From assembly GCA_013215295.1 (NCBI GenBank), contig JABSOZ010000005.1, positions 1 to 64,000 on the forward strand: a DNA stretch of 64,000 nt, read 5' to 3'. Source of the stretch: Colwellia sp. (lineage in GTDB: Bacteria; Pseudomonadota; Gammaproteobacteria; Enterobacterales; Alteromonadaceae). Shown piece after piece: positions 1-64,000 of this stretch. Both the position numbers and the translations under genes were made by a program. Under the pieces are notes generated by a model that saw only the letters and a program-made list of their open reading frames with translations, made no database searches and was not told the DNA's origin. The first letter of the stretch is position 1. Every line of letters starts with the position of its first letter.

Positions 1-1345
1 GGATTCAATGGCAGCCGCTCCAGCGCCAGAAGTTGTTGATGAAGGTCCAGCTGAACTTACCGACCCTGACGATATTGATGCACTGATGGATTCAATGGCA
101 ACCGCTTCAACAGAACCAACACAAGCAGTTGTTGATGAAGGTCTAACTGAGTTAACTGACCCAGAAGATATTGATGCGCTTATGGATTCAATGGTTAAAG
201 AAAGTGCCATTGCTGAATTAGATGAAAAATCCGAAAGTTTTGAAATGTCGGACCCTGATGATATAGATGCGTTATTAGATTCAATGGCAGACCCTGATCA
301 GGTTTCAAAACCTATCACTGCTGATGACATTGTTGATCCTCTTGATGATGTAACCACTCCAGATGAAATTGTTACAACAGAAGAAGAAAATAAAGCGCTC
401 ATTGAGAATTTTACTAGCGATTATGTATCGCCGTTTTTATCGGTAGATTTTAGTGAACTACTTACTGAGGTTACAGAAGATGCTAACGAAAGTAGTGACG
501 AAGCTATAACCGAAAAAAATTCAGCTAAAGATAATAGCTTGTCAGATGATTTAGATATAGATGCACTATTAGCAGAAGCGGGTGGCAGTGAAAATTCAGA
601 TACAGATCTTTTAGATATTGGTGACGATATACTGGGTGATGGGCAAATAAACGAACTTGTGTCTGAAAACTCAACAGATTATACCAATGGTGACGTGTTA
701 GCGGATTTATTAACCGAGGAGAATACGTCTGAAACTGATTCTGTAGATGAAAATAGTGAAATGGATGTCATTGAAGAACTCGACAATGTCGATTTTGATG
801 ATTTACTTGCAAATATAGAAGAAGATACTAACGCTCTACTTTCAGATGAAGCTGATTTGTCAGTAAATTTTACTACAGATGATATAGATCTTGATGCGAT
901 TGACTTTGGAACGGAAGATTCAAATAGTGAAATTAACATTGAGTTTGACAATGAAGATGACTTTTCTTTAGGCTTAGACGATGCATTAGATATTGGTGAT
1001 GATATTGTTTCCGATAACAATTTAGATGTTGACTTTAATATAGAAGAAGATGATTTTGTTTCTGTCGACTCCTTATTGTCGGATACCTCAAGTTCAACTA
1101 AAAATGAGGAACCTTACAGAAATACTGATTTTGATTTAGGTCTCGATGAGTTTCCTGAATTTTCAGGTGATAACTTTGCCGAAGAAGATGACGATAATGG
1201 TATAGCAGCAAAACTAGATTTAGCGAAAGTTTATATCGAAATCGGCGATAGTGAAAACGCTGAAGTAATTCTACAAGACGTGGTAGAAAAGGGCGATGCA
1301 CAGCAACAGTTTGATGCTCAACAATTATTAGATAATATCAGTTAA
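1..1345 (+). CDS. fimV: FimV-like protein, C-terminal part (5' end outside window)
   Basis: The reading frame is already open at base 2, so the gene starts upstream of the window. FimV is an inner-membrane/periplasmic peptidoglycan-binding hub needed for polar assembly, type IV pilus function and twitching in related bacteria. What is visible is a very acidic, low-complexity stretch rich in Asp, Glu and Ser. It opens with four copies of a unit containing DPDDIDALMDSM (units start at 2, 89, 185 and 278). The protein ends in the typical FimV C-terminal TPR-like motif (AKLDLAKVYIEIGDSENAE). Downstream truA and accD match the fimV-truA-accD order of Pseudomonas and Alteromonadales. The acidic section aligns poorly in all FimV proteins, so the call rests on the C-terminal motif and synteny. 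Confidence 0.85.
   Translation, partial: DSMAAAPAPEVVDEGPAELTDPDDIDALMDSMATASTEPTQAVVDEGLTELTDPEDIDALMDSMVKESAIAELDEKSESFEMSDPDDIDALLDSMADPDQVSKPITADDIVDPLDDVTTPDEIVTTEEENKALIENFTSDYVSPFLSVDFSELLTEVTEDANESSDEAITEKNSAKDNSLSDDLDIDALLAEAGGSENSDTDLLDIGDDILGDGQINELVSENSTDYTNGDVLADLLTEENTSETDSVDENSEMDVIEELDNVDFDDLLANIEEDTNALLSDEADLSVNFTTDDIDLDAIDFGTEDSNSEINIEFDNEDDFSLGLDDALDIGDDIVSDNNLDVDFNIEEDDFVSVDSLLSDTSSSTKNEEPYRNTDFDLGLDEFPEFSGDNFAEEDDDNGIAAKLDLAKVYIEIGDSENAEVILQDVVEKGDAQQQFDAQQLLDNIS
2..370 (+). repeat. In-frame acidic repeats in FimV
   Basis: Four imperfect in-frame units begin at 2, 89, 185 and 278 (spacing 87, 96 and 93 bp). Each encodes a DSM-x(n)-DPDDIDALM-like block. The first two units are very similar at DNA level, which suggests copy-number variation by slippage or recombination. 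Confidence 0.75.
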
Positions 1346-1372
1346 TAAATAGTGAAGATTTATCATTTATTG

Positions 1373-1395
1373 AAGCCACTTTTGTGGCTTTTTTT
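1373..1395 (+). terminator. Rho-independent terminator after fimV
   Basis: Seven-base perfect stem AAGCCAC/GTGGCTT with a TTTT loop, followed by a T run. It lies 28 bases after the fimV stop and separates fimV from truA. Confidence 0.85.
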
Positions 1396-1413
1396 ATATA
1401 ATGAAAAACCTAA

Positions 1414-1450
1414 TTGGCATAAACCTTAAAATACTGGATAATGCGCGCAT
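1414..1450 (+). promoter_or_regulatory. Candidate sigma70 promoter of truA with GC-rich discriminator
   Basis: TTGGCA (1414-1419), a 17-bp spacer and GATAAT (1437-1442), directly followed by GCGCGCA. A GC-rich discriminator is typical of promoters inhibited by ppGpp. Prediction from sequence only. Confidence 0.5.
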
Positions 1451-1468
1451 TATAATTGGGAGTTATTG

Positions 1469-2251
1469 ATGCGTTACGCTTTAGGTATTGAATACGACGG
1501 AAGTCGATATCACGGTTGGCAACGACAAAAAAATGCAGTCAGTGTTCAGCAACATGTAGAAAAAGCCCTATCAAAAATTGCAGATGAAAAAATTGAAGTA
1601 ATTTGTGCGGGGAGAACTGACACCGGCGTGAGTGCGACTAATCAAGTTATTCATTTTGAGACAGATAAAATTCGTAAAGATGTTGCGTGGACGCTTGGCG
1701 TCAATACAAACTTGCCCAATGATATTGCTGTTTCTTGGGTTAAAGAAGTTAATGAAAGTTTTCATGCTCGCTTTAGTGCTACAGCACGTCGTTATCGCTA
1801 TATTATTAATAACAATCGGCTAAGATCAGCCATATTAAGTAAAGGCATCAGCTTTTGTCATTATCCTCTCGATGAAACTCTGATGCATCAGGCCGCTCAA
1901 TGTTTAATTGGAAAGCATGATTTTACTTCTTTTAGAACCGTACATTGTCAGTCTCATTCCCCGGTTAGAACGCTAATTCATTGCAGTGTTACTCGACAAG
2001 GTGACTTTGTTATTATTGACGTTAAAGGTAACGCTTTTTTACACCATATGGTGAGAAATATTGCGGGAAGTTTGATGAGAATAGGGCAAGAAATTGAAAC
2101 AGTAGAATGGATGACTGAAGTCCTAGAGGCTAAAAATCGATGTGTTGCTGGCATGATGGCACCATCAGCAGGATTATACTTTGTTGGCGTTGATTATCCG
2201 CAAGAGTTCAATATACCGAAACCTCCACTCGGACCACTATTTTTACTTTAA
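1469..2251 (+). CDS. truA: tRNA pseudouridine(38-40) synthase
   Basis: Converts U38-U40 of the tRNA anticodon stem-loop to pseudouridine. The 260-residue length is normal for the family. The catalytic motif [13 protein letters not shown] is present with the nucleophilic Asp at residue 51, and the N-terminal [20 protein letters not shown] is typical. ATG 1469 is preferred because GGGAG (1458-1462) stands six bases before it; an in-frame TTG at 1466 is the alternative. One base is unusual only in that the common AGRTDxGVHA motif reads VSA here. It sits between fimV and accD as in other gammaproteobacteria. Confidence 0.96.
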
Positions 2252-2458
2252 CGTATGTATTGGCTCAGTTATCAAAGATAAAGTAACAAAACAGACCAGT
2301 TTTTTGTATTCATTCGGGTATTAAATGTGGTCTAATCTACGGTTGTAGTTAAAATTAGTATAAAATTTAATAATTTGCTGGTATTTTTAAATTAACATCG
2401 GCAAGTTTCCCAAATGTACCTACGGGCATACTAGGTAAAAGAAGGCAAAAAATAAATT

Positions 2459-3319
2459 ATGAGCTGGATCGAAAAAATTCTCCCGAAAGCAAAATCAACA
2501 CAAAAACGCAATATCCCAGAAGGCGTTTGGAGTAAATGTACATCATGTAATGCTGTACTTTATAAAGCAGAACTCGATAGATTATTATCAGTTTGTCCCA
2601 AGTGTGATCACCATATGCGCATTTCAGCGCGTAAACGCATTGATTGTTTTTTAGATCAAAATAATCGTGCCGAATTAGGTGAAGAGTTTGAAGCACAAGA
2701 TATTTTGAAGTTCAAAGATTCAAAACGATATAAAGACCGTTTAAGTGCTGCACAAAAAAATACCGGTGAAAAAGACGCACTTATCGTTATGAAAGGTGAA
2801 TTGAATGGCATGCCTATTGTTGCTGCTGCTTTTGAATTCGCCTTTTTAGGTGGTTCAATGGCTTCTGTTGTTGGTGCTCGTTTTGTTAAAGGTGTTGAGT
2901 ACTGTCTTGAGCATAACGTACCGCTTGTTTGTTTTTCTGCCAGTGGCGGTGCACGCATGCAAGAAGCGTTATTCTCCTTAATGCAAATGGCAAAAACTAG
3001 TGCTGCATTAGCAAAAATGAGCGAAAAAGGTTTACCTTACATTTCTGTTTTAACTGACCCTACAATGGGCGGTGTGTCTGCTAGTTTAGCAATGCTTGGT
3101 GATATAAATATTGCTGAACCTAAAGCCTTAATTGGTTTCGCTGGCCCACGTGTTATTGAACAAACCGTACGTGAAAAATTACCTGAAGGTTTCCAGCGCA
3201 GTGAATTTTTAAAAGAGAAGGGCGCTATTGATATTATCGTTGACCGACGGGAAATGCGTAATACTTTATCTCGACTGTTAGCTAAGTTTATGGGGCATCC
3301 AAGCCTTAACGCTTCATAA
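2459..3319 (+). CDS. accD: Acetyl-CoA carboxylase, carboxyltransferase subunit beta
   Basis: Forms the alpha2beta2 carboxyltransferase with AccA, moving carboxyl from biotin-BCCP to acetyl-CoA to give malonyl-CoA for fatty-acid synthesis in the cytoplasm. The four zinc-binding cysteines are visible at residues 27, 30, 46 and 49. The crotonase-like core follows ([20 protein letters not shown], then [20 protein letters not shown]). The 286-residue length is standard. folC starts seven bases after the stop, so the two are likely co-transcribed. The ribosome site is a weak AAGAAGG-like stretch. A 207-bp leader precedes the gene, with no clear structure. Confidence 0.97.
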
Positions 3320-3326
3320 CAACACT

Positions 3327-4628
3327 ATGCCAACAAACAACAAAAGCCATTCTGCTAGAAAGTCTCTAGCTCAATGGCTTTCCTATTTAGAAACAATCCA
3401 TTTAACCGAAATTGATCTTGGTCTTACGCGTATTTCGCAAGTGGCTAAGCGATTAAACATTGATTTCAGTTTTGCTCAAGTTATCACGGTTGCTGGCACT
3501 AATGGTAAAGGCACCACCTGTGCTTTTATTGAAAACGCTTTACTCGCTAGTGATCAAACCGTTGCTGTTTATTCTTCGCCTCATATTGAACATTTTAATG
3601 AACGTTTGCGTATCAATAATATTGATGTTGATGATCAGTCATTAATCGATGCATTTGAGCAAATAGAACAGCAGCGTGATGATATTTCGCTGACTTATTA
3701 TGAATACACTACATTAGCGGCATTTCTGGTATTAATGGCGATAAAGCCTGCGGTAATTATTTTAGAAGTAGGTTTAGGTGGGCGTCTAGATGCTACCAAT
3801 TTAATTGATGCTGATATTGCAGTGATCACCACTATCGATTTAGATCATCAAGCCTACTTAGGCAATAACCGTGAAAGCATAGGCTTTGAAAAAGCGGGAA
3901 TAATGCGGGCCAATCGAAAAGTAGTTATTGGCGACACTCAATGTCCTCAGTCTGTTTTAGATCACGCAATAGATCTTAATGCTGTTGTGAGTCTGCGTGA
4001 GCATGAGTTCTCTGTTCAACAGCAAGATTTAGTGACTAATGAGCCTTGTCAGTCTTTATGGGGTTGGAGGTTCGGCGATCTACACGTTAATGATTTAAAT
4101 AAACCTTTTATACCTCAAGACAATGTAGCGACAGCTTTAACGGTTTTAGCTTTATTAGACAATTTTTCGTTAGTTTTTAATACACAAAGCATAAATGCTT
4201 TGATAGAAAAAACAAAAGTTGCTGGGCGCACTGAACTTATTACCATGAAAAGTTTAAACAGTCCTGTTTTGTTAGATGTTGGCCATAACCCACAAGCTGC
4301 CCGTTATTTAGTTGAATATCTGAAATCACAAAAGTACAACAAGCTTTATGCTGTTTCAGGTATGCTTAAAGATAAAGATATTGTTAACACCTTCAAACCA
4401 TTATTAGCACTTATTGAACATTGGTATTTAGGTGATTTATCGATGCCCCGAGGAGCTAGCGCAGAGGAGTTAGCCGAGAAATTGTCATTAAATGAAGATT
4501 CAGTTAATTGTTTTGACAATATCACTCAGGCATTTAGAATGGCTAACAAAAATTCAACAGCAACAGATTTGATTTTAGTTTTTGGATCATTTCATACCGT
4601 TGCTGAAGTCAGACGTTTATTGCTGTAG
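3327..4628 (+). CDS. folC: Bifunctional dihydrofolate synthase / folylpolyglutamate synthase
   Basis: Mur-ligase family enzyme that adds L-glutamate to dihydropteroate and then to tetrahydrofolates, using ATP. The P-loop GTNGKGTT lies at residues 57-64, followed by YSSPHIEHFNERLRIN and the LEVGLGGRLDATN motif of the central domain. The C-terminal glutamate-ligase domain carries LLDVGHNPQAA. The 433-residue length is normal. It lies between accD and a DedD-like gene, the same order as in E. coli and Pseudomonas, and overlaps neither neighbour. Confidence 0.96.
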   Translation: MPTNNKSHSARKSLAQWLSYLETIHLTEIDLGLTRISQVAKRLNIDFSFAQVITVAGTNGKGTTCAFIENALLASDQTVAVYSSPHIEHFNERLRINNIDVDDQSLIDAFEQIEQQRDDISLTYYEYTTLAAFLVLMAIKPAVIILEVGLGGRLDATNLIDADIAVITTIDLDHQAYLGNNRESIGFEKAGIMRANRKVVIGDTQCPQSVLDHAIDLNAVVSLREHEFSVQQQDLVTNEPCQSLWGWRFGDLHVNDLNKPFIPQDNVATALTVLALLDNFSLVFNTQSINALIEKTKVAGRTELITMKSLNSPVLLDVGHNPQAARYLVEYLKSQKYNKLYAVSGMLKDKDIVNTFKPLLALIEHWYLGDLSMPRGASAEELAEKLSLNEDSVNCFDNITQAFRMANKNSTATDLILVFGSFHTVAEVRRLLL

Positions 4629-4658
4629 TTTTTATTTATTTCAGCTTGGGAGTTTCAT

Positions 4659-5279
4659 TTGTCTACACCTTTTCAAAACCGTTTAGTTGGCACTATTATT
4701 GTCGCTGCGGTTGCTATTATTGTTTTACCAGACTTGCTCGACGGAAATAAAAAGACTTTCCAAGATGAGTTTGAGCAAATTCCACCTCCACCTAAAGTCG
4801 AATTTGTTAAAGCAGCAAAAAACTTTCCTCAAGATAAAATCGTTAAAGTGGCAGAAGAGAGTTTGAGTGATGAACTCGCACTCGATGTTGAACTCTCTGA
4901 TAAAGAGAAGCAGAAAAAACTTATCCCTCAAGCAGAAGGGAAACGTGCAATTGATTTAAAGGCTAAAATAGAAGAACAAAAGAAGTCTGTAGTGAAAGTC
5001 TCTGAAAATATCATGCCTGAAAAGTCAGTATTGAAACAAGCATGGGTTGTACAACTGGGCAGCTTTCGTCATAAAAAAAATGTAGCAAAGTTATTACTTA
5101 AGCTTAAAGATAACGGTTATGACGCTTTTACAAAACCTATAAAAACAAAAAATGGTACATTAATTAAAGTGTTTATAGGTCCTGAATTAATCCAAAACTC
5201 ACTTAAGAAAAAAATCCCCGCGTTGAAAAAATTAACGGGTGTGGAAGGTAAAATTGCTCGATTTTATCCAACAAAGTGA
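4659..5279 (+). CDS. dedD: DedD-like SPOR-domain cell-division protein
   Basis: Bitopic inner-membrane protein. One membrane segment near the N-terminus (LVGTIIVAAVAIIVLPDLL) is followed by a charged linker and a C-terminal SPOR domain (about residues 125-205, starting AWVVQLGSF). SPOR domains bind denuded septal peptidoglycan, and DedD supports septation in E. coli. The start is a TTG at 4659: GGGAG (4648-4652) is six bases upstream and no ATG fits, so this is a genuine rare start codon. Position between folC and cvpA supports the call. The linker is not conserved, so the symbol rests on topology and context. Confidence 0.85.
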   Translation: MSTPFQNRLVGTIIVAAVAIIVLPDLLDGNKKTFQDEFEQIPPPPKVEFVKAAKNFPQDKIVKVAEESLSDELALDVELSDKEKQKKLIPQAEGKRAIDLKAKIEEQKKSVVKVSENIMPEKSVLKQAWVVQLGSFRHKKNVAKLLLKLKDNGYDAFTKPIKTKNGTLIKVFIGPELIQNSLKKKIPALKKLTGVEGKIARFYPTK

Positions 5280-5297
5280 TGAGTTAAAAATAAAACA

Positions 5298-5336
5298 TTG
5301 GCAAAATATGGTTCATCTCTGTTAGAATGCGCGCCT
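5298..5336 (+). promoter_or_regulatory. Candidate promoter of cvpA-purF with GC-rich discriminator
   Basis: TTGGCA (5298-5303) and TAGAAT (5323-5328), 19 bp apart, followed by GCGCGCC. The spacer is long, so the -35 assignment is uncertain; the -10 plus discriminator looks like a growth-rate or ppGpp controlled promoter. Confidence 0.4.
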
Positions 5337-5373
5337 TATTCTGCTGGTAAGCAATCATTGGTAACATGTAATT

Positions 5374-5856
5374 ATGGTTTGGATAGACTATGCCATTTTG
5401 GCAGTTGTAGGCATCTCAACATTAATTAGCTTGGTTCGTGGCTTTGTTAAAGAAGCTGTTTCGCTAGTTATCTGGATCAGTGCCTTTTTTATTGCCAGTC
5501 AATTTTATGTCAATCTCTCAAGTTTACTTACAAGCATTTCTGATCAAACCCTGCGTAATGCTGCTGCTATAGCAATTCTATTTATTACTACCTTAGTTCT
5601 GGGTGCATTACTCAATTATCTTATTGGTCAATTAGTCAGTAAAACAGGGTTGTCTGGTACCGATAGAGTATTAGGTCTTGTTTTTGGTGCATTACGTGGC
5701 GTGCTAATTTCTAGCGCTGTACTATTCTTTATGGATGCCTTTACACCCGCATCATCAACCGCGTGGTGGACGAGTTCTCAATTGATCCCCGAATTTACAC
5801 TGATTGTAGAATGGTTTTTTGAATACCTGAAAAATTCATCAAGCTTTTTGAAATAA
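5374..5856 (+). CDS. cvpA: CvpA family membrane protein
   Basis: Small inner-membrane protein of 160 residues with about four hydrophobic helices ([20 protein letters not shown] at the N-terminus, then two central segments and one near residues 105-125). In E. coli CvpA is needed for colicin V production and bile/envelope stress tolerance; its biochemical function is unsettled. It precedes purF, which is the universal arrangement in gammaproteobacteria, and the short gap suggests a shared transcript. Confidence 0.93.
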
Positions 5857-5967
5857 TTTTTACCAGTGCCATGTAATGGGGCTGATGTTCATTAATATAA
5901 TTTATATTTACTCAGCATTTTATTACATTGAAATGCTTTTAAACTTAGTTCTGTGGAGAATAAACTC

Positions 5968-7485
5968 ATGTGTGGTATTGTTGGCATTGTTGGTAAAACA
6001 TCGGTTGGTCAGGCATTATATGACGGATTAACTGTACTTCAACATCGTGGTCAAGACGCTGCGGGTATTGTGACTATTCACAACAATACTTTTAGAATGC
6101 GCAAAGGTAATGGTTTAGTAAAAGACGTATTTCACACGCGTCATATGCAACGATTACAAGGTGATATGGGTATTGGACATATTAGATATCCAACCGCCGG
6201 CACTTCAAGTTCTTCAGAAGCTCAACCTTTTTATGCAAACGCTCCTTTTGGTATTTCTCTCGCACACAATGGTAATTTAACCAATGCGATTGAATTAAAA
6301 GAGTGGTTGTACACTGTTGCACGTCGTCATGTGAACACAACGTCTGATTCAGAGTTATTACTTAATATTTTTGGTCATGAATTACAATTGACTGAGAATT
6401 TAAAATTAACACCTGATGATATTTTTACAGCAATTAGTAATGTACATAAGCGAATTCGTGGCGCATACGCAACCGTTGCTTTAATTATTGGTCATGGCAT
6501 GGTGGCGTTTCGAGACCCTAATGGTATTCGTCCATTAGTCTTCGGTAAGCGAGTAACTGCTACAGGTATCGAATATATGGTTGCTTCTGAGTCTGTAGCA
6601 CTTGATGCCAACGAATTTGAATTTGTACGTGATGTTGCGCCAGGTGAAGCCATTTATTTTTCTGATGATGGACAGATTCACAGTCAACAATGTGCAGAAA
6701 ATCCAACATACAACCCATGTATTTTCGAATACGTTTATTTTGCTCGTCCTGATTCAGCCATTGATAAAATCTCAGTATACGGTTCTCGTGTTGAAATGGG
6801 TAAAAAGTTGGGAGATAGAATAGCGAAAGAATGGGAAGATATTGATATTGATGTTGTTATTCCAATTCCTGAAACATCATGTGATACAGCACTAGAAATT
6901 GCTCGACACCTTGATCTTCCATACCGTCAAGGTTTTGTAAAAAATCGTTATATTGGTCGTACGTTCATTATGCCTGGTCAAGAGCAGCGTAAGAAATCAG
7001 TGCGTCGTAAGCTTAATGCCATCACGACAGAGTTTGCCGGGAAAAATGTTTTACTGGTTGATGATTCTATTGTACGTGGTACCACTTCTGGACAAATAAT
7101 AGCAATGGCTCGTTCCGCTGGCGCGAAGAATGTTTATTTTGCTTCAGCCGCTCCTGAAATTCGTTTTCCTAATGTTTACGGTATCGATATGCCAAGTGCT
7201 AACGAATTGATTGCTCATGGACGTGAATTAGACGATATATGTCAGTTAATTGGTGCGGATAAACTTATTTTTCAAACATTAGATGATTTAGTAAGTGCTG
7301 TGGGTAACGTAAACCCTGAGATTAAGCAATTTGAAACATCAGTGTTCGATGGTCAGTATATTACTAAAGACATAAACCAGAGCTATTTAGAGCGTTTAGA
7401 TGCTTTGAGAAAAAATGAAAATAAAGATGACTCAGATAAAAATGCTGATTCAATCATTGATATGCACAACGAAGGTGCTGAATAA
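5968..7485 (+). CDS. purF: Amidophosphoribosyltransferase
   Basis: First committed enzyme of purine synthesis: PRPP plus glutamine gives 5-phosphoribosylamine. The start is set at ATG 5968, with GGAG at 5955-5958, because the second residue must be the N-terminal nucleophile Cys (MCGIVGIVG). An earlier in-frame GTG at 5953 would bury it. The glutaminase domain is followed by the PRPP-binding loop [14 protein letters not shown] around residues 361-374. Length 505 is typical. A bidirectional terminator follows. Confidence 0.97.
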
Positions 7486-7540
7486 CTCATAAGTACTGAT
7501 ATTGAGTTAATCGCATTTAAGCCGTTAAGCATTTAAAATA

Positions 7541-7577
7541 AAAGCCCATTTAGTTAATCGCTAAAGGGGCTTTTTTT
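7541..7577 (+). terminator. Terminator after purF (probably bidirectional)
   Basis: Stem AAGCCC-ATTTAG pairs with CTAAAG-GGGCTT (one A-G mismatch), followed by seven Ts. Read on the minus strand, the same stem is followed by TTTTATTTT, so it may also serve the convergent Yip1-like gene. Confidence 0.8.
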
Positions 7578-7611
7578 ATGATGTAATGTTAAATGGTATC
7601 TTTATCAAATG

Positions 7612-8211
7612 TTAAGATACATATTCTGAGCCAAAGCCCATACCTATCATAATGGCACTAAATGCCATTAAAGCAACAAGCAGTACTAATCCACACGTAA
7701 CCACTGAACTTGAATATATAAATCCTTTTTCTTCTGGAATATTCATCATGATAGGAACACCAGAATAAAGTAGATAAACAGAATAACAAAGCGCGGCTAA
7801 TCCGGCTAAAGCAACAAACCATAAAACAGGAAAAAGTGCTGTTATACCCACCATTAATAACGGTGTTGCAGTATAAGCTGCTAATTCTAAAGATTGTGTG
7901 AAGTCAGGTGTAGAGTCGAACGTTTTTGCCATCCACTGTATTAAGAAAGCTAAACCAATTACACCGAAAACCAAGCTTAGATACATTGCTATAGACATTG
8001 CCATTGCGCTTGATTCAGTTAACTTTATGGGATCACCTACGCCAATTGTCCAGCCAATATGAGCTGCAGCATAATAACTGCAAATGGCAGGTATCAAAGC
8101 TATAGTGATAATATGAACCAAGCTGTATATTAGGCTTTCGTGACGTTTTTCAATAGTGTGCCATTCTTTCTTAGGGTCTGTGTACAATCCCCAAATATGA
8201 TTTAATATCAT
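7612..8211 (-). CDS. Yip1-domain integral membrane protein
   Basis: Predicted inner-membrane protein of about 199 residues with five hydrophobic stretches and the N-terminal signature of bacterial Yip1 (PF04893) proteins, MILNHIWGLYTDPKKEWHTI. Function unknown; bacterial members are uncharacterised relatives of a eukaryotic Rab-interacting family. The start at 8211 is chosen because AGAGGA lies about eight bases before it and homologues typically begin at this MILNH; the ORF could also begin at 8229. It is convergent with purF and appears monocistronic. Confidence 0.75.
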   Translation of the reverse strand: MILNHIWGLYTDPKKEWHTIEKRHESLIYSLVHIITIALIPAICSYYAAAHIGWTIGVGDPIKLTESSAMAMSIAMYLSLVFGVIGLAFLIQWMAKTFDSTPDFTQSLELAAYTATPLLMVGITALFPVLWFVALAGLAALCYSVYLLYSGVPIMMNIPEEKGFIYSSSVVTCGLVLLVALMAFSAIMIGMGFGSEYVS

Positions 8212-8281
8212 AAAAACATCCTCTTGCATTCCCCAAAATTACATTTATTTATTTATTTAATTTTTGTTAATAAATGTCCGT

Positions 8282-8310
8282 AGCTATCAATAATTTTATT
8301 ATTGATAGCT
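8282..8310. repeat. Perfect 13-bp inverted repeat, TTT loop
   Basis: AGCTATCAATAAT (8282-8294) and its exact complement (8298-8310). It lies between the minus-strand genes at 8483-8764 and 7612-8211. No T run follows on either strand, so a factor-independent terminator is not certain; an mRNA-stabilising hairpin or a binding site is possible. Confidence 0.7.
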
Positions 8311-8482
8311 TATTTATGTAAGATGGTGAAGCTTTCGTCAAGAGGCGAAGAGAAATTAAGCTGAATTAAGCGGAAATAATTTGTTTTTATATCGAAAATA
8401 ACTAATATCTATATGATGATATATTATTTGGTTATTTAAAAAGGAAGTACCCAAACGTAATAAACTGGACGGTGCTCAAAAA

Positions 8483-8764
8483 TCAAGCGATTTTTATTCT
8501 AACAATATTCATGACTTCCATTTCAAAGCCGGCAATCGTTTCAACGCTAGTGTAATAAGTCATATTTACTTGCTGTTTGGTGAGGGATTTATAAGCTTTT
8601 TTTCGTTTATACTTAAATGGAGTATCACAACCTTTAATCATCACTGTATTAATGAACCATTCATCTTGCTCTCGTTGTACATGCGAAATAACAGTAACAT
8701 TTTCACTATGGACAAGTTTCTCATGTGTTTTCAGTAGATCTTTTACTGTTTTCTTTTTCATCAT
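8483..8764 (-). CDS. Small conserved-looking hypothetical protein
   Basis: A 93-residue, Lys-rich, soluble protein (start MMKKKTVKDLLKTHEKL) with no signal peptide or membrane helix. I do not recognise a domain. It has the composition of a folded alpha/beta protein, with alternating hydrophobic strands in its second half (FEMEVMNIVRIKIA at the end). An untranslated stretch with the 13-bp hairpin separates it from the Yip1-like gene, so an operon is not clear. Called because codon use and composition resemble its neighbours and no larger competing ORF exists. Confidence 0.55.
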   Translation of the reverse strand: MMKKKTVKDLLKTHEKLVHSENVTVISHVQREQDEWFINTVMIKGCDTPFKYKRKKAYKSLTKQQVNMTYYTSVETIAGFEMEVMNIVRIKIA

Positions 8765-9137
8765 TATTCCCTACATTAACTCTGACATATATTTAACGAT
8801 CTTTTACACATTTCAATAAATGAATAAGCAACAGTGTCGTTTACGTTAAACATGTAATTTTTTTGGGGAGAATTATTCTAAACCATATTATGTGTATTCG
8901 CAAAAATACCAACATCCGCTATGTAGCTTTAATCATTACAGACGATTGAAAATTTGCCAAATAATAATAGGTTTCAGTTGATTAGATAGGAGGATTTTGT
9001 TGTTAATTAAAATGTTTACAAGGCATTGCTATAAAATTCTGATCTTCACAAAAACAGCTTGATTAAGCACTGAAAATTTAAGGCTGATGACCTTCTTACT
9101 GCATCGGCTTTCCAATTATACGATGAAACCTTGGTAT
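8765..9137. other. Non-coding gap, nothing recognised
   Basis: AT-rich spacer of 373 bases between the regulator gene at 9138-9854 and the small hypothetical gene, both on the minus strand. No ORF of note, no clear terminator and no repeat were seen. Confidence 0.5.
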
Positions 9138-9854
9138 TTATGTAAAAGGTATTACGTGCGCCAATTTATTTTTAATCGTAGCATAACGTGTTCTTCCCAA
9201 TGGAATTATGTCTCCCGTAGATAATTCAAGGGAGTAACTGCTTCCTCCATGCTTTAATAGCTTTTTGATCTGATTTAAAGGTACGGCGTAAGATTTGTGG
9301 ACGCGTTCAAATTTAACGGGCAGTATTGTTAATAGCCGCTCCAAATTTTTGTCATGTAACTCAGTATCACCATTCACTAAATGGAGTTCACTGTAATGGC
9401 CTGACGCTTGAATATAAGCAACTTGGTTTATATCAATCATTTCAATACAACCAAATTTTTTGATAGATAGAAATTTCAGTTGTTGAGAATGAGCTGTATT
9501 TCCCAGCGCTAACTTATTAATTGCCTGCGCTAATCTTTCTTGTTTAAAAGGTTTTCCTACAAAATCTAGCACTCCATATTCAAATGCTTCGATCGCTCTG
9601 TCTGTATTTGCAGAAATGATAACAGTATTAAAACTAGCTGCGAGCTTATTTTTAAGTACATCAAACCCGTCACGGCTATTTAGATTTAGGTCTAATAATA
9701 ATAAATCGATATTGTTGGCATTAATAAAGTCTTCAGCATCTTCAATTACCATGAAATGTTTAAGCAGTGTTATACGATCGCCAAGAATGTTTTTACAAAA
9801 CATTTGAATGCGCCTAGCGACCATTATTTCGTCTTCAACAACTACTATTTTCAC
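9138..9854 (-). CDS. LytTR-family response regulator
   Basis: Receiver domain (residues 1-120) with acidic pocket VVEDE, phospho-acceptor Asp55 (LLLLDLNLN) and conserved Lys101 (VGKPFK). A LytTR DNA-binding domain follows (about 135-235; YIQASGHYSELHLVNGDTEL and FERVHKSYAVPL). The 238-residue length is normal. The kinase gene at 9870 lies 15 bases upstream in the same direction, so they form a two-component operon. LytTR proteins bind imperfect direct repeats near target promoters; the divergent hydrolase gene at 11751 is the obvious candidate target, but I could not find a convincing LytTR site there. Confidence 0.93.
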   Translation of the reverse strand: MKIVVVEDEIMVARRIQMFCKNILGDRITLLKHFMVIEDAEDFINANNIDLLLLDLNLNSRDGFDVLKNKLAASFNTVIISANTDRAIEAFEYGVLDFVGKPFKQERLAQAINKLALGNTAHSQQLKFLSIKKFGCIEMIDINQVAYIQASGHYSELHLVNGDTELHDKNLERLLTILPVKFERVHKSYAVPLNQIKKLLKHGGSSYSLELSTGDIIPLGRTRYATIKNKLAHVIPFT

Positions 9855-9869
9855 TTTTTTATATCCGAG

Positions 9870-11576
9870 TTAGTGAGGGTTTTTGGGTAATTCAATTTCT
9901 GTCACCCAACGTGCATTCATGATGCCTGAGCTCATGGACCAATTGTCGTGAAAATTTTCTGTCAGGCTAGATTCAATATACTTTAATCCAGTTCCTGTAT
10001 CCAAAGAACTGTTTGAACTGTTTGAACTCATGGGTGATTTCATGATTAATTTAAATGAGCTACCTTGGTCTACACATGTTAGTACGAATGTGGTTGGCGA
10101 GCGAGTATATCGATTGTGGGTAAAACAGTTTTCTAACAGCGTATGTAATAATGCAGGGGGTAACATTAGCTCATTGGGAATGTTTTTTGTATCAAGCGTA
10201 AACTGTAAATCATGCCTGAATCCCATGATTTTCAAATGTGCTTGGCACAGCTTAAGTTCATCATTAATCGATATAAGTTGTTTAGACGATATTTCGTTCA
10301 GTAGCTTGAACTCTTCAGCGAGCGCATCAATAAATTCAATCGCTGAGTTCGGTGATTCTACAATCCACTGTTCAATAGACGTTAATGTATTGAGGATAAA
10401 GTGTGGTTGAATGTTCTTTTTAAGCAAACTTATTTCTAATTGTGCAGACAATAATTGTGCTCGATTTCGTTGTTGTTGAACATGACTTAATTGATTTATT
10501 AATGACACAAGCACTGTGATGATAATTAACCCAAAGCTGGGAAAAAAATACCGGTCCTGAAAAGTATCACTGAAATACACACTGATTAAGAGGACCGATA
10601 TTACTGAAAAAAAAGCATTACCAGCTTCTGGCTTTCTTAAATGAATGGCCCAAGCAGCTACGATTGATGAGATAACCAAAGAAATTTGTGTTAAATAACC
10701 GCTGATATTGTCAAATCCTTCAGCAAAAAGCAATACGCTCATAAGTGCGGTGATTATAATCAGAAAAAATAATTTTTTGTGTGTGATCTCTAAATGTAAA
10801 ATTAAAAAAATAGGTAATAAAAGAGCGATTAAAAAAGTTAGTGCGCCAACACAATACAAACGGTAGATATGCCAATCGTAGGAATAGCCTAATAAGGGTC
10901 TCCATACTTCAACAATCAAAAGACTCGCAATAAGAAAGCACAGTGAACTGAATAAGGCATAAGTGTTTTTTTTGGAATATAGGAAGTGCAATAATAAAAA
11001 AAATCCACCTATGAGTATTATTCCTCCCAAAATTATTAAGGGGAATATATTTGAACGTAAATAGTTTTCACTTGTTGCTTGGTGAGAACTAATTCTGATA
11101 TTGAAGTAATGGCTACGTAATCTTTTTGGAGAATAAAAGTTAGAAATACGAAAACTAATGACGTGTTTACCTAATGTCCATAACTTTTCTGGAATGGGAG
11201 TAGCAAAGTTAATACTACCTGGAACTTCTTGTTCAGCACTTTCCCCCCAAACGCCATTTGATGCTAATTTTATATCATCCCAAAAAATATCATAAGCACC
11301 CAATATAGAGGTGAAAATCGCTTGTTGTTCAATTGAGGAATTCTCTTTTACTTCGACATGAATTCTTACCCAGTAGTTGTGCTCTATTATGGGGAGACCG
11401 TTATTTAATGGGGTCCAATGATTGTCATCAAACGCTTTCGTGGCCCATTGAATATTATTTCCAACTTGGAATATCCTTTCATTAATTTGAACGTCAGCAA
11501 AAGCCTTATTGGTAAATGTAAATAAGCAGAGCAATGCAAAAGTAATGATTGAAAATTGAACAGGCTTTTGTTTCAT
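9870..11576 (-). CDS. LytS/AlgZ-type sensor histidine kinase with extracytoplasmic jelly-roll and 7TM module
   Basis: 568 residues. A signal peptide (to about residue 27) is followed by a beta-rich extracytoplasmic domain (about 30-170) of the 7TMR-DISM type, about seven membrane helices (175-375), then a His_kinase domain with the H-box QPHFILNTL near residue 390 and an N-box (LLENCFTHNRY). The usual DxGxG of the ATP lid is not obvious: the region reads MKSPMSSNSS before GTGLKYIESS, so ATP binding may be altered. Partner of the LytTR regulator. The ligand is unknown; carbohydrate-like or small hydrophobic signals are typical for this sensor architecture. Confidence 0.88.
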   Translation of the reverse strand: MKQKPVQFSIITFALLCLFTFTNKAFADVQINERIFQVGNNIQWATKAFDDNHWTPLNNGLPIIEHNYWVRIHVEVKENSSIEQQAIFTSILGAYDIFWDDIKLASNGVWGESAEQEVPGSINFATPIPEKLWTLGKHVISFRISNFYSPKRLRSHYFNIRISSHQATSENYLRSNIFPLIILGGIILIGGFFLLLHFLYSKKNTYALFSSLCFLIASLLIVEVWRPLLGYSYDWHIYRLYCVGALTFLIALLLPIFLILHLEITHKKLFFLIIITALMSVLLFAEGFDNISGYLTQISLVISSIVAAWAIHLRKPEAGNAFFSVISVLLISVYFSDTFQDRYFFPSFGLIIITVLVSLINQLSHVQQQRNRAQLLSAQLEISLLKKNIQPHFILNTLTSIEQWIVESPNSAIEFIDALAEEFKLLNEISSKQLISINDELKLCQAHLKIMGFRHDLQFTLDTKNIPNELMLPPALLHTLLENCFTHNRYTRSPTTFVLTCVDQGSSFKLIMKSPMSSNSSNSSLDTGTGLKYIESSLTENFHDNWSMSSGIMNARWVTEIELPKNPH

Positions 11577-11750
11577 CGATAGTTTAATTTCATTGGGAAT
11601 AAGTTAAGTAATATAACAAATATAGTTATCACGCTAAATAGCCTTATGAGTAGTTGCAGAGTGGTGTGAGTCGTTTAGGAAAAAACGCCGCAATGATTAC
11701 CATTTATTCAATATATTGTAGGCTAATTAACTAATATAAGTTCACCCCCT

Positions 11751-13133
11751 ATGAAATATATAATGATGAGTCTCGCTATAATTATGCAAATCATCCCTTT
11801 TACAGTAAAGGCAAACGGCACTGTTTATAACGAGTTTTCACACCTTCTTAAAGAAAGTCATCAAAGAGGGCTTTTCAATGGAAATATATCAATAATTTAT
11901 CAGGGAAAAGCTATTTTTGAAAAACAGATAGGTTTTACTGATAGTACTAAAAGTAGTGAACTCTCTATAAATTCAGCCTTTGCGCTAGGGTCAATAACCA
12001 AAGAATTTAATGCAGTAGCAATAATGATGTTACATGAAAAAGGTTTGATAGATATCAACGCCTCATTATCAACATTTAATCTTGGGCTACCGTCTTGGTC
12101 AGAAAAAATAAAAGTAAAACATTTATTAAATTATACCAGTGGGCTGCCTCGTCTTAACTTTAGCACAGTTAAAGTGGCAAGTGATATTGACGGGCAACTT
12201 CAGCAATTAAGCAAACTGGGATTTATACCGGGTGAAGGATATTTATACAGCAATCACAATGTATTTCTTCAAATGAAATTGATAGAAAAAATTACTCAGC
12301 AGTCATACGTTACGTTTGTAAATAATAATTTTTTTAAACCATTAGGAATGAATAATTCATCTTTTGATAGTCTTCAAGAAAACGTTACATCTGCTTTCAA
12401 CAATGAAGGAACTGACGATCTTGTTAGACCATTTCCTATCGCAGCCATGGTGCATTCAACAACGAAAGATATGCAAAAATGGTTGTCAGCATTGCACACA
12501 GGTAAGCTCATATCACTTTCTTCACTTGAAGTGCTTTTTGATGCATTCAACAAAAATAGTAATGCGGCATTAGGTCAAGGAGAACTGATAAATAATAAAG
12601 TCTTCAAACACCGTCATCATGGCAGTCATTTTAATTTCGAATCTCAGCTTTATTTCAATGCAAAACTTGATCTGCAAGTTGTAATGTTAACAAATAATAA
12701 AAACTTCAAATTGGATGAGATTACTCGTGCAATTGAGTCTATTGTACAAAGTAGAAACTATGACATTCCTAAGAAGTCAGTTTACTTGTCAATCAGACAA
12801 ACTGCATACGATGATGTAGGGCAAGCACTTAGACATTACGGTGAGTTAAAAAAAACGAGTCTACACTTATATGATTTTGATAATGATAACGCGCTAATTC
12901 GTATTGGTTATAAACTTATAGAACAAAAGAAGTATCAAAGTGCGATTGAAATCTTCAAGTTGTCAACGAGAGAATTCCCTAATAATGCCAATGCCTTTGA
13001 TAGTTTAGCGGAAGCTTATTATTTAAAGGGAGACCTAGTGCAAGCTTTGAGCAACTATCTTATTTCAGTGAAGCTGAATCCAAAGAATGAATGGGGTATT
13101 GGTCAGATATCGAAAATCAAAGCGTTATTATAA
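11751..13133 (+). CDS. Serine hydrolase (beta-lactamase/PBP4-like) with C-terminal TPR
   Basis: 460 residues with a signal peptide (about 1-22). The beta-lactamase-related fold carries SITK (Ser81, Lys84) as the SxxK motif and YSNHN near residue 165 as the YxN motif. The C-terminus has a TPR-like repeat (LIEQKKYQSAIEIFKLSTRE, then AFDSLAEAYYLKGDLVQALS). Family members are periplasmic esterases, D-amino-peptidases or PBP-like proteins; true beta-lactamase activity is not implied. It diverges from the kinase/LytTR pair, a layout repeated in decayed form at 30425-32118, so the module is probably a functional unit. Confidence 0.9.
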   Translation: MKYIMMSLAIIMQIIPFTVKANGTVYNEFSHLLKESHQRGLFNGNISIIYQGKAIFEKQIGFTDSTKSSELSINSAFALGSITKEFNAVAIMMLHEKGLIDINASLSTFNLGLPSWSEKIKVKHLLNYTSGLPRLNFSTVKVASDIDGQLQQLSKLGFIPGEGYLYSNHNVFLQMKLIEKITQQSYVTFVNNNFFKPLGMNNSSFDSLQENVTSAFNNEGTDDLVRPFPIAAMVHSTTKDMQKWLSALHTGKLISLSSLEVLFDAFNKNSNAALGQGELINNKVFKHRHHGSHFNFESQLYFNAKLDLQVVMLTNNKNFKLDEITRAIESIVQSRNYDIPKKSVYLSIRQTAYDDVGQALRHYGELKKTSLHLYDFDNDNALIRIGYKLIEQKKYQSAIEIFKLSTREFPNNANAFDSLAEAYYLKGDLVQALSNYLISVKLNPKNEWGIGQISKIKALL

Positions 13134-13165
13134 AATAAGCATATAGCTCGATATAAAGCGGCTAG

Positions 13166-13196
13166 AATAGGGCTTCAACGATTGAACCCTATTTTT
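13166..13196 (+). terminator. Terminator after serine hydrolase gene
   Basis: AATAGGG, a one-base bulge, TTCAA, CGA loop, TTGAA, CCCTATT, then a T run. The stem is nearly perfect and lies 32 bases past the stop. Confidence 0.85.
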
Positions 13197-13301
13197 ATGT
13201 TGCTTTTAAAATTCAATTGCTTAGCGTTAACCACAGAGTATACTCACAAAATTTGCAAAGTAATCTCTTTGACTAAAGTAGTCGCGCGTTAGTGATCATA
13301 A

Positions 13302-14573
13302 TTATCTGTCTCTGGCTAAACTTTTATGAGCAGAAGTGAAATCGCCAGCAGCAAGTGAACCAAGAATAGATATTTCACCTGCCAATGCGGCGGCTGCACA
13401 AATTTCTGCAAATGCTCGCGCTTGATTTTCTTTTGGTAAATTCATCATATCTAAGCATGCTCTTTGGCTAGGGAGTTTAGTGCCTCCGCCAACAGTACCG
13501 ACAATTAAGTTGGGCAAAGTTACTGAGCAATATAAAGCACCATCGTCACACATTTCAAAACGAGTGATACCTACTGCGGCTTCAGCAACACAAGCAGCAT
13601 CTTGGCCGCAAGCGATAAACATAGCAGCAAGACTATTAGCATAATGTCCTTGTACGCCCATAGTGCCGCTCATTACTCCACCTAAAGCCGACATTTGCCA
13701 GCAATCAACCATGCGTTGTGGTGTCGTATGTAAGAAACGTTTGACTAATTTCTCCGGTATTTTAACTTCAACAGAGACTTTTTTACCACGAACACTGGTA
13801 TAAGATTGCGCTGTTGATTTTTTATCACCAGAACAATTTGCTTCGACAAACCAAAATTTAGGCTGAACAGGCGTATTGGCGATAATGTATTCACAAATAG
13901 CTTGTGTAGCTATAGTTACCATATTTTGACCGGCTGCATCACCAGTGGTGAAATCGCATAATAAATAGAGATGATTTCCTTCTGCCGCTATGCGAATGTC
14001 GATCAGTCGACAATAATTACTGGTTTGTTTAGCAACCTCACTGAGTTTTTCTTTATTTATAATCACCCAGTGAGAAAAGATAGCTAAGTTAGCAATAGTC
14101 TCGAAAGCAAAAGCGGGTGAACGTGTAACGCCTTCAGACATTAACATTGCGGAACAACCGCCAGCTTTAGCAATAAGGACAGACCCTCTATGATAGCTTG
14201 CGACAAGAGCAGCTTCCGTTGTTGCCATAGGTAATAAAAAATCGCCTTGAGCATAGGTACCGCGTACTCTTATAGGCCCAGCAATGCCAAGAGGAACTTT
14301 TACTGTACCAATACAATTTTCGATATTAGCGGCATACTCATTTAAATCTTCGCCTGCAAATAAACTTGCAGTATGTTCGATGTTTTCGTTGTTAACGTTA
14401 GTCAAATGCTGCCACCGCTTATTAATCGCGTTTGCAGTGCAGTCACTACCATTAGGAAACCTAGTGTAGGGGCTTTGAATGTCTGGAGATAACTCATCGA
14501 GCAAGTCTTGAGTCGTTCTATTTTTCAATAAATCAGCTGAAAAATGTTTATTTTTATTTACGTCTGTAATCAT
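13302..14573 (-). CDS. Hydroxymethylglutaryl-CoA reductase (class I type)
   Basis: Reduces HMG-CoA to mevalonate with NAD(P)H. The catalytic residues are all present: Glu120 (MATTEAAL), Lys in SGDKK (250-252), Asp325 (ACGQDAA) and His416 (SAHKS). The ENCIGTVKVPLGIAGP segment and GDAAGQNM cofactor motif (211-218) fit the family. The 423 residues correspond to the soluble catalytic domain; no membrane domain. No other mevalonate-pathway gene is in the window, and the organism's relatives mainly use the MEP pathway. Similar solitary class I reductases are known in Vibrio. Acquisition by transfer is likely. Confidence 0.95.
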   Translation of the reverse strand: MITDVNKNKHFSADLLKNRTTQDLLDELSPDIQSPYTRFPNGSDCTANAINKRWQHLTNVNNENIEHTASLFAGEDLNEYAANIENCIGTVKVPLGIAGPIRVRGTYAQGDFLLPMATTEAALVASYHRGSVLIAKAGGCSAMLMSEGVTRSPAFAFETIANLAIFSHWVIINKEKLSEVAKQTSNYCRLIDIRIAAEGNHLYLLCDFTTGDAAGQNMVTIATQAICEYIIANTPVQPKFWFVEANCSGDKKSTAQSYTSVRGKKVSVEVKIPEKLVKRFLHTTPQRMVDCWQMSALGGVMSGTMGVQGHYANSLAAMFIACGQDAACVAEAAVGITRFEMCDDGALYCSVTLPNLIVGTVGGGTKLPSQRACLDMMNLPKENQARAFAEICAAAALAGEISILGSLAAGDFTSAHKSLARDR

Positions 14574-14633
14574 CTGTTAACCAGTAATAAATTTGAGGCA
14601 AGGTCTTTGTGTTGGTTGCATGATGACCTTAAA

Positions 14634-14647
14634 GCGGAATATTCCGC
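14634..14647. promoter_or_regulatory. 14-bp perfect palindrome upstream of HMG-CoA reductase
   Basis: GCGGAATATTCCGC, 61 bases upstream of the reductase start and flanked on both sides by TTAA, giving an imperfect 24-bp dyad. It lies in the 340-base divergent region shared with the hydrolase gene; operator-like. The rest of that region is AT-rich, with a short AAGTT run near 14827. Confidence 0.5.
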
Positions 14648-14919
14648 GTTAATTCTATCGTTTCTGTACGGGGCTTAGCAAGCAGTTATAGACAAGTTAG
14701 CAAATGGCTGTCTAATTATTAGGTTGAATAGTACATTTATGTATATTGCAGAGTAATTTTCTCACCAAATGTCGGTTTGACATAAAATAATCATGTTAAT
14801 CATTTAATATCGTTCGAAATAGGAGAGTTAAGTTAAGTTATTCGGAGCTTTTCTTTTAATTTAGTTATACTACTGAATATTAAGTTTGTACAACTAGGTG
14901 TAACAGGTAGTTTTTGGCA

Positions 14920-15717
14920 ATGAGCAACTCAATTCTTTTTCATACGATATATCCACACGAAACCAGTAAAGTATGGGTTGTTTTTGTCCATGGTGCTGGC
15001 GGGAGTTCAGCAATCTGGTTCCGTCAGATCAGAGCTTATCAGAAAGAATACAATGTGCTGTTACTTGATCTTCGTGGTCACGGTAAATCAACTCACCTGG
15101 TAAAAACATTTGTTGACAGTAATTATTCCTTTAATCATGTTTCTAAAGATATTATTGATGTATTAGATCATAATAATATTGCTTGTGCGCATTTTGTTGG
15201 TATTTCATTGGGTACTATTATCATTCGAAACATAGCGGAACTTGCACCACAGTACGTATCAAGCATGGTTTTAGGTGGTGCGATCACTCGTTTTAATGTC
15301 CGCAGTAATATTTTGGTCTATCTGGGAAATTTCTTTAAACATTGCTTGCCATACATGTGGTTATACCGCTTATTTGCTTTTATCATGATGCCGAGAAAAC
15401 GCCATAAAGAATCTCGACATTTATTTGTTCGTGAAGCTAAACGATTATGCCAAAAAGAGTTTATTCGTTGGTTTAAGTTAGCGATGGATGTTAATCCTTT
15501 GATGCGTTATTTCAAAGAAAAAGAGATAGATATACCAATTCTTTATATTATGGGGAAAGAAGATCATATGTTTTTAGGCCCTGTAATGGAGATGGTTAAA
15601 AAGCACAAAAACAGTTTATTACATACTATTCATAAATGTGGTCATGTATGTAATGTTGAAAATCCCGATGTTTTTAATCAATATTCCCTCGAGTTTATAG
15701 CACAGCAGGATTACTAA
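14920..15717 (+). CDS. Alpha/beta-fold hydrolase
   Basis: About 265 residues, cytoplasmic. The oxyanion motif VHGAGGSSAIW, then LDLRGHGKS, the nucleophile elbow GISLG with Ser96, an acidic residue in MGKEDHM near 213 and His in KCGHVCN near 241 form a complete catalytic triad. Substrate unknown; esterase, thioesterase or lactonase activities are all possible. ATG 14920 is used; an in-frame TTG at 14914 is better spaced from AGGT (14904-14907). It diverges from the HMG-CoA reductase gene, so the two may be co-regulated. Confidence 0.88.
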   Translation: MSNSILFHTIYPHETSKVWVVFVHGAGGSSAIWFRQIRAYQKEYNVLLLDLRGHGKSTHLVKTFVDSNYSFNHVSKDIIDVLDHNNIACAHFVGISLGTIIIRNIAELAPQYVSSMVLGGAITRFNVRSNILVYLGNFFKHCLPYMWLYRLFAFIMMPRKRHKESRHLFVREAKRLCQKEFIRWFKLAMDVNPLMRYFKEKEIDIPILYIMGKEDHMFLGPVMEMVKKHKNSLLHTIHKCGHVCNVENPDVFNQYSLEFIAQQDY

Positions 15718-15849
15718 ACGTCATAAGCTTTCTATTGACTTCTTTTTGAAAAGCTTTATTCATAACTTTACCTATCACTCAATATATAACGGTATGTTGA
15801 GTTAATCACGTCAAAATACAATACCACTCTTAAATACTGTTAATATTTT

Positions 15850-15875
15850 CTCATTTTGCATGTCTCATTTTGCAT
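15850..15875 (+). repeat. Direct repeat CTCATTTTGCAT, period 14
   Basis: Two copies (15850-15861 and 15864-15875) in the 308-base region before the LruC gene, followed by a partial TTGCATTTT. Could be an activator site; otherwise the spacer is featureless. Confidence 0.6.
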
Positions 15876-16025
15876 ATTGCATTTTCAGATCGAAAAATCA
15901 TCTCCTTTTTATCTAATATTAATTATATCTCACCTAACTTATTGAAAATAACTACTTATATTTTTTGGCGTGTTTTTTGCAGATTACATAATAGTTATAG
16001 ATTTTATGTAGAGGTGAAATTCACT

Positions 16026-18134
16026 ATGTTTAATTCAGTCAGAACAAACACAGTCAAAGGTATTATTCTTGCCATCGGTATGACCAACGTAGGTTTACAC
16101 GCGGAATCTTTTAGTGAATGTCCGGCAGAAGCTTTCTTAATTCAGGACAAGATAGCAAACTTATACACTGTTCAGCTCGCTACAGGTTTTTACGAAAAGT
16201 TCTCTCCAGATGACTGGGATCAAGAAAAAATGAATGCATTGGCATTCAGTATACATGACCGTTATCTATACGCGTTTAATTACTACTACGGCACCATTGT
16301 ACGTATAGGTGCTGATCTTCAGGTTGATCCCATATTTTTAACGAACCTTCCCAATAAAGGTTTTTATGTAGGCGATATCTCTGTTGTAGAGAACGCGTAT
16401 TATTTATATCGCCCAGGCGGAAATTATGGTTTGTATCGTGTTTCATTAGATGAAAACAGTAATGATTATTTACAACTGGGAAATGTCGTTGACGGCACGA
16501 CACTTAACCTAGCCATTTACGATTTAGCATTTCATCCAGATAATGGCTTTGCTTATGCAGTTGACCGTTGGGGTAATCTTTGGAAAATTGATGTTCAAGC
16601 CGGAACTTCCGTAAATCTGAGTAATGTGGGTGAGGATGGTGTTTTTGGTGCGGTTTATTTTGATGTTACGGGCAACTTATATATTAGTCGAAACAATGAC
16701 GGTAATATTTTTAGAGTCAATACCAATTGGGATTACCCCGTAGCTGAGTTTTTTGCATATGGCCCTTCTTCAAGTAACAACGATGGGGCGCGTTGTGCGC
16801 TTGCCCCTATTATTTCTCAAGACGATCCAACAACAGATTTTGGTGATGCGCCTGATTCCTACGGCACAAGTATCAATAATAATGGGGCTCGCCATGATAT
16901 AGAAGCAGGTATTTTATTCTTAGGTGAAACTGTTGAAAGTGAGCCGAATGCCTATGCTGATAATGGTTCAGAAGTAGACGACAATGATGGTATTGACTTT
17001 GTTACTGGAATCGCCGCAGGCACAACTGCGCTGGTTGATATTACATCTTCAGCTGAGGGATTTGTAAACGCATGGCTCGATTCAGACAAAGACGGAGAAT
17101 TCGATGCGGATGAACAAATAATAACGGCTGAAGCTGTTACTGCGGGAAGCAACGTTGTTGCTTATGATGTGCCAACTTGGGCTGAAACAGGCACAACTTG
17201 GACGCGATTTAGATTGAGCTCTGAAGAGTCGCTATCTCCTATTGGTGGTGTTGCTGATGGTGAGGTGGAAGATTACGCGGTTGATATCGCTGAGCAAAAC
17301 GTTACCTCATTGCACTACCCGTCATCTGAAACTTGGGCTACGTTGGCCTTCGAAGATCATTGGCCGTTAGTGGGGGATTACGATATGAATGATTTGGTTG
17401 TTCATTATCGTCTTTCATCTTATGCAGTAGAAGATACGTTAATGCGCGTTAAAATAGAGGGAGAAATCGTTGCAATTGGCGCATCGTACCATAATGGTTT
17501 TGCATTCAGGTTACCAGGGCTACTCCGCAGCGAAGTAGATACTGGGCGCTTAAGTTTTAAAATAAATGGTGTTGAGCAAAGTGTTACACCCCTTGAAGCG
17601 GATGTAAATGAAGCAATTTTTATTATCGCTGATGACCTATGGGATTTTGTAACAGCGGGTGAAAACTGTAAGTTCTATCGAACAGAAGCTGGTTGTGGCT
17701 CGAACATCCAAATGACATTTTCATTAGAAATACCTATGGAAGCTAATGTAAACAAAACTAATGTTGCTGACTTTCCTTATGACCCGTTTATTTTCGCTTC
17801 GCAAGGGCACGAAAGAAGTTATGTATTTGGTGAAGCACCAGGAAGAAGGTTTGAAATACATCTAAAAAACCAAGCACCGACAGAAACGTTTCAAGCAAAT
17901 TTCTTAGGTCGTGGCGATGATACTTCTAATGCAACTAATGGTGAATACTTTATTAACGCTAATGGTATGCCATGGGCTATTAACATTCCATACGAGTGGG
18001 AACACCCCGTAGAGTATATGGACATTATGTATGCTTACCCAGATTTCCATAGTTTCGTTACTTCTTCAGGTGAACTCAATGTAGATTGGTTTACCTTTGA
18101 AAAAAGTACCCAAGACAATGTATTTAAACAATAA
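16026..18134 (+). CDS. Secreted LruC-domain protein with GEVED domain
   Basis: 702 residues from ATG 16026, chosen because AGAGGTG lies eight bases upstream and a signal peptide (ending near GLHAESF) follows at once; the longer frame from 15870 has no such signal. A beta-propeller-like N-terminal domain (ECPAEAFLIQ, repeated YAFN/YAVD segments; DUF6923-like) is followed by a GEVED domain (DFGDAPDSYGT to ADGEVEDYAVDI) and a C-terminal LruC domain (FEDHWPLVGDYDMNDLVVHY). Such proteins are surface or extracellular, of unknown function. The lipoprotein gene starts ten bases after the stop. Confidence 0.88.
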   Translation: MFNSVRTNTVKGIILAIGMTNVGLHAESFSECPAEAFLIQDKIANLYTVQLATGFYEKFSPDDWDQEKMNALAFSIHDRYLYAFNYYYGTIVRIGADLQVDPIFLTNLPNKGFYVGDISVVENAYYLYRPGGNYGLYRVSLDENSNDYLQLGNVVDGTTLNLAIYDLAFHPDNGFAYAVDRWGNLWKIDVQAGTSVNLSNVGEDGVFGAVYFDVTGNLYISRNNDGNIFRVNTNWDYPVAEFFAYGPSSSNNDGARCALAPIISQDDPTTDFGDAPDSYGTSINNNGARHDIEAGILFLGETVESEPNAYADNGSEVDDNDGIDFVTGIAAGTTALVDITSSAEGFVNAWLDSDKDGEFDADEQIITAEAVTAGSNVVAYDVPTWAETGTTWTRFRLSSEESLSPIGGVADGEVEDYAVDIAEQNVTSLHYPSSETWATLAFEDHWPLVGDYDMNDLVVHYRLSSYAVEDTLMRVKIEGEIVAIGASYHNGFAFRLPGLLRSEVDTGRLSFKINGVEQSVTPLEADVNEAIFIIADDLWDFVTAGENCKFYRTEAGCGSNIQMTFSLEIPMEANVNKTNVADFPYDPFIFASQGHERSYVFGEAPGRRFEIHLKNQAPTETFQANFLGRGDDTSNATNGEYFINANGMPWAINIPYEWEHPVEYMDIMYAYPDFHSFVTSSGELNVDWFTFEKSTQDNVFKQ

Positions 18135-18144
18135 GGATAAGACC

Positions 18145-18663
18145 ATGAAACTTTCTAACATTACCCTAATATCTATGATGAGTTTATTAATGGTGGCTTG
18201 TGGAGGAGGTGGCGGTTCTACTTCAGTGCCCACTCCGGTTGCAGTAATTGAAGAGCCTGCGGAACCAGAAATTGAGGAGCCAGTCGTTGTCGTAGAGCCG
18301 GAACTAGAGCCTGATCCGAATGCTATTTACGATACAACAGCAGAACTTGTTGCCGCTAAATCCTTTTTGCTTGAGCAAGAATATGAGTTGGCTGTAAGTT
18401 ATCATAACGTTGATAACCGTAGTGCATATGTCTCGGTGTGTACCGATTTTGTTGAAGGCCCAAATGGCATAAAAGTGAATTATAATAGTTGTATGTTACG
18501 TACCTCTATTAATGGAGCCTATTCAGGCACGTTAACGGTTGCCAACGATCAAAATCGTTTAGTAATGGCTATATGGTATTTAGATGACACAAAAAATCCG
18601 AGATACGAAATATGGGATAATGACACTGATACCGATGAGGTAAGAAAATTTGAGGTTAATTGA
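18145..18663 (+). CDS. Small outer-membrane-type lipoprotein
   Basis: 172 residues from ATG 18145 with AAGGAT upstream. The signal peptide ends in a lipobox (LLMVACGGGGG), giving a lipidated Cys at residue 19. A Pro/Glu/Val-rich linker (EEPAEPEIEEPVVVVEPELE) leads to a small C-terminal domain with two cysteines (YVSVCTDF and YNSCMLRT) that could form a disulfide. No known domain recognised. The tight spacing after the LruC gene suggests a two-gene operon; the lipoprotein may anchor or chaperone the LruC protein (inference). Confidence 0.85.
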   Translation: MKLSNITLISMMSLLMVACGGGGGSTSVPTPVAVIEEPAEPEIEEPVVVVEPELEPDPNAIYDTTAELVAAKSFLLEQEYELAVSYHNVDNRSAYVSVCTDFVEGPNGIKVNYNSCMLRTSINGAYSGTLTVANDQNRLVMAIWYLDDTKNPRYEIWDNDTDTDEVRKFEVN

Positions 18664-18734
18664 TAATGTTATATTAGAAATACCGGATAATACATGCTAA
18701 ACCTCATAATAGGTATGTTAAAACTTATGATTGT

Positions 18735-18758
18735 AAAACGCTCACTTAGAGCGTTTTT
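18735..18758 (+). terminator. Terminator after LruC/lipoprotein operon
   Basis: Eight-base perfect stem AAACGCTC/GAGCGTTT with an ACTTA loop and T run, 72 bases after the lipoprotein stop. Confidence 0.88.
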
Positions 18759-19025
18759 ATCATGCTACGAATAGATTAATGCTAGATATTTTGATTTTTC
18801 GGGATTTTGCATCGCCAGGTCAATAGAATAATTAAAATATATATGAATAGCATGTCGCCGAAGTAATCAATTTTTTAAGTATATTAAGCTAACTTTCTTT
18901 CCTCCAATGTCTTTTGAACTGTAAAGTGTCGTAACCAGCTGATGACGTTGGTAAAAATATCAAGAGGTGAGTGGTGTGTATTATGCGTTATAGTGAATAG
19001 ACATCATTAAAGGATTTCGTTCTGA

Positions 19026-19266
19026 ATCTATCATTAAAGCAATTAAGTACGAGAGATGCACAATGCACAGCCATTGAAATTACCAAGGTGTCTAATGTTT
19101 TACATTTGTTGAAAAAACACTCATCAAGCTGTCAGAAATATCGGATTTACCTATAAAGATTATCTGTGATGATCAAAATAAATATCTCATCAGGCAGCAA
19201 TTAAATGAAATGAGTTGTGGCACAGAAGTGTTTTTAAATGGTGATATAACAAATTCTGAACCTTAA
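19026..19266 (+). pseudogene. Possible frameshifted small gene, unrecognised
   Basis: Two overlapping reading frames look like one interrupted protein. The first starts NLSLKQLSTRDAQCTAIEI (from 19026). The second, beginning near 19108, reads EKTLIKLSEISDLPIKII and ends at TAA 19266. A shift near 19110 would join them into about 80 residues. No start codon or family could be assigned. The rest of the 18759-19590 gap holds nothing else I can support. Confidence 0.3.
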
Positions 19267-19592
19267 ATTCTTTTTACTGTAATTTTGCAATGATATGAAG
19301 ATAAGCTTCACCACATCGTAAGGTGTTTTTATGGCTAAATTATCATATTTTTCACGCCTATCAAGGTGGAGTCATCCATCTGAGATACGCCTTAATAAAA
19401 CTGATTCATGTACATTTGTATAAAATAATGTATACTATCGCGCTTTACAGAGCAGTATCTAGAAGTATTCAAATTTAGAATATCACGTCTATTTAGAACG
19501 TAGGTTGATTTCTTTAGTAAGTTACCAGCATCGTTAACGTTTTACAAAAAACTCGAACAGCCTGTTGTTGCCTTTTTAAATTGAATGAATAC

Positions 19593-19658
19593 GTACCGTT
19601 TTGCCTAGTAAGAAGGCAAACCTATTGGCGAAAATCCGATAGTGTCAACATTCGGTAC
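19593..19658 (+). ncRNA. Candidate structured leader RNA (three-way junction)
   Basis: Three stems nest cleanly: P1 GTACCG (19593-19598) with CGGTAC (19653-19658); P2 TTTGCCT (19600-19606) with AGGCAAA (19614-19620); P3 TATTGG (19623-19628) with CCGATA (19636-19641). Junctions are 1, 2 and 11 bases. It ends 32 bases before the monooxygenase start, where a riboswitch aptamer would sit. The GGCAAACC and GAAAA pieces recall the c-di-GMP-I aptamer, but its second domain is absent. No known class fits. Confidence 0.4.
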
Positions 19659-19690
19659 AGTTAATTCACCAACAGTAGAGTAGTATTTTA

Positions 19691-20788
19691 ATGTTCGATT
19701 ATATTATAGTAGGTGCTGGTCAAGCTGGATTAGCCATGGCCTATCAACTAAAAAAAGCTAATGCTAACTTCCTCATTCTTGACAGCGCAGAAGAAATTGG
19801 CGCATCGTGGCTTAAGCGTTGGGATTCATTAAAATTATTTACGCCTACTGAATTTAACCATTTGCCCGGCATGCCTTTTCCTGCCGCAAAAGGTCATTAT
19901 CCAGATAAACATGAGGTTGCTAACTACTTTAAATCCTATGTTGAGCAATTCAAACTTCCTGTTAAGTTAGGTCAAAAGGTTCTGAAAGTTGCCAAATCAA
20001 ATAATAGCTTTGATGTGCAATGTTTACAGCAATCTTATCAATGTAAGCAAGTTATTATCGCTTCTGGCCCATTTCATACACCTTTCATTCCTGCTTGCCA
20101 TGAATCATTGTCTTGTGATATTCAGCAAATACATAGTAGTGACTATCGCAATCCCGAGCAATTAATTGAAGGTGATACTTTGGTTGTTGGTGCTGGCGAT
20201 TCTGGATTTCAAATTCTGAAAGAAATCGCAGAATATAGCGACAATAGCCATGTTTATTTCTCTGGAAGTACAAGCTCTTTGACTATTCCTCAAGAATTGT
20301 TAGGAAAAACTGTATGGTGGTGGTTTAAGTTATTCGGTGTGTTATCCGTGAGTAAATTCAGTTGGATTGGTAAAAAAATCAAACAGAAAATGCAGCCAGT
20401 TATTGGTATTGATATTAAATCATTGTTATCAAGTAGTAATATAACGGCTGTTGGTCATACGCTGGACGCCAGCGAAAATACAGTATGTTGTCAACTTGCT
20501 ACCTTGAATACCATTAAGAATATTATTTGGTCGACGGGTTTTAGAGCTGATTTCTCATGGATTGAAGATATTAAACTGGACGAGCATGGATATCCAGTTA
20601 ATTACCGTGGTATAGGCGCTACAAAAGGAATGTACTTTATTGGCTTGCCATGGATGTATACTAGAGGCTCTGCAACACTTGGCGGTGTGCATAAAGATGC
20701 TGAGTTCCTGATTAATGAAATGGAAAAACATCCATTGAATGTCTTTGCTTTAGAAACCAAATCGGAATCGCAACCTGTCGCTGTATAG
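19691..20788 (+). CDS. FAD/NAD(P)-dependent flavoprotein monooxygenase (CzcO/YUCCA-like)
   Basis: 365 residues. An N-terminal Rossmann FAD site GAGQAG (8-13) and a second dinucleotide site VVGAGDSGFQILKE near residue 165 define a class B-type flavin monooxygenase or reductase. The WLKRWDSLKLFTPTEFNHLPG stretch near residue 33 is typical of the CzcO-like group. The C-terminus holds IIWSTGFRADFSWIE, an ATG-type FAD motif. Substrate unknown. It stands alone on the plus strand behind a possible structured leader, so its expression may be metabolite-controlled. Confidence 0.88.
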   Translation: MFDYIIVGAGQAGLAMAYQLKKANANFLILDSAEEIGASWLKRWDSLKLFTPTEFNHLPGMPFPAAKGHYPDKHEVANYFKSYVEQFKLPVKLGQKVLKVAKSNNSFDVQCLQQSYQCKQVIIASGPFHTPFIPACHESLSCDIQQIHSSDYRNPEQLIEGDTLVVGAGDSGFQILKEIAEYSDNSHVYFSGSTSSLTIPQELLGKTVWWWFKLFGVLSVSKFSWIGKKIKQKMQPVIGIDIKSLLSSSNITAVGHTLDASENTVCCQLATLNTIKNIIWSTGFRADFSWIEDIKLDEHGYPVNYRGIGATKGMYFIGLPWMYTRGSATLGGVHKDAEFLINEMEKHPLNVFALETKSESQPVAV

Positions 20789-20947
20789 TCATAACGATTT
20801 GTTTGTTAATTTATCTGCATTAAAAGTAAATATAAGGGGGGGGCGTATCTAAGGTTACTTAGAGGCAATTCTCTTTATGAAAACAACTGTCACCATGGAG
20901 TGATAGTTAGTTTCAGATAAAGGCAGCTCAGTAAAAATCATCGTAGA

Positions 20948-22264
20948 TTATTGACAAAGCGGCATTTCAATAATAAATCGTGTCCACTGGCCTGATTCGC
21001 ATTCAAATCGATATTTAAAACCATGCAGGTTTAAAATTTCTCGGCTAAGCATTAAACCAACCCCTTGACCATCGGCTTTATTGGTATAAAAGGGTTGGAA
21101 CAAATGGCTTTCATCGATGGAACTTAAGCTTCCTGCAGAATCTTCAATACTTAAAATTGCTTTTTCATTTTCTTCTTTTAGATGAATTGTAATTGTTCCT
21201 TTATTTTCAATGGCTTCGTAGGCATTTTTAACGATATTAATCAGCACTTGTTCAAATTGATGACTGTCAATATTTACGGTTAAATTGGTAGACTCAAATT
21301 GTTCTTTCCAGGCGATGTTACGTTTCGCACATTGTTGACTAAACATGATCTGAGTTGATTTGATCAATGGAATAAGGTCTGTCGGTGAACAGTGAGGTAC
21401 CGGTAAATGAACTACGTCGGCCAAACGTCCCATGAAAGCAGAGAGGTTATAATTACGATCAATGACCACTTTTAGGGCATTACTGAAATCGTCGCTGTCT
21501 TCATTATTCATTTGAAGACAATAATCTTGGCAGGCTTCAAGTAAGCTGTTTGTTGCTCCTATGGTATTGTTCAATTCATGGCTGATCATTCGTATCAAGG
21601 TTTCATAGGAATTACGGTCAGCGGCATGTAATTCTTCTGTTAATTCACTTAATAGCATAAATTTACGTTTGAAACCACGGTCGTAAAATTGCGAGTTTTG
21701 CACGCGAAATCGGCGACCGTCAACAAGGTTTATGATGGATGATTCAAGTTGCTGCTTAACAATTCCATGAGCTAACAGGGTGTCTATTTCTTCGATTGAT
21801 TTACCTTTTGCTTTTTCTTCTGTTATCGCCAACATTCCTGCTGCTGCGGCATTAATATTAGACACGTTAAAGTCAAAATCGAAAATAACAATCCCGGTTG
21901 GGGTTGCTTGCAATAACCGGTCAAAGAATCCTCGTTGCTCACCAAGCTTTAACTGCTCCTGCTGCAAGTGCTCTAACATGCTGTTATAGGCAGTTACTAA
22001 AGTATCTAACTGTTTATCACCACTGTTGGGAATGCGCATAGATAAATCTTTTTCAGCCAATAATTGCTGGCTATTCTCGACAAACTCCATGGGTAACATG
22101 GCGCGATTTACCAACATAAAACTCAGAGGAATAAAAAGTAAAAATAAGGCTTCACAAAGGTAAAACATGAACAGTTCACCTTTTAGATAAAAATATCCGG
22201 CAAACACCGCAACTGTTGCAATGTAAAGTAACAAAAGTAGATAAATCTGATGCTTTAGTTTCAA
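20948..22264 (-). CDS. NtrY-like sensor histidine kinase
   Basis: 438 residues: two N-terminal membrane helices (about 5-52) with almost no periplasmic loop, a HAMP-like linker, a PAS domain (about 110-215), a HisKA-type H-box (MISHELNNTIGATNSL) and a HATPase domain (NIVKNAYEAIENKG, GQGVGLMLSREI). The small extracytoplasmic part suggests it senses membrane or internal signals. Its start overlaps the regulator stop by four bases (ATGA), so translation is coupled. Last gene of the 28114-20948 operon. Confidence 0.9.
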   Translation of the reverse strand: MKLKHQIYLLLLLYIATVAVFAGYFYLKGELFMFYLCEALFLLFIPLSFMLVNRAMLPMEFVENSQQLLAEKDLSMRIPNSGDKQLDTLVTAYNSMLEHLQQEQLKLGEQRGFFDRLLQATPTGIVIFDFDFNVSNINAAAAGMLAITEEKAKGKSIEEIDTLLAHGIVKQQLESSIINLVDGRRFRVQNSQFYDRGFKRKFMLLSELTEELHAADRNSYETLIRMISHELNNTIGATNSLLEACQDYCLQMNNEDSDDFSNALKVVIDRNYNLSAFMGRLADVVHLPVPHCSPTDLIPLIKSTQIMFSQQCAKRNIAWKEQFESTNLTVNIDSHQFEQVLINIVKNAYEAIENKGTITIHLKEENEKAILSIEDSAGSLSSIDESHLFQPFYTNKADGQGVGLMLSREILNLHGFKYRFECESGQWTRFIIEMPLCQ

Positions 22265-23652
22265 ATGATGATCCCGTATTTTTCCATGCGCCGATATAAC
22301 GCTTGTCGTGTTAAACCTAGGCTACTAGCAACTTGCGTTAGGTTTTGATTATATTGCGCCAAAGACTGCTTTATCATGTTTTTTTCCATTTCTTCTAGGG
22401 TCATACTACCTACAGGAAGCTCCATTGAAGACGGATTTTTTGGTTCACTGATGTGTTCAGTATCGGCAAATGACTGTAGGTCTAATTCATCATTGTCATT
22501 AACCAGTACGGCACGCTCTATAGTTTGTGTTAGCTGGCGAATGTTACCTGGCCAGCTTTGTTTAGTTAGCCATTGTTGCGCATCTTCAGTTAAACGTACC
22601 ATTTTTATACCATAGCGCTGACAAACTTGAGTCAAAACATGCTGTGCAATTTCAGGGATATCACCACGACGCTCTCTTAATGGCGGCAATGTTATCGTGA
22701 TCAAATTTAAACGGTATAATAAATCTTCTCGAAACTGATTTTCGGCAATCAATTGCTGAAGGTCGCAATTAGTCGCGGCTACTACTCTAACGTTGCAGCG
22801 GCGATTAGCTGAACTACCAACCGCTTGAAAGGTTTGGTCTTGCAGCACTCTCAGTAATTTTACTTGGCTCGACTTGTCCATATCGCCTATTTCGTCAAGA
22901 AAAATAGTGCCATTATCTGCTGTCTCAAATCGTCCCATTCGATCGGTTTTTGCATCGGTAAAAGCACCTTTTACATGCCCAAACATTTCACTTTCAAATA
23001 AACTCCCTGGTATACCGCCCAAATTTACTTTAACCAGAGGGTGTTTTTTTCTTGGTGAGTTTTGGTGAATTGCATTCGCTATCAGCTCTTTACCTGTACC
23101 ACTTTCGCCCAAAATTAACACCGAAGCATCAGTAGCTGCAATACGCCCAATGGTGGTCAAAATTTGCAGTAGTTTCTCGTCTTTCCCTATGATCGGTGAA
23201 AACTGGTATTTTTGATCTAGGGCTTGTCTGTTAAGTTCTTTTTTATGTTTAATCGATTTGTTTAATCTTAGCTCCAGCGCGGTAGCAACCACTTGCAACA
23301 ATCGCTGATTGCTCCACGGTTTATTAATAAAGTCGTTAGCGCCTGCTTTTATACCTGAAACCGCCAGATCGATAGATCCCCAAGCGGTGATCAAAATAAC
23401 CGGTATATCAGCATTGGCTTGACGAATATTTGCTAGTAGCTCCATACCTTCCGCCCCGGAAGTCTGCCGAGAATAATTCATATCATGGATGATCAACGCT
23501 GGCTTATGCTCTTCCATGAACAACAACGCTTGTTCAGGTGTATACGCGGCAATAGGTATATAGTTGTTCTTTTTTAATAAAAACGACAAGGTACTGATCA
23601 CCGATTGATCGTCATCTACAATAAGAATTTTTTCTTTGATAGTTTTAGTCAT
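22261..23652 (-). CDS. Sigma54-dependent response regulator (NtrC family)
   Basis: 463 residues: receiver domain (LIVDDDQSVI, INKPWSN), AAA+ domain with Walker A GESGTGKE, the sigma54-contact loop GAFTDA and Walker B FLDEIGDM, and a C-terminal Fis-type helix-turn-helix (VASSLGLTRQALYRRMEKYG). It activates transcription by sigma54 RNA polymerase on phosphorylation. It lies within the ABC-transporter operon, so the likely target is the promoter before the adaptor gene at 28114, where an inverted repeat and a partial -24/-12 element are seen. Confidence 0.94.
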   Translation of the reverse strand: MTKTIKEKILIVDDDQSVISTLSFLLKKNNYIPIAAYTPEQALLFMEEHKPALIIHDMNYSRQTSGAEGMELLANIRQANADIPVILITAWGSIDLAVSGIKAGANDFINKPWSNQRLLQVVATALELRLNKSIKHKKELNRQALDQKYQFSPIIGKDEKLLQILTTIGRIAATDASVLILGESGTGKELIANAIHQNSPRKKHPLVKVNLGGIPGSLFESEMFGHVKGAFTDAKTDRMGRFETADNGTIFLDEIGDMDKSSQVKLLRVLQDQTFQAVGSSANRRCNVRVVAATNCDLQQLIAENQFREDLLYRLNLITITLPPLRERRGDIPEIAQHVLTQVCQRYGIKMVRLTEDAQQWLTKQSWPGNIRQLTQTIERAVLVNDNDELDLQSFADTEHISEPKNPSSMELPVGSMTLEEMEKNMIKQSLAQYNQNLTQVASSLGLTRQALYRRMEKYGIII

Positions 23653-23729
23653 TGTTTATTATTTTATATTTCTTTTTAGTGTTGAAGTTAAAGTGACCGA
23701 AGCCACTTTCCCTAAATTCCATCTATAAC

Positions 23730-24905
23730 TTATTCGTAATGCAAAGCGTCAGCAGGTAAATAACGGGTGGCGATTAAACTTGGATAATATGCACAAGCTA
23801 CCGATAATAGCATGATGATCACAGTACTAATGCCAACTGACTGAAAAAACACACCCCAGGTTAATTGTTCAATAACGCCGGAAATAGGGATTTGAATGGC
23901 AATTAAAAAGCCGATTGCTATCGCCATTAAGGTGATGACTAATAATTCAAATATAATTTGCATCTGCACCATAGTCGCCGTTGCCCCCATTGCTCGTCGC
24001 AACCCTAATTCCTGAGTACGTCGAGTCACATTTTGCCACAATACCCCTAGAAGGCCGAACGCTACCATAAGCATTAAAAATAGTGCGATAACAGTAGGGA
24101 TCATACGAGCGACCATACCATTACTAATATGTTCATCTCTAAGTTGCTGCCAAGTAGTCACTTCAAATTGCCAATTAGGTGCACTTTGGTGCAATATTTT
24201 TTGCAACTTCTCTTCAAAAGCTCGTGAAGTGCCAGGTTTAACCCATATATTAATAGAGCGATAAAAACTCTTCGGGTTGTCTAAATCCGTTCGAAACATC
24301 ATATAGTTTCCTACGGGGGAAAATTCTCCCATCTGGCGGAAATCTTCAAATACTCCGACAACGCGCAATTTTTCATCACCATCGTAATCGAAAAGCTGAT
24401 TGACTGCATTTTCTTCACCAAAGATATTATCCTTCAACATTTTGTTTATGACTACTGATCTAATTGTTTGACCATTATCGCTTTCATTTAACCATCGACC
24501 AGCAAGTAACGTCATGCCCATGGCTTGTTGCGCGCCATCACTAACAGAAGTCATTAATACATAAAGCTTACCGTTTTCACTATCAATTGTCGTCGATGAA
24601 CTCGCTTCGATAAAAGGTGGGAAATACATAGTATGTGCGTCTTCTATTTCAGGTAATTGTGATAACACCTGCAAAGTCTGTTTGGCAGTAGCGCCGATCT
24701 TAGCTCTATCTTCAATGTCTGGTTCGAATGCTATTGACCAAGTATTGTCATATTCAAAGCCCAGCGGAGCACTATAAGTCTGGTAGCTAACCCGAATAAA
24801 GGCGACCACGGCAAGCAATACGATGAATGCTACTACTATTTCTATTATTATCAAACTATTGGCCCGTTTTCGTTGCCACATCATTTTAAATATATGTGCG
24901 AACAT
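23730..24905 (-). CDS. MacB/FtsX-type ABC permease (second of two)
   Basis: 391 residues. The start at 24905 overlaps the previous stop by one base (TAATG), with AAAGGAG seven bases upstream; the longer frame from 24956 is rejected. Topology is MacB-like: one N-terminal helix (NSLIIIEIVVAFIVLLAVVA), a large periplasmic MacB_PCD domain, then three C-terminal helices with the FtsX signature (RRTQELGLRRAMGATATMVQ). It likely pairs with the upstream permease as a heterodimer driven by the ATPase at 26161. MacB-type systems push substrates from the periplasm through an outer-membrane channel. Confidence 0.92.
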   Translation of the reverse strand: MFAHIFKMMWQRKRANSLIIIEIVVAFIVLLAVVAFIRVSYQTYSAPLGFEYDNTWSIAFEPDIEDRAKIGATAKQTLQVLSQLPEIEDAHTMYFPPFIEASSSTTIDSENGKLYVLMTSVSDGAQQAMGMTLLAGRWLNESDNGQTIRSVVINKMLKDNIFGEENAVNQLFDYDGDEKLRVVGVFEDFRQMGEFSPVGNYMMFRTDLDNPKSFYRSINIWVKPGTSRAFEEKLQKILHQSAPNWQFEVTTWQQLRDEHISNGMVARMIPTVIALFLMLMVAFGLLGVLWQNVTRRTQELGLRRAMGATATMVQMQIIFELLVITLMAIAIGFLIAIQIPISGVIEQLTWGVFFQSVGISTVIIMLLSVACAYYPSLIATRYLPADALHYE

Positions 24906-26149
24906 TAGATTGCTCCTTTTAATGCGTTGATTGGGTTCATACGTGACATTTTCCAAGCAGGATAACCCCCAGAAAGTATGCCAAAAAATAAAATAACCGA
25001 GATCGCGGCAGCCAAGACCCTAAAATTAATTTCAAAGCTATGAAATGGCACAACACCGCTAACTGAAATAAAATACATGCTGAGTAAAGCGAGTGCGAAA
25101 CCGATCACGCCACCTATGCAAGTTAGAATAATATTCTCTAGCAAAAATTGAGTAATTAGATGACTGGACCGGGCACCAAAACTTTTGCGAACACCTATTT
25201 CTGAGGCGCGTTCCAAAATACGGCTGATATTTAGGTTAATTAAGTTAATCGTCGGCAATAGCATAAACAAAATCATAGTAACGATTATCCCTATGGTGAG
25301 TTCTTTTGTTTTCGGCGGAGAGTCTAGGTCCCGGTGATATAATCGGGCTATTTGTTCAAACTTAGTATTTGCACTGGAAACAACAACTGGCCATCTTTTT
25401 GGGTCAGGGTGTTTATAAGCGGCGAGTCGTTTATTAAATTCGCTTTTCATTGCCGATACTTGTTCAGGAGTTTCGGCCATTATTAGTCCCATAAATCCGC
25501 CCATTACCTGATTAGTAAAGGCAGTCGAATCGTTAGCAAATAAAGGTACCCAAATATCGGCAGAGGCATTCCAATGTAAAACGGAGACGTTCTCTACGAC
25601 TCCGATCACTTGATAACTTTCCCCGCCAACAGTTAATAATTTATCCAGAGCCGAGCTATCATCGAAATATTGACGAGCAGTATCTTCGCTGATCACGGCG
25701 ACATGCTGACCTTGTTTTGCTTCTGCTTCACTAAAGGGGCGACCTTCAATAAAGTCAAACTGAAGAATTTTCCAATACTGGCTATCAGTACGCTTTAATT
25801 GTGACTTAATGCGCTTGCCGTTTCTAAAGCCTGCCACTTGACTTCTGGTGCTAAAAATACTGGTCAATTCAGGTGTTTCCATCGGTTTTATCACCGCATT
25901 GAGGAATTGATAACCTGGCTGAGTTCGTTGATTCCTTCCACCAATAGATGTGCTAATAGCCATTTTTTCGATGGCTAAAAAACGCTCGCTATTGCGTTCA
26001 GCACCTGGCGGGTGAATAATATTTTCGACTAAGCTGGTCACTAACAAAATCACCATTAAGGTCACTGAAATACAGAACAAACTAATAAAGGTATAAAACT
26101 TTCTGCGCTGTAATACTTTTAAGGCCAATAAAATATAGACACGTAACAT
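24905..26149 (-). CDS. MacB/FtsX-type ABC permease (first of two)
   Basis: 414 residues with the same plan: one N-terminal helix (FYTFISLFCISVTLMVILLV), a periplasmic domain, and three C-terminal helices including the conserved ERASEIGVRKSFGARSSHLI motif. It starts 11 bases after the ATPase gene and is translationally coupled to the next permease. Encoding two non-identical half-permeases without fused ATPase differs from E. coli MacB, in which ATPase and permease are one chain, but is common in peptide/lipid-type systems of Alteromonadales. Confidence 0.92.
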   Translation of the reverse strand: MLRVYILLALKVLQRRKFYTFISLFCISVTLMVILLVTSLVENIIHPPGAERNSERFLAIEKMAISTSIGGRNQRTQPGYQFLNAVIKPMETPELTSIFSTRSQVAGFRNGKRIKSQLKRTDSQYWKILQFDFIEGRPFSEAEAKQGQHVAVISEDTARQYFDDSSALDKLLTVGGESYQVIGVVENVSVLHWNASADIWVPLFANDSTAFTNQVMGGFMGLIMAETPEQVSAMKSEFNKRLAAYKHPDPKRWPVVVSSANTKFEQIARLYHRDLDSPPKTKELTIGIIVTMILFMLLPTINLINLNISRILERASEIGVRKSFGARSSHLITQFLLENIILTCIGGVIGFALALLSMYFISVSGVVPFHSFEINFRVLAAAISVILFFGILSGGYPAWKMSRMNPINALKGAI

Positions 26150-26160
26150 AGATTGCTCCC

Positions 26161-26826
26161 TTAGTTTACCAACTGTCCATCAAATAACCGGATAATGCGC
26201 TCGGTACGTTGAGCTTTTTCATCATCATGAGTGACCATTACAATCGTGGTTTTATCATTCTTATGTAGATCGTCCAAAATGGCCATTATTTCGTTACCCA
26301 TCGCACTGTCTAAATTGCCTGTCGGTTCATCGGCAAGTAATATTTTAGGTTTACCGACAATCGCTCTGGCAATAGCAACACGCTGCTGTTGACCACCGGA
26401 TAGCTGATTAGGAAAGTGCTTGGCTCTTGCGTTTAAACTTACTTTATCAATGGCTTCCAATGCCAAACGACGTCGCTCTTTGGCTGATATCTTACGATAC
26501 AACAAAGGCAATTCAACATTGTCTAATACGCTTAGATCATTGATAAGGTGAAAGCTTTGGAAGATAAAACCAATCTTTTCATTTCGTATTGGCGCAATGC
26601 TTTTATCGTTATAGCTTTCAATTTTTTGGTCATCAATATAAATTTGTCCTTCACATGGTTTATCTAATAAACCAATAATATTCATTAAGGTTGATTTACC
26701 GCAACCCGATGGCCCCATAATAGAAACAAATTCACCTTTTTTAATGTGTAGCGAAACATCATTTAATGCAGTCGTTTGAATGGTATCGGTACGGTATGAC
26801 TTTTTACCACGTTCTATTCTAATCAT
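26161..26826 (-). CDS. ABC transporter ATPase of MacB/LolD type
   Basis: 221 residues with Walker A GPSGCGKST, signature LSGGQQQR, Walker B ILLADEPT and the H-loop TIVMVTHD. The mechanotransmission-type family is shared with LolD, FtsE and MacB. It lies between the adaptor and the permease genes of the same strand. The substrate cannot be deduced; antimicrobial peptides, toxins or envelope lipids are all exported by relatives. Confidence 0.95.
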   Translation of the reverse strand: MIRIERGKKSYRTDTIQTTALNDVSLHIKKGEFVSIMGPSGCGKSTLMNIIGLLDKPCEGQIYIDDQKIESYNDKSIAPIRNEKIGFIFQSFHLINDLSVLDNVELPLLYRKISAKERRRLALEAIDKVSLNARAKHFPNQLSGGQQQRVAIARAIVGKPKILLADEPTGNLDSAMGNEIMAILDDLHKNDKTTIVMVTHDDEKAQRTERIIRLFDGQLVN

Positions 26827-26869
26827 TGGTCTTATCCTAATAATGTGCTTGTTAAATATTAGCTAAATG

Positions 26870-28114
26870 CTAGTTAATTTGAATGTTTTCTAAATGCTGG
26901 TATTCACTGATATCTGAAATGATGACTTCATCACTTTGCTTTAACCCCGCGATTATTTCTATGTATTGGGCGTTGCTCATGCCCGTGGTTATTTTTCGTT
27001 TACGGGCAATACCTTTATTGATAACGAATATTTCTTGCGATCCACCACCGTTAAAAGCGATACCATTTTTAATTCTTAATCGTTGTTCTTTTTGAGCCGT
27101 AACAATTTCCAGTTCTAAGCGAAGGTTAGGGCGCAGTTGCGAAATATTGGGCTGGTTAAAGTCGACTAATATCTGCATAACGCCGTCAGTTACCGTAGGT
27201 AATACTCTCGTTAATGTGCCGATACTGTCACCACTGGGCAGTTTGATTTTCACCTCAAGACCGTTTGATAATTGTTGAGCATAGTAATCAGACAACGTGC
27301 CTTCAATACGGTAACTTTTAAGGTTGGCCACTTTAGCTAACGTTAATCCCTGATTTACGTTTTGTCCGGTTTGATCTAACACGTGCGTTAAAATTCCGTC
27401 ATAAGGCGCCTTAACTTGACACTGCGCGAGTAATGTTTGTTGTGTGGCCAATTGATGGGTAAGGATTTTTTTTTCAAGAGCTATTTTTTCAAGATCTATT
27501 TTTATTAGTCCGCGAATGTCGTTTATTTGCTCTGCCAATTGGCGTAATTCAATTTGGGATTTTTCTACGGTCAGTCTTGCCGTATCAACGTCAAAGTCAG
27601 AAACTATATGTTTTTTTTGTAATTCAAGGTAGCGATTAAGATGAATGTTTTGACCTTTTAAATCGACATTTAATAATTCAATACCACTTTGTAAGGCTCT
27701 AACATCTTTAGTTTGTTGCTGTTTCAAGCGATCAGTCGCGACTTCTTTAAGCTGTATCTGATCATGAAGGCCATTAACGACCAGCAATATTTTACTGTTG
27801 TTAAGTTCCATTATTATGTCGCCAGCTTTTACTTGGGCACCCGTTTTTAGAAACACACGAGAAATTTCTGTTTGCAAAGGGCTAGATATTTGTTGTTCAA
27901 AACGCGGTACAACAATACCCGAGGCTAAAATACTGCTACTTACTGGACCTTGTTCAACGATAGCCACTTGAATACTGTCGCGTTTGATAGCCGGAGAAAT
28001 CATGTACTGAATACCGTAAAATATGCTGAGGACAATAGCTAACCATCCGATGAACTTAGTTATTTTACGTCTTTTCTGCGCATTTAATGTTTCATTATCT
28101 ATATTGGAATCCAC
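26870..28114 (-). CDS. HlyD/MacA-like periplasmic adaptor protein
   Basis: 414 residues. One N-terminal membrane anchor (WLAIVLSIFYGIQYMISPAI), a barrel-sandwich lipoyl half (GAQVKAGDIIMELNN), a long alpha-helical hairpin (about residues 120-230) with many Gln/Leu, the second lipoyl half (VKAPYDGILTHVLDQTGQNV) and a beta-barrel C-terminus. Membrane-fusion proteins of this type link the permease to an outer-membrane channel. First gene of the operon, so its promoter controls transporter and two-component genes together. No TolC-like gene is in the window. Confidence 0.92.
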   Translation of the reverse strand: MDSNIDNETLNAQKRRKITKFIGWLAIVLSIFYGIQYMISPAIKRDSIQVAIVEQGPVSSSILASGIVVPRFEQQISSPLQTEISRVFLKTGAQVKAGDIIMELNNSKILLVVNGLHDQIQLKEVATDRLKQQQTKDVRALQSGIELLNVDLKGQNIHLNRYLELQKKHIVSDFDVDTARLTVEKSQIELRQLAEQINDIRGLIKIDLEKIALEKKILTHQLATQQTLLAQCQVKAPYDGILTHVLDQTGQNVNQGLTLAKVANLKSYRIEGTLSDYYAQQLSNGLEVKIKLPSGDSIGTLTRVLPTVTDGVMQILVDFNQPNISQLRPNLRLELEIVTAQKEQRLRIKNGIAFNGGGSQEIFVINKGIARKRKITTGMSNAQYIEIIAGLKQSDEVIISDISEYQHLENIQIN

Positions 28115-28152
28115 TATTGTGCGGCCTGTATTAATATTATTTACATAGGCTA

Positions 28153-28170
28153 TTACAAAATTGATACCAA
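28153..28170 (-). promoter_or_regulatory. Possible sigma54 promoter of the ABC operon
   Basis: The minus strand reads TTGGTATCAATTTTGTAA, close to TTGGCAC-N5-TTGCA with correct GG-to-G(T) spacing, but with T where the -12 C should be. About 45 bases before the adaptor start. Weak match, supported by a sigma54 regulator in the same operon. Confidence 0.3.
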
Positions 28171-28205
28171 CTATTGAATAATCCCCGATGTTTTTTTAAC
28201 TTACT

Positions 28206-28224
28206 GTATTTACTTGGTAAATAC
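28206..28224. promoter_or_regulatory. Inverted repeat GTATTTAC-TTG-GTAAATAC
   Basis: Perfect 8-bp arms with a 3-bp spacer, about 90 bases upstream of the adaptor gene and 36 bases beyond the possible sigma54 element. Spacing is suitable for an upstream activator site of the operon's NtrC-type regulator. The remaining 28225-28557 region before recQ shows no other feature. Confidence 0.5.
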
Positions 28225-28557
28225 ATGCTATGCCATTTTTTATAGTCAAATGAAATTTGCCAACTCGTTAAGTTCTACTGACCGATTTTAACCTAGGGTG
28301 TACGAATTCGGACGATTTGAATATGTCTGCATTGTTAAAGAAACATAATATTCGCAATCTTTTGTTATAGAACACAGCTATCAAAGTCTAGATTCAGGTC
28401 TAGCACACAAGTTGAATGGCGATAAATGACAAGGAGTCTTGCCCTTTGAAGACATAATCAAGAAATAAAAATAAAATAGTAATTTCAACCAGTATTCATT
28501 AGTAAAAACTTAACTGCCATGTTAAAAAACATAAACGCTCACCAACAATAGTCCCTC

Positions 28558-30363
28558 ATGAATAAAACAGCCTTATCCGTTCTAAATACTGTTTTTGGTT
28601 ATCCAGAATTTCGAAGTCCTCAAGATGAAGTGATTGATACCATTATTAATGGTGACAATGCTTTGGTGTTGATGCCAACCGGTGGCGGTAAGTCATTGTG
28701 TTATCAAATCCCCGCGCTTATTCGCTCGGGTTGTGCCATCGTTATATCTCCATTAATCGCCTTAATGCAAGATCAAGTGAATGCGCTAACTCAGTTGGGC
28801 GTTAATGCCAGTTTTTTGAATTCTTCCCTTGATAAAAATCAAGCTTTTGAAGTTGAACAAGCATTAAGGCAAGGGCAGTTAGATTTACTTTATATTGCGC
28901 CCGAACGTTTAACGCAACCCCGAATGTTGTCGTTATTACAACAATGCCCGATTGCTTTATTTGCCATTGACGAAGCGCATTGTGTATCGCAATGGGGCCA
29001 TGATTTTAGAGCGGATTATTTACAGTTATCGTTATTGCATCAGCAATTTCCTTTGGTTCCACGTATTGCATTAACGGCGACAGCAGATCCCCGTACTCAT
29101 AAAGAAATTAGTGAAAGACTACAGCTTGATGATGCTAAGCATTTTGTCGCGGGTTTTGATCGCCCAAATATCCAATACCGTATTAGTCAAAAACAAAATG
29201 CCCGACAGCAGTTATTAAGCTTTATTCGCAGTGAACATGAAAATGATGCGGGCATTATTTATTGTCTATCCCGTAAAAAAACCGAAGAAACTGCCAAGTG
29301 GTTATGTCAGCAAGGTTTGCAAGCCTTGCCTTACCATGCTGGGTTGGCTACCGATGTCAAAGAACGCCATCAAAACCGATTCCTTCGAGAAGACAGTATT
29401 ATTATCGTTGCTACTATTGCTTTTGGTATGGGTATCGATAAACCCGATGTGCGTTTTGTTGCCCATCTTGATTTGCCTAAAAGTATTGAATCTTACTATC
29501 AAGAAACTGGGCGAGCAGGGCGCGATGGCCAAGCGGCTAATGCCTGGATGGTTTATGGTTTACAAGATGTTATTAAGCTTAAACAGATGTTGGACAAGTC
29601 TGAATCTGGTGAACAGCAAAAGCGGATTGAACGTCAACGTTTAGACGCGATGTTGGGGCTTTGTGAAATAACGACGTGCCGTCGGCAAACACTATTGCAT
29701 TATTTTGACGAACATTTAGCACAACCTTGTGGTAATTGTGATACTTGTATAACGCCAGTGCAAAAGTGGGACGGCACCGATGCAGCACGCAAAGCGCTTA
29801 GTTGCGTATACCGTACAGGGCAACGCTTTGGGGTTAGTCACCTTATTGATGTTCTCTTGGGTAAAAACACCGCTAAAATAGAGCAGTTTCAACATCAACA
29901 ACTGAGTACCTTTGCTATTGGCATTGAGTTAGATATTCAGCAGTGGCACTCCGTATTCCGGCAACTCGTGTCTCGTGGTTATATTTATGCTGACATGGAC
30001 AGTTATGGTGCATTTAAGCTCACCGATAAATGCCGTCCATTGTTACGTGGCGAAGAAAATATTGAATTACGAAAAGATAATACCGAGAAAGTGAAAAAGA
30101 AAAAATCATTGAAATCAACTACTGCTATACCTGAAGAGGCACAACCTTTCTGGGAAGCGTTAAGGGCGTTGAGAAAACGGTTAGCAGACGAGCACGGTAT
30201 TCCCCCATTTACCGTTTTTCATGACAGTACCATGAAGGAAATGATCAGCACTAGCCCTACAAATAGGGATGAACTGCTAAGTATCAGTGGTGTAGGTTTA
30301 AGCAAATTAGATAAATATGGTGAGCAGTTCTTGGCGGTTATTGCACAATTTAATAGACGATAA
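28558..30363 (+). CDS. recQ: ATP-dependent DNA helicase RecQ
   Basis: 601 residues. 3'-5' helicase acting in recombination repair (RecF pathway) with SSB and RecJ. Walker A MPTGGGKS (39-46), DEAH box (about 138-141, [16 protein letters not shown]), motif VI GRAGRDG, the RQC zinc-binding cysteines (CEITTCRRQ ... PCGNCDTC), a winged-helix domain, and a C-terminal HRDC domain ([20 protein letters not shown]). Length is standard. Start ATG 28558 gives the usual N-terminus. It is monocistronic, followed by degraded genes. Confidence 0.97.
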
Positions 30364-30424
30364 GTAAAAGCAGGGCCTAGCTGCAAGTGCTACAGCTTGG
30401 TTAGTTAAGCCCTTTTATATTGGT

Positions 30425-31136
30425 TAGAATGGCGATAGGCAATTATTTTTGTTGGGTCAAGTACCAACATTGCGTCAACTCCTGCTTGTCTACCGGAATG
30501 ACTAATATTAACGTGTCCCGTTTGAGGAAAAAGCATTACGCCATGGCTGTAATTGTCTTTTTAAGGTATCGCATCTCGCCATGTGGGGGCTCTATGCATT
30601 TGTTCTGCTGTTTTGTTTTGTGGTGAAGTCATCAAATTTTGACTGTCTTTATTTACCAGACGATTAGCATTAAATGCAAGGGCAAATTTCACTAAATCTG
30701 ATGCTGTCGATAAATGACTGCCGGCGGGTAAATTTTCACTAAGGTCTCTCATATTGGCACGTCGAAGGCTTTTATCTTTATTAAGACGGTATCAGCACTT
30801 CGGTTGGGAATTATTTTCCATGCATCATCATTCATCGTATTTTTCATCTTGACTGGTTTGAAAATAAGTTCATTCATGGCTAGTTCATACGATTGTTTTG
30901 CCGCGTTTTCAAGCACGCAACCTAATACTCGATAACCAAATGAGGTGTACTTCCACTGAGTTCCAGGTGTAAACAAAAGAGGGTCATTCTTAACGTTTTT
31001 CAAAGGCGCAACCATGTCGGTATAACGAGTATATCGACCTGATGTTGCCAGTTTAGGGGATTCGCTGTGTCAGAAACTGAGGGAATGTGAGGTAACAAAT
31101 ACCGGCGAGTAAAAAATGACGAAAATGTGCTTTCAT
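30425..31136 (-). pseudogene. Decayed serine hydrolase (beta-lactamase-like) gene
   Basis: Pieces in shifted frames: a signal-peptide start (MKAHFRHFLLAGICYLTFPQ, from 31136), a middle part from about 31070 containing FTPGTQWKYTSFGYRVLG (the YxN-like motif), a second part (LPAGSHLSTASDLVKFALAF, 30561-30752), and the C-terminal HVNISHSGRQAGVDAML piece (about 30425-30545). The region with the SxxK catalytic Ser is missing, so it cannot be active. It is divergent from a broken kinase/LytTR gene, mirroring the intact 9138-13133 module. Confidence 0.82.
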
Positions 31137-31288
31137 GACTCACTCCAAAAATAAATAATCAAATAATTAGTCTAGATTAATGATTTTATCGATCAATTGA
31201 TCATCAATAACTTCAACTGCTTATTGGTTTCCTCAACGGCTCAAAGCAATGTCATATAATTTGTTATGATAATGTCAAAGGAGAGCGC

Positions 31289-31847
31289 TGTGAAAATTAA
31301 TATCATTATTTATTTGTGCTGTTTTTACCGTTTCAGGATATGACTCTCCCAATCTTTTACTCATTTTAGTAGGAATTACCACGTCATTATTTCCCTGTAT
31401 GTATGCGGGATTTCGAAAGCAACAAAATGCATGGCTAATGTTAATAGCCGTGTTGCTTTTACCGTACCACTGGCAATAAATGTACGTTTATATATGGAGC
31501 AGTATTTTTTTATCTCATTTGGCATTTTAATTGGCGTAATGCTTTATTCGCTAACTCAAACCTTGAATACCAAACAACAGCAATTGATACAAAGCCAACT
31601 TAATGCAGGCAGGTTAGAACTTGAACTGGTTAAACGAAATTTACAGCCACACTTTATATTAAATACATTAACGGCTGTAGAAGAGTGGATAGAAGAATCT
31701 CCAGCAATGGCGATAAAGTTCATTGATGCATTAGCCGATGAATTTAGATTAAGGGCAAAAATTTCGTCGTTACCGCTTATTTCACTACAGGATGAAATTG
31801 ATATGTGTAACGCGTATTTAAACGTAATGGGTTATCGCTCTAATTGA
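31289..31847 (+). pseudogene. Decayed LytS-type histidine kinase gene
   Basis: A GTG-started fragment at about 31289 runs into a stop, and a second frame carries hydrophobic residues (PNLLLILVGITTSLFP). The 31431-31847 frame keeps the H-box region (RNLQPHFILNTLTAVEEWIE) and part of the dimerisation domain. The sensor domain, most membrane helices and the ATPase domain are gone. Similarity to the intact kinase at 9870 is strong across LQPHFILNTL and IKFIDALADEF. A deletion has fused it nearly to the LytTR remnant 8 bases further on. Confidence 0.85.
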
Positions 31848-31854
31848 AGAGGTA

Positions 31855-32118
31855 ATGTATTTAAAAACCTCAGGGCATTACTGCGAAGTAATAACGACAT
31901 CAGGTAATATTATCTTGCATGATAAAAACCTCGATAAGTTATTACAGATATTACCTAATACATTTGAACGAATCCATCGATCCTATGCAGTGGTAAAGAG
32001 TGCAATGTGTTCTATTAGGTCAGAAAAAGGCAGTAAATATTGGCTAATACTTAAAAATGGGGTGACTTTACCCATAGGAAGAATAAGAGTTAAGTTATTA
32101 ATAAATAGATTGATTTAG
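31855..32118 (+). pseudogene. LytTR DNA-binding domain remnant
   Basis: Encodes 87 residues matching the DNA-binding half of the LytTR regulator at 9138 (YLKTSGHYCEV, LHDKNLDKLLQILP, FERIHRSYAVV). The receiver domain is absent. The ATG at 31855 could still express a free DNA-binding domain, but there is no clear ribosome site (GAAGAGG lies 5 bases upstream, which is not bad), so residual function as an unregulated competitor is conceivable. Part of the decayed module. Confidence 0.8.
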
Positions 32119-32740
32119 ATTGTTTGATTAGAAAAAATCCGTGCTATTAATGCGAAACGAAAGAATAATCATCAATGAAAAATCGCTACTCATTGAGTGG
32201 CATTGATACGTTTAACTGAATCAACTTAAACATATTCAGGTCGATCAGTTGTTTTCATTATTAATTAGGGAAAATAAGTGGCAGCTATTAGCTGATGTTT
32301 CATTAAGTTGTTACGAGATGTTTCACAAGAAATATAGGCTTTATTTTTCACTATTTTAGTTTGCTTAAATAAGATATATTGGTTTGAATGTAATGACTCA
32401 TTACATTCAGAATATTGGTGGAATGTTCAATAAACACGGTGACTTGAGAGAATGTAATTGCCTCATAAATTGATGGTTATTCATTAACTGAATTTATAGA
32501 TAAGTAGGATATAACATGAGAGCGCTTACATTTATCATGTAGATAAAGTGAACATAACCAGCTCAAAAAGTATGCAATCTCGATTGGTTTATATTCCATT
32601 TCGCTGATGTTGTTTAAGCTGAAAAAAATTGTATTGGACAAAAGTAAGCTCTAAATATATCTTACAAATCGAGTTTTTAGCATGATCTATATCATACAGT
32701 TATATTTCTGAGTAATAGGGAAATAAGAAGGTTGTCGTAT
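32119..32740. other. Gap with one strong palindrome
   Basis: About 620 AT-rich bases without a convincing gene. The only structure seen is the inverted repeat at 32386-32408. Probably more decayed sequence from the modules on either side. Confidence 0.5.
32386..32408. promoter_or_regulatory. 10-bp perfect inverted repeat with 3-bp spacer
   Basis: GAATGTAATG (32386-32395), ACT, CATTACATTC (32399-32408). A half-like copy GAATGTAAT recurs near 32450. No T run, so an operator or stable hairpin rather than a terminator. Confidence 0.55.
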
Positions 32741-32848
32741 ATGTTTACATTACCCGAACAGTTAACAATTACTTATGTTGCTTATAAAACCTCGTTATTA
32801 GCTGAAATTCAGTACAAAGATATTATTAAGCAGTTAGGGCTTAACTAA
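32741..32848 (+). pseudogene. Truncated STAS-like chemotaxis protein
   Basis: ORF of 35 codons (MFTLPEQLTITYVAYKTSLL) resembling the N-terminus of the single-domain STAS proteins that often open CheY/CheA/MCP clusters. The core of the domain is missing. It lies 65 bases before cheY in a degenerate chemotaxis cluster. Identification is tentative. Confidence 0.4.
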
Positions 32849-32913
32849 GCTGTTTTAAACCAGTATTTTTCTGGTTAGCATTGTGCTGTTGTAATTATTT
32901 TATAGGAAAAAAA

Positions 32914-33276
32914 ATGTCAAAAATTTTAGTGGTCGACGACTCTAACTCTATACGCGATATGGTTAGTTTTACCTTGAAAAGTGCAGGCTATGAAACGGTA
33001 GAAGCTAAGGATGGGCAAGATGGTCTTACTAAGGCTAAAACGAATAGTTTTGATTTGGTCATTTCTGATGTCAATATGCCGATTATGGATGGCATCGTCT
33101 TATGCGAAGAGTTAAGAAAATTAGCGACTTTTAGGTTTACACCCATTTTAATGTTAACCACTGAAAGCTCTACGGACATGAAAATGCGAGGCAAAGCAGC
33201 TGGCGCCACTGGCTGGTTAGTAAAACCATTTAACCCCGAAAAATTGCTTGCCACCATTAAGCGAGTCATACGGTAA
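32914..33276 (+). CDS. CheY-like single-domain response regulator
   Basis: 120 residues from ATG 32914 (AGGA upstream; MSKILVVDDSNSIRDMV). The complete receiver domain shows the DD acidic pair (9-10), phospho-acceptor Asp in LVISDVNMP (about 53), Thr in LMLTTESS and Lys in WLVKPFNP. It is likely the output regulator of the adjacent chemotaxis-type cluster. The partner CheA is broken, so its phosphodonor must come from elsewhere, or the gene is a relic with an intact frame. Confidence 0.92.
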   Translation: MSKILVVDDSNSIRDMVSFTLKSAGYETVEAKDGQDGLTKAKTNSFDLVISDVNMPIMDGIVLCEELRKLATFRFTPILMLTTESSTDMKMRGKAAGATGWLVKPFNPEKLLATIKRVIR

Positions 33277-33289
33277 TTTACTATGAGTA

Positions 33290-33870
33290 TTGATCTATCT
33301 TAGTTTATTCCTAGCTCTTTGGAAGAAAGTTCCTAAGGGCTTGAGTTGATGGAGTCCAGCCGGCTCAATTTATAGCAAGGTGATGATGAAAGTATCAATG
33401 CTATTTTTAGAACCGCACACTCCATTAAAGGGGAGAGCTGCACTTTTGGTTTAATGAGGTTACCGAGTTTACTTGATGAAATTCGTGCTAGTCGCAGAGC
33501 GTTTGTTCAGCCGTACATAGAACTTTTATTAAGTTTACCAGACTGCCTGCGAATTCTTATTGAAGCCATTCGTGATGAAGATACTTGTAATCATAGTAGA
33601 TTTCACCTACAACCAAACTGCTTGAATTAACCCTCGAAAATAGGAATGCCGAGTCTAGGCTTAAGCTAACTCATGAAACAAATGATGAAAAAAATAGCAC
33701 CATTACCACTTGGTTAATTACAGTTATCCCTAAGCCTCATTTTGTCCAAATCGATAACAATCCGCTGCTATTATTTAATGCTTTATCTGGATTAGGTGAA
33801 GTTAGTCTTGAAGCGCACAACAAGGATATTCCGTTCTTAATTGAACTTGATGCCGAAGCCTTTATCTGAC
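33290..33870 (+). pseudogene. Decayed cheA gene
   Basis: Two fragments are clear. The Hpt region (33388-33630 frame) keeps the phospho-accepting segment AIFRTAHSIKGES with the His, but an in-frame TAG precedes it. A second piece (about 33690-33868) matches the later CheA domain (PHFVQIDNNPLLLFNALSGL) and ends at a stop. Dimerisation, kinase and CheW-like domains are missing. It follows cheY directly, as in intact Alteromonadales clusters. Confidence 0.75.
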
Positions 33871-33874
33871 TGGT

Positions 33875-33909
33875 CATTAGACATTAGACATTAGACATTA
33901 GACATTAGA
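33875..33909 (+). repeat. CATTAGA tandem repeat, five copies
   Basis: Five perfect 7-bp units, starting right after the cheA remnant's stop. A simple-sequence array typical of decayed DNA; no spacer structure. Confidence 0.9.
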
Positions 33910-34041
33910 TGTTGTCTGTTGATGCTGATATTGATTCAGTGTATCCCAAAAAGGTAATTTTTGAATCTGTCTCAGGAAGAGCATTTGTTAAAAAAATGGA
34001 TAGTTTGCATAACGACACCATAAATCGCCGAGAAAATTATT

Positions 34042-34092
34042 ATGGTTAAAATAGTACATAGCAATGTTGAAGGTGACATTGAGTTATTTTAA
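34042..34092 (+). pseudogene. C-terminal scrap ending EGDIELF
   Basis: Seventeen codons, MVKIVHSNVEGDIELF then stop. The tail resembles the C-terminus of the MCP-like protein downstream (EGEIELF), suggesting the end of a lost related gene. Only the tail is visible. Confidence 0.3.
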
Positions 34093-34130
34093 TTCTTAAA
34101 TTATCAGAAAAAATAAGAAGGATATAAAGG

Positions 34131-34271
34131 ATGCGTAGTCCTAGCAGTAATGATGACAAAACAAGTAACAATATGAAATATAGACGTTTAACGAACAAAT
34201 TTCAACTTGATTCATTCAGGTCTGGCGAACAAATAATTGCAACAATTTGCTGGGGGATAAATGCTAAATAA
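34131..34271 (+). pseudogene. Possible CheD N-terminal remnant
   Basis: Short frame MRSPSSNDDKTSNNMKYRRL, then TNKFQLDSFRSGEQIIATI, resembling the start of CheD receptor deamidases in chemotaxis clusters. The rest of the gene is absent and the frame runs into the MCP-like start. Weak. Confidence 0.2.
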
Positions 34272-35454
34272 TCAAAAGCTATTATTATGGCTATGTATGG
34301 TGGGAGCGGGGTTAATTTCAATTGACCAACTCTTCGTTAATTCAATACCATTATCTTTAATGGCAGCTGTAATCATAATGTTGGTTTTATCCACTTTATT
34401 AATACAAGTTTATAACTCTGATAAAAATGTGGCGTTAGTTGAATTGGATATTGCGGAACATAAAATTGACACCACCGTACTACATGAAATGTTTAATCAG
34501 TTGAATGAAGTCCTTAGCCAACAAGTACAAATTATAGAAACTGAGATAAATAGAACCATGGATTTGGTTGGCGAAGCAGTAAAAGGGATATCGGGAAGTT
34601 TCAAATGCTTACAGAGTTACACTAACGAGCAGCAACTGATGATTAATACTGTAAACGACCACAACAATAGTATCGGCGATAAAGAAGATAGTACGTTGGA
34701 AGCTTTTGTGTTGGATTCAAGAAATACACTCGAAGATTTTGTTGATACTATTATTCATTCTAATAAGCAAAGTACTGAAATCATGTCATTTACCGACCAA
34801 GTCGGTGATCAATTTGATGTTATATTTAAGTTATTGGCGCAGGTTGAAAGTTTAGCCAGCCAAACTAATTTATTAGCGCTTAATGCTTCAATTGAAGCGG
34901 CTCGTGCAGGTGATGCTGGCCGAGGTTTTGCTGTTGTTGCCAATGAAGTTCGGGCGTTATCAATCAGCTCTACAGAGTTAAATAGTGTTATACGTGAAGA
35001 AACGGCTAGTGCAAGAAACATTATTAAGCAATTACGTCATTCTGTTGAATTGATGATGTCGGCGGATATGACATCGACGATGAAAGCGAAAGAAAGATTC
35101 ACCGTCATGATGGACCATGTCAGTGATGTGAATAAAAAAACTAGGCTTGTTGTTGAAGAGCTTACCGTATTAGCGCCGCAAATTACCGATAAAGTTAACT
35201 TAGGGGTTCGCTCTTTACAGTTTGAAGATATAACTTACCAGACCCTTGATTCCCTTAAAATTAACATTTCAAATATTTATGATATTAGCGCTGAATTAAA
35301 TAGCTTTGAGGACCATAACAAGTTCGATGTAACAGCTCAGCTGATGAAAATGCAACAACGTTGTAAAGATATGGTGAAGGAAGTAAATATCGTTGACCAA
35401 AAACGCAGTGTTTGCCAATCAACGATGGATGAAGGGGAAATCGAGCTATTTTAA
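34261..35454 (+). CDS. MCP-like signalling protein without periplasmic domain
   Basis: 397 residues, preceded by GGGGG. Two adjacent N-terminal membrane helices (about 5-50) with no periplasmic sensor loop, then a cytoplasmic coiled coil and a receptor signalling tip ([20 protein letters not shown], then [14 protein letters not shown]). There is no HAMP domain. It ends in the acidic tail DEGEIELF. The signalling tip is complete, so it could bind CheA/CheW complexes encoded elsewhere. The local cheA is broken, which makes its present role doubtful. Confidence 0.88.
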
Positions 35455-35618
35455 TCAGTGTATTCTCGTAGGAATAATAGAGAAAAAGCTTGGATAGACA
35501 AGCGTGCGAATTTTTAAATAGGAAAGGCAATTATCTGTATTGACTATTACTTTAGGTTATTGATATCAATATAATAAAATTAATAGTTAGTACTATTTGT
35601 CGCGATGTTCCGCACTCA

Positions 35619-35771
35619 ATGTCAACAGCAAAGTTATTAGCACCTATCATATATTTTCTGCAATATGAAACGCCTAAAGCATGGATTGATAAAGGGATTA
35701 AAGCAGAAGTTTTATCTATTTTATTCATTGAACACCTGGCTTGTGAACTGAATGTCTATGTGTGCAAGTAA
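35619..35771 (+). pseudogene. miaE 5' remnant 1 (codons 1-44)
   Basis: Encodes MSTAKLLAPIIYFLQYETPK and continues through codon 44 (AWID..., ACEL), matching the intact miaE at 51899. After Glu-Leu the match stops, and NVYVCK then a stop follows. The frame is intact, so a 50-residue peptide could be made. Position 35736-35741 (GAACTG) is the breakpoint shared with the other stubs. It marks the left edge of the kinase/HD-GYP/TonB-receptor block. Confidence 0.9.
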
Positions 35772-35891
35772 TTTTTAACAAGTAATGGGGGTAGATGTCC
35801 CCTTGAATAGTTTACCTTAAGTTGTCTGCTTATTTTCTAATAGAACACTCAGTCTGCATTCACCTATTCTACAAGTGTATAGCGAGAATTA

Positions 35892-37805
35892 TCATTGAGG
35901 GAAAGTAATGATGAAGTGAGCACCTTTAGAGGGATTTAGGCAATTAAACGTACCGTTTAGCTTACCGGTAATAAGGTTGTAGCTAATCGACATACCTAAA
36001 CCAGACCCACCTGTTGAACGTGTTGTCGTGTAAAAAGGTTCGAAAACCTTTTCTCTTTGTTGTTCGGTTAAACCAACACCGTTATCGCGAAAATCAATGG
36101 TTACTTCACCATTTTCAAGTGATAGCTCTATAAATATCTCACCATGACTTGTGTCTTTGAAGCCATGAAGTGTCGAGTTCATGATCAAATTTGTCATAAT
36201 TTGGGCTATGACGCCCGGGAAGCCATTTAATGTAATTTTATTGTTTGAGATGACAGAAATAATATGGCTACCTTGTTTAAATTGAGGGCGAAGACTATGA
36301 ATGAGTTCTTCAATATAAGATTTTAATTCAAACTCTCGTCTTTTTTCACTACTTTGATCAACGGCAACTTGTTTGAAATTGCTAATAAGTTCGGCGGCTC
36401 TATGTAAATTTCGCATTAACATAGCACTTGATTCTTGAGCATCACTAAGGAGTTGCTCTAAAGATGATTTTTTCAATTGACCCGTTTTATATTCTGTTTC
36501 AAATACATTTATTCCTTCTGAAAGATGTGAGGCAGCCGTAACACATATTCCTATTGGAGTATTAATTTCATGAGCAACACCTGCGACTAGGCCTCCGAGG
36601 GCAGCCATTTTTTCAGATTCGACTAACTGATCCTGAGCAGTACTTAACTTTAAGTTAGCTTCAGCTAACGCTTCGATATTAATGTGTAATTCTTGATTTA
36701 TCTGATGCTGAATTTTCCTACTTTTATAGATTACGATCAGAAGGATTAGGATAGCTAAGCTAGCTATTATAGTGATAATAATGACAATATATTGTGTTTG
36801 AATAACGCTGGTTTGTTTAGCAAGCTCCATTTTTTGTATAATGTGCTGGCTTTCTAAATGTTTCAACAAGCTTTTTCTTTCGTTAATTTGAACGCCTAAG
36901 TTTAAGATTGAACGCTCTTTTTGTTGAATGTCACTCTTTAAGGTATATAAACTCTCTTTATTATTAGTGAGTTGAACTCGACTTACACCAAGCTCTTGTT
37001 TTACTTGTTTGTAGTTGTCTTGTAGAGATTGCACATCCTTTTTACTTTGCGTTAATTCATTTTTTTGTGTTTTAAGCTGTTTGTTTTGTGAAGTTAACTG
37101 CTCTTGCTGAATCCTTATCTCATTTTGTTGTAACTCCGACTTGGTTTGCTGCAAGGTAAATTGCTTTTCTCTTTCGATAATATCGTCTTTAAGGCTCTGT
37201 AACCTAAGAGACTGCGCTTGAATTTCATGTAAACTATTGGTAATAGTTTCATCCATCTCTTTTAGTACCCTGGCTATATCTAATTCAGTACCACCAAGGA
37301 CTAAAATATCAGGCGAACTCTTTAATTTAGCATTAACCATTTGGTATCTATTCATTTCGAAGACAATTTTGTTGTTTTCGGATTCAATAAAGTTAAGCAT
37401 GGTGTTTTTTTTATCGGCAGCATTATCACTAATAATAAGGGTTGCTTGCTCATTAAGTTGCATTGCAATTTTCATAATGTTTTTAGATTGCGTTTTATCT
37501 AAAACGATAATGTGTAACTTTTTTTCCTGCTCAATCGACGTAATTTTTATGACCTGAATGATAAAGTGCCTTACTTTCATGTTATGCATTTGCTGTAAAG
37601 CTTCGATAAATGCTTTATCGTCTCCATAAAATCCTATAGTAAAATTCGCAATGTTTTTTTCATTAGGCCATTCAACATATTTTATGAAATTAAATACGAA
37701 AGCGGCTTTAACTTTATTTGATACATCTTGTTGAAATGAAATTGCTGATTGGGAAAATAATAAAAGGCTAACAATAAGAGCCATATTCATTATGGCTCGT
37801 TTCAT
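35892..37805 (-). CDS. YfiR-domain sensor histidine kinase
   Basis: 637 residues from ATG 37805 (AGGA nine bases upstream; a signal peptide follows; the longer frame from 37847 lacks this). After the signal peptide lies a YfiR/DUF4154 domain (about 25-165, starting KVKAAFVFNFIKYVEWP), then a long coiled coil (about 175-335), one membrane helix (YIVIIITIIASLAILILLIV), and a kinase core: H-box LVAGVAHEINTPIG, N-box NLIMNSTLHGF, DNGVGL, GGSGLGMSI. YfiR in Pseudomonas is a periplasmic redox-linked repressor of a diguanylate cyclase; here it is fused to a kinase. Divergent from the HD-GYP gene, its likely partner. Confidence 0.9.
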   Translation of the reverse strand: MKRAIMNMALIVSLLLFSQSAISFQQDVSNKVKAAFVFNFIKYVEWPNEKNIANFTIGFYGDDKAFIEALQQMHNMKVRHFIIQVIKITSIEQEKKLHIIVLDKTQSKNIMKIAMQLNEQATLIISDNAADKKNTMLNFIESENNKIVFEMNRYQMVNAKLKSSPDILVLGGTELDIARVLKEMDETITNSLHEIQAQSLRLQSLKDDIIEREKQFTLQQTKSELQQNEIRIQQEQLTSQNKQLKTQKNELTQSKKDVQSLQDNYKQVKQELGVSRVQLTNNKESLYTLKSDIQQKERSILNLGVQINERKSLLKHLESQHIIQKMELAKQTSVIQTQYIVIIITIIASLAILILLIVIYKSRKIQHQINQELHINIEALAEANLKLSTAQDQLVESEKMAALGGLVAGVAHEINTPIGICVTAASHLSEGINVFETEYKTGQLKKSSLEQLLSDAQESSAMLMRNLHRAAELISNFKQVAVDQSSEKRREFELKSYIEELIHSLRPQFKQGSHIISVISNNKITLNGFPGVIAQIMTNLIMNSTLHGFKDTSHGEIFIELSLENGEVTIDFRDNGVGLTEQQREKVFEPFYTTTRSTGGSGLGMSISYNLITGKLNGTFNCLNPSKGAHFIITFPQ

Positions 37806-38044
37806 CGAATTTTTCCTAGCTGAATATAAGGAATGCGTCGATTCCAACTGTAAGTTTTGTATGATGTTTTAATCGCTTTTTTGTACTTCATTAGCAAGCT
37901 GTCGCGTATTATTTAACCATGCATAAACATTATTTTAGTCTATTCTTAATTTATTGGCATTTTTATTTTAATTCTGAATATTAGTTTCACTATTAATTAG
38001 GTATTAGCTCAGAAGCAGTTTGGCATTTTACTATAGGTGAACAG

Positions 38045-39595
38045 ATGAATAATGACGACATCTTGGTATTTATAGATGACACCGAAGAAGTGCGAGAACC
38101 GTCATCAAATTCTATTGATGATTTCTGGCATGTACTGGTGGTTGATGATGAAGTTGAAGTACATTCGGTAACTCGATTGGCTTTAAAAAACGTTGAAATA
38201 CTCGGTAAAAAACTAAAAATTCATTCTGCTGATAGTGCCAAGCAGGCTAAAGAAATTTTGCAAACCAACATTCCTTTTGCAATGGCAATAATTGACGTAG
38301 TAATGGAGTCAGACAAAGCGGGTTTAGACTTAGTTAGTTGGATAAGAGAGGTAAATAAAAACGCTCATATTCGCTTGGTGTTAAGAACAGGCCAACCAGG
38401 ACAAGCCCCTGAAAAGCAAGTCATTGCTGACTATGATATTAATGATTATAAGGAAAAAACAGAGTTAACCTCAACTAAGTTATATACGATGACCTATGCT
38501 TGTTTGCGAGCTTATCGAGATATAAAAGCGTTATATGAAAATAAAAAAGGCTTAGAAACGGTTATAAAATCTTCTAATAAAATTTTTGCCCATCAATCAA
38601 TTAATGAATTCACTCAAGGGGTACTGCAACAGTTATGTGCTTTACTCCATATTAAGACCAGTGCTGTTTTTTCAAAGGTTAATTTTGTCGCAGCATCACA
38701 TAGTGAAAATCGCAGTAAAGTTATTGCCGCTACGGGGCGATTTAGTACTTGCATAAATCATCATTTAGATGATGTTATTCATAAGCTTGGCGATAAAACA
38801 CTTAAAGAGGTATGCAATAAGGGTGGGCATTATTTTGGTGTCGATTTTTTTATCGGCGTTTATGAATCTCATTTAGACGGTAATAATTTGTTTTACATTG
38901 AAGGTGTTGAAAATCTCAATGATCTTGACCGGCAATTGATTGAAATCTTTGGCACTAATATTGGTGTTGCCTTTGATAACCAAGCAATGTCTGAGGAAAT
39001 GGAAATTACTCAGCGAGAATTGATTTATCGTATGAGTGAGGCGGTTGAAAGTAGATCGAAAGAAACGGGTAACCACGTAAAAAGAGTGGCGTTAACCTGC
39101 CAGTATTTAGCCAGAGCGATAGGGATGAATGATAAAGAGGTCGGCATACTTTATAAAGCCGCACCACTTCACGATATTGGCAAAATAGCCATACCCGATC
39201 ATATTTTAAATAAACCTGGCAAGCTTACCGACGAAGAATGGCAAAAAATGAAAACGCATGCGCAAATTGGTTGCGACATCCTTGCCTCGTCAGAACTTGC
39301 GGTTTTAAGCGCCGGTGCAATTGTCGCGGGTGAACATCATGAAAACTGGGATGGTTCAGGTTATCCTAAAGGATTAAAAGGAGAAGAGATCCATATTTAT
39401 GGTCGTATTGCAGCTATCGCAGATGTATTTGATGCCTTGGTAAATAAACGTTGTTATAAGCCTGCCTGGTCCATAGAAGATGTTGTTGATTTTTTTAAAC
39501 AAATGGCATCTGTGAAATTTGACCCAATTTTAGTAGAACTCGTTTTTGAACATTTAGATGACTTGGTGGCAATACAAGATAAGTACATTGATTAG
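38045..39595 (+). CDS. Response regulator with DUF3369 and HD-GYP c-di-GMP phosphodiesterase
   Basis: 516 residues. Receiver domain with Asp near residue 84 (AMAIIDVVME), a DUF3369 domain (about 180-330), and a C-terminal HD-GYP domain with the HD dyad (APLHDIGKIAIPDH, about 376), GEHHENWDGSGYPKGLKGEE (GYP about 438) and IADVFDAL. HD-GYP enzymes hydrolyse c-di-GMP to pGpG or GMP. With the divergent YfiR-kinase it likely forms a two-component c-di-GMP circuit that would favour motility or dispersal. Confidence 0.94.
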   Translation: MNNDDILVFIDDTEEVREPSSNSIDDFWHVLVVDDEVEVHSVTRLALKNVEILGKKLKIHSADSAKQAKEILQTNIPFAMAIIDVVMESDKAGLDLVSWIREVNKNAHIRLVLRTGQPGQAPEKQVIADYDINDYKEKTELTSTKLYTMTYACLRAYRDIKALYENKKGLETVIKSSNKIFAHQSINEFTQGVLQQLCALLHIKTSAVFSKVNFVAASHSENRSKVIAATGRFSTCINHHLDDVIHKLGDKTLKEVCNKGGHYFGVDFFIGVYESHLDGNNLFYIEGVENLNDLDRQLIEIFGTNIGVAFDNQAMSEEMEITQRELIYRMSEAVESRSKETGNHVKRVALTCQYLARAIGMNDKEVGILYKAAPLHDIGKIAIPDHILNKPGKLTDEEWQKMKTHAQIGCDILASSELAVLSAGAIVAGEHHENWDGSGYPKGLKGEEIHIYGRIAAIADVFDALVNKRCYKPAWSIEDVVDFFKQMASVKFDPILVELVFEHLDDLVAIQDKYID

Positions 39596-39733
39596 TACTA
39601 TAAATAAAATTGATCGAAAATATATTGAATGTATATGTAGTCAAAATAATATGATCCATTCTACTTATATTTTTTTTAAAAAATCATCAAAATCCACATG
39701 TAAATAGCATCATATAACGTCTTCTTGGTAGTA

Positions 39734-39769
39734 TTATCCCCTTTATCCCCTTTATCCCCTTTATCCCTT
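39734..39769. repeat. TTATCCCCT tandem repeat, about four copies
   Basis: Three perfect 9-bp units and one imperfect unit, in the gap between the HD-GYP and TonB-receptor genes. Followed at once by the GTGATAA hairpin at 39774-39791. Confidence 0.9.
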
Positions 39770-39773
39770 AGTG

Positions 39774-39791
39774 GTGATAAAAAGTTATCAC
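39774..39791. terminator. Perfect 7-bp hairpin between convergent genes
   Basis: GTGATAA, AAAG loop, TTATCAC. Between HD-GYP (plus) and TonB receptor (minus), where a bidirectional terminator would sit. The T run is weak on both strands, so the terminator call is tentative. Confidence 0.4.
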
Positions 39792-39827
39792 ATAAAGTAA
39801 ATATTTATGAGGGTATCGATTTTGCTA

Positions 39828-42182
39828 TTACAATTTCAACATAAATGATATACCAGCTTGACGATCTGCGGTTCTGGGGATCTGGTATCTGAAACCATCA
39901 CCGCTGTAAGTGCTAGCATAACTTTTATCAAAAAGATTCTTAACGAACAAGGTGATTCGAAATTTGTCCTGATTCATCGAATAGGCAAGGCTGGTGTTAA
40001 ATATCCCATATCTCGGCAACAAGGATTCGGGACTAAAGGTCCCGGTGTTACTAGGTAAATTTGAATGTTGCTCATCGGTAAAAATGTAAGCGCTATTCAA
40101 GATGAATTCGTCCTCGCCTCTAGGTATTTTATAGGAAGTTGTTAGTGAATATTTTAGATCCGGCGAAAAAGGCACTTCCAAGCCTGAACGATCAGTGCAA
40201 TCCTCTCCTCTGGGACAATTAAATTTGTCGATTTCCGCTTTGGTGATCGCTAAACCGGCGGTTAAGCGAAAATTATCCGAGGCCTGCCATACAATATCAG
40301 CTTCAAGCCCCGAAGTAATAACATCACCGGCGTTAGTTAGACGGGAAATAGTCGTTCCACTAGAAGTATCAAAGTTGTTGGCTTGAAAATCTTCAATAGT
40401 TGAGTGGAAATACGCAGAACTGAGCAGCATGCCTCCCACTTGCATTTTATATCCTAGCTCAAATGCCACAGACTTTTCGGGGCCTATCGGATCGATGTCA
40501 TTTTCTGACATATTATAGAATACGTTAAAACCAGGCCCTTTATAACCCTGTTTCACCGTAAAATATGCTCGGCTGGTTGGGGTCACGTCGTATTGAATAC
40601 CTAATTTAGTTGATACATTCGATTCACTAGTCGTACCAGAAAAATTACTATTCTCTGACGCAGGTCTGACACCTACTCCGCGCCTTCCAAAGGGATCGTT
40701 ATTCACTCTATGGTGATTGAAGTCAACTTTATCTTTAGTGTAACGTAAGCCATAAAGTAAACGCATGTCCTCACTGAAATTATATTTTCCATCAGCAAAT
40801 AAGGCTAAATTCTTAAACGAGGTACTCATGTAGCCGGTTGCGTCAACAATGTCATTTGCATTACAGGTAAGGCCTGGGTTTGCGTCTAATATCGCATCAT
40901 TTTGACCAGCATTGTTTTGGCAGCTCGCAAAACGAGTAAAGTTTCTTTCCGAAGTCATATGCCATAGGAATAGTCCTATCTGATATACATTGTTTTTATC
41001 CTGCGGGGAAGCTAATCGAAGTTCTTGCGAAGTCTGACGCCACTTTTGCGGACCTATGTCGTGTAACTGGAAAGGTACCCCGAATACCGGCAGGTTAGAA
41101 TCACCTGCAATCGATGTAAAGTCACCTTCACGAAATTCAGTATTTTCCCAAACTCGATGCGCTGTTATTGAGGTTAAATCGTACTCGCCGAGATCTTTAT
41201 CTAGCTGGATTGAGAAGGCGTCATTTTTATCAATGGTTCGTGTTTCAAAATCATGGTCGATCGCGCGTTGTTGCAAATCTATATCGGCGACACCATCAAC
41301 CACACCGTTACTGTCGGGACTTGCTTGTGAGGAAGGATTGCGTCCGCTTGATAAAGCTTCAAGATCCGCACAACAGTCGTCGTTAGCGCGATAATATTCC
41401 AGAATGAATTTTACTGTGGTATTTTCATCAACGTCGAAGTCAACTTTGGCTCTTAATGCCTCCCTATCGTAGCCGTTAACGGTTTCGTTACTATAAATAT
41501 TGTTAATATAACCATCAAACCCGGCTTTTAATAAGGTCATACTCGCCCTCGTGTCATCACTTAGAGGTCCTGAAATTTTGACCACGGTTCGATGTTCGCT
41601 GTCCTCCGCCAGCATAGTGTTAATTTGAGATTCCAATGTATCAGCGGGGCTTGATGTAATAATATGAACAACACCCGCGGATGCATTTTTTCCAAATAAT
41701 GTGCCTTGTGGTCCACGCATCACCTCAATTCGCTCAACATCATAGAGATCCGCAAATGCCTGACCGGAACGGCCTAATACCACCCCATCCACCAAGGTTG
41801 AAACGCTAGGTTCGGCAGCAATACTAAAAGAAATAGTGCCAATGCCTCGAATCGTGATCGCCGAGTTTCGTGTGGTATTACCTTTTCTATAGCTCATAGA
41901 GGGAAAATAAGCCTGCAATTCTTCCATGTTATTGGCGAATGTCGCTAACACCTGATTTTTTTGCAATACGGTAGTAGCGACAGGCACGTCTATTAATTTT
42001 TCAAGCCGTTTTTGCACCGTCACATCGATATTTAAAAGTTCTTCCATAGACAAATGAAAAAAGTTTTCGTCCTTTTTTTCATTATCACCTAAGGTAAAAC
42101 TTGAGAATAATAAAAAACTAAATCCAATAATGCATTGAATATAGTTTTTTAAGTGAATTTGGTGTGACTTTGCAATACTCAT
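39828..42182 (-). CDS. TonB-dependent outer-membrane receptor
   Basis: 784 residues. Signal peptide (IIGFSFLLFSSFTLGDNE), N-terminal plug domain (VPVATTVLQ, ITIRGIG, VDGVVLGRSGQAFADL, IEVMRGPQGTLFGKNASAG) and a beta-barrel that ends in a C-terminal aromatic/hydrophobic strand (QAGISFMLKL). It imports a substrate by TonB-ExbBD energy; the barrel resembles large receptors for carbohydrate, siderophore or steroid-like compounds in marine bacteria. No metabolic neighbours give the substrate. It lies inside the first block between miaE stubs. Confidence 0.93.
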   Translation of the reverse strand: MSIAKSHQIHLKNYIQCIIGFSFLLFSSFTLGDNEKKDENFFHLSMEELLNIDVTVQKRLEKLIDVPVATTVLQKNQVLATFANNMEELQAYFPSMSYRKGNTTRNSAITIRGIGTISFSIAAEPSVSTLVDGVVLGRSGQAFADLYDVERIEVMRGPQGTLFGKNASAGVVHIITSSPADTLESQINTMLAEDSEHRTVVKISGPLSDDTRASMTLLKAGFDGYINNIYSNETVNGYDREALRAKVDFDVDENTTVKFILEYYRANDDCCADLEALSSGRNPSSQASPDSNGVVDGVADIDLQQRAIDHDFETRTIDKNDAFSIQLDKDLGEYDLTSITAHRVWENTEFREGDFTSIAGDSNLPVFGVPFQLHDIGPQKWRQTSQELRLASPQDKNNVYQIGLFLWHMTSERNFTRFASCQNNAGQNDAILDANPGLTCNANDIVDATGYMSTSFKNLALFADGKYNFSEDMRLLYGLRYTKDKVDFNHHRVNNDPFGRRGVGVRPASENSNFSGTTSESNVSTKLGIQYDVTPTSRAYFTVKQGYKGPGFNVFYNMSENDIDPIGPEKSVAFELGYKMQVGGMLLSSAYFHSTIEDFQANNFDTSSGTTISRLTNAGDVITSGLEADIVWQASDNFRLTAGLAITKAEIDKFNCPRGEDCTDRSGLEVPFSPDLKYSLTTSYKIPRGEDEFILNSAYIFTDEQHSNLPSNTGTFSPESLLPRYGIFNTSLAYSMNQDKFRITLFVKNLFDKSYASTYSGDGFRYQIPRTADRQAGISFMLKL

Positions 42183-42462
42183 GTTTTTAACTCCCTACGT
42201 AAGAAATAATAAGCAGAAAATAGACAACATCCAAAACTTAATGACTTTAAAATTTTTGTATACGTTATCATTATAGTTAGTTATAGGATTTTTGAGTTAT
42301 GTTTTACCTATCAAAAAACATTCCTTTAATTTTTTTAGATATTAATGTTATAACAACAAAAAAATTCACCCGTTGGCAAAGAAATTATAAAGAATGTCTA
42401 GATTTTGGGGAGCTAGGCTTCAACGATTCATATCTAAAGTTTAAAGTGAAGAATTAGCACTA
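42183..42462. other. Upstream region of the TonB receptor, no gene
   Basis: AT-rich, holding the receptor's promoter on the minus strand; no clear operator was recognised. The miaE stub 2 follows. Confidence 0.4.
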
Positions 42463-42594
42463 AAGTCGACCAAAGAATTATTAGCACCGATTATGTCATT
42501 CCTAAATTGTGAAACACCACATGCTTAGATCGATGAAGCGATTAAACCAGAAAGCTTTCCTATATTATTAATGTTCATCTTGTATGTGAATTGG
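42463..42594 (+). pseudogene. miaE 5' remnant 2, decayed
   Basis: Clear DNA match to miaE codons 1-44: start codon ATG changed to AAG, then TCGACCAAAGAATTATTAGC, an in-frame TAG where Trp22 should be (CATGCTTAG), and a one-base deletion near 42572 before TGTGAATTG. Breaks at codon 44 as in the other stubs, then GATGCCTAGGTATG. It marks the boundary between the TonB-receptor block and the ABC/AttH block. The 42595-42940 stretch after it has no gene. Confidence 0.88.
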
Positions 42595-42940
42595 ATGCCT
42601 AGGTATGAAACTCAGTTTTTAGAAGCAAATAATATGTGCAGTTATTGTCTAATATTCACTCCTTTCGCTAAGCGTAAACTACGCTGTAATACTCAAAAAT
42701 AACTCCACTTATCACAATATATAGACTCTTGAAAACCTTAAGAATGTAGCCATCAATATAATAAACAAACACAAATATAACTAATCATTATTGCGATATT
42801 TACCTCATGATTCTCATCAGTTTTAGCGCTAACTATATCCCTAAATAAATGGTGTCATACCAACGTATTAAGCGATATATTTTCTAGTGGTTTCGAGAGT
42901 GTTGTTACGCTAAAATGGCTTACACTAACAAGGAGTTAAC

Positions 42941-43594
42941 GTGATTGAAGTAAAAGATTTGTGTTTTAGCCGTAATGATGGCGATAACAAACAAAACATT
43001 TTAAATCAGCTTAATTTGTCTGTACCTGCAGCACAACACCTTGCCTTGCTTGGTGATAGTGGATCGGGTAAAACCACTTTTTTGCATATGTTAGCTGGCC
43101 TGTTGCAAGCAGATAGCGGCTTCGTAAGTGTTAATAACCAAGAGCTCTCATTGCTTAGTGAAACAGAACTCGCGCTTTATCGCCGTAAAATAGGACTAAT
43201 ATTTCAGCATTACCAATTGCTAGATTGTTTAACCGTAAAGCAAAATATTTTATTTCAGCACAAATTAAATTATCCAATGCAAGCGGCTAATGAATTTGAT
43301 CATCTCGTCAATGAACTAGGGCTGCAAAGCAAGCTCGATGCATTACCTCATCAGCTGTCAGGTGGCGAACAACAAAGAGTCGGCATCGCAAGAGCCTTAG
43401 TTAATAAACCTCAGATTATTTTTGCCGATGAACCGACTGGCAACTTAGATCAAAAGCGCTCGCACCAAGTGGTTAAACTACTTACCGAATTATGCAGTGA
43501 GCGACAAATCAACTTGGTCATGGTGACGCATAGTCATCAATTAACGGATTACTTTGATCAGGTTAAAGTGCTAAGAGATGGCTGTTTTGACTAA
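42941..43594 (+). CDS. ABC transporter ATPase (LolD/AttE type)
   Basis: 217 residues starting at GTG 42941 with AAGGAG five bases upstream. Walker A GDSGSGKTT, signature LSGGEQQR, Walker B IIFADEPTG, H-loop VMVTHSH. It belongs to the LolD/MacB/FtsE group. It overlaps the permease gene by 17 bases and is followed by an AttH-like gene, so the three form an operon resembling attE-attFG-attH. Confidence 0.94.
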   Translation: MIEVKDLCFSRNDGDNKQNILNQLNLSVPAAQHLALLGDSGSGKTTFLHMLAGLLQADSGFVSVNNQELSLLSETELALYRRKIGLIFQHYQLLDCLTVKQNILFQHKLNYPMQAANEFDHLVNELGLQSKLDALPHQLSGGEQQRVGIARALVNKPQIIFADEPTGNLDQKRSHQVVKLLTELCSERQINLVMVTHSHQLTDYFDQVKVLRDGCFD

Positions 43595-45989
43595 TTTCAC
43601 TAATGAAATCAAACTGATTCTAGCCACTCATTTAGCGTTTTATCGAAGACACCCTTGGTTAATGGCCTTGTTTTTTCTAGGATTTAGCTTAGGTAGTGCA
43701 TTACTCACCGCAATTTCTGGGCTTAATCAAGAAGCCCATACACGCTATCAAAATTCCTCAGCGTTAATCAATAATCCCGTCACTCATTTAATAAAACCGC
43801 TCACGGGGAAAAAATATATTGATGGTAATGTATGGCTCAGTTTACGCCAGCATGGTTTTATAAATGCGCAACCTGTTTTGCGCGGTAAATTAACAACCAA
43901 TAAAGGGCAAATACTTGCCATTCAAGGTGTCGATACCTTGTTGTGGTTAAACAATACGCAGTACAAACAAAGCGATGAAAGTGCAGGTAAAACAACTTCA
44001 CGCTTTTCCCTTGCTACCTTGTTAGTTGACTCGCAATTTGCTGAACGCATTAACACAAAAGCGGGGAGCCAAGCGCAATTTGTGCTGCAAAAAGACCAAC
44101 ATCAACCAGACATTAGCTGGGTCGATGGTATTGGGCTCTGGGCAATTACCGACCTTGCCAATGCGGACTATTTATTAGATGCTAAAGGGCAGCTCAGTTT
44201 TATTGAGCTCTCGTATGTTACCGAACGACAATTATTAAAAATAAAACAGCTGATTGCGGGACAAGCACAGCTCATTGATGCGCAGCAACAAGAATTTGAT
44301 ATTTTGTCAGAAGCGTTCTTTTTTAATCTCACGGCACTTGCCATTCTCGGCTATATTGTTGCGGCATTTTTAAGTTTTAACGCGATAAAACTCACCTTAA
44401 CGGCACGAAGAAAGCTGTTAAAACAAATGCAGTTATTAGGCTGCACTAAATTAAATATTCAACTGAGCCTTACGGTTGAACTTATTCTTGTCAGTATTTG
44501 TACTGCGCTTTTAGGGTCCTTAGGAGGTTATTTAATTGCCAATGCATTAGTGCTTGATGTCAATCGAACTTTGGTGGGGCTATATCAACTCGATAAAGCA
44601 CTTGTTATTAATTGGCAATGGTCAAATGTATTATTGGGTTTTACTCTTAATATATCTGCGTTAGTGGTGATATTTTTAGCGCAAACCAAGCAAGTTGCCA
44701 ATAAAGGTAAACTGATATTTTACGGCTTATTGGCCAGTTCATTCGCGGGGTTAATTTGGCTACTTAATTACGCAACGAACGAATACCAAGCTTTACTCTT
44801 GTGTTTTACCCTTTTGATGTTGTTTATTTTGCTCGTGCCTAAAGTACTTTCCGCTGTGGTTTCAATACCTGTCACCATGACTAATCCGTTAACACAGTGG
44901 CTTCATGCGGATACGCGATTTCATATAAAAGACCTCCATATTGCCATTATTGCAATCTTAGTAGCCCTTGGTAGTGCTATAGGCATGCAAATTATGGTGA
45001 AAAGCTTTAGTCATACGCTAAATGCACACCTTGAAAAACAATTAAGTGCAGATATTTATTTACGTTCAGATAAGCTCGATAGTAGCTTAAGGCAAACGCT
45101 TAGTAACTTGTCTGAAGTTAAGCAATTAAGCATTTATATGCAAAGCGATGGCAAGGTAAAAAATATTCCTGCGCAGCTTGCAAGCTTTGGTGAAAACTTT
45201 GCACATTATCAGCATATTTCGCTGACATCAGGTTTACTTATTAGTGCTAAAAACTTCGAGGATAAAGGATGTTTGGCTAATGAACAAAGCAAAATTAAAT
45301 TTGGTTTTTCGTTAGATAATGTCGTGGTCTTTGAGCAAAACTCAACTAAATTTAGTTGTCGTATAACAGGATTTTTTTATGATTATGGTAATCCAAGTAT
45401 TTCGCTACTCACGCTGGAAGAACGGCAAAAAACAGCGGAGTTAAACAGTGATATTTTTGGTTATTCAATTCGCCTAAAAAATAGCACCACCGTTGCTGCC
45501 TTTAGTGAGCGTTTAATTAACGAGTTTAAACAAGACAGCACAAAAATTTCACCCAATAAACGCTTTAAAAAAATTGCCAATGCTTTGTTTGAAGACACCT
45601 TTGTCGTTACCAAAGCGCTGAATGGTTTTATTCTCGCCATTGCTTTGTTAAGTCTGTGTACCAGCCTGTTAAGTTTAAGTGTTAACCAATTAAAGCAATT
45701 GACAATATTGCGTAACTTAGGCGTAACCCAGCAACAATTATTAACCATGAAGCTGCTACAAACCACAGGTGTGGTGTTATTTACCGCATTATTTGCTGTC
45801 CCGCTTGGCTTTGCACTTGGTTTTGCGTTATTGAAGTTTGTCATGCCGATTGCGTTTGGCTGGACCATTCATTTTAGTTTAGATTTACCCAGTTTATTTT
45901 TAACGTGTCTAACCTTGATTGTTGTATCGGTTTTGTGTGCATATTTACCTATTCGAAAATTAACAAACTTAGAAAGCAAGGAGCTGTGA
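43578..45989 (+). CDS. FtsX-like ABC permease (AttF/G type)
   Basis: 803 residues, about twice the size of a simple FtsX permease. Membrane helices lie at the N-terminus (residues 18-35), in the middle (about 250-400 with a second group) and at the C-terminus; the two FtsX-like blocks (LTARRKLLKQMQLLGCTKLN and LKQLTILRNLGVTQQQLLTM) indicate a tandem fusion of two permease halves. It is translationally coupled to the ATPase gene and four bases before the AttH-like gene. Exports or extracts an envelope substrate; identity unknown. Confidence 0.92.
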   Translation: MAVLTNFTNEIKLILATHLAFYRRHPWLMALFFLGFSLGSALLTAISGLNQEAHTRYQNSSALINNPVTHLIKPLTGKKYIDGNVWLSLRQHGFINAQPVLRGKLTTNKGQILAIQGVDTLLWLNNTQYKQSDESAGKTTSRFSLATLLVDSQFAERINTKAGSQAQFVLQKDQHQPDISWVDGIGLWAITDLANADYLLDAKGQLSFIELSYVTERQLLKIKQLIAGQAQLIDAQQQEFDILSEAFFFNLTALAILGYIVAAFLSFNAIKLTLTARRKLLKQMQLLGCTKLNIQLSLTVELILVSICTALLGSLGGYLIANALVLDVNRTLVGLYQLDKALVINWQWSNVLLGFTLNISALVVIFLAQTKQVANKGKLIFYGLLASSFAGLIWLLNYATNEYQALLLCFTLLMLFILLVPKVLSAVVSIPVTMTNPLTQWLHADTRFHIKDLHIAIIAILVALGSAIGMQIMVKSFSHTLNAHLEKQLSADIYLRSDKLDSSLRQTLSNLSEVKQLSIYMQSDGKVKNIPAQLASFGENFAHYQHISLTSGLLISAKNFEDKGCLANEQSKIKFGFSLDNVVVFEQNSTKFSCRITGFFYDYGNPSISLLTLEERQKTAELNSDIFGYSIRLKNSTTVAAFSERLINEFKQDSTKISPNKRFKKIANALFEDTFVVTKALNGFILAIALLSLCTSLLSLSVNQLKQLTILRNLGVTQQQLLTMKLLQTTGVVLFTALFAVPLGFALGFALLKFVMPIAFGWTIHFSLDLPSLFLTCLTLIVVSVLCAYLPIRKLTNLESKEL

Positions 45990-45993
45990 TCTC

Positions 45994-47109
45994 GTGATAG
46001 AAAGTCGAATGTTGAAAAGTGGATCAATCACGTGGCTTGTTTTAATGTTATTGGCTTTTGTACTGTGCGCTTGTCAGCCTGCGGAGCAAAAAACAACACC
46101 GGCTAGTTTGCAAGTGGCCATTGGCGCACCAGTAACAAGGGGTACTGCATTAGACTTCCCAAAGGATCATGGTATTCATGCTGAACAAGGTATTGAATGG
46201 TGGTATCTAACCGCTAATTTACAAAGTGACACTGGCGAAACTTTCGGTGTTCAATGGACACTATTTCGCACATTAATGCCGAGTAAAGTTGAGTCGAAAT
46301 GGTGGGATAACCATCTTTATTTTGCCCATTTTGCCATGCAGAACAAACAACATCATGTTGCGTTTGAACGTTTTTCACGAGCAAACCAAGCTAAGGTGAC
46401 GAGTTTGCCGTTTAGTGCCCGTATTGATAATTGGCAATTGAACAGTATCAAGGATGAATTTTTGCCACTGCAGCTAACAGCAGCACATGAAAATTACGAA
46501 ATTGAGTTAATACTCAGCGACAGCCCAATAACATTACATGGCGACAAAGGCTACAGCCAAAAAACACAAAGTGGTCATGCATCTTATTATTTTAGTTATC
46601 CATTTCTACAGGTAAAAGGCAGTCTAACGTTTGCTGGAAAAACATATAAAGTCATAGGTAATGCGTGGTATGACAGAGAATGGTCCGCTAGTTTACTCGA
46701 TAAAGAACAACTCGGTTGGGACTGGTTCAGCCTAGTTGACTCTCAATCGGACACTCAATCAGGCAGTCAATCAGACACGCCATCAGAAAAGCGCGGACTC
46801 ATGCTGTTTTGCATTCGGGGTAACGAGAACCGTTATGATTATTGTCGTGGAACTCGCATAGCGGCCAATGGTGAAACAGTTGATATTTCAAATGAAGATA
46901 TTAAGTTATCTGTCATTGAAACCGTAACATTAAATAACCGCGAGTATCCAAGTAAGTGGCAGGTTGAATTACCTAATAGCCCAGCCATTATTATGGAAAG
47001 CATCACCAAAGATTCGCGCAATCAATTAACGATTCCCTATTGGGAAGGTCGAATAAAAGCAACCGGTGGTTTTAAGGGTAAAGGTTATGCCGAGGTCACG
47101 GGATATTAA
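45994..47109 (+). CDS. AttH/CrtC-domain lipoprotein
   Basis: 371 residues. The GTG 45994 start has AAGGAG about ten bases upstream; ATG 46009 is an alternative. The lipobox LCACQ follows a membrane-like signal, so it is a lipoprotein. The AttH/CrtC lipocalin-like domain (PF07143) begins FPKDHGIHAEQGIEWWYLTA and includes YDREWSASLL. Near residue 250 is a Ser-Gln-Ser-Asp repeat (SQSDTQSGSQSDTPSEK), probably slippage. In other bacteria att-type systems combine ATPase, permease and this protein; the substrate is undefined. Confidence 0.9.
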   Translation: MIESRMLKSGSITWLVLMLLAFVLCACQPAEQKTTPASLQVAIGAPVTRGTALDFPKDHGIHAEQGIEWWYLTANLQSDTGETFGVQWTLFRTLMPSKVESKWWDNHLYFAHFAMQNKQHHVAFERFSRANQAKVTSLPFSARIDNWQLNSIKDEFLPLQLTAAHENYEIELILSDSPITLHGDKGYSQKTQSGHASYYFSYPFLQVKGSLTFAGKTYKVIGNAWYDREWSASLLDKEQLGWDWFSLVDSQSDTQSGSQSDTPSEKRGLMLFCIRGNENRYDYCRGTRIAANGETVDISNEDIKLSVIETVTLNNREYPSKWQVELPNSPAIIMESITKDSRNQLTIPYWEGRIKATGGFKGKGYAEVTGY

Positions 47110-47346
47110 GTATCCAGACGTAAATGTTTTAACTATATTTGGTAGAGTTATACACAAAATAGTCATATTACAAAATTGCTTAAGGCGAAATTAATAAAAG
47201 CAGACTCTTTTTTGATAGTAATGTCGTAAGTAAGATAGTAAATATTATTTGATATTGAATCATCTGTAAAAATAGCCGCGCAATTCTTAATATGAATAGT
47301 ATAAAATCAATCATTACTTCTTATTTATTGCGAAGAACTTCACCAA

Positions 47347-47514
47347 ATGTCGACGACAAAATTATTAGCGCCCATCTTATCTTTTTTAAAATGTGAAACG
47401 CTTCAAGCTTGGATCGATGAAGCGATAAAACCAGAAAGTCTTCCTATATTATTAATTGATCACTTAATTTGTGAGCTAAATGTAAATATGTGCAAGTTAA
47501 GTTTCAGTAATTAA
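47347..47514 (+). pseudogene. miaE 5' remnant 3 (codons 1-44)
   Basis: Encodes MSTTKLLAPILSFLKCETLQ and continues to ICEL at codon 44, then NVNMCKLSFSN and a stop. The frame is intact. The sequence after the break (AATGTAAATATGTGCAAGT) matches that after stub 1 (AATGTCTATGTGTGCAAGT) at 16 of 19 bases, though it is not part of miaE. It marks the boundary between the AttH operon and the esterase block. Confidence 0.9.
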
Positions 47515-47538
47515 ATGAAAGGGATTAGACGTAGATAA

Positions 47539-48393
47539 TTATTTTTCATAGATAAGTTCTAGGGTATTCTCAAGTGAAGCATTCAAAATATTATCATGAT
47601 GAACCATGTACCATTCATGATGTATTGTTAAGTTAGGGATCGAGAGTTTTTCCACGCCTTCAATAAAATTGATTACCGTCAAATGATTACCTAATGGAAA
47701 TGCAGAGGTAATGTATAAATTGGCGTCAATTTTATTTTCAAGGAGTAAGCGTTTTTCGATTAAATTCTGCATTAATTCTGCTTGGTCCCAATATGGAGCA
47801 TCGTTAGCTAGGTAATTTTTAAACAGTGGTTGCTGGTGATCATCGATTAACATAAAAACCGTAGCAGCTAAGCCACCCAATGAAGCACCTTGAAAACTTC
47901 GATTGTTGGCATTAATACGGTAAGAAGATTCGATCAATGGCATAAATTCTTCTCTAAAGAAATCAAGATAAGTTATTGCGCCAGGCAATCGATAATCAAT
48001 GGCACGACGATCGCTTCCCAGAGGACCTTCTTCGATAGCAACTACGATAACCTCCAGATTCTTTTGTTCGATATGATTTACAAGCGTTTTAAAGTTCCAC
48101 TGACCATCTAGTGCGTAGATAATAGGGTAGTTCTTATCAATATTTTGATGATAAGAAGCAGGTAGATAAACATGAAAAGGATAAACAATGCCCATTACAG
48201 CAGAGTTCAATGCAGACTTACCGACATACTCCCCCTTAAGCGAATTCACCCAAGCATCTATTCCCATTTCATTTTGATTTGAAAAATGAGAACAACCGCT
48301 GATAAATAAAGAAGTCATTAACACCAATGAAAATACTAATGACTTAACCTCTGAAACTGTGGGAAACCTGATGAACTGTAATATTTGTTGCAT
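47539..48393 (-). CDS. Secreted/lipoprotein alpha/beta esterase (EsD-like)
   Basis: 284 residues. The signal with lipobox LFISGC suggests a lipoprotein. The esterase-D fold is shown by IIYALDGQWNF, IDYRLPGAITYLDFF, and the nucleophile elbow GASLGG. The C-terminal His is probably in HHEWYMVHHDN. Relatives hydrolyse trilactone siderophores or simple esters; the substrate here is unknown. It sits between miaE stub 3 and the SUMF-like gene. Same-strand neighbour at 48522 is 128 bases away, so an operon is uncertain. Confidence 0.86.
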   Translation of the reverse strand: MQQILQFIRFPTVSEVKSLVFSLVLMTSLFISGCSHFSNQNEMGIDAWVNSLKGEYVGKSALNSAVMGIVYPFHVYLPASYHQNIDKNYPIIYALDGQWNFKTLVNHIEQKNLEVIVVAIEEGPLGSDRRAIDYRLPGAITYLDFFREEFMPLIESSYRINANNRSFQGASLGGLAATVFMLIDDHQQPLFKNYLANDAPYWDQAELMQNLIEKRLLLENKIDANLYITSAFPLGNHLTVINFIEGVEKLSIPNLTIHHEWYMVHHDNILNASLENTLELIYEK

Positions 48394-48521
48394 TTAAACT
48401 CCTTAAGTAGCCCATTAATGGGCTAAATCTAACTAAACGATTGATTGATTTGAAATTATCGAATGTACATAACATTCATATTTATAATTGCTCAAATTCT
48501 TTGTAAAAGCCGAGTGTTAAC

Positions 48522-49550
48522 TTATTCACCTGAAGGGAAACTAGCGGTTTGCTTAGTGGCTAATTTTGCCGTTTTATCAGTTTGTTTATATAATATTTGA
48601 GCAGCATCTAGCTCTTTGCGAAAGGTTTTTGTGCTGTTATTTATCTGGCAACCATGACTTTCTTGTAAACAATTATCACTGGCAGTTAAATCCATAGCAA
48701 TACGTAAGCCAACCATATCAGCCGCGCCACCCTTAGGGCTGACAGAACGGCCAGTAACGGCTTCTTCAATGAAAACGAATGAGCCACTGCGTATTATCAC
48801 TGAATTATCATCATCACAATTGGTAAGCCAAGCTTTACTATTTGCTGGCGCGCCAGTATAGCCAATATGAAAGCAATCGGCGGTATATTCAAAAACATTA
48901 CCCACCATGTCATAGAAGCCCCAAGGGTTGGCTTTATAAACCCCGACCATTTTTTTACTTGGAGGATTGTCTGCGCAGTTGATATCAGTCATCGCGCCAT
49001 TTTTAAGACCAACATTTTCATATTCGCAAGCTAATTCAACATCATTACCAAAGTAATATCGAGTTGATATTTGATCAGCGCGTGCTGCGTACTCCCATTC
49101 AGCTTCACTGACTAAACGATAAGGTTTACTGGTTTGCTGTGCTAACCATGAAACATAAGCTTTTGCATCTTTAGGACTAATACAAGAGACAGGTTCAAAG
49201 TCAGCTTCACTAGGCCAATGATAAGAAATATCAACAACAGCAATACCTGTGTCATTTATAGAGAGGGCACTACAAGTCGTGTTTTCCAGATCATAGGAGG
49301 TATCTTCAATAAATTGCTTAAATTCTCGATTAGTTACTTCATATTTGGCTAATGCATACTTTTGTACAGTGACATTGTGGGCTGGTTTGCTGCTTAAATT
49401 GGAATGCCAAATATCACTGCCCATTTGAAAACTGCCTGTTGCAACAGTAATCATCTCTGGTTCGATTGGCTCAATTTGTTCGGCATTTATTGGCATGGCT
49501 AAAGTGGTTAAAAATAATAAACTGCTGATGGTGATTAAATTCTTCTTCAT
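48522..49550 (-). CDS. Secreted formylglycine-generating-enzyme (SUMF)-like protein
   Basis: 342 residues with a cleavable signal peptide (MKKNLITISSLLFLTTLAMP). The FGE-sulfatase domain runs from VATGSFQMGSDIW through KYEVTNREFKQF, WEYAARAD, WGFYDMVGNVFEYTADCF to the GGAADMVGLRIAMD end. Canonical formylglycine-generating enzymes use two copper-binding Cys; here the clear Cys include LACEYENV and DINCADN, so catalytic identity is uncertain. No sulfatase gene is near. Many such proteins act as regulators, toxins or adhesins instead. It diverges from the winged-helix regulator at 49873. Confidence 0.85.
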   Translation of the reverse strand: MKKNLITISSLLFLTTLAMPINAEQIEPIEPEMITVATGSFQMGSDIWHSNLSSKPAHNVTVQKYALAKYEVTNREFKQFIEDTSYDLENTTCSALSINDTGIAVVDISYHWPSEADFEPVSCISPKDAKAYVSWLAQQTSKPYRLVSEAEWEYAARADQISTRYYFGNDVELACEYENVGLKNGAMTDINCADNPPSKKMVGVYKANPWGFYDMVGNVFEYTADCFHIGYTGAPANSKAWLTNCDDDNSVIIRSGSFVFIEEAVTGRSVSPKGGAADMVGLRIAMDLTASDNCLQESHGCQINNSTKTFRKELDAAQILYKQTDKTAKLATKQTASFPSGE

Positions 49551-49872
49551 TATTAAAATATCCTGGTAATTAATTGCTGCCCGCCGCTAAAAATAGCTTA
49601 GGTGTGATTAGTAAGGATATTGAACTAAAATTCGAGTTTGAAGTCTTATTGCTTTTCAATTGTTGTCAATCGCCACATCATTTTTTTCAATCGCTATTCA
49701 ATCCTTAGTGGTGAAATGATTAAACAACCGATTATAAACAATGTATTTACGTGTAAATTAGCGTCAGAAATGGAAATTAATAACCTAAGGTAATTTCCTG
49801 TTATTTGTCCTTATGGTCAAATTATTGTGATATTAAATTGTTAACCTCTAAAGAGAAGAATAATAAATTGAT
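49551..49872. other. Divergent promoter region between SUMF-like and regulator genes
   Basis: About 320 bases. The main feature is a set of four TCAAT boxes; otherwise AT-rich. Confidence 0.5.
49656..49702. promoter_or_regulatory. Four TCAAT direct repeats on helical spacing
   Basis: TCAAT at 49656, 49666, 49687 and 49698, spaced 10, 21 and 11 bases, i.e. one, two and one turns of DNA. OmpR/PhoB-type winged-helix proteins bind such direct repeats in tandem; the divergent gene at 49873 encodes one. Prediction, not shown. Confidence 0.5.
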
Positions 49873-51717
49873 ATGATCTACCACTTTCAAGACTTTGCTT
49901 TTAACAGTAAAGATTTAGTCTTATTAAAACAGGGCGAAATTGTAAAATTACGTATTAACGAAGCAAAAATCTTAGCGTTATTGCTCAACTCTCCTGAGAG
50001 TATTCTGAGTAAAAGGGATATTTTTGAAAAAGTTTGGTCGGGAGAAGTGATTACTGAGCAACCTATCTTTCAGAACATTAGTCGCTTGCGAGCCATTTTT
50101 GGCAGCAAAGCCATTGTTAATCACCCAAAAAAGGGCTATCAATGGAAAATCCCACTAACTCCCGCCGCTACTGTTAGCGCTGAATTAGCCACTGTTCAGA
50201 TAAAAAATAAACAACACAAGGCAGGCTATTATGTTGCCGCTATCGCCTTAGTCAGCATATTTTTGAGTGTGTTTTTTCTTAAACAATCAGTTAAAGAAGA
50301 GCAAAAACAGGCACCATCATATAAATTTGCTTTGATGTCGGTGAATAGTCAAATAGCTGAATTGTCACAAGCGCAAGTAACGAATAAGTTTCAACAAGTA
50401 CTGAGTCAATACGGTAATGGTGTTGCTATCGTAATCGATGAGAAATTAACTTATCGAGAGTTGGACGCCAATTTAGAATACATCTTGTGGGACAGGTTAA
50501 ACCAATACCAAGCTGACGGGCTGATCCTGTTAAATATTTCATCTAAATATAACAAATTATATTTAGATCTTGAGGTTGTCGGTAAAAGCTATCATTGGCA
50601 CAGTGAGTTACTCGCCGATAACATGACTGAAATTTTACAGCAGTTTACTCAACAACTCAGTTATATAAATTCAGCAAAATTATTCGAAAAGCCCAAAATC
50701 TCCGATAAATATATACATGCTAAATTACAATTATTGCATCAACAGCATCCTGAAGATGTCAGCGTTTTAAGTAAAATAGTGATGATGGAAAAGGATTTAA
50801 GTCATGCACTGTTGCTCGCGCAGCAGTTAGAAACTTTGGCCGTAAAGCAGGGTGACTTAGTTTATCAAGCGTACGCTTATAAATTACAAGGTGAAATATA
50901 TACCAGAAAAAGTCATTTCGAACGGGCTCAGCAATCACTAGACGCTGCTGTCGATATATATCGACAATATGGTGATATCGATAATCAAATCGCCATTTCA
51001 GATGCATTAACAATTTTAGCTTACTTTGAACATGATTATGAAAAAGTACGAGGCTTAGTTATAGAAACAATTAACTTAGCAAAACAGATAGGCGATTATA
51101 AAAATGAATTCTGGCAAAATTTATATTTATCAAAAATAGCCGCTATTTTTGAGCAAAAAACCGATAAAGCTGACTACTTTCAACGGGGAGAAAGTGTTTA
51201 TCACTCTCGATTTTTTGAAGCCGCAGCGGAAGTTAAGTATCAATTCTATGCACAAGTGCTGGCAAGGTTCTATAACGACAAAGCAAAACTTATCGAAAAT
51301 TTACAAAAAATGCTCGCCACGGCTAACCAACATCAAGGTTTACCTTCGTATTATAAAACAGGGCCACAAGCTGAATTAACCCAGCTATATCTCGATGATG
51401 AGAATTTTGAAGAGGCGTTGTCACTATTTGACCTAACAGCAACATTAACATCAGTAGAAAAAAGCCTTCTTGCCAAAATTTATATGCACAGGGGGAAAAA
51501 GGTACTCGCCCTTGATTACGCTAAACAAGCTTATCAAGAATCGGTTTTAGCAGGGGAGCTTCAAACTTCACTTGACTCCGCGGTACTATTAATTGAAATG
51601 AGTGAAGATGAGGAAATTAAAGCGCTTATTCATAAAGCGTTATATCTTGATTATATTAAAGATAACGCCTCGCCAGATTGGATAGCAAATAATCAGAGGT
51701 TTTTTAAAAAAGCTTGA
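49873..51717 (+). CDS. CadC-like membrane-anchored winged-helix regulator with TPRs
   Basis: 614 residues. N-terminal OmpR-type DNA-binding domain (1-95; SILSKRDIFEKVWSGE, IFQNISRLRAIFGS, NHPKKGYQWKIP), a single membrane helix (about 117-135; YYVAAIALVSIFLSVFF), and a periplasmic C-terminal region with a receptor-like part and TPR-like helices (YAYKLQGEIYTRKSHFERAQ). Such one-component membrane regulators act directly on DNA; the signal is sensed outside. Four helical-phase repeats upstream are a likely target, controlling itself and/or the SUMF-like gene. Confidence 0.87.
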   Translation: MIYHFQDFAFNSKDLVLLKQGEIVKLRINEAKILALLLNSPESILSKRDIFEKVWSGEVITEQPIFQNISRLRAIFGSKAIVNHPKKGYQWKIPLTPAATVSAELATVQIKNKQHKAGYYVAAIALVSIFLSVFFLKQSVKEEQKQAPSYKFALMSVNSQIAELSQAQVTNKFQQVLSQYGNGVAIVIDEKLTYRELDANLEYILWDRLNQYQADGLILLNISSKYNKLYLDLEVVGKSYHWHSELLADNMTEILQQFTQQLSYINSAKLFEKPKISDKYIHAKLQLLHQQHPEDVSVLSKIVMMEKDLSHALLLAQQLETLAVKQGDLVYQAYAYKLQGEIYTRKSHFERAQQSLDAAVDIYRQYGDIDNQIAISDALTILAYFEHDYEKVRGLVIETINLAKQIGDYKNEFWQNLYLSKIAAIFEQKTDKADYFQRGESVYHSRFFEAAAEVKYQFYAQVLARFYNDKAKLIENLQKMLATANQHQGLPSYYKTGPQAELTQLYLDDENFEEALSLFDLTATLTSVEKSLLAKIYMHRGKKVLALDYAKQAYQESVLAGELQTSLDSAVLLIEMSEDEEIKALIHKALYLDYIKDNASPDWIANNQRFFKKA

Positions 51718-51898
51718 TTTAGAACCTTAAAACCTTCGTAGCAATAAGCCGTTAAAAGGTATTACGTAGGCATTACTTACTTTAGCCAAGTATCTTATCT
51801 GCTTAATTTGATGTGTCCAATAAATAGCTACGTAATTATTGAAACTTATATGATAAAATCCTTCATCATATAATATTTATTACCAATAAGTTTAATCA

Positions 51899-52657
51899 AT
51901 GTCCGTCGAAAATTTATTAGCACCAATTAAGTCCTTTCTTCAATGTGAAACTCCTCAAGGATGGATTGATGAAGCAATTAAACCAGAAAACTTATCTATT
52001 TTATTAATTGATCATCTCGTGTGTGAATTGAAGGCAGCTCAAAGTGCCATGTTTCTTATACGTAAGTATGCTGTAGATAAAGAAAGTGCTAATGCTCTTT
52101 TAGAATGGCTAAAGCCTTTTGAAACACTGATTTATAAAAAGGAAGGGGATTGGCGAGAACTCCCGTCTAAAAACAAATTGACCAAATCGGTGATTCCTCG
52201 TTCTAATTCAATATACGGTCAGGATCTTATTGATAAGATGGTTCTGTTGATTAAAGAGGAACTGCATCACTTCTACCAAGTGTTAGAAATAATGGATGAG
52301 TATGATGTTGAATATAAGAGCATAACGCCATGTCGATATGCCAAAGGCATGTTACGACACGTTAAAACATTTGAGCCCGATGCTTTGATTGATAAGCTGA
52401 TTATAGGTGCTTATATTGAAGCTCGCTCTTGTGAAAGGTTTGCTAAACTTGCCCCGCATGTTGATAAACGCTTAGGTGAATTCTATATTTCTTTACTCCG
52501 AAGTGAAGCAAGACATTATCAGGACTACCTAACTCTTGCTACTGAAATAGCGGGTGGCGATATCTCTGAGCGAGTGAAGTTTTTCGGTGAAAAAGAAGCT
52601 GAACTTATTTCAACTCCCGATGATGACTTTAAATTTCATAGTGGTGTACCGAGTTGA
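51899..52657 (+). CDS. miaE: tRNA-(ms2)io6A-hydroxylase, intact copy
   Basis: 252 residues. Di-iron, ferritin-like monooxygenase that hydroxylates the isopentenyl group at A37 of tRNAs reading UNN codons. Metal-binding and helix motifs are seen: VCELKAAQSAMFL, IKEELHHFYQVLE, YIEARSCERFAKLAP and LLRSEARHYQDYL. It is the only complete copy in the window. Residues 43-44 (Glu-Leu) are where all truncated copies break. It shares about 84% of residues with the 3' fragment at 55256 (my estimate by eye), so it looks like an imported relative rather than a recent duplication. Upstream TATGATAAAAT resembles motifs before stubs 1 and 3. Confidence 0.93.
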   Translation: MSVENLLAPIKSFLQCETPQGWIDEAIKPENLSILLIDHLVCELKAAQSAMFLIRKYAVDKESANALLEWLKPFETLIYKKEGDWRELPSKNKLTKSVIPRSNSIYGQDLIDKMVLLIKEELHHFYQVLEIMDEYDVEYKSITPCRYAKGMLRHVKTFEPDALIDKLIIGAYIEARSCERFAKLAPHVDKRLGEFYISLLRSEARHYQDYLTLATEIAGGDISERVKFFGEKEAELISTPDDDFKFHSGVPS

Positions 52658-52738
52658 ATTCACTGTTAATATTTACAGTGTCCAATTGTTAAAGGAAATA
52701 AGGTATTATAAGTAAATTCAAATGTTTAGGTGAAGGAC

Positions 52739-53683
52739 ATGGAAGTAAATAGTCATAATAAACTGGAATTACACTACTATTTTTCAGATCAATCGCACGA
52801 CATAGATGCATCTATCAGAAATGAGTGTGAATCTGAAATTTTAGCTATTGTTAATGAAGCTGCATCTATATTTGATATCAGTATAAAACTCCTCACTGAA
52901 CCTCCAATTGAAGGAGGCTTCAGAGATATTTGGAAAGCTATTGGTGATAACTCTAATCAACTTCAAGTCCTCTTGGTCGCTATAGGTGTAGTGACAACCG
53001 TTTATTTCAATTACACACCAGAAGTTGATGAGCGAAAGAAAACTCTTGAGGAGCTGCAAATTCAGGAATTGAAGCATCGTCTGAAAGGAGTTAATGGCGC
53101 TACAGCTGAAGAGAAATTTGAGATTGCAAATGCTGTTGCAATTAAGTTATCTAAAAACCTTAAAATTATTAAAAGAAAATCAAATTTCTATTCTCATCTA
53201 AGTCATTACCCAAAAGTATCAAGTATAAGTTTAAATGCAATTAATGAGCAGACAGTAATGACAATAAAAGAGACACAGGTTTCACGTCAGGCTTTTTATA
53301 AGTTCATTCTAAGTACAAACAAATTGAAGGTAATGGAAGATCATACAGCTGAAATAGAAATAATATCACCAGTTTTAAAAGACGGTAATTACAAGTGGAA
53401 GGGGGTATACAAAGAGCAAGTTATTAGCTTTAATATGACGGACAATAAGTTTAGAGACTCTATTTTCATCGATGGATTTAATTTTCATGCTGGAACTTCA
53501 ATCAAATGTTTGCTTCAAGTTCATCGTGAATTAGATGAAGTAGGTGAGATAAAAATCAAAGGGTACTCAGTTCCAACGGTAATAGAAATTCTTGATGGTT
53601 CTACCGTGCATAAGACAAAACAAGGAAAGGCCTATCTCCACGCTAAGGCAATGATTGATGGTCAAGAAGATTTATTTGTTTAG
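52739..53683 (+). CDS. Membrane-associated hypothetical protein paired with HNH
   Basis: 314 residues from ATG 52739 (AGGT seven bases upstream). An N-terminal soluble section (HYYFSDQSHDIDASIRNECE), then EGGFRDIWKAIGD, a single hydrophobic segment (LQVLLVAIGVVTTVYF, about residues 70-88), a charged coiled-coil part (ERKKTLEELQIQELKHRL) and a long beta-rich C-terminal domain. No named domain recognised. The HNH gene starts 11 bases later, so they form an operon. Membrane protein plus nuclease pairs are seen in defence systems, but nothing proves that here. Confidence 0.7.
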   Translation: MEVNSHNKLELHYYFSDQSHDIDASIRNECESEILAIVNEAASIFDISIKLLTEPPIEGGFRDIWKAIGDNSNQLQVLLVAIGVVTTVYFNYTPEVDERKKTLEELQIQELKHRLKGVNGATAEEKFEIANAVAIKLSKNLKIIKRKSNFYSHLSHYPKVSSISLNAINEQTVMTIKETQVSRQAFYKFILSTNKLKVMEDHTAEIEIISPVLKDGNYKWKGVYKEQVISFNMTDNKFRDSIFIDGFNFHAGTSIKCLLQVHRELDEVGEIKIKGYSVPTVIEILDGSTVHKTKQGKAYLHAKAMIDGQEDLFV

Positions 53684-53694
53684 GGAGTAGTTAA

Positions 53695-54315
53695 ATGCCT
53701 TTGTGTGCTATTTGTGGATTACGGGAAAGTGCTTCAAGAGATCACGTTCCTCCTAAAGCTATATTTCCACGGCCGAGACCAAACAACTTAATCACCGTTC
53801 CAGCCTGTTTTGAGTGCAACAACGGGGCTTCCGATTATGATGATTTATTTAAAGTCTTTTTGAGTTTACAAGCCTCAGCGCATAGTGAAATTGCTGAGAG
53901 ATTATTTAACGAGAATACAATTAGGACGCTTGAACGAAATCAAAGATTACTAAATACTATTAGGGAGGAATCTCGGCAACTTGAAGTAACTGATGCTAAC
54001 GGCCAACTAACAACAGCAACTGGTATTTTATGGAATTCTGAAGCACACGACAGTGTAATTGAAAGAACCATTCGTGGACTTTATTTTCATCATCAGAGAA
54101 TTATTATGCCTGAGAATTGTGAATTGCGGGTTCAATTTCTCAGGGGAATACCTGAAAATATTGACCAATTTTTAGGACTTATGCAAGAGGTTGAGATAGG
54201 GGATCGCCAAGTAGTTTATAAGTATTATATCCATCAAGATGATCCACGCCACTCAATGTGGCTTTTCAATTTTTACAATGCTCATTGGGCCAGTGGCTAT
54301 ACTAAGCCAACATGA
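53695..54315 (+). CDS. HNH-like nuclease-fold protein
   Basis: 206 residues with GGGAG before ATG 53695. A treble-clef HNH-type motif: CAIC (Cys4, Cys7), RDHVPP (Asp16, His17), and ACFECNNG (Cys38, Cys41). These are residues that bind zinc and cut DNA in HNH endonucleases; the second catalytic His is not obvious. The C-terminal 130 residues are unassigned. Co-transcribed with the membrane protein gene. Found between the intact miaE and the truncated miaE. Confidence 0.72.
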   Translation: MPLCAICGLRESASRDHVPPKAIFPRPRPNNLITVPACFECNNGASDYDDLFKVFLSLQASAHSEIAERLFNENTIRTLERNQRLLNTIREESRQLEVTDANGQLTTATGILWNSEAHDSVIERTIRGLYFHHQRIIMPENCELRVQFLRGIPENIDQFLGLMQEVEIGDRQVVYKYYIHQDDPRHSMWLFNFYNAHWASGYTKPT

Positions 54316-54539
54316 TTTTTGATATAAAATACTTTAAATGGAATGTTATTTGAATCTTGACTCAAGTCAACAATCTAAATTATTTCATCTAACTTTGAGA
54401 AAACTCTACTTGTCAAAGCTCCCTCAAAGCCCAAAATAAACAAATCAGAACCTAAATTTCATCTCTCTCATATTCTATGGTTGAAATCAAACCAATTAAA
54501 AGGAATGAATTTCAGGAATACTAAAAAGAGAGTATTCAA

Positions 54540-55025
54540 TTAATCTGAAACTAGGCAATTAACAGTCATAGTTTGTCTAATCTTTGGGTCGTTATACATA
54601 GACTCACTTAGTTCAATAACCCATCCGTCAGACTCTTCATAAAAGACAGTTGAATATGGACTTCTTTTGCCAGAGGTTAGTTGTGCTATGGCGCAAAACT
54701 CAACAGCATGGCCTATGATTAGCGAACATGCCCTATATCCTTTCCTAGTCCATTCATAGTATTTTCTACCACTACCCATTTTAGAATGATTTATATCAGC
54801 TGAACACGTCCTTTCTGGACTGTAGTATCCCATCTTAATAGATATTTGCCTGTTGATATGTTTACTTTCTTTATCTGATAATATCATCTTCTCGCCCTTT
54901 CCATCTTTGAGTTTTTCAGGGAAGAGACTTTTCATATTTCTATCTAATTGTGATTCAGCGAACGTAAGTGGTGAAGCTAATATAAGAGATAAAAGAGCTA
55001 AGACCCCCTTAGAATATAATGCCAT
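54540..55025 (-). CDS. Periplasmic hypothetical protein
   Basis: 161 residues with a signal peptide (LALLSLILASPLTFAESQLD). The mature part has about four cysteines (ERTCSADI, RACSLIIG, EFCAIAQ, VNCLVSD), suggesting disulfides in the periplasm. No family recognised. It is the last gene before the truncated miaE, on the opposite strand to the HNH pair. The 54316-54539 stretch between is AT-rich and featureless. Confidence 0.65.
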   Translation of the reverse strand: MALYSKGVLALLSLILASPLTFAESQLDRNMKSLFPEKLKDGKGEKMILSDKESKHINRQISIKMGYYSPERTCSADINHSKMGSGRKYYEWTRKGYRACSLIIGHAVEFCAIAQLTSGKRSPYSTVFYEESDGWVIELSESMYNDPKIRQTMTVNCLVSD

Positions 55026-55255
55026 TGTTTTTTTACCTATCCTTTACTTTTTGGTATGTTTATCGTTATCCTAACTGATTTTTAAAGCATTTAAAATTAT
55101 AATTTACAATACGTTGTGTTAAAACTGTGGGATTATAGGTTAGTGAGTAGTAACAGTTTGGAAATACTGTTTTGTAGTTCCGTTCTATACAACTTATGAG
55201 CAAGTGTTTAATATTATTCAACAATTAATTTAGTTTGTTCAATGTTTACTTTGGC

Positions 55256-55888
55256 GAGCTTAAAGCAGCACAATCTGCGATGTTTCTGATAAGAAAATAT
55301 GCTGTTGATAAAGAAAGTAGTAATGCGCTACTCGCTTGGTTACAGCCTTTTGAACAATTAATTTATAAGCGACAAGGTGATTGGCGTTCATTGCCGTCAA
55401 AAAATAAGTTAACCAAAGCAATATTGCCCAAGTCGGGTACTGCGCATGGGCAAGACCTTATCGATAAAATGGTTTTACTGATAAAAGAAGAGTTGCATCA
55501 CTTTTACCAAGTACTCGAAATGATGGACGTATACGGTGTCGAATATCAAAGTATTACTCCGTGTCGTTATGCGAAAGGTATGTTAAGGCATGTGAAATCG
55601 TTCGAACCTGACGCTATGGTGGATAAGTTGATTATAGGCGCTTTTATTGAAGCAAGATCGTGTGAACGTTTTGCTAAAATAGCACCGCATGTTGATAAAA
55701 AACTAGGTGATTTTTATATATCATTACTGCGTTCAGAAGCTCGGCATTACCAAGATTACTTATCATTAGCGACAGAAATTTCTGGGACGGATATTTCGGA
55801 ACGTGTTAAGTACTTTGCTAATATAGAAGCTGAGTTAATTATTAGTCCCGATGAAGACTTTAAGTTCCACAGTGGCTTACCGGTATAA
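55256..55888 (+). pseudogene. miaE: miaE 3' part (codons 43-252)
   Basis: Matches miaE from codon 43 to the end (ELKAAQSAMFLIRKYAVDKE to DEDFKFHSGLPV). The first 42 codons are missing, replaced by AATGTTTACTTTGGC. A TTG 21 bases upstream could start a short-headed protein, but there is no native start. The truncation point falls on the codons that end the three stubs. Probably the displaced original 3' end of the resident miaE, since it lies directly before the diguanylate cyclase and lpxH. Confidence 0.85.
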
Positions 55889-55899
55889 ATCATCTGAAT

Positions 55900-56934
55900 T
55901 TAGTGAGTCGCTTCCTGTGTTGAAGCGGCATTCATATTTGCTAAAACACAACAATTTCTGCCTGAATTTTTGGCTTGATATAAAGCTTGGTCTGCTTTAT
56001 TAAAGAGTGTTGACCAAGTCATATTTGTTTCTAATTCAGCAACACCGATAGAGACGGTTATTGGTGGAAGTTGAGTATTACTTTGACGTTGTACTAGCTT
56101 TAACGTTGAAATAGCAGTACGAATGTTTTCAGCAATTTTATGGGCTATTTCCTGCGATTTATTTGATAAAACGACTACAAACTCCTCGCCACCATACCTT
56201 ACCGGAATATCATCAACTGACACATGTTCTTTGATTATTTTAGCGACGAGTTTAATCACTTTGTCACCAATGCTGTGTCCGAATGAATCATTCACTTTTT
56301 TGAAGTGGTCAATATCGATGACTAAAGACGAATGGGTATTTTTGAGTGAAAGCTCTTGTAATCGTTGATCACAACCTCGACGATTTAATAGGCCGGTTAG
56401 GGTATCAATTATTGCTTCTTGTCGAGATTCTTCTAACTTTTCCTTCAGCAGAGAAACTTCTTGCGAAGCTTTGTTAAGCTCTGAGGATAAAGTCTTATGC
56501 TGAATTTGTGATTGTCCTATAGCATTGATCAAAAATGTAGTAATACTCTGTAGAGGTTTATATTCCCCTAAACGTCCTAGCGCTTTTCCAATTTTATGAA
56601 GATTACTGATAGCTTCTTGTTCGCTCGATACTTGATTATCAAGCTGTGCTAATGCGCTGTTTAATGTTTCGCCAATTGGGGTGAAAATTTGATCTTCGAT
56701 TAGTTGAGTATTAGATAAGAACTCAGTAAATAATGCATCGAGAAAAATATCATCTAGAGGTTTGTCAGCCGCTAATTGTAAATCTATTTTCTGATTTAGG
56801 GCCAAATTTTCTTTAGTAAAATAGCAATAAGCGACAGAGTAATGAAGAGGTGTAGGAGCGATACTGTGTAAAAGCATAAATTGTTGAGCTTCTTCACAAA
56901 ATTTTGTCGCTTGGTGAAAACTTCCCTGCGTCAT
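55900..56934 (-). CDS. Diguanylate cyclase with N-terminal helical region
   Basis: 344 residues. C-terminal GGDEF domain (about 175-340) with the active-site GGEEF (RYGGEEFVVV, near residue 246), DIDHFKKVNDSFGH and LLNRRGCDQR; these are the hallmarks of an enzyme making c-di-GMP from two GTP. N-terminal 170 residues are helical, unassigned, with possible coiled coil (LHKIGKALGRLGEYKP). No membrane helix, so cytoplasmic. An RxxD inhibitory site is not evident. With HD-GYP at 38045 this window carries both making and breaking enzymes. Confidence 0.93.
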   Translation of the reverse strand: MTQGSFHQATKFCEEAQQFMLLHSIAPTPLHYSVAYCYFTKENLALNQKIDLQLAADKPLDDIFLDALFTEFLSNTQLIEDQIFTPIGETLNSALAQLDNQVSSEQEAISNLHKIGKALGRLGEYKPLQSITTFLINAIGQSQIQHKTLSSELNKASQEVSLLKEKLEESRQEAIIDTLTGLLNRRGCDQRLQELSLKNTHSSLVIDIDHFKKVNDSFGHSIGDKVIKLVAKIIKEHVSVDDIPVRYGGEEFVVVLSNKSQEIAHKIAENIRTAISTLKLVQRQSNTQLPPITVSIGVAELETNMTWSTLFNKADQALYQAKNSGRNCCVLANMNAASTQEATH

Positions 56935-57089
56935 ACGGCTTCTCTATAAAATTTTTGCACATTTTAGCAGTTAACTAAAAGTGAACTCAATGTAAAAGTA
57001 CTATAAAAGGGAGTTTTATAAGCTTTTTTTTGTTTAATATATAATTAATCTTTATATGGATAACAATATGATAGATTGAAGTAGTAATA

Positions 57090-57842
57090 TTATTCTTGAA
57101 ATGAGTGATTAAGCAGTTCTACACTATTTGGGGTCACTTTAAGCCATGAACCTTGTTCATACCAATCACCTAAAACGATACGTTGAGCAGCAGTGTTGTT
57201 TGCTTGTAGGTTATGAATGTTTGGACGATGCGTGTGGCCGTGAATGAGTAACTGGCTTTTATGTAACTCAAGTTCGGAGATTACTTCTGTTTCCGTAACA
57301 TCCATAATTGCTTGAGACTTCAATGCGGTTGCACTGGCACTTTTCTTACGGTAGTTTTCTGCAATATTTTTACGGATAAAAAGCGGTAGGTTTTTAACAA
57401 TAGCCTGCCACCACCATGAACGTGATTTTTTCCTAAATGCTTGATAAGCAACATCTCGAGTACATAGCGTATCACCGTGCATTATGAGTACAGGTTTACC
57501 ATATAGGTCAATAAGTTTTGTTTCGGGTAATAACTGCATTCCGCATGCTTTTGCATAACGTTTCCCTAAAAGGAAATCCCTATTACCGTGAATAAAATAA
57601 ACACGTGTATCCAGTAAACTTACTGCTTTTAAAGCGTTAGCAACTTCAATGACAAAAGGATTTTTATCGTCATCGCCAATCCAATATTCGAATAAATCAC
57701 CTAAAATATAAAGCGCTTGCGCTTTAGGTGCATCATTTTGTAGGAATGACAAAAAACAGGCCGTTATATCGGGCCTGTTTTGTGCTAAATGTAAATCAGC
57801 AATAAAGTAAGTTACTGATCCTTTATTTATCGTCGTAGTCAC
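57090..57842 (-). CDS. lpxH: UDP-2,3-diacylglucosamine diphosphatase
   Basis: 250 residues. Hydrolyses UDP-2,3-diacylglucosamine to lipid X in lipid A synthesis. The calcineurin-like metal motifs are clear: YFIADLHLAQ (Asp16, His18), ILGDLFEYWIGDD, HGNRDFLLG and LIHGHTHRPN. It lies seven bases after the ppiB stop, so both share a transcript, as in other gammaproteobacteria (ppiB-lpxH). Confidence 0.96.
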   Translation of the reverse strand: MTTTINKGSVTYFIADLHLAQNRPDITACFLSFLQNDAPKAQALYILGDLFEYWIGDDDKNPFVIEVANALKAVSLLDTRVYFIHGNRDFLLGKRYAKACGMQLLPETKLIDLYGKPVLIMHGDTLCTRDVAYQAFRKKSRSWWWQAIVKNLPLFIRKNIAENYRKKSASATALKSQAIMDVTETEVISELELHKSQLLIHGHTHRPNIHNLQANNTAAQRIVLGDWYEQGSWLKVTPNSVELLNHSFQE

Positions 57843-57848
57843 TAAATA

Positions 57849-58343
57849 TTATGACTCAACAAGTGCTGATTCAATAGTGATGTCTTCTTTAGGCACGTCA
57901 TCATGACCGCCTACTCGACCCGTATCAACTAATGTCATTTTATCAACGATATCCATACCTTCAACAACTTCACCAAAAACACAGTAACCCCAACCTTGTA
58001 CTGTTTCGCTTTTGAAATCTAAAAAGTCGTTGTCGCCTAAGTTAATGAAAAATTGTGCTGAAGCTGAATGTGGCTCTTGTGTTCTCGCCATCGCTAAAGT
58101 TCCGCGCTTATTAGCTAAGCCATTGTTTGCTTCATTTTCGATAGTCTCACGTGAATCTTTTTCTTCTAAGCCTGTAGCGAAACCACCACCTTGTGCCATA
58201 AAACCTTTAATTACACGGTGAAAAATAGTGCCGTTATAAAAGCCGTCTTCAACATATTGTTGAAAGTTTTTTGCTGTAACAGGTGCTTTATCAAAGTTTA
58301 ATGCAATTTTGATATCGCCTAAATTTGTTTTTAATATGATCAT
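57849..58343 (-). CDS. ppiB: Peptidyl-prolyl cis-trans isomerase B (cyclophilin)
   Basis: 164 residues with no signal peptide, so cytoplasmic. Cyclophilin motifs: [37 protein letters not shown] and [14 protein letters not shown]. Catalyses cis-trans isomerisation at proline. First gene of the ppiB-lpxH pair and divergent from cysS, an arrangement conserved in E. coli. Confidence 0.96.
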
Positions 58344-58533
58344 TTTATTTACTCTCTATTTTTGATGTGAGAATTGTAAACGAAAGCACGGAACTGTAAA
58401 GAAAACTTATAGATATTATGCATGTTAAATAATGACCCTAGCGCTTTGTTCGGGTACAATTATCGAAAATTCGTTGGATTTTTAATAACGAATACTTACC
58501 AACTTTGAAATCGTAAATGGAGACAGAAAACCT

Positions 58534-59919
58534 ATGTTACAGATATACAATACATTAACCCGTCAGAAGGAAGTTTTTACCCCAATTGAAGCAGGTAAAG
58601 TGGGTTTGTATGTGTGTGGTTGTACTGTTTACGATGTATGTCATATCGGTCACGGTCGTACCTATATTAGCTTTGACAATATCGCTAGATATTTACGATT
58701 TTCTGGTTATGACGTGAATTACGTACGTAATATCACAGATGTTGAAGACAAAATAATCAAACGTGCACAAGAAAATAACGAAACGCCAGATCAACTTACC
58801 GAGCGTACTATTGCATTAATGCATGAAGATTTTGATGCCTTAAACATAAAACGTCCTGATGTTGAGCCAAGAGTTACCACACACATGGATGAAATTATTG
58901 CCATGATTGTGACGCTTGTGGAAAAAGATTATGCCTATGTAGCAACGAGTGGAGATGTACTGTTTTCTGTTGCTAGTTATGAAGACTATGGCAAACTAAG
59001 TGGCCAAAATTTAGAACAATTACAAGCAGGTTCACGTGTTGAAGTTGACGAAAGCAAAAGATCACCATTAGATTTTGTTTTATGGAAATCAGCTAAACCA
59101 GATGAACCAAGCTGGGCATCTCCTTGGGGAGCCGGGCGCCCAGGTTGGCATATTGAATGTTCTGCAATGAGCGCCAAAGAGTTAGGTCGTCATTTTGATA
59201 TTCATGGTGGTGGTTCAGATTTGCTATTTCCACATCATGAAAATGAAGTTGCACAGAGTTGTTGTGCACTTGATACGCCCTATGTGAACTATTGGATCCA
59301 TACGGGCATGGTGCAAGTTGACCAAGAAAAAATGTCAAAGTCGCTTAATAATTTTTTCACTATCCGTGATGTGTTAAAAAAGTATGATTCAGAAACGGTT
59401 AGATTCTTTTTAACCTCTGGACATTATCGTAGCCAATTGAATTATTCAACAGACAATTTGGATCAAGCACGATCTGGCTTAGAGCGAATATATACAGCTT
59501 TACGTGATGTTGATGTTGCTACAGAGTTCTCTTTAGATAAAGAGGATTCGTTTGTTGCTGAATTTATTAAAGTCATGGATGACGATTTTAATACGCCGCA
59601 AGCATTAGCGGTATTATTTGATTTAGCAAAAGAGCTTAATGTAGCTAAAAACCAAAATAGTGACAAAGCACCTTATTTAGCGGCAACACTTAAAGCTTTA
59701 GGCGAATTGATTGGTTTATTACAATTAACTCCTGCAAGCTTTTTACAAGGTGAGGGTGACGATGATGAAGTTGTTGAAGTTGAAGCGTTAATCAAGCAAC
59801 GTAATGATGCTAGAGCCAGTAAAAATTGGGCATCAGCTGATGAAGCACGTGATAAGTTAGCTGCGATGAATATTATTGTCGAAGACAGTGCGGGTAAAAC
59901 AACTTGGCGTAAAGGTTAA
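58534..59919 (+). CDS. cysS: Cysteinyl-tRNA synthetase
   Basis: 461 residues, class I synthetase charging tRNA-Cys. HIGH motif CHIGHGRTY (residues 36-44), zinc-binding Cys28 (YVCGCTVYD), KMSKS at 266-270, and the C-terminal DALR-like anticodon domain. Length is standard. A 190-base divergent region separates it from ppiB. A strong terminator follows. Confidence 0.97.
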
Positions 59920-59968
59920 ATAAATAGCCGGTCATTGTTGGACCCTAATAGCTAACAACAATAAACTA

Positions 59969-60005
59969 AAAACCTCATTTACATTGCTGTAACTGAGGTT
60001 TTTTT
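59969..60005 (+). terminator. Terminator after cysS
   Basis: AAACCTCA-TTTACA, loop TTGC, TGTAAC-TGAGGTTT, then T run. Long near-perfect stem 50 bases past the stop. Confidence 0.88.
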
Positions 60006-60065
60006 AATTGTCTATTTGAACGAGTCATAGTTAATTATTTATTCGCACTTGAATTGGTGAATATA

Positions 60066-60539
60066 TCAATTCAACAAAGCCAGCATTTGCTGTAATTGCT
60101 CTCGAAGGGCCATGACTTTTTGTGGTTCAACAGTTGATTGACAAAGTAATGACTGCGGTATTTTCTTTGCTTGTTCGCGCAAGGATAGACCTTTTGCCAA
60201 TAATTCAACCATCACAATTCGTTCATCTTTTTTACTACGGGTACGACTGAGCAACCCTTTACTTTCCATGCGTTTTAATAATGGCGTAACTGTGCCGGTA
60301 TCTAACTTCAATTCTTTTGTTAACTTACTCACAGATATCGTATTTGTTTCATTTTCTAACTGCTGCCATAAAACTAATAACACTAAATATTGTGGATAGG
60401 TTAAATCGAGCGGTTTCAAAAGTGGAGTATAGCTCTGAATTACCCGGCGAGATAAGCTGTATAAACTGAAACAAAATTGATTCTCTAAATGCAGGGCCGG
60501 AAAATTGTCTAACCCTTTATTTTTATCTTTCATAGGCAT
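60066..60539 (-). CDS. MarR-family OhrR-like peroxide-sensing repressor
   Basis: 157 residues. Winged-helix MarR domain with a Cys at residue 23 in the context QFCFSLYSLSRR, matching the redox-sensing Cys of OhrR (consensus LCFALYSxSR). Oxidation by organic hydroperoxide releases DNA. The start overlaps the glutathione-peroxidase stop by one base (TAATG), so translation is coupled. Its likely operator is the palindrome at 61212. Confidence 0.9.
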   Translation of the reverse strand: MPMKDKNKGLDNFPALHLENQFCFSLYSLSRRVIQSYTPLLKPLDLTYPQYLVLLVLWQQLENETNTISVSKLTKELKLDTGTVTPLLKRMESKGLLSRTRSKKDERIVMVELLAKGLSLREQAKKIPQSLLCQSTVEPQKVMALREQLQQMLALLN

Positions 60540-61018
60540 TATGCTAATGCGGCTTCAATATCAGTCGCTAAAGCTTCAGGCTTAGTCAGAGGCGCATAGC
60601 GAGTTACAACATTGCCTTCTTTATTGATTAGAAATTTAGTGAAATTCCATTTAATTTTTTTTGTCCCCATAATACCTGGAGCTTCTACTTTAAGTTCTTG
60701 GTACAACTCAGCGGTATTATCTCCGTTTACTTCAATTTTAGAAAACATTGGGAAATTAACGCCATAGTTTTTCTGACAAAAAGCCGCTATTTCTTTGTCA
60801 GCGCCTTTTTCTTGTTCACCAAATTGATTACATGGAAAACCTAGGACAACCAATCCTTGATCTTTATATTTAGTATATAAAGCTTCTAGACCTTCGTATT
60901 GTTTTGTAAAGCCACATTTACTTGCGGTATTAACAATTAACACTACCTTGCCTTGGTATTCTGACAAATCTTGCATATCGCCAGAGAGTAGTGGCATCTT
61001 TTTATTCAATATAGACAT
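60539..61018 (-). CDS. Glutathione peroxidase-like thiol peroxidase
   Basis: 159 residues, cytoplasmic. Catalytic Cys35 in NTASKCGFT, Gln65 in GFPCNQFG and Trp in KIKWNFTKF make the peroxidatic tetrad. Reduces lipid and organic hydroperoxides with glutathione or thioredoxin (relatives: BtuE, Gpx). Pairing with an OhrR-like gene, in place of ohr, is notable. First gene of the minus-strand pair. Confidence 0.93.
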
Positions 61019-61211
61019 GATATTACCTTTTGTATGGAATGATTAATTTAAATTGCTTGAAATTAACTTGTGCACAATATAATAGTTCAATTAGAAAATC
61101 TTGCAAGTGATTTATAGTCTTATTGAGGAGAGTGAATTTTGAACGCTGTCATTCAAGCTGATTTTACTTTGTGAAAAGTTAACTGTGTTTATTTGAGTAA
61201 CAATAAATACA

Positions 61212-61231
61212 GATGTTGCAATTGCAACATC
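61212..61231. promoter_or_regulatory. Perfect 20-bp palindrome GATGTTGCAA/TTGCAACATC
   Basis: Located 193 bases from the peroxidase start and 56 bases before the AhpD-like gene. The core TTGCAATTGCAA is typical of MarR-family operators, so OhrR-like repression of one or both divergent genes is likely. The rest of the 268-base region is AT-rich. Confidence 0.65.
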
Positions 61232-61286
61232 AATGTTTTATATTGAATTAAATATTTATAAATCCACTTAATAATCGGAGATGCAT

Positions 61287-61877
61287 ATGGCATTAGTTAC
61301 CCCGCTTTCGACAGATGAAAATGAAGAAGTGACAGAATTAGCACGTTTCTTTAACGAAACATTAGGTTTTTGCCCAAACAGTGTATTAACCATGCAACGT
61401 CGCCCTGCGATTGCTAAGGCTTTTATAAATTTGAATATGGCTGTTATGGCAAATGACGGCAGTGTTACGGCGGAACAAAAACGGCTAATTGGATACATTA
61501 CCAGTGCAAATACCGGCTGTCGTTATTGTGAAGCACATACTATTTTAGCGGCTGAGCGCTATGGTGGAACTGATGAGCGACTCGCTAATATTTGGTCTTT
61601 TAGAGAAAGTGAAATGTACAGTGCAGGGGAGAAAGCGGCTTTTGAATTTGCGCTTGCAGCTTCAAGTGTACCAAATGCCGTTGATGATTCTATTTCTGAA
61701 GAACTTCATAAGTATTGGGATGATGGTGAGATTGTAGAGATTCTTGGCGTTATATCTTTATTTGGTTATTTAAATCGGTGGAATGACTCTATGGGAACAA
61801 CCATGGAAACAGGTGCTGTTGATGCTGGCGAACGTTTATTAACAACGTCAACATGGACACGTGGAAAACATATTTAA
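61287..61877 (+). CDS. AhpD/carboxymuconolactone decarboxylase-family peroxidase-related protein
   Basis: 196 residues from ATG 61287, chosen because CGGAG lies six bases upstream; ATG 61281 has no spacing. The CMD domain has the redox pair CRYC (Cys78, Cys81) followed by His84 (CRYCEAHT), as in AhpD-like reductases. Role: thiol-dependent removal of peroxide, probably with the glutathione peroxidase across the divergent region. It shares a MarR-type palindrome upstream. Confidence 0.87.
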   Translation: MALVTPLSTDENEEVTELARFFNETLGFCPNSVLTMQRRPAIAKAFINLNMAVMANDGSVTAEQKRLIGYITSANTGCRYCEAHTILAAERYGGTDERLANIWSFRESEMYSAGEKAAFEFALAASSVPNAVDDSISEELHKYWDDGEIVEILGVISLFGYLNRWNDSMGTTMETGAVDAGERLLTTSTWTRGKHI

Positions 61878-61909
61878 CGCGTCTACAGTGAAAACCAGTA
61901 TTCGAGTGT

Positions 61910-62026
61910 CTATTGGTTTTCAATTAAGAATTGGCCTAAGCGTCGTGAGTTTATTTTCTGCTTCTGGCGTTGTAGTTGTCTTTTTCTGTGTGTGCTTTGC
62001 ACTTGTCGTCTAACTCTATTGTTCAT
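61910..62026 (-). CDS. Small, highly basic hypothetical protein
   Basis: 38 residues (MNNRVRRQVQSTHRKRQLQR, then Gln/Lys-rich, ending FLIENQ), below usual ORF cut-offs. GAGAGA lies 4-9 bases before ATG 62026. About a third of residues are Arg or Lys. It follows mltF by 84 bases on the same strand. May bind nucleic acid; function unknown and existence not proven. Confidence 0.4.
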   Translation of the reverse strand: MNNRVRRQVQSTHRKRQLQRQKQKINSRRLGQFLIENQ

Positions 62027-62110
62027 GTTATCTCTCTATCTACATTGTACGTCAATTCAGTATCACTAAACGTTGTTTCATTTTTATGACAATTTATCAG
62101 TTATAAGCAT

Positions 62111-63541
62111 TTATTCTGTATTCGTTACTGCTTTTACTTCAACCGGAGGCGGTAACGCATTTTCTTTTGCTTTATTATCCATCCAAGCAAGTGTGTCATA
62201 ATAACGTCTAATATTTTCAACATAGTTTACTGCTTCATCGCCACGGGCATAACCATATTTTGTTGGCTTATAATATTTTTTTTGCTTCAATAAAGGCAAG
62301 CGATCTTTAACTTCTACCCAACGATCGGGATCACCACCTTGTTTTTCTGTAATTTTACGTGCGTCATTTAAGTGACCTAAGCCAATATTATATGAAGCGA
62401 GGGCAAACCATAGTCTGTCGGGTAATAGTACTCTGTCAGGCATTCTGTCTATCATTTGTTTAAAATACTTAGCACCACCGCGAATACTTTGTTCGGCATC
62501 TAACCGGCTTTTTATGCCCATTTGTTTTGCTGTTGGCAATGTTAACATCATCATGCCACGTACACCGGTATATGAGCGAGCATGGGGCTTCCAATGAGAT
62601 TCTTGATAACTAATCGCTGCAAGTAAACGCCAATCGAGCTCTTGACCATATTTTTCAAACAAAGGCTGATATTTTGGTAATTTATTTTCTACCGCTTTGA
62701 TAAACATACGCGTATCAACATAGTTGAACTCTTCAACATGGCCATAATATTTGTCATCAAGCGCGAGTAACGTGCCGTCGTGATGTACTTTGCCAAAGAA
62801 CTCTACGAGACTCGCATAAATAGACTGGTCGTTATTTTTTTTAACCGCCCAAGCAACAGGTTGTGATTTTTTTATCGTAAAACCAATACTTATTTCAGGA
62901 TAATAGCGGCGATTAACCGCGAGGGTATTACTATCGATAACGGTATAGTCTATTTCTCCTGATAGCACCTTCAGTAATAATTCTTCACTGTCAAACTCAT
63001 CACTGACTTGCCAATTTAATTCACTGTTGTTTTCTTTTAATTGGACTAAGTTTTCTTCATGACTAGAATGTGCCATGATCAGGAGGTTTCCCGTTAAATC
63101 TTTTAGTTTTCGTGGACGGTCACCACCTTGTTTGAAAACAAGTTTTTGACTAATGTTGTCGTAACTCGGCGAGAAATTATATTGTTGGCGTCTTTTGTTG
63201 GTAACCGCCAAACCTGCCGCTAGAATATCGACTTCGCCACTGTCTAATTTATTAAAGAGTTCTTCAAGGCTATAACTGGGTACAACTTTTAATTCTACGT
63301 CCAATGAGTCGGCATACTTTCTGACCAACTCATATTCAAAGCCAGCAGCACCCTCTGCTTCGAGGTAATAACTTGTCAGTCCATAAATAGTACCCACCGA
63401 AATATAGCCGCGTTCAATAATTCGCTGCAAACTGGCATTATTTTCTTTGGGCTGACAGCCGAATAGTAAAAAAACGCTTAAGAAAACTAAGCCTGCAAAC
63501 TTGCTGATTTTTTTAGCTATTTTAAAATTTAATTTTATCAT
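62111..63541 (-). CDS. mltF: Membrane-bound lytic murein transglycosylase F
   Basis: 476 residues. A lipobox (LLFGCQ, Cys29) makes it an outer-membrane lipoprotein. An SBP_bac_3 domain (about 45-260; [20 protein letters not shown]) is followed by the SLT lysozyme-like domain with catalytic Glu in [12 protein letters not shown] (near residue 314), then [18 protein letters not shown] and YNIGLGHL. Cuts the glycan strand to 1,6-anhydro products during cell-wall turnover. Adjacent to and divergent from purL, as yfhD/mltF is in E. coli. Confidence 0.95.
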
Positions 63542-63629
63542 CGAATATCATTGTGTCGTGATTCCTGTTTTATTCAAAGTACTTTTTATCAATTATAGCG
63601 ATTAACTTTTAAAGTTAGCCTTTTAAGGC

Positions 63630-63664
63630 TTATCAAAACCTTTAATATCAATTATAATACGCGC
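63630..63664 (+). promoter_or_regulatory. Candidate purL promoter with GC-rich discriminator
   Basis: TTATCA (63630-63635), 17 bp, TATAAT (63653-63658), then ACGCGCG. The same -10 plus GCGCG layout as truA and cvpA-purF. No PurR box was recognised, though I did not compare exhaustively. Confidence 0.5.
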
Positions 63665-63730
63665 GATTTTTCTTCCATTATTTTAGGCATTAAATGTGGC
63701 TAAAATAAAACTAAACTGGTGATTACGTTT

Positions 63731-64000
63731 ATGACGATGTTGATGAAAACCCTTCGCGGCGCTCCTGCACTTTCAGACTTTCGAGTTAAAAAATTATTAG
63801 CTCAATGTGCTGAATTACAACTTCCTGTTTCAGATATTTATGCTGAATTCACCCATTTTGCGCATATCTCAGCAGATCTTAATGATGAAGAATTTCAAGT
63901 TTTACAACAACTTCTTAAATATGGACCCACCATAGAAGAACATGAACCGGTAGGTCAGTTCTTATTGGTAACCCCTCGTCCGGGTACTATTTCACCTTGG
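63731..64000 (+). CDS. purL: Phosphoribosylformylglycinamidine synthase, N-terminal 90 codons (runs off window)
   Basis: Fourth step of purine synthesis: FGAR plus glutamine and ATP gives FGAM. The visible N-terminus (TLRGAPALSDFRVKKLLAQC, then YAEFTHFAHISADLNDEEFQ, and VGQFLLVTPRPGTISPW) matches the start of the ~1300-residue PurL. In-frame ATGs lie at 63731, 63737 and 63743; 63731 is used, and 63743 would give MKTLRG. The gene continues past 64000. Confidence 0.95.
   Translation, partial: MTMLMKTLRGAPALSDFRVKKLLAQCAELQLPVSDIYAEFTHFAHISADLNDEEFQVLQQLLKYGPTIEEHEPVGQFLLVTPRPGTISPW

Follow-up and report, generated by a model that had tools for sequence, protein, structure and literature searches.

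SCC elements have the 3′ end of rlmH as their target and may stand in tandem, and the form known as pseudo-SCC is devoid of a recombinase. Recombinase-less elements with att sites are likewise placed in tandem by streptococcal CIME/ICE accretion, which employs a tyrosine integrase and another target, and in integrons small cassettes, some of them toxin-antitoxin cassettes, are stacked at one site. The dusA islands supply a replacement 5′ end, the prfC (SXT) islands being comparable, and both carry their tyrosine integrases in cis. For ECC, PMC6222049 gives att sites ~50 bp long and reports that half of the elements have several attR sites, and for serine integrases PMC3783163 describes an attP of 25-bp half-sites around a central dinucleotide, as is predicted for the miaE elements described here.

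The window analysed, a stretch of 64,000 nucleotides from a Colwellia genome (G000), carries an array that is very probably a stack of integrative elements, each targeting miaE through a large serine recombinase (LSR) and each bringing an intact miaE, as judged from sequence comparison. The miaE set comprises three 5′ stubs, one complete gene and one 3′ piece with a common break at Glu43 (Table 1), the GA of codon 43 lying at 35745, 42588, 47473, 52025 (intact gene) and 55256. The preliminary description had reported five miaE pieces broken at one codon, and this was confirmed by PF06175, a DNA repeat search and alignment. PF06175 matched four of the five pieces on the contig (at 35634, 47362, 51914 and 55253), a MiaE N-terminal profile found four N-terminal copies in the window genome, and stub 2 (42463), which PF06175 missed, was recovered by the repeat search and alignment; it lacks a start codon, has lost 1 nt and is therefore considered decayed. 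When the breakpoints were compared, they were found to fall together at the GA of codon 43. The miaE part of the stub limits given earlier was retained, and their final ~25 nt proved to be an arm common to the stubs and of non-miaE sequence.

Table 1 Features of the miaE array in the 64-kb window
Feature	Position	Strand	Evidence or remark
miaE 5′ stub 1, codons 1-43, displaced gene start (attL, B half)	35619..35746	+	PF06175, alignment, breakpoint
P′ half-site of element 1, 25 nt	35747..35771	.	best 25-mer of window, both strands, 24.1 bits
Cargo block 1: YfiR-like/histidine kinase, DUF3369-HD-GYP response regulator, TonB-dependent receptor	35892..42182	.	Pfam
miaE 5′ stub 2, decayed	42463..42589	+	DNA repeat search, alignment, breakpoint
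P′ half-site of element 2, decayed	42590..42614	.	1.9 bits
Cargo block 2: ABC ATPase, FtsX-like permease (by reading), CrtC lipocalin	42941..47109	+	Pfam
miaE 5′ stub 3 (attL of last element, B half)	47347..47474	+	PF06175, breakpoint
P′ half-site of last element	47475..47499	.	second-best window 25-mer, 23.7 bits
Cargo block 3: esterase, FGE-sulfatase-like protein, 614-aa regulator (by reading)	47539..51717	.	Pfam
Complete miaE, foreign 3′ half, read as carried by last element; attB-like site centred 52025-52026	51899..52657	+	
Block 4 gene matching phage-defence candidate PDC-S42	52730..53683	+	PADLOC E 2.6e-108; no Pfam match at 0.01
Block 4 HNH_5-like protein	53695..54315	+	weak match under Pfam cut-off; weak PDC-M01B matches
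Block 4 161-aa protein	54540..55025	-	no Pfam match at 0.01
Expected attR P half-site, decayed	55231..55255	.	-2.2 bits, top 0.5% of window positions
miaE 3′ tail, codons 43-252, displaced native gene end (attR, B′ half)	55256..55888	+	PF06175

Comparison with congeners revealed different cargo at the same miaE codon among G001-G004: block 2 in G001-G003 (its DNA beside miaE being 93% identical in G003 and 80% in G001/G002), and block 3, at 92% identity, together with a selD block in G004. The contig of G005 begins 4.4 kb upstream, and no cargo was seen there at miaE. The coinciding breaks and the variable congener cargo support the earlier proposal of repeated cargo insertion at a fixed site in miaE, and the displaced gene ends with a complete gene remaining in place were also borne out. 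It had previously gone unnoticed that the last insert most likely carried the complete miaE internally, between blocks 3 and 4. Block 4 as a separate element supplying a 3′ end was replaced by a single element around the complete gene, since the LSR-bearing elements of relatives show that layout.

The two 3′ halves in the window differ in origin. The 3′ piece, at 88-94% amino acid identity to four congeners, is the half native to this genus; compared with the same four, the intact gene has a foreign 3′ half. In the tree, the window tail groups with native congener miaE and the full gene does not. The window does not show cargo and 5′ end moving as one, because the identity of block 3 to G004 drops from 93% to 73-85% before the miaE 5′ end, and the 5′-end identity of the intact gene is 81% to the G004 stub that follows block 3 and much the same, 81-82%, to other copies. 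In a tree with six element-borne copies (a pattern filter had removed two intact genes, L028 and L042, and the rows from Shewanella and Pseudoalteromonas), these copies form no single clade, and miaE would thus have been captured more than once.

A mover absent from the window had been part of the preliminary description, and a search of G000 and five congeners for LSRs of the miaE-linked clade agrees: none was found, the sole match in G000 (at 1e-8) being a distant resolvase-domain ORF on contig C52. What had escaped notice is the recombinase adjoining the miaE breaks in relatives. A clade of ~550-aa LSRs adjoins a miaE stub or tail in all nine loci found, in taxa that include Alteromonas, Pseudoalteromonas, Colwellia, Shewanella and Rheinheimera, with the LSR genes beginning about 40-70 bp from the break; in every one of the nine genomes a complete miaE occurs together with both a 5′ stub and a 3′ tail. 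Four of the LSRs were scanned for domains, of which PF00239 was present in all four, PF13408 in three (one below cut-off), PF07508 in two, and all three together in two. The miaE-linked LSRs occupy one side of a branch separating them from eight distant LSRs (support 100/99). Since the clade is absent from the window genome and its congeners, the four cargo blocks are read as recombinase-less remnants. Plasmid records yielded 17 LSR matches, all below 60% identity (33% for the best among the 12 listed), none of 118 pattern matches in viral contigs was confirmed, and a sequence search of the PDB retrieved a single chain, of the resolvase family. Plasmid-like genes (Mob_Pre, RepL-like and ArdC, some below cut-off) were present in the three elements scanned.

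The element ends yield a putative attP of the LSR type, in which inverted 25-bp half-sites flank a central GA corresponding to the first two bases of codon 43; in G072 it measures 25+2+25 with perfect 11-bp outer arms. A half-site matrix was trained on LSR-linked loci only, leaving out the right half of L085 and the tail of L086 after a register misfit had been noticed; these two are the exceptions among 16 LSR-adjacent or tail half-sites, the other 14 of which fit a single register. Far-end stubs of G023 and G259 served as test cases, the decayed stubs of G001-G003 were left unscored, and the stubs of G096, G121 and G145 were located by hand patterns. The half-sites of stubs 1 and 3 are the top two matrix matches in the window, and that of the last element is identical at 25/25 nt in G004, G044 and G121. 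Among stubs outside the training set and without an adjoining LSR, 16 of 20 fall in the top 2.3e-5 of window positions, and the half-sites of intact genes in 17 genomes score from -28.7 to +0.5. Telling against the LSR model are the lack of this LSR clade in the window genome and five congeners, the weak or missing half-sites (the P of the window tail, the P′ of stub 2, and the stubs of G145, G148 and G259), the off-register half-sites of L085 and L086, the identities of block 3 and of the intact 5′ end to G004 given above, and the count of three stubs to one tail in the window, by which two tails were lost or never formed. A third matrix match, at position 56951 in the stretch that separates the diguanylate cyclase gene from lpxH, was considered as an older arm and dropped because the next GTGA lies 7 nt too far away and no miaE remnant was seen in three frames.

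In the proposed mechanism, the LSR would recombine attP, with its inverted ~25-bp half-sites around GA, with an attB in miaE centred on the GA of codon 43. Integration would split the host gene into a 5′ stub joined to the P′ arm (attL) and a P arm joined to the 3′ tail (attR). The element would bring its own intact miaE, so the cell would keep the enzyme, and this copy would offer a fresh attB to the next element. The last element in the window would extend over ~47475-55255, and blocks 1 and 2 would be older inserts whose tails are gone. As no element in the window has an LSR today, they would have been moved by an LSR acting in trans or have since lost it. The sequences directly establish the breakpoints, the P′ half-sites, the LSR linkage in relatives, the native and foreign halves of the gene and the variation in cargo; catalysis by the LSR, the sequence of events, mobilisation in trans and the origin of tail-less cassettes are deduced from them.

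Tail-less stacks comprise blocks 1 and 2 of the window and those of G001-G003, G044, G060, G062 and others; in all, 11 further genomes have miaE stubs without tails and without an adjoining LSR, some with toxin-antitoxin cargo. There is close to an even chance that such stacks arise indirectly, a complete element first integrating, after which recombination with the displaced tail would remove from it the P arm, the cargo on the right-hand side and the 3′ half of the miaE inside. The presence of tails in all nine LSR genomes, and of neither tail nor adjoining LSR in the 11 others, is consistent with such loss, as is a possible decayed tail remnant 7.5 kb past the gene in G197. Against it, the interval of the switch from foreign to native sequence spans the core (120-126) or lies at most 4 nt away in four of eight pairs, with change-point likelihood intervals of 106-207, 102-122, 126-265 and 57-121; the other four pairs have a weak or distant switch and lend it no support. 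In the 11 tail-less genomes the insert apparently carries a miaE 5′ end of its own, and with it the target site would be rebuilt. Tentatively, these inserts could be integron-like serine-recombinase cassettes in which half of the att site is the host miaE 5′ end (promoter and codons 1-43), each insertion rebuilding both miaE and target, so that recombinase-less cassettes of <1 kb to ~7.5 kb might stack without limit and cross species with the LSR in trans. Such cassettes would need a non-canonical pairing, of B-P′ with B-B′ or of P-B′ with B-B′.

Extra N-terminal copies of miaE are more frequent than chance: more than one MiaE N-terminal match occurs in 21 of 290 family genomes, and in a set of 98 genomes in eight for miaE and in none for the neighbouring gene cysS under the same search. 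A second near-full copy in G182 and a weak partial match in G273 were not counted as stubs. MiaE was found on eight plasmid records, all below 60% identity and each with at least 80% coverage of the protein, hence no stub-like piece is among them. Homologous recombination or tandem duplication of miaE followed by decay, with the common break as the accident of one ancestral truncation, would agree with fragments that are old and diverged, and with block 2 and the short decayed stub traces at the left being common to three congeners. Such a history nevertheless appears quite improbable, as the longest exact words are 10-16 nt among the 5′ copies of the window and 15 nt between its two 3′ halves, the stubs of nine genera break alike and most have the arm, LSRs sit at the break, and cargo varies between genomes. 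Insertion by a tyrosine integrase or transposon, for which the dusA islands, with an integrase and a single insertion site in the 5′ end of dusA (PMC4482086), are the precedent, is highly improbable given att ends of LSR geometry, the LSR at the break in relatives and the lack of a PF00589 match near miaE in six of six genus genomes (in G002, which is complete, the nearest is ~127 kb off; two of the contigs with miaE are short).

The stacking of LSR elements at miaE suggests that Alteromonas-like Gammaproteobacteria repeatedly acquire gene blocks at a tRNA-modification gene and keep the gene, with defence candidates, toxin-antitoxin pairs, signalling and selenium genes as the cargo gained. Each 5′ stub would be a readable record of one past insertion, and the locus offers a predicted pair of LSR and att site whose 2-bp centre is known. 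With the tail-less cassettes comes a testable question, whether an LSR can act on a hybrid site and thus never exhaust its target.

Among known systems, CIME/ICE accretion resembles the array in its tandem stacking of recombinase-less elements, and integrons in their small stacked cassettes, some with toxin-antitoxin genes, but no PF00589 recombinase is present at the miaE locus. Like the miaE elements, the dusA islands sit close to the 5′ end of a protein-coding gene (PMC4482086). Phage serine integrases (A118/LI, phiC31, Bxb1) have the same resolvase, recombinase and zinc-ribbon domains, all three present in two of four miaE LSRs; the miaE LSR differs in having no relative in the viral contigs scanned and in the plasmid-like genes of the three elements scanned. 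A description of miaE as an integration site was not found in the main articles of open-licence PMC full texts, and the main text of PMC12884075 does not contain the term 'miaE'. The earlier statement that no system of this kind is described was too strong, as the stacked SCC/ECC systems are comparable: SCC/SCCmec and ECC are LSR (ccr)-driven cassettes at one chromosomal gene with variable cargo, a likeness by description. The miaE elements differ from them, again by description, in having a single LSR gene in place of a ccrA/B pair and gammaproteobacterial hosts; they enter at codon 43 of miaE and SCC at the 3′ end of rlmH, and the miaE elements bring along the complete target gene or its whole 5′ end.

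The array in the window is very probably a stack of elements integrated in miaE by a large serine recombinase (LSR). The five miaE pieces announced in the preliminary description proved real in repeat and profile searches and by alignment, comprising three 5' pieces (stubs, codons 1-43), a complete gene and a displaced 3' piece (the tail). Downstream of the break, the stubs share an arm of non-miaE sequence; stub 2 is decayed.

Position of the GA of codon Glu43 in each miaE piece of the window
Piece	Position
Stub 1	35745
Stub 2	42588
Stub 3	47473
Intact miaE	52025
3' tail	55256

The recombinase was recognised at four stub loci elsewhere, where an ORF of ~550 aa, a serine recombinase by Pfam, begins right after the stub. 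A profile of these four proteins, searched at 1e-40, detected the LSR family in 9/285 family genomes: at miaE in six, and in three as more distant members whose retrieved surroundings (13-15 kb) lack MiaE. A second scan, of named genomes, yielded 11 LSR loci, of which those of the miaE type reside in Alteromonas flava, Alteromonas sp. C1M14, two Pseudoalteromonas, Shewanella abyssi, Colwellia polaris and a Rheinheimera MAG; the remainder are distant LSRs of four Burkholderiales, for which up to 10 kb of flanking sequence showed no MiaE. Merging both scans gave a close clade of 9 distinct LSR loci, all nine at a miaE stub or tail, which a branch (100/99) of the tree separates from 8 distant LSRs. 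Each of these LSR genomes (9/9) contains a miaE tail besides a complete copy, the pieces in Shewanella and Rheinheimera being spread over two contigs. The LSR adjoins the stub in seven loci and the tail in two (G023 and Rheinheimera, the Rheinheimera LSR being cut to ~268 aa), and tails lacking an LSR match occur in the window and in family genome G114, where stub and tail are on separate contigs. Plasmid-like genes were observed in the three LSR elements scanned (L059, L064, L075), namely a Mob_Pre relaxase in that of A. flava, RepL-like proteins (one above the cut-off, one below), ArdA (weak) and ArdC.

The half-sites before tails (P) and after stubs (P') are inverted arms with TGCACA/TGTGCA equidistant from the GA; the G072 site measures 25+2+25 nt, its outer arms perfect over 11 nt. 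A structural study of serine integrases describes contacts that extend over all 25 bp of an attP half-site, and a dinucleotide at the centre (PMC3783163). A matrix was built from 14 element-end half-sites, two non-fitting ones being excluded, and in a scan of both strands the half-sites of stubs 1 and 3 were the best and second-best 25-mers of the window (24.1 and 23.7 bits; third-best, 13.7). Among stubs outside the training set and with no adjacent LSR, 16/20 ranked within the top 2.3e-5 of positions in the window, the exceptions being stub 2 of the window, G145, G148 and G259; a weak P site (-2.2 bits, top 0.5%) precedes the tail in the window, and half-sites of intact miaE from 17 genomes scored -28.7 to +0.5 bits.

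In the proposed mechanism, the LSR would recombine attP with attB, the site inside miaE, at the GA of codon 43 to give stub-P' and P-tail, while a complete miaE inside the element would preserve the cell's enzyme and become the target for the next element. Because such an element would carry complete miaE between stub-P' and P-tail, the last one in the window would span 47475-55255 (block 3, miaE and block 4), with blocks 1 and 2 as older layers. The first gene of block 4 matches the defence candidate PDC-S42. Judged by sequence, the tail groups with the congeners' native gene (3'-half protein identity 94% with G001, 93% with G002 and G005, 88% with G003), and the 3' half of the complete miaE stands apart from these genes, its nearest proteins being those of G004 (89%) and of G148 from another genus (89%). 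A second, divergent MiaE-like gene (~205 aa; L003, C7:130678-131217 of the window's genome) lies outside the stack and has similar-scoring copies in 5/5 congeners. The window elements are recombinase-less, since the window's genome and five congeners contain no LSR of the miaE clade; both supply in trans and later loss of the LSR gene are possible. A distant resolvase-domain ORF (~620 aa; L096, C52:90390) of the same genome is placed in the tree at a long distance from the miaE clade.

The check proposed in the preliminary description, whether relatives bear different cargo at one codon, came out positive in the six-genome genus sample (the window's own included), as congeners G001-G004 differ in the blocks before miaE. 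Block 2 lies directly upstream of miaE in G003 (93% DNA identity) and G002 (80%), and in G001 (80%) with a 3.5-kb interval between, read as regulator, aldehyde-dehydrogenase-like and homoserine-dehydrogenase-like ORFs; short, decayed stub traces lie to its left in all three. In G004 block 3 (92%) lies between two stubs, followed by a selD block and complete miaE, and G005 has one intact miaE on a contig beginning 4.4 kb upstream. Where block 3 begins on the left, identity between window and G004 (60-nt windows) is 78-91% in stub 3 and 83-100% from the core GA onward; at the right end it drops ahead of the miaE 5' end, and joint travel of cargo and 5' end is therefore unsupported there. A diguanylate cyclase gene (55900-56934) lies between miaE and lpxH, likewise in G001-G003 and partly in G005, and may be another insertion; lpxH directly follows miaE in G004 and G044. 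By reading, the stub in G072, G103, G148, G197 and G227 is immediately preceded by purF and a gene for a small membrane protein; in the window ~27 kb of other genes (8230-35618) intervene, possibly older layers with eroded stubs.

A MiaE N-terminal profile (codons 1-46) found more than one copy in 21/290 family genomes; 19 were re-examined (window's genome and G004 left out) and 17 held one or more stubs, giving, with those two, 19 stub genomes in 9 genera. For the close neighbour cysS (first 46 codons), none of 98 genomes searched (97 with a match) had more than one copy, against 8 of the same 98 for MiaE. Stub-to-gene distances range from ~0.2 kb (G023) to 26 kb (G227), and among the cargo at tested loci are toxin-antitoxin genes (ParDE, CcdA-type, RelE-type) and a sulfatase, besides type III restriction-modification and candidate defence genes. 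G123 carries two small antitoxin-gene cassettes in tandem upstream of miaE (L068 3991-5715), a miniature of the window array. In G259 (L077) a complete miaE lies inverted 1.3 kb past a stub; either orientation may thus be possible for the replacement copy.

Stubs without their own tail precede window blocks 1 and 2 and occur in 11 other genomes (G004, G044, G060, G062, G096, G121, G123, G145, G148, G164 and G283; in G148 on another contig than the gene). The interval estimated for the foreign-to-native switch in complete miaE spans the core or comes to within 4 nt of it in 4/8 genome pairs, so the recombinase may define the right end too, with the miaE 5' end as half of the site; in the other four pairs change points are weak or distant. 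Such a pairing would be non-canonical, and the structural study reports no recombination for non-canonical pairings (PMC3783163); either a laxer LSR or later deletion would therefore account for these layouts, and direct integration of tail-less cassettes seems somewhat less likely than not.

In open-licence PMC full texts we found no description of miaE as target, of the miaE LSR clade, of a complete target gene within the element or of recombinase-less stacks. Many attP sites are described as completing the gene entered (PMC12884075). SCC and ECC (PMC6222049) are the nearest relatives in kind. The miaE system is of a kind already known, with its target, LSR clade, carried complete gene and recombinase-less stacks apparently new.
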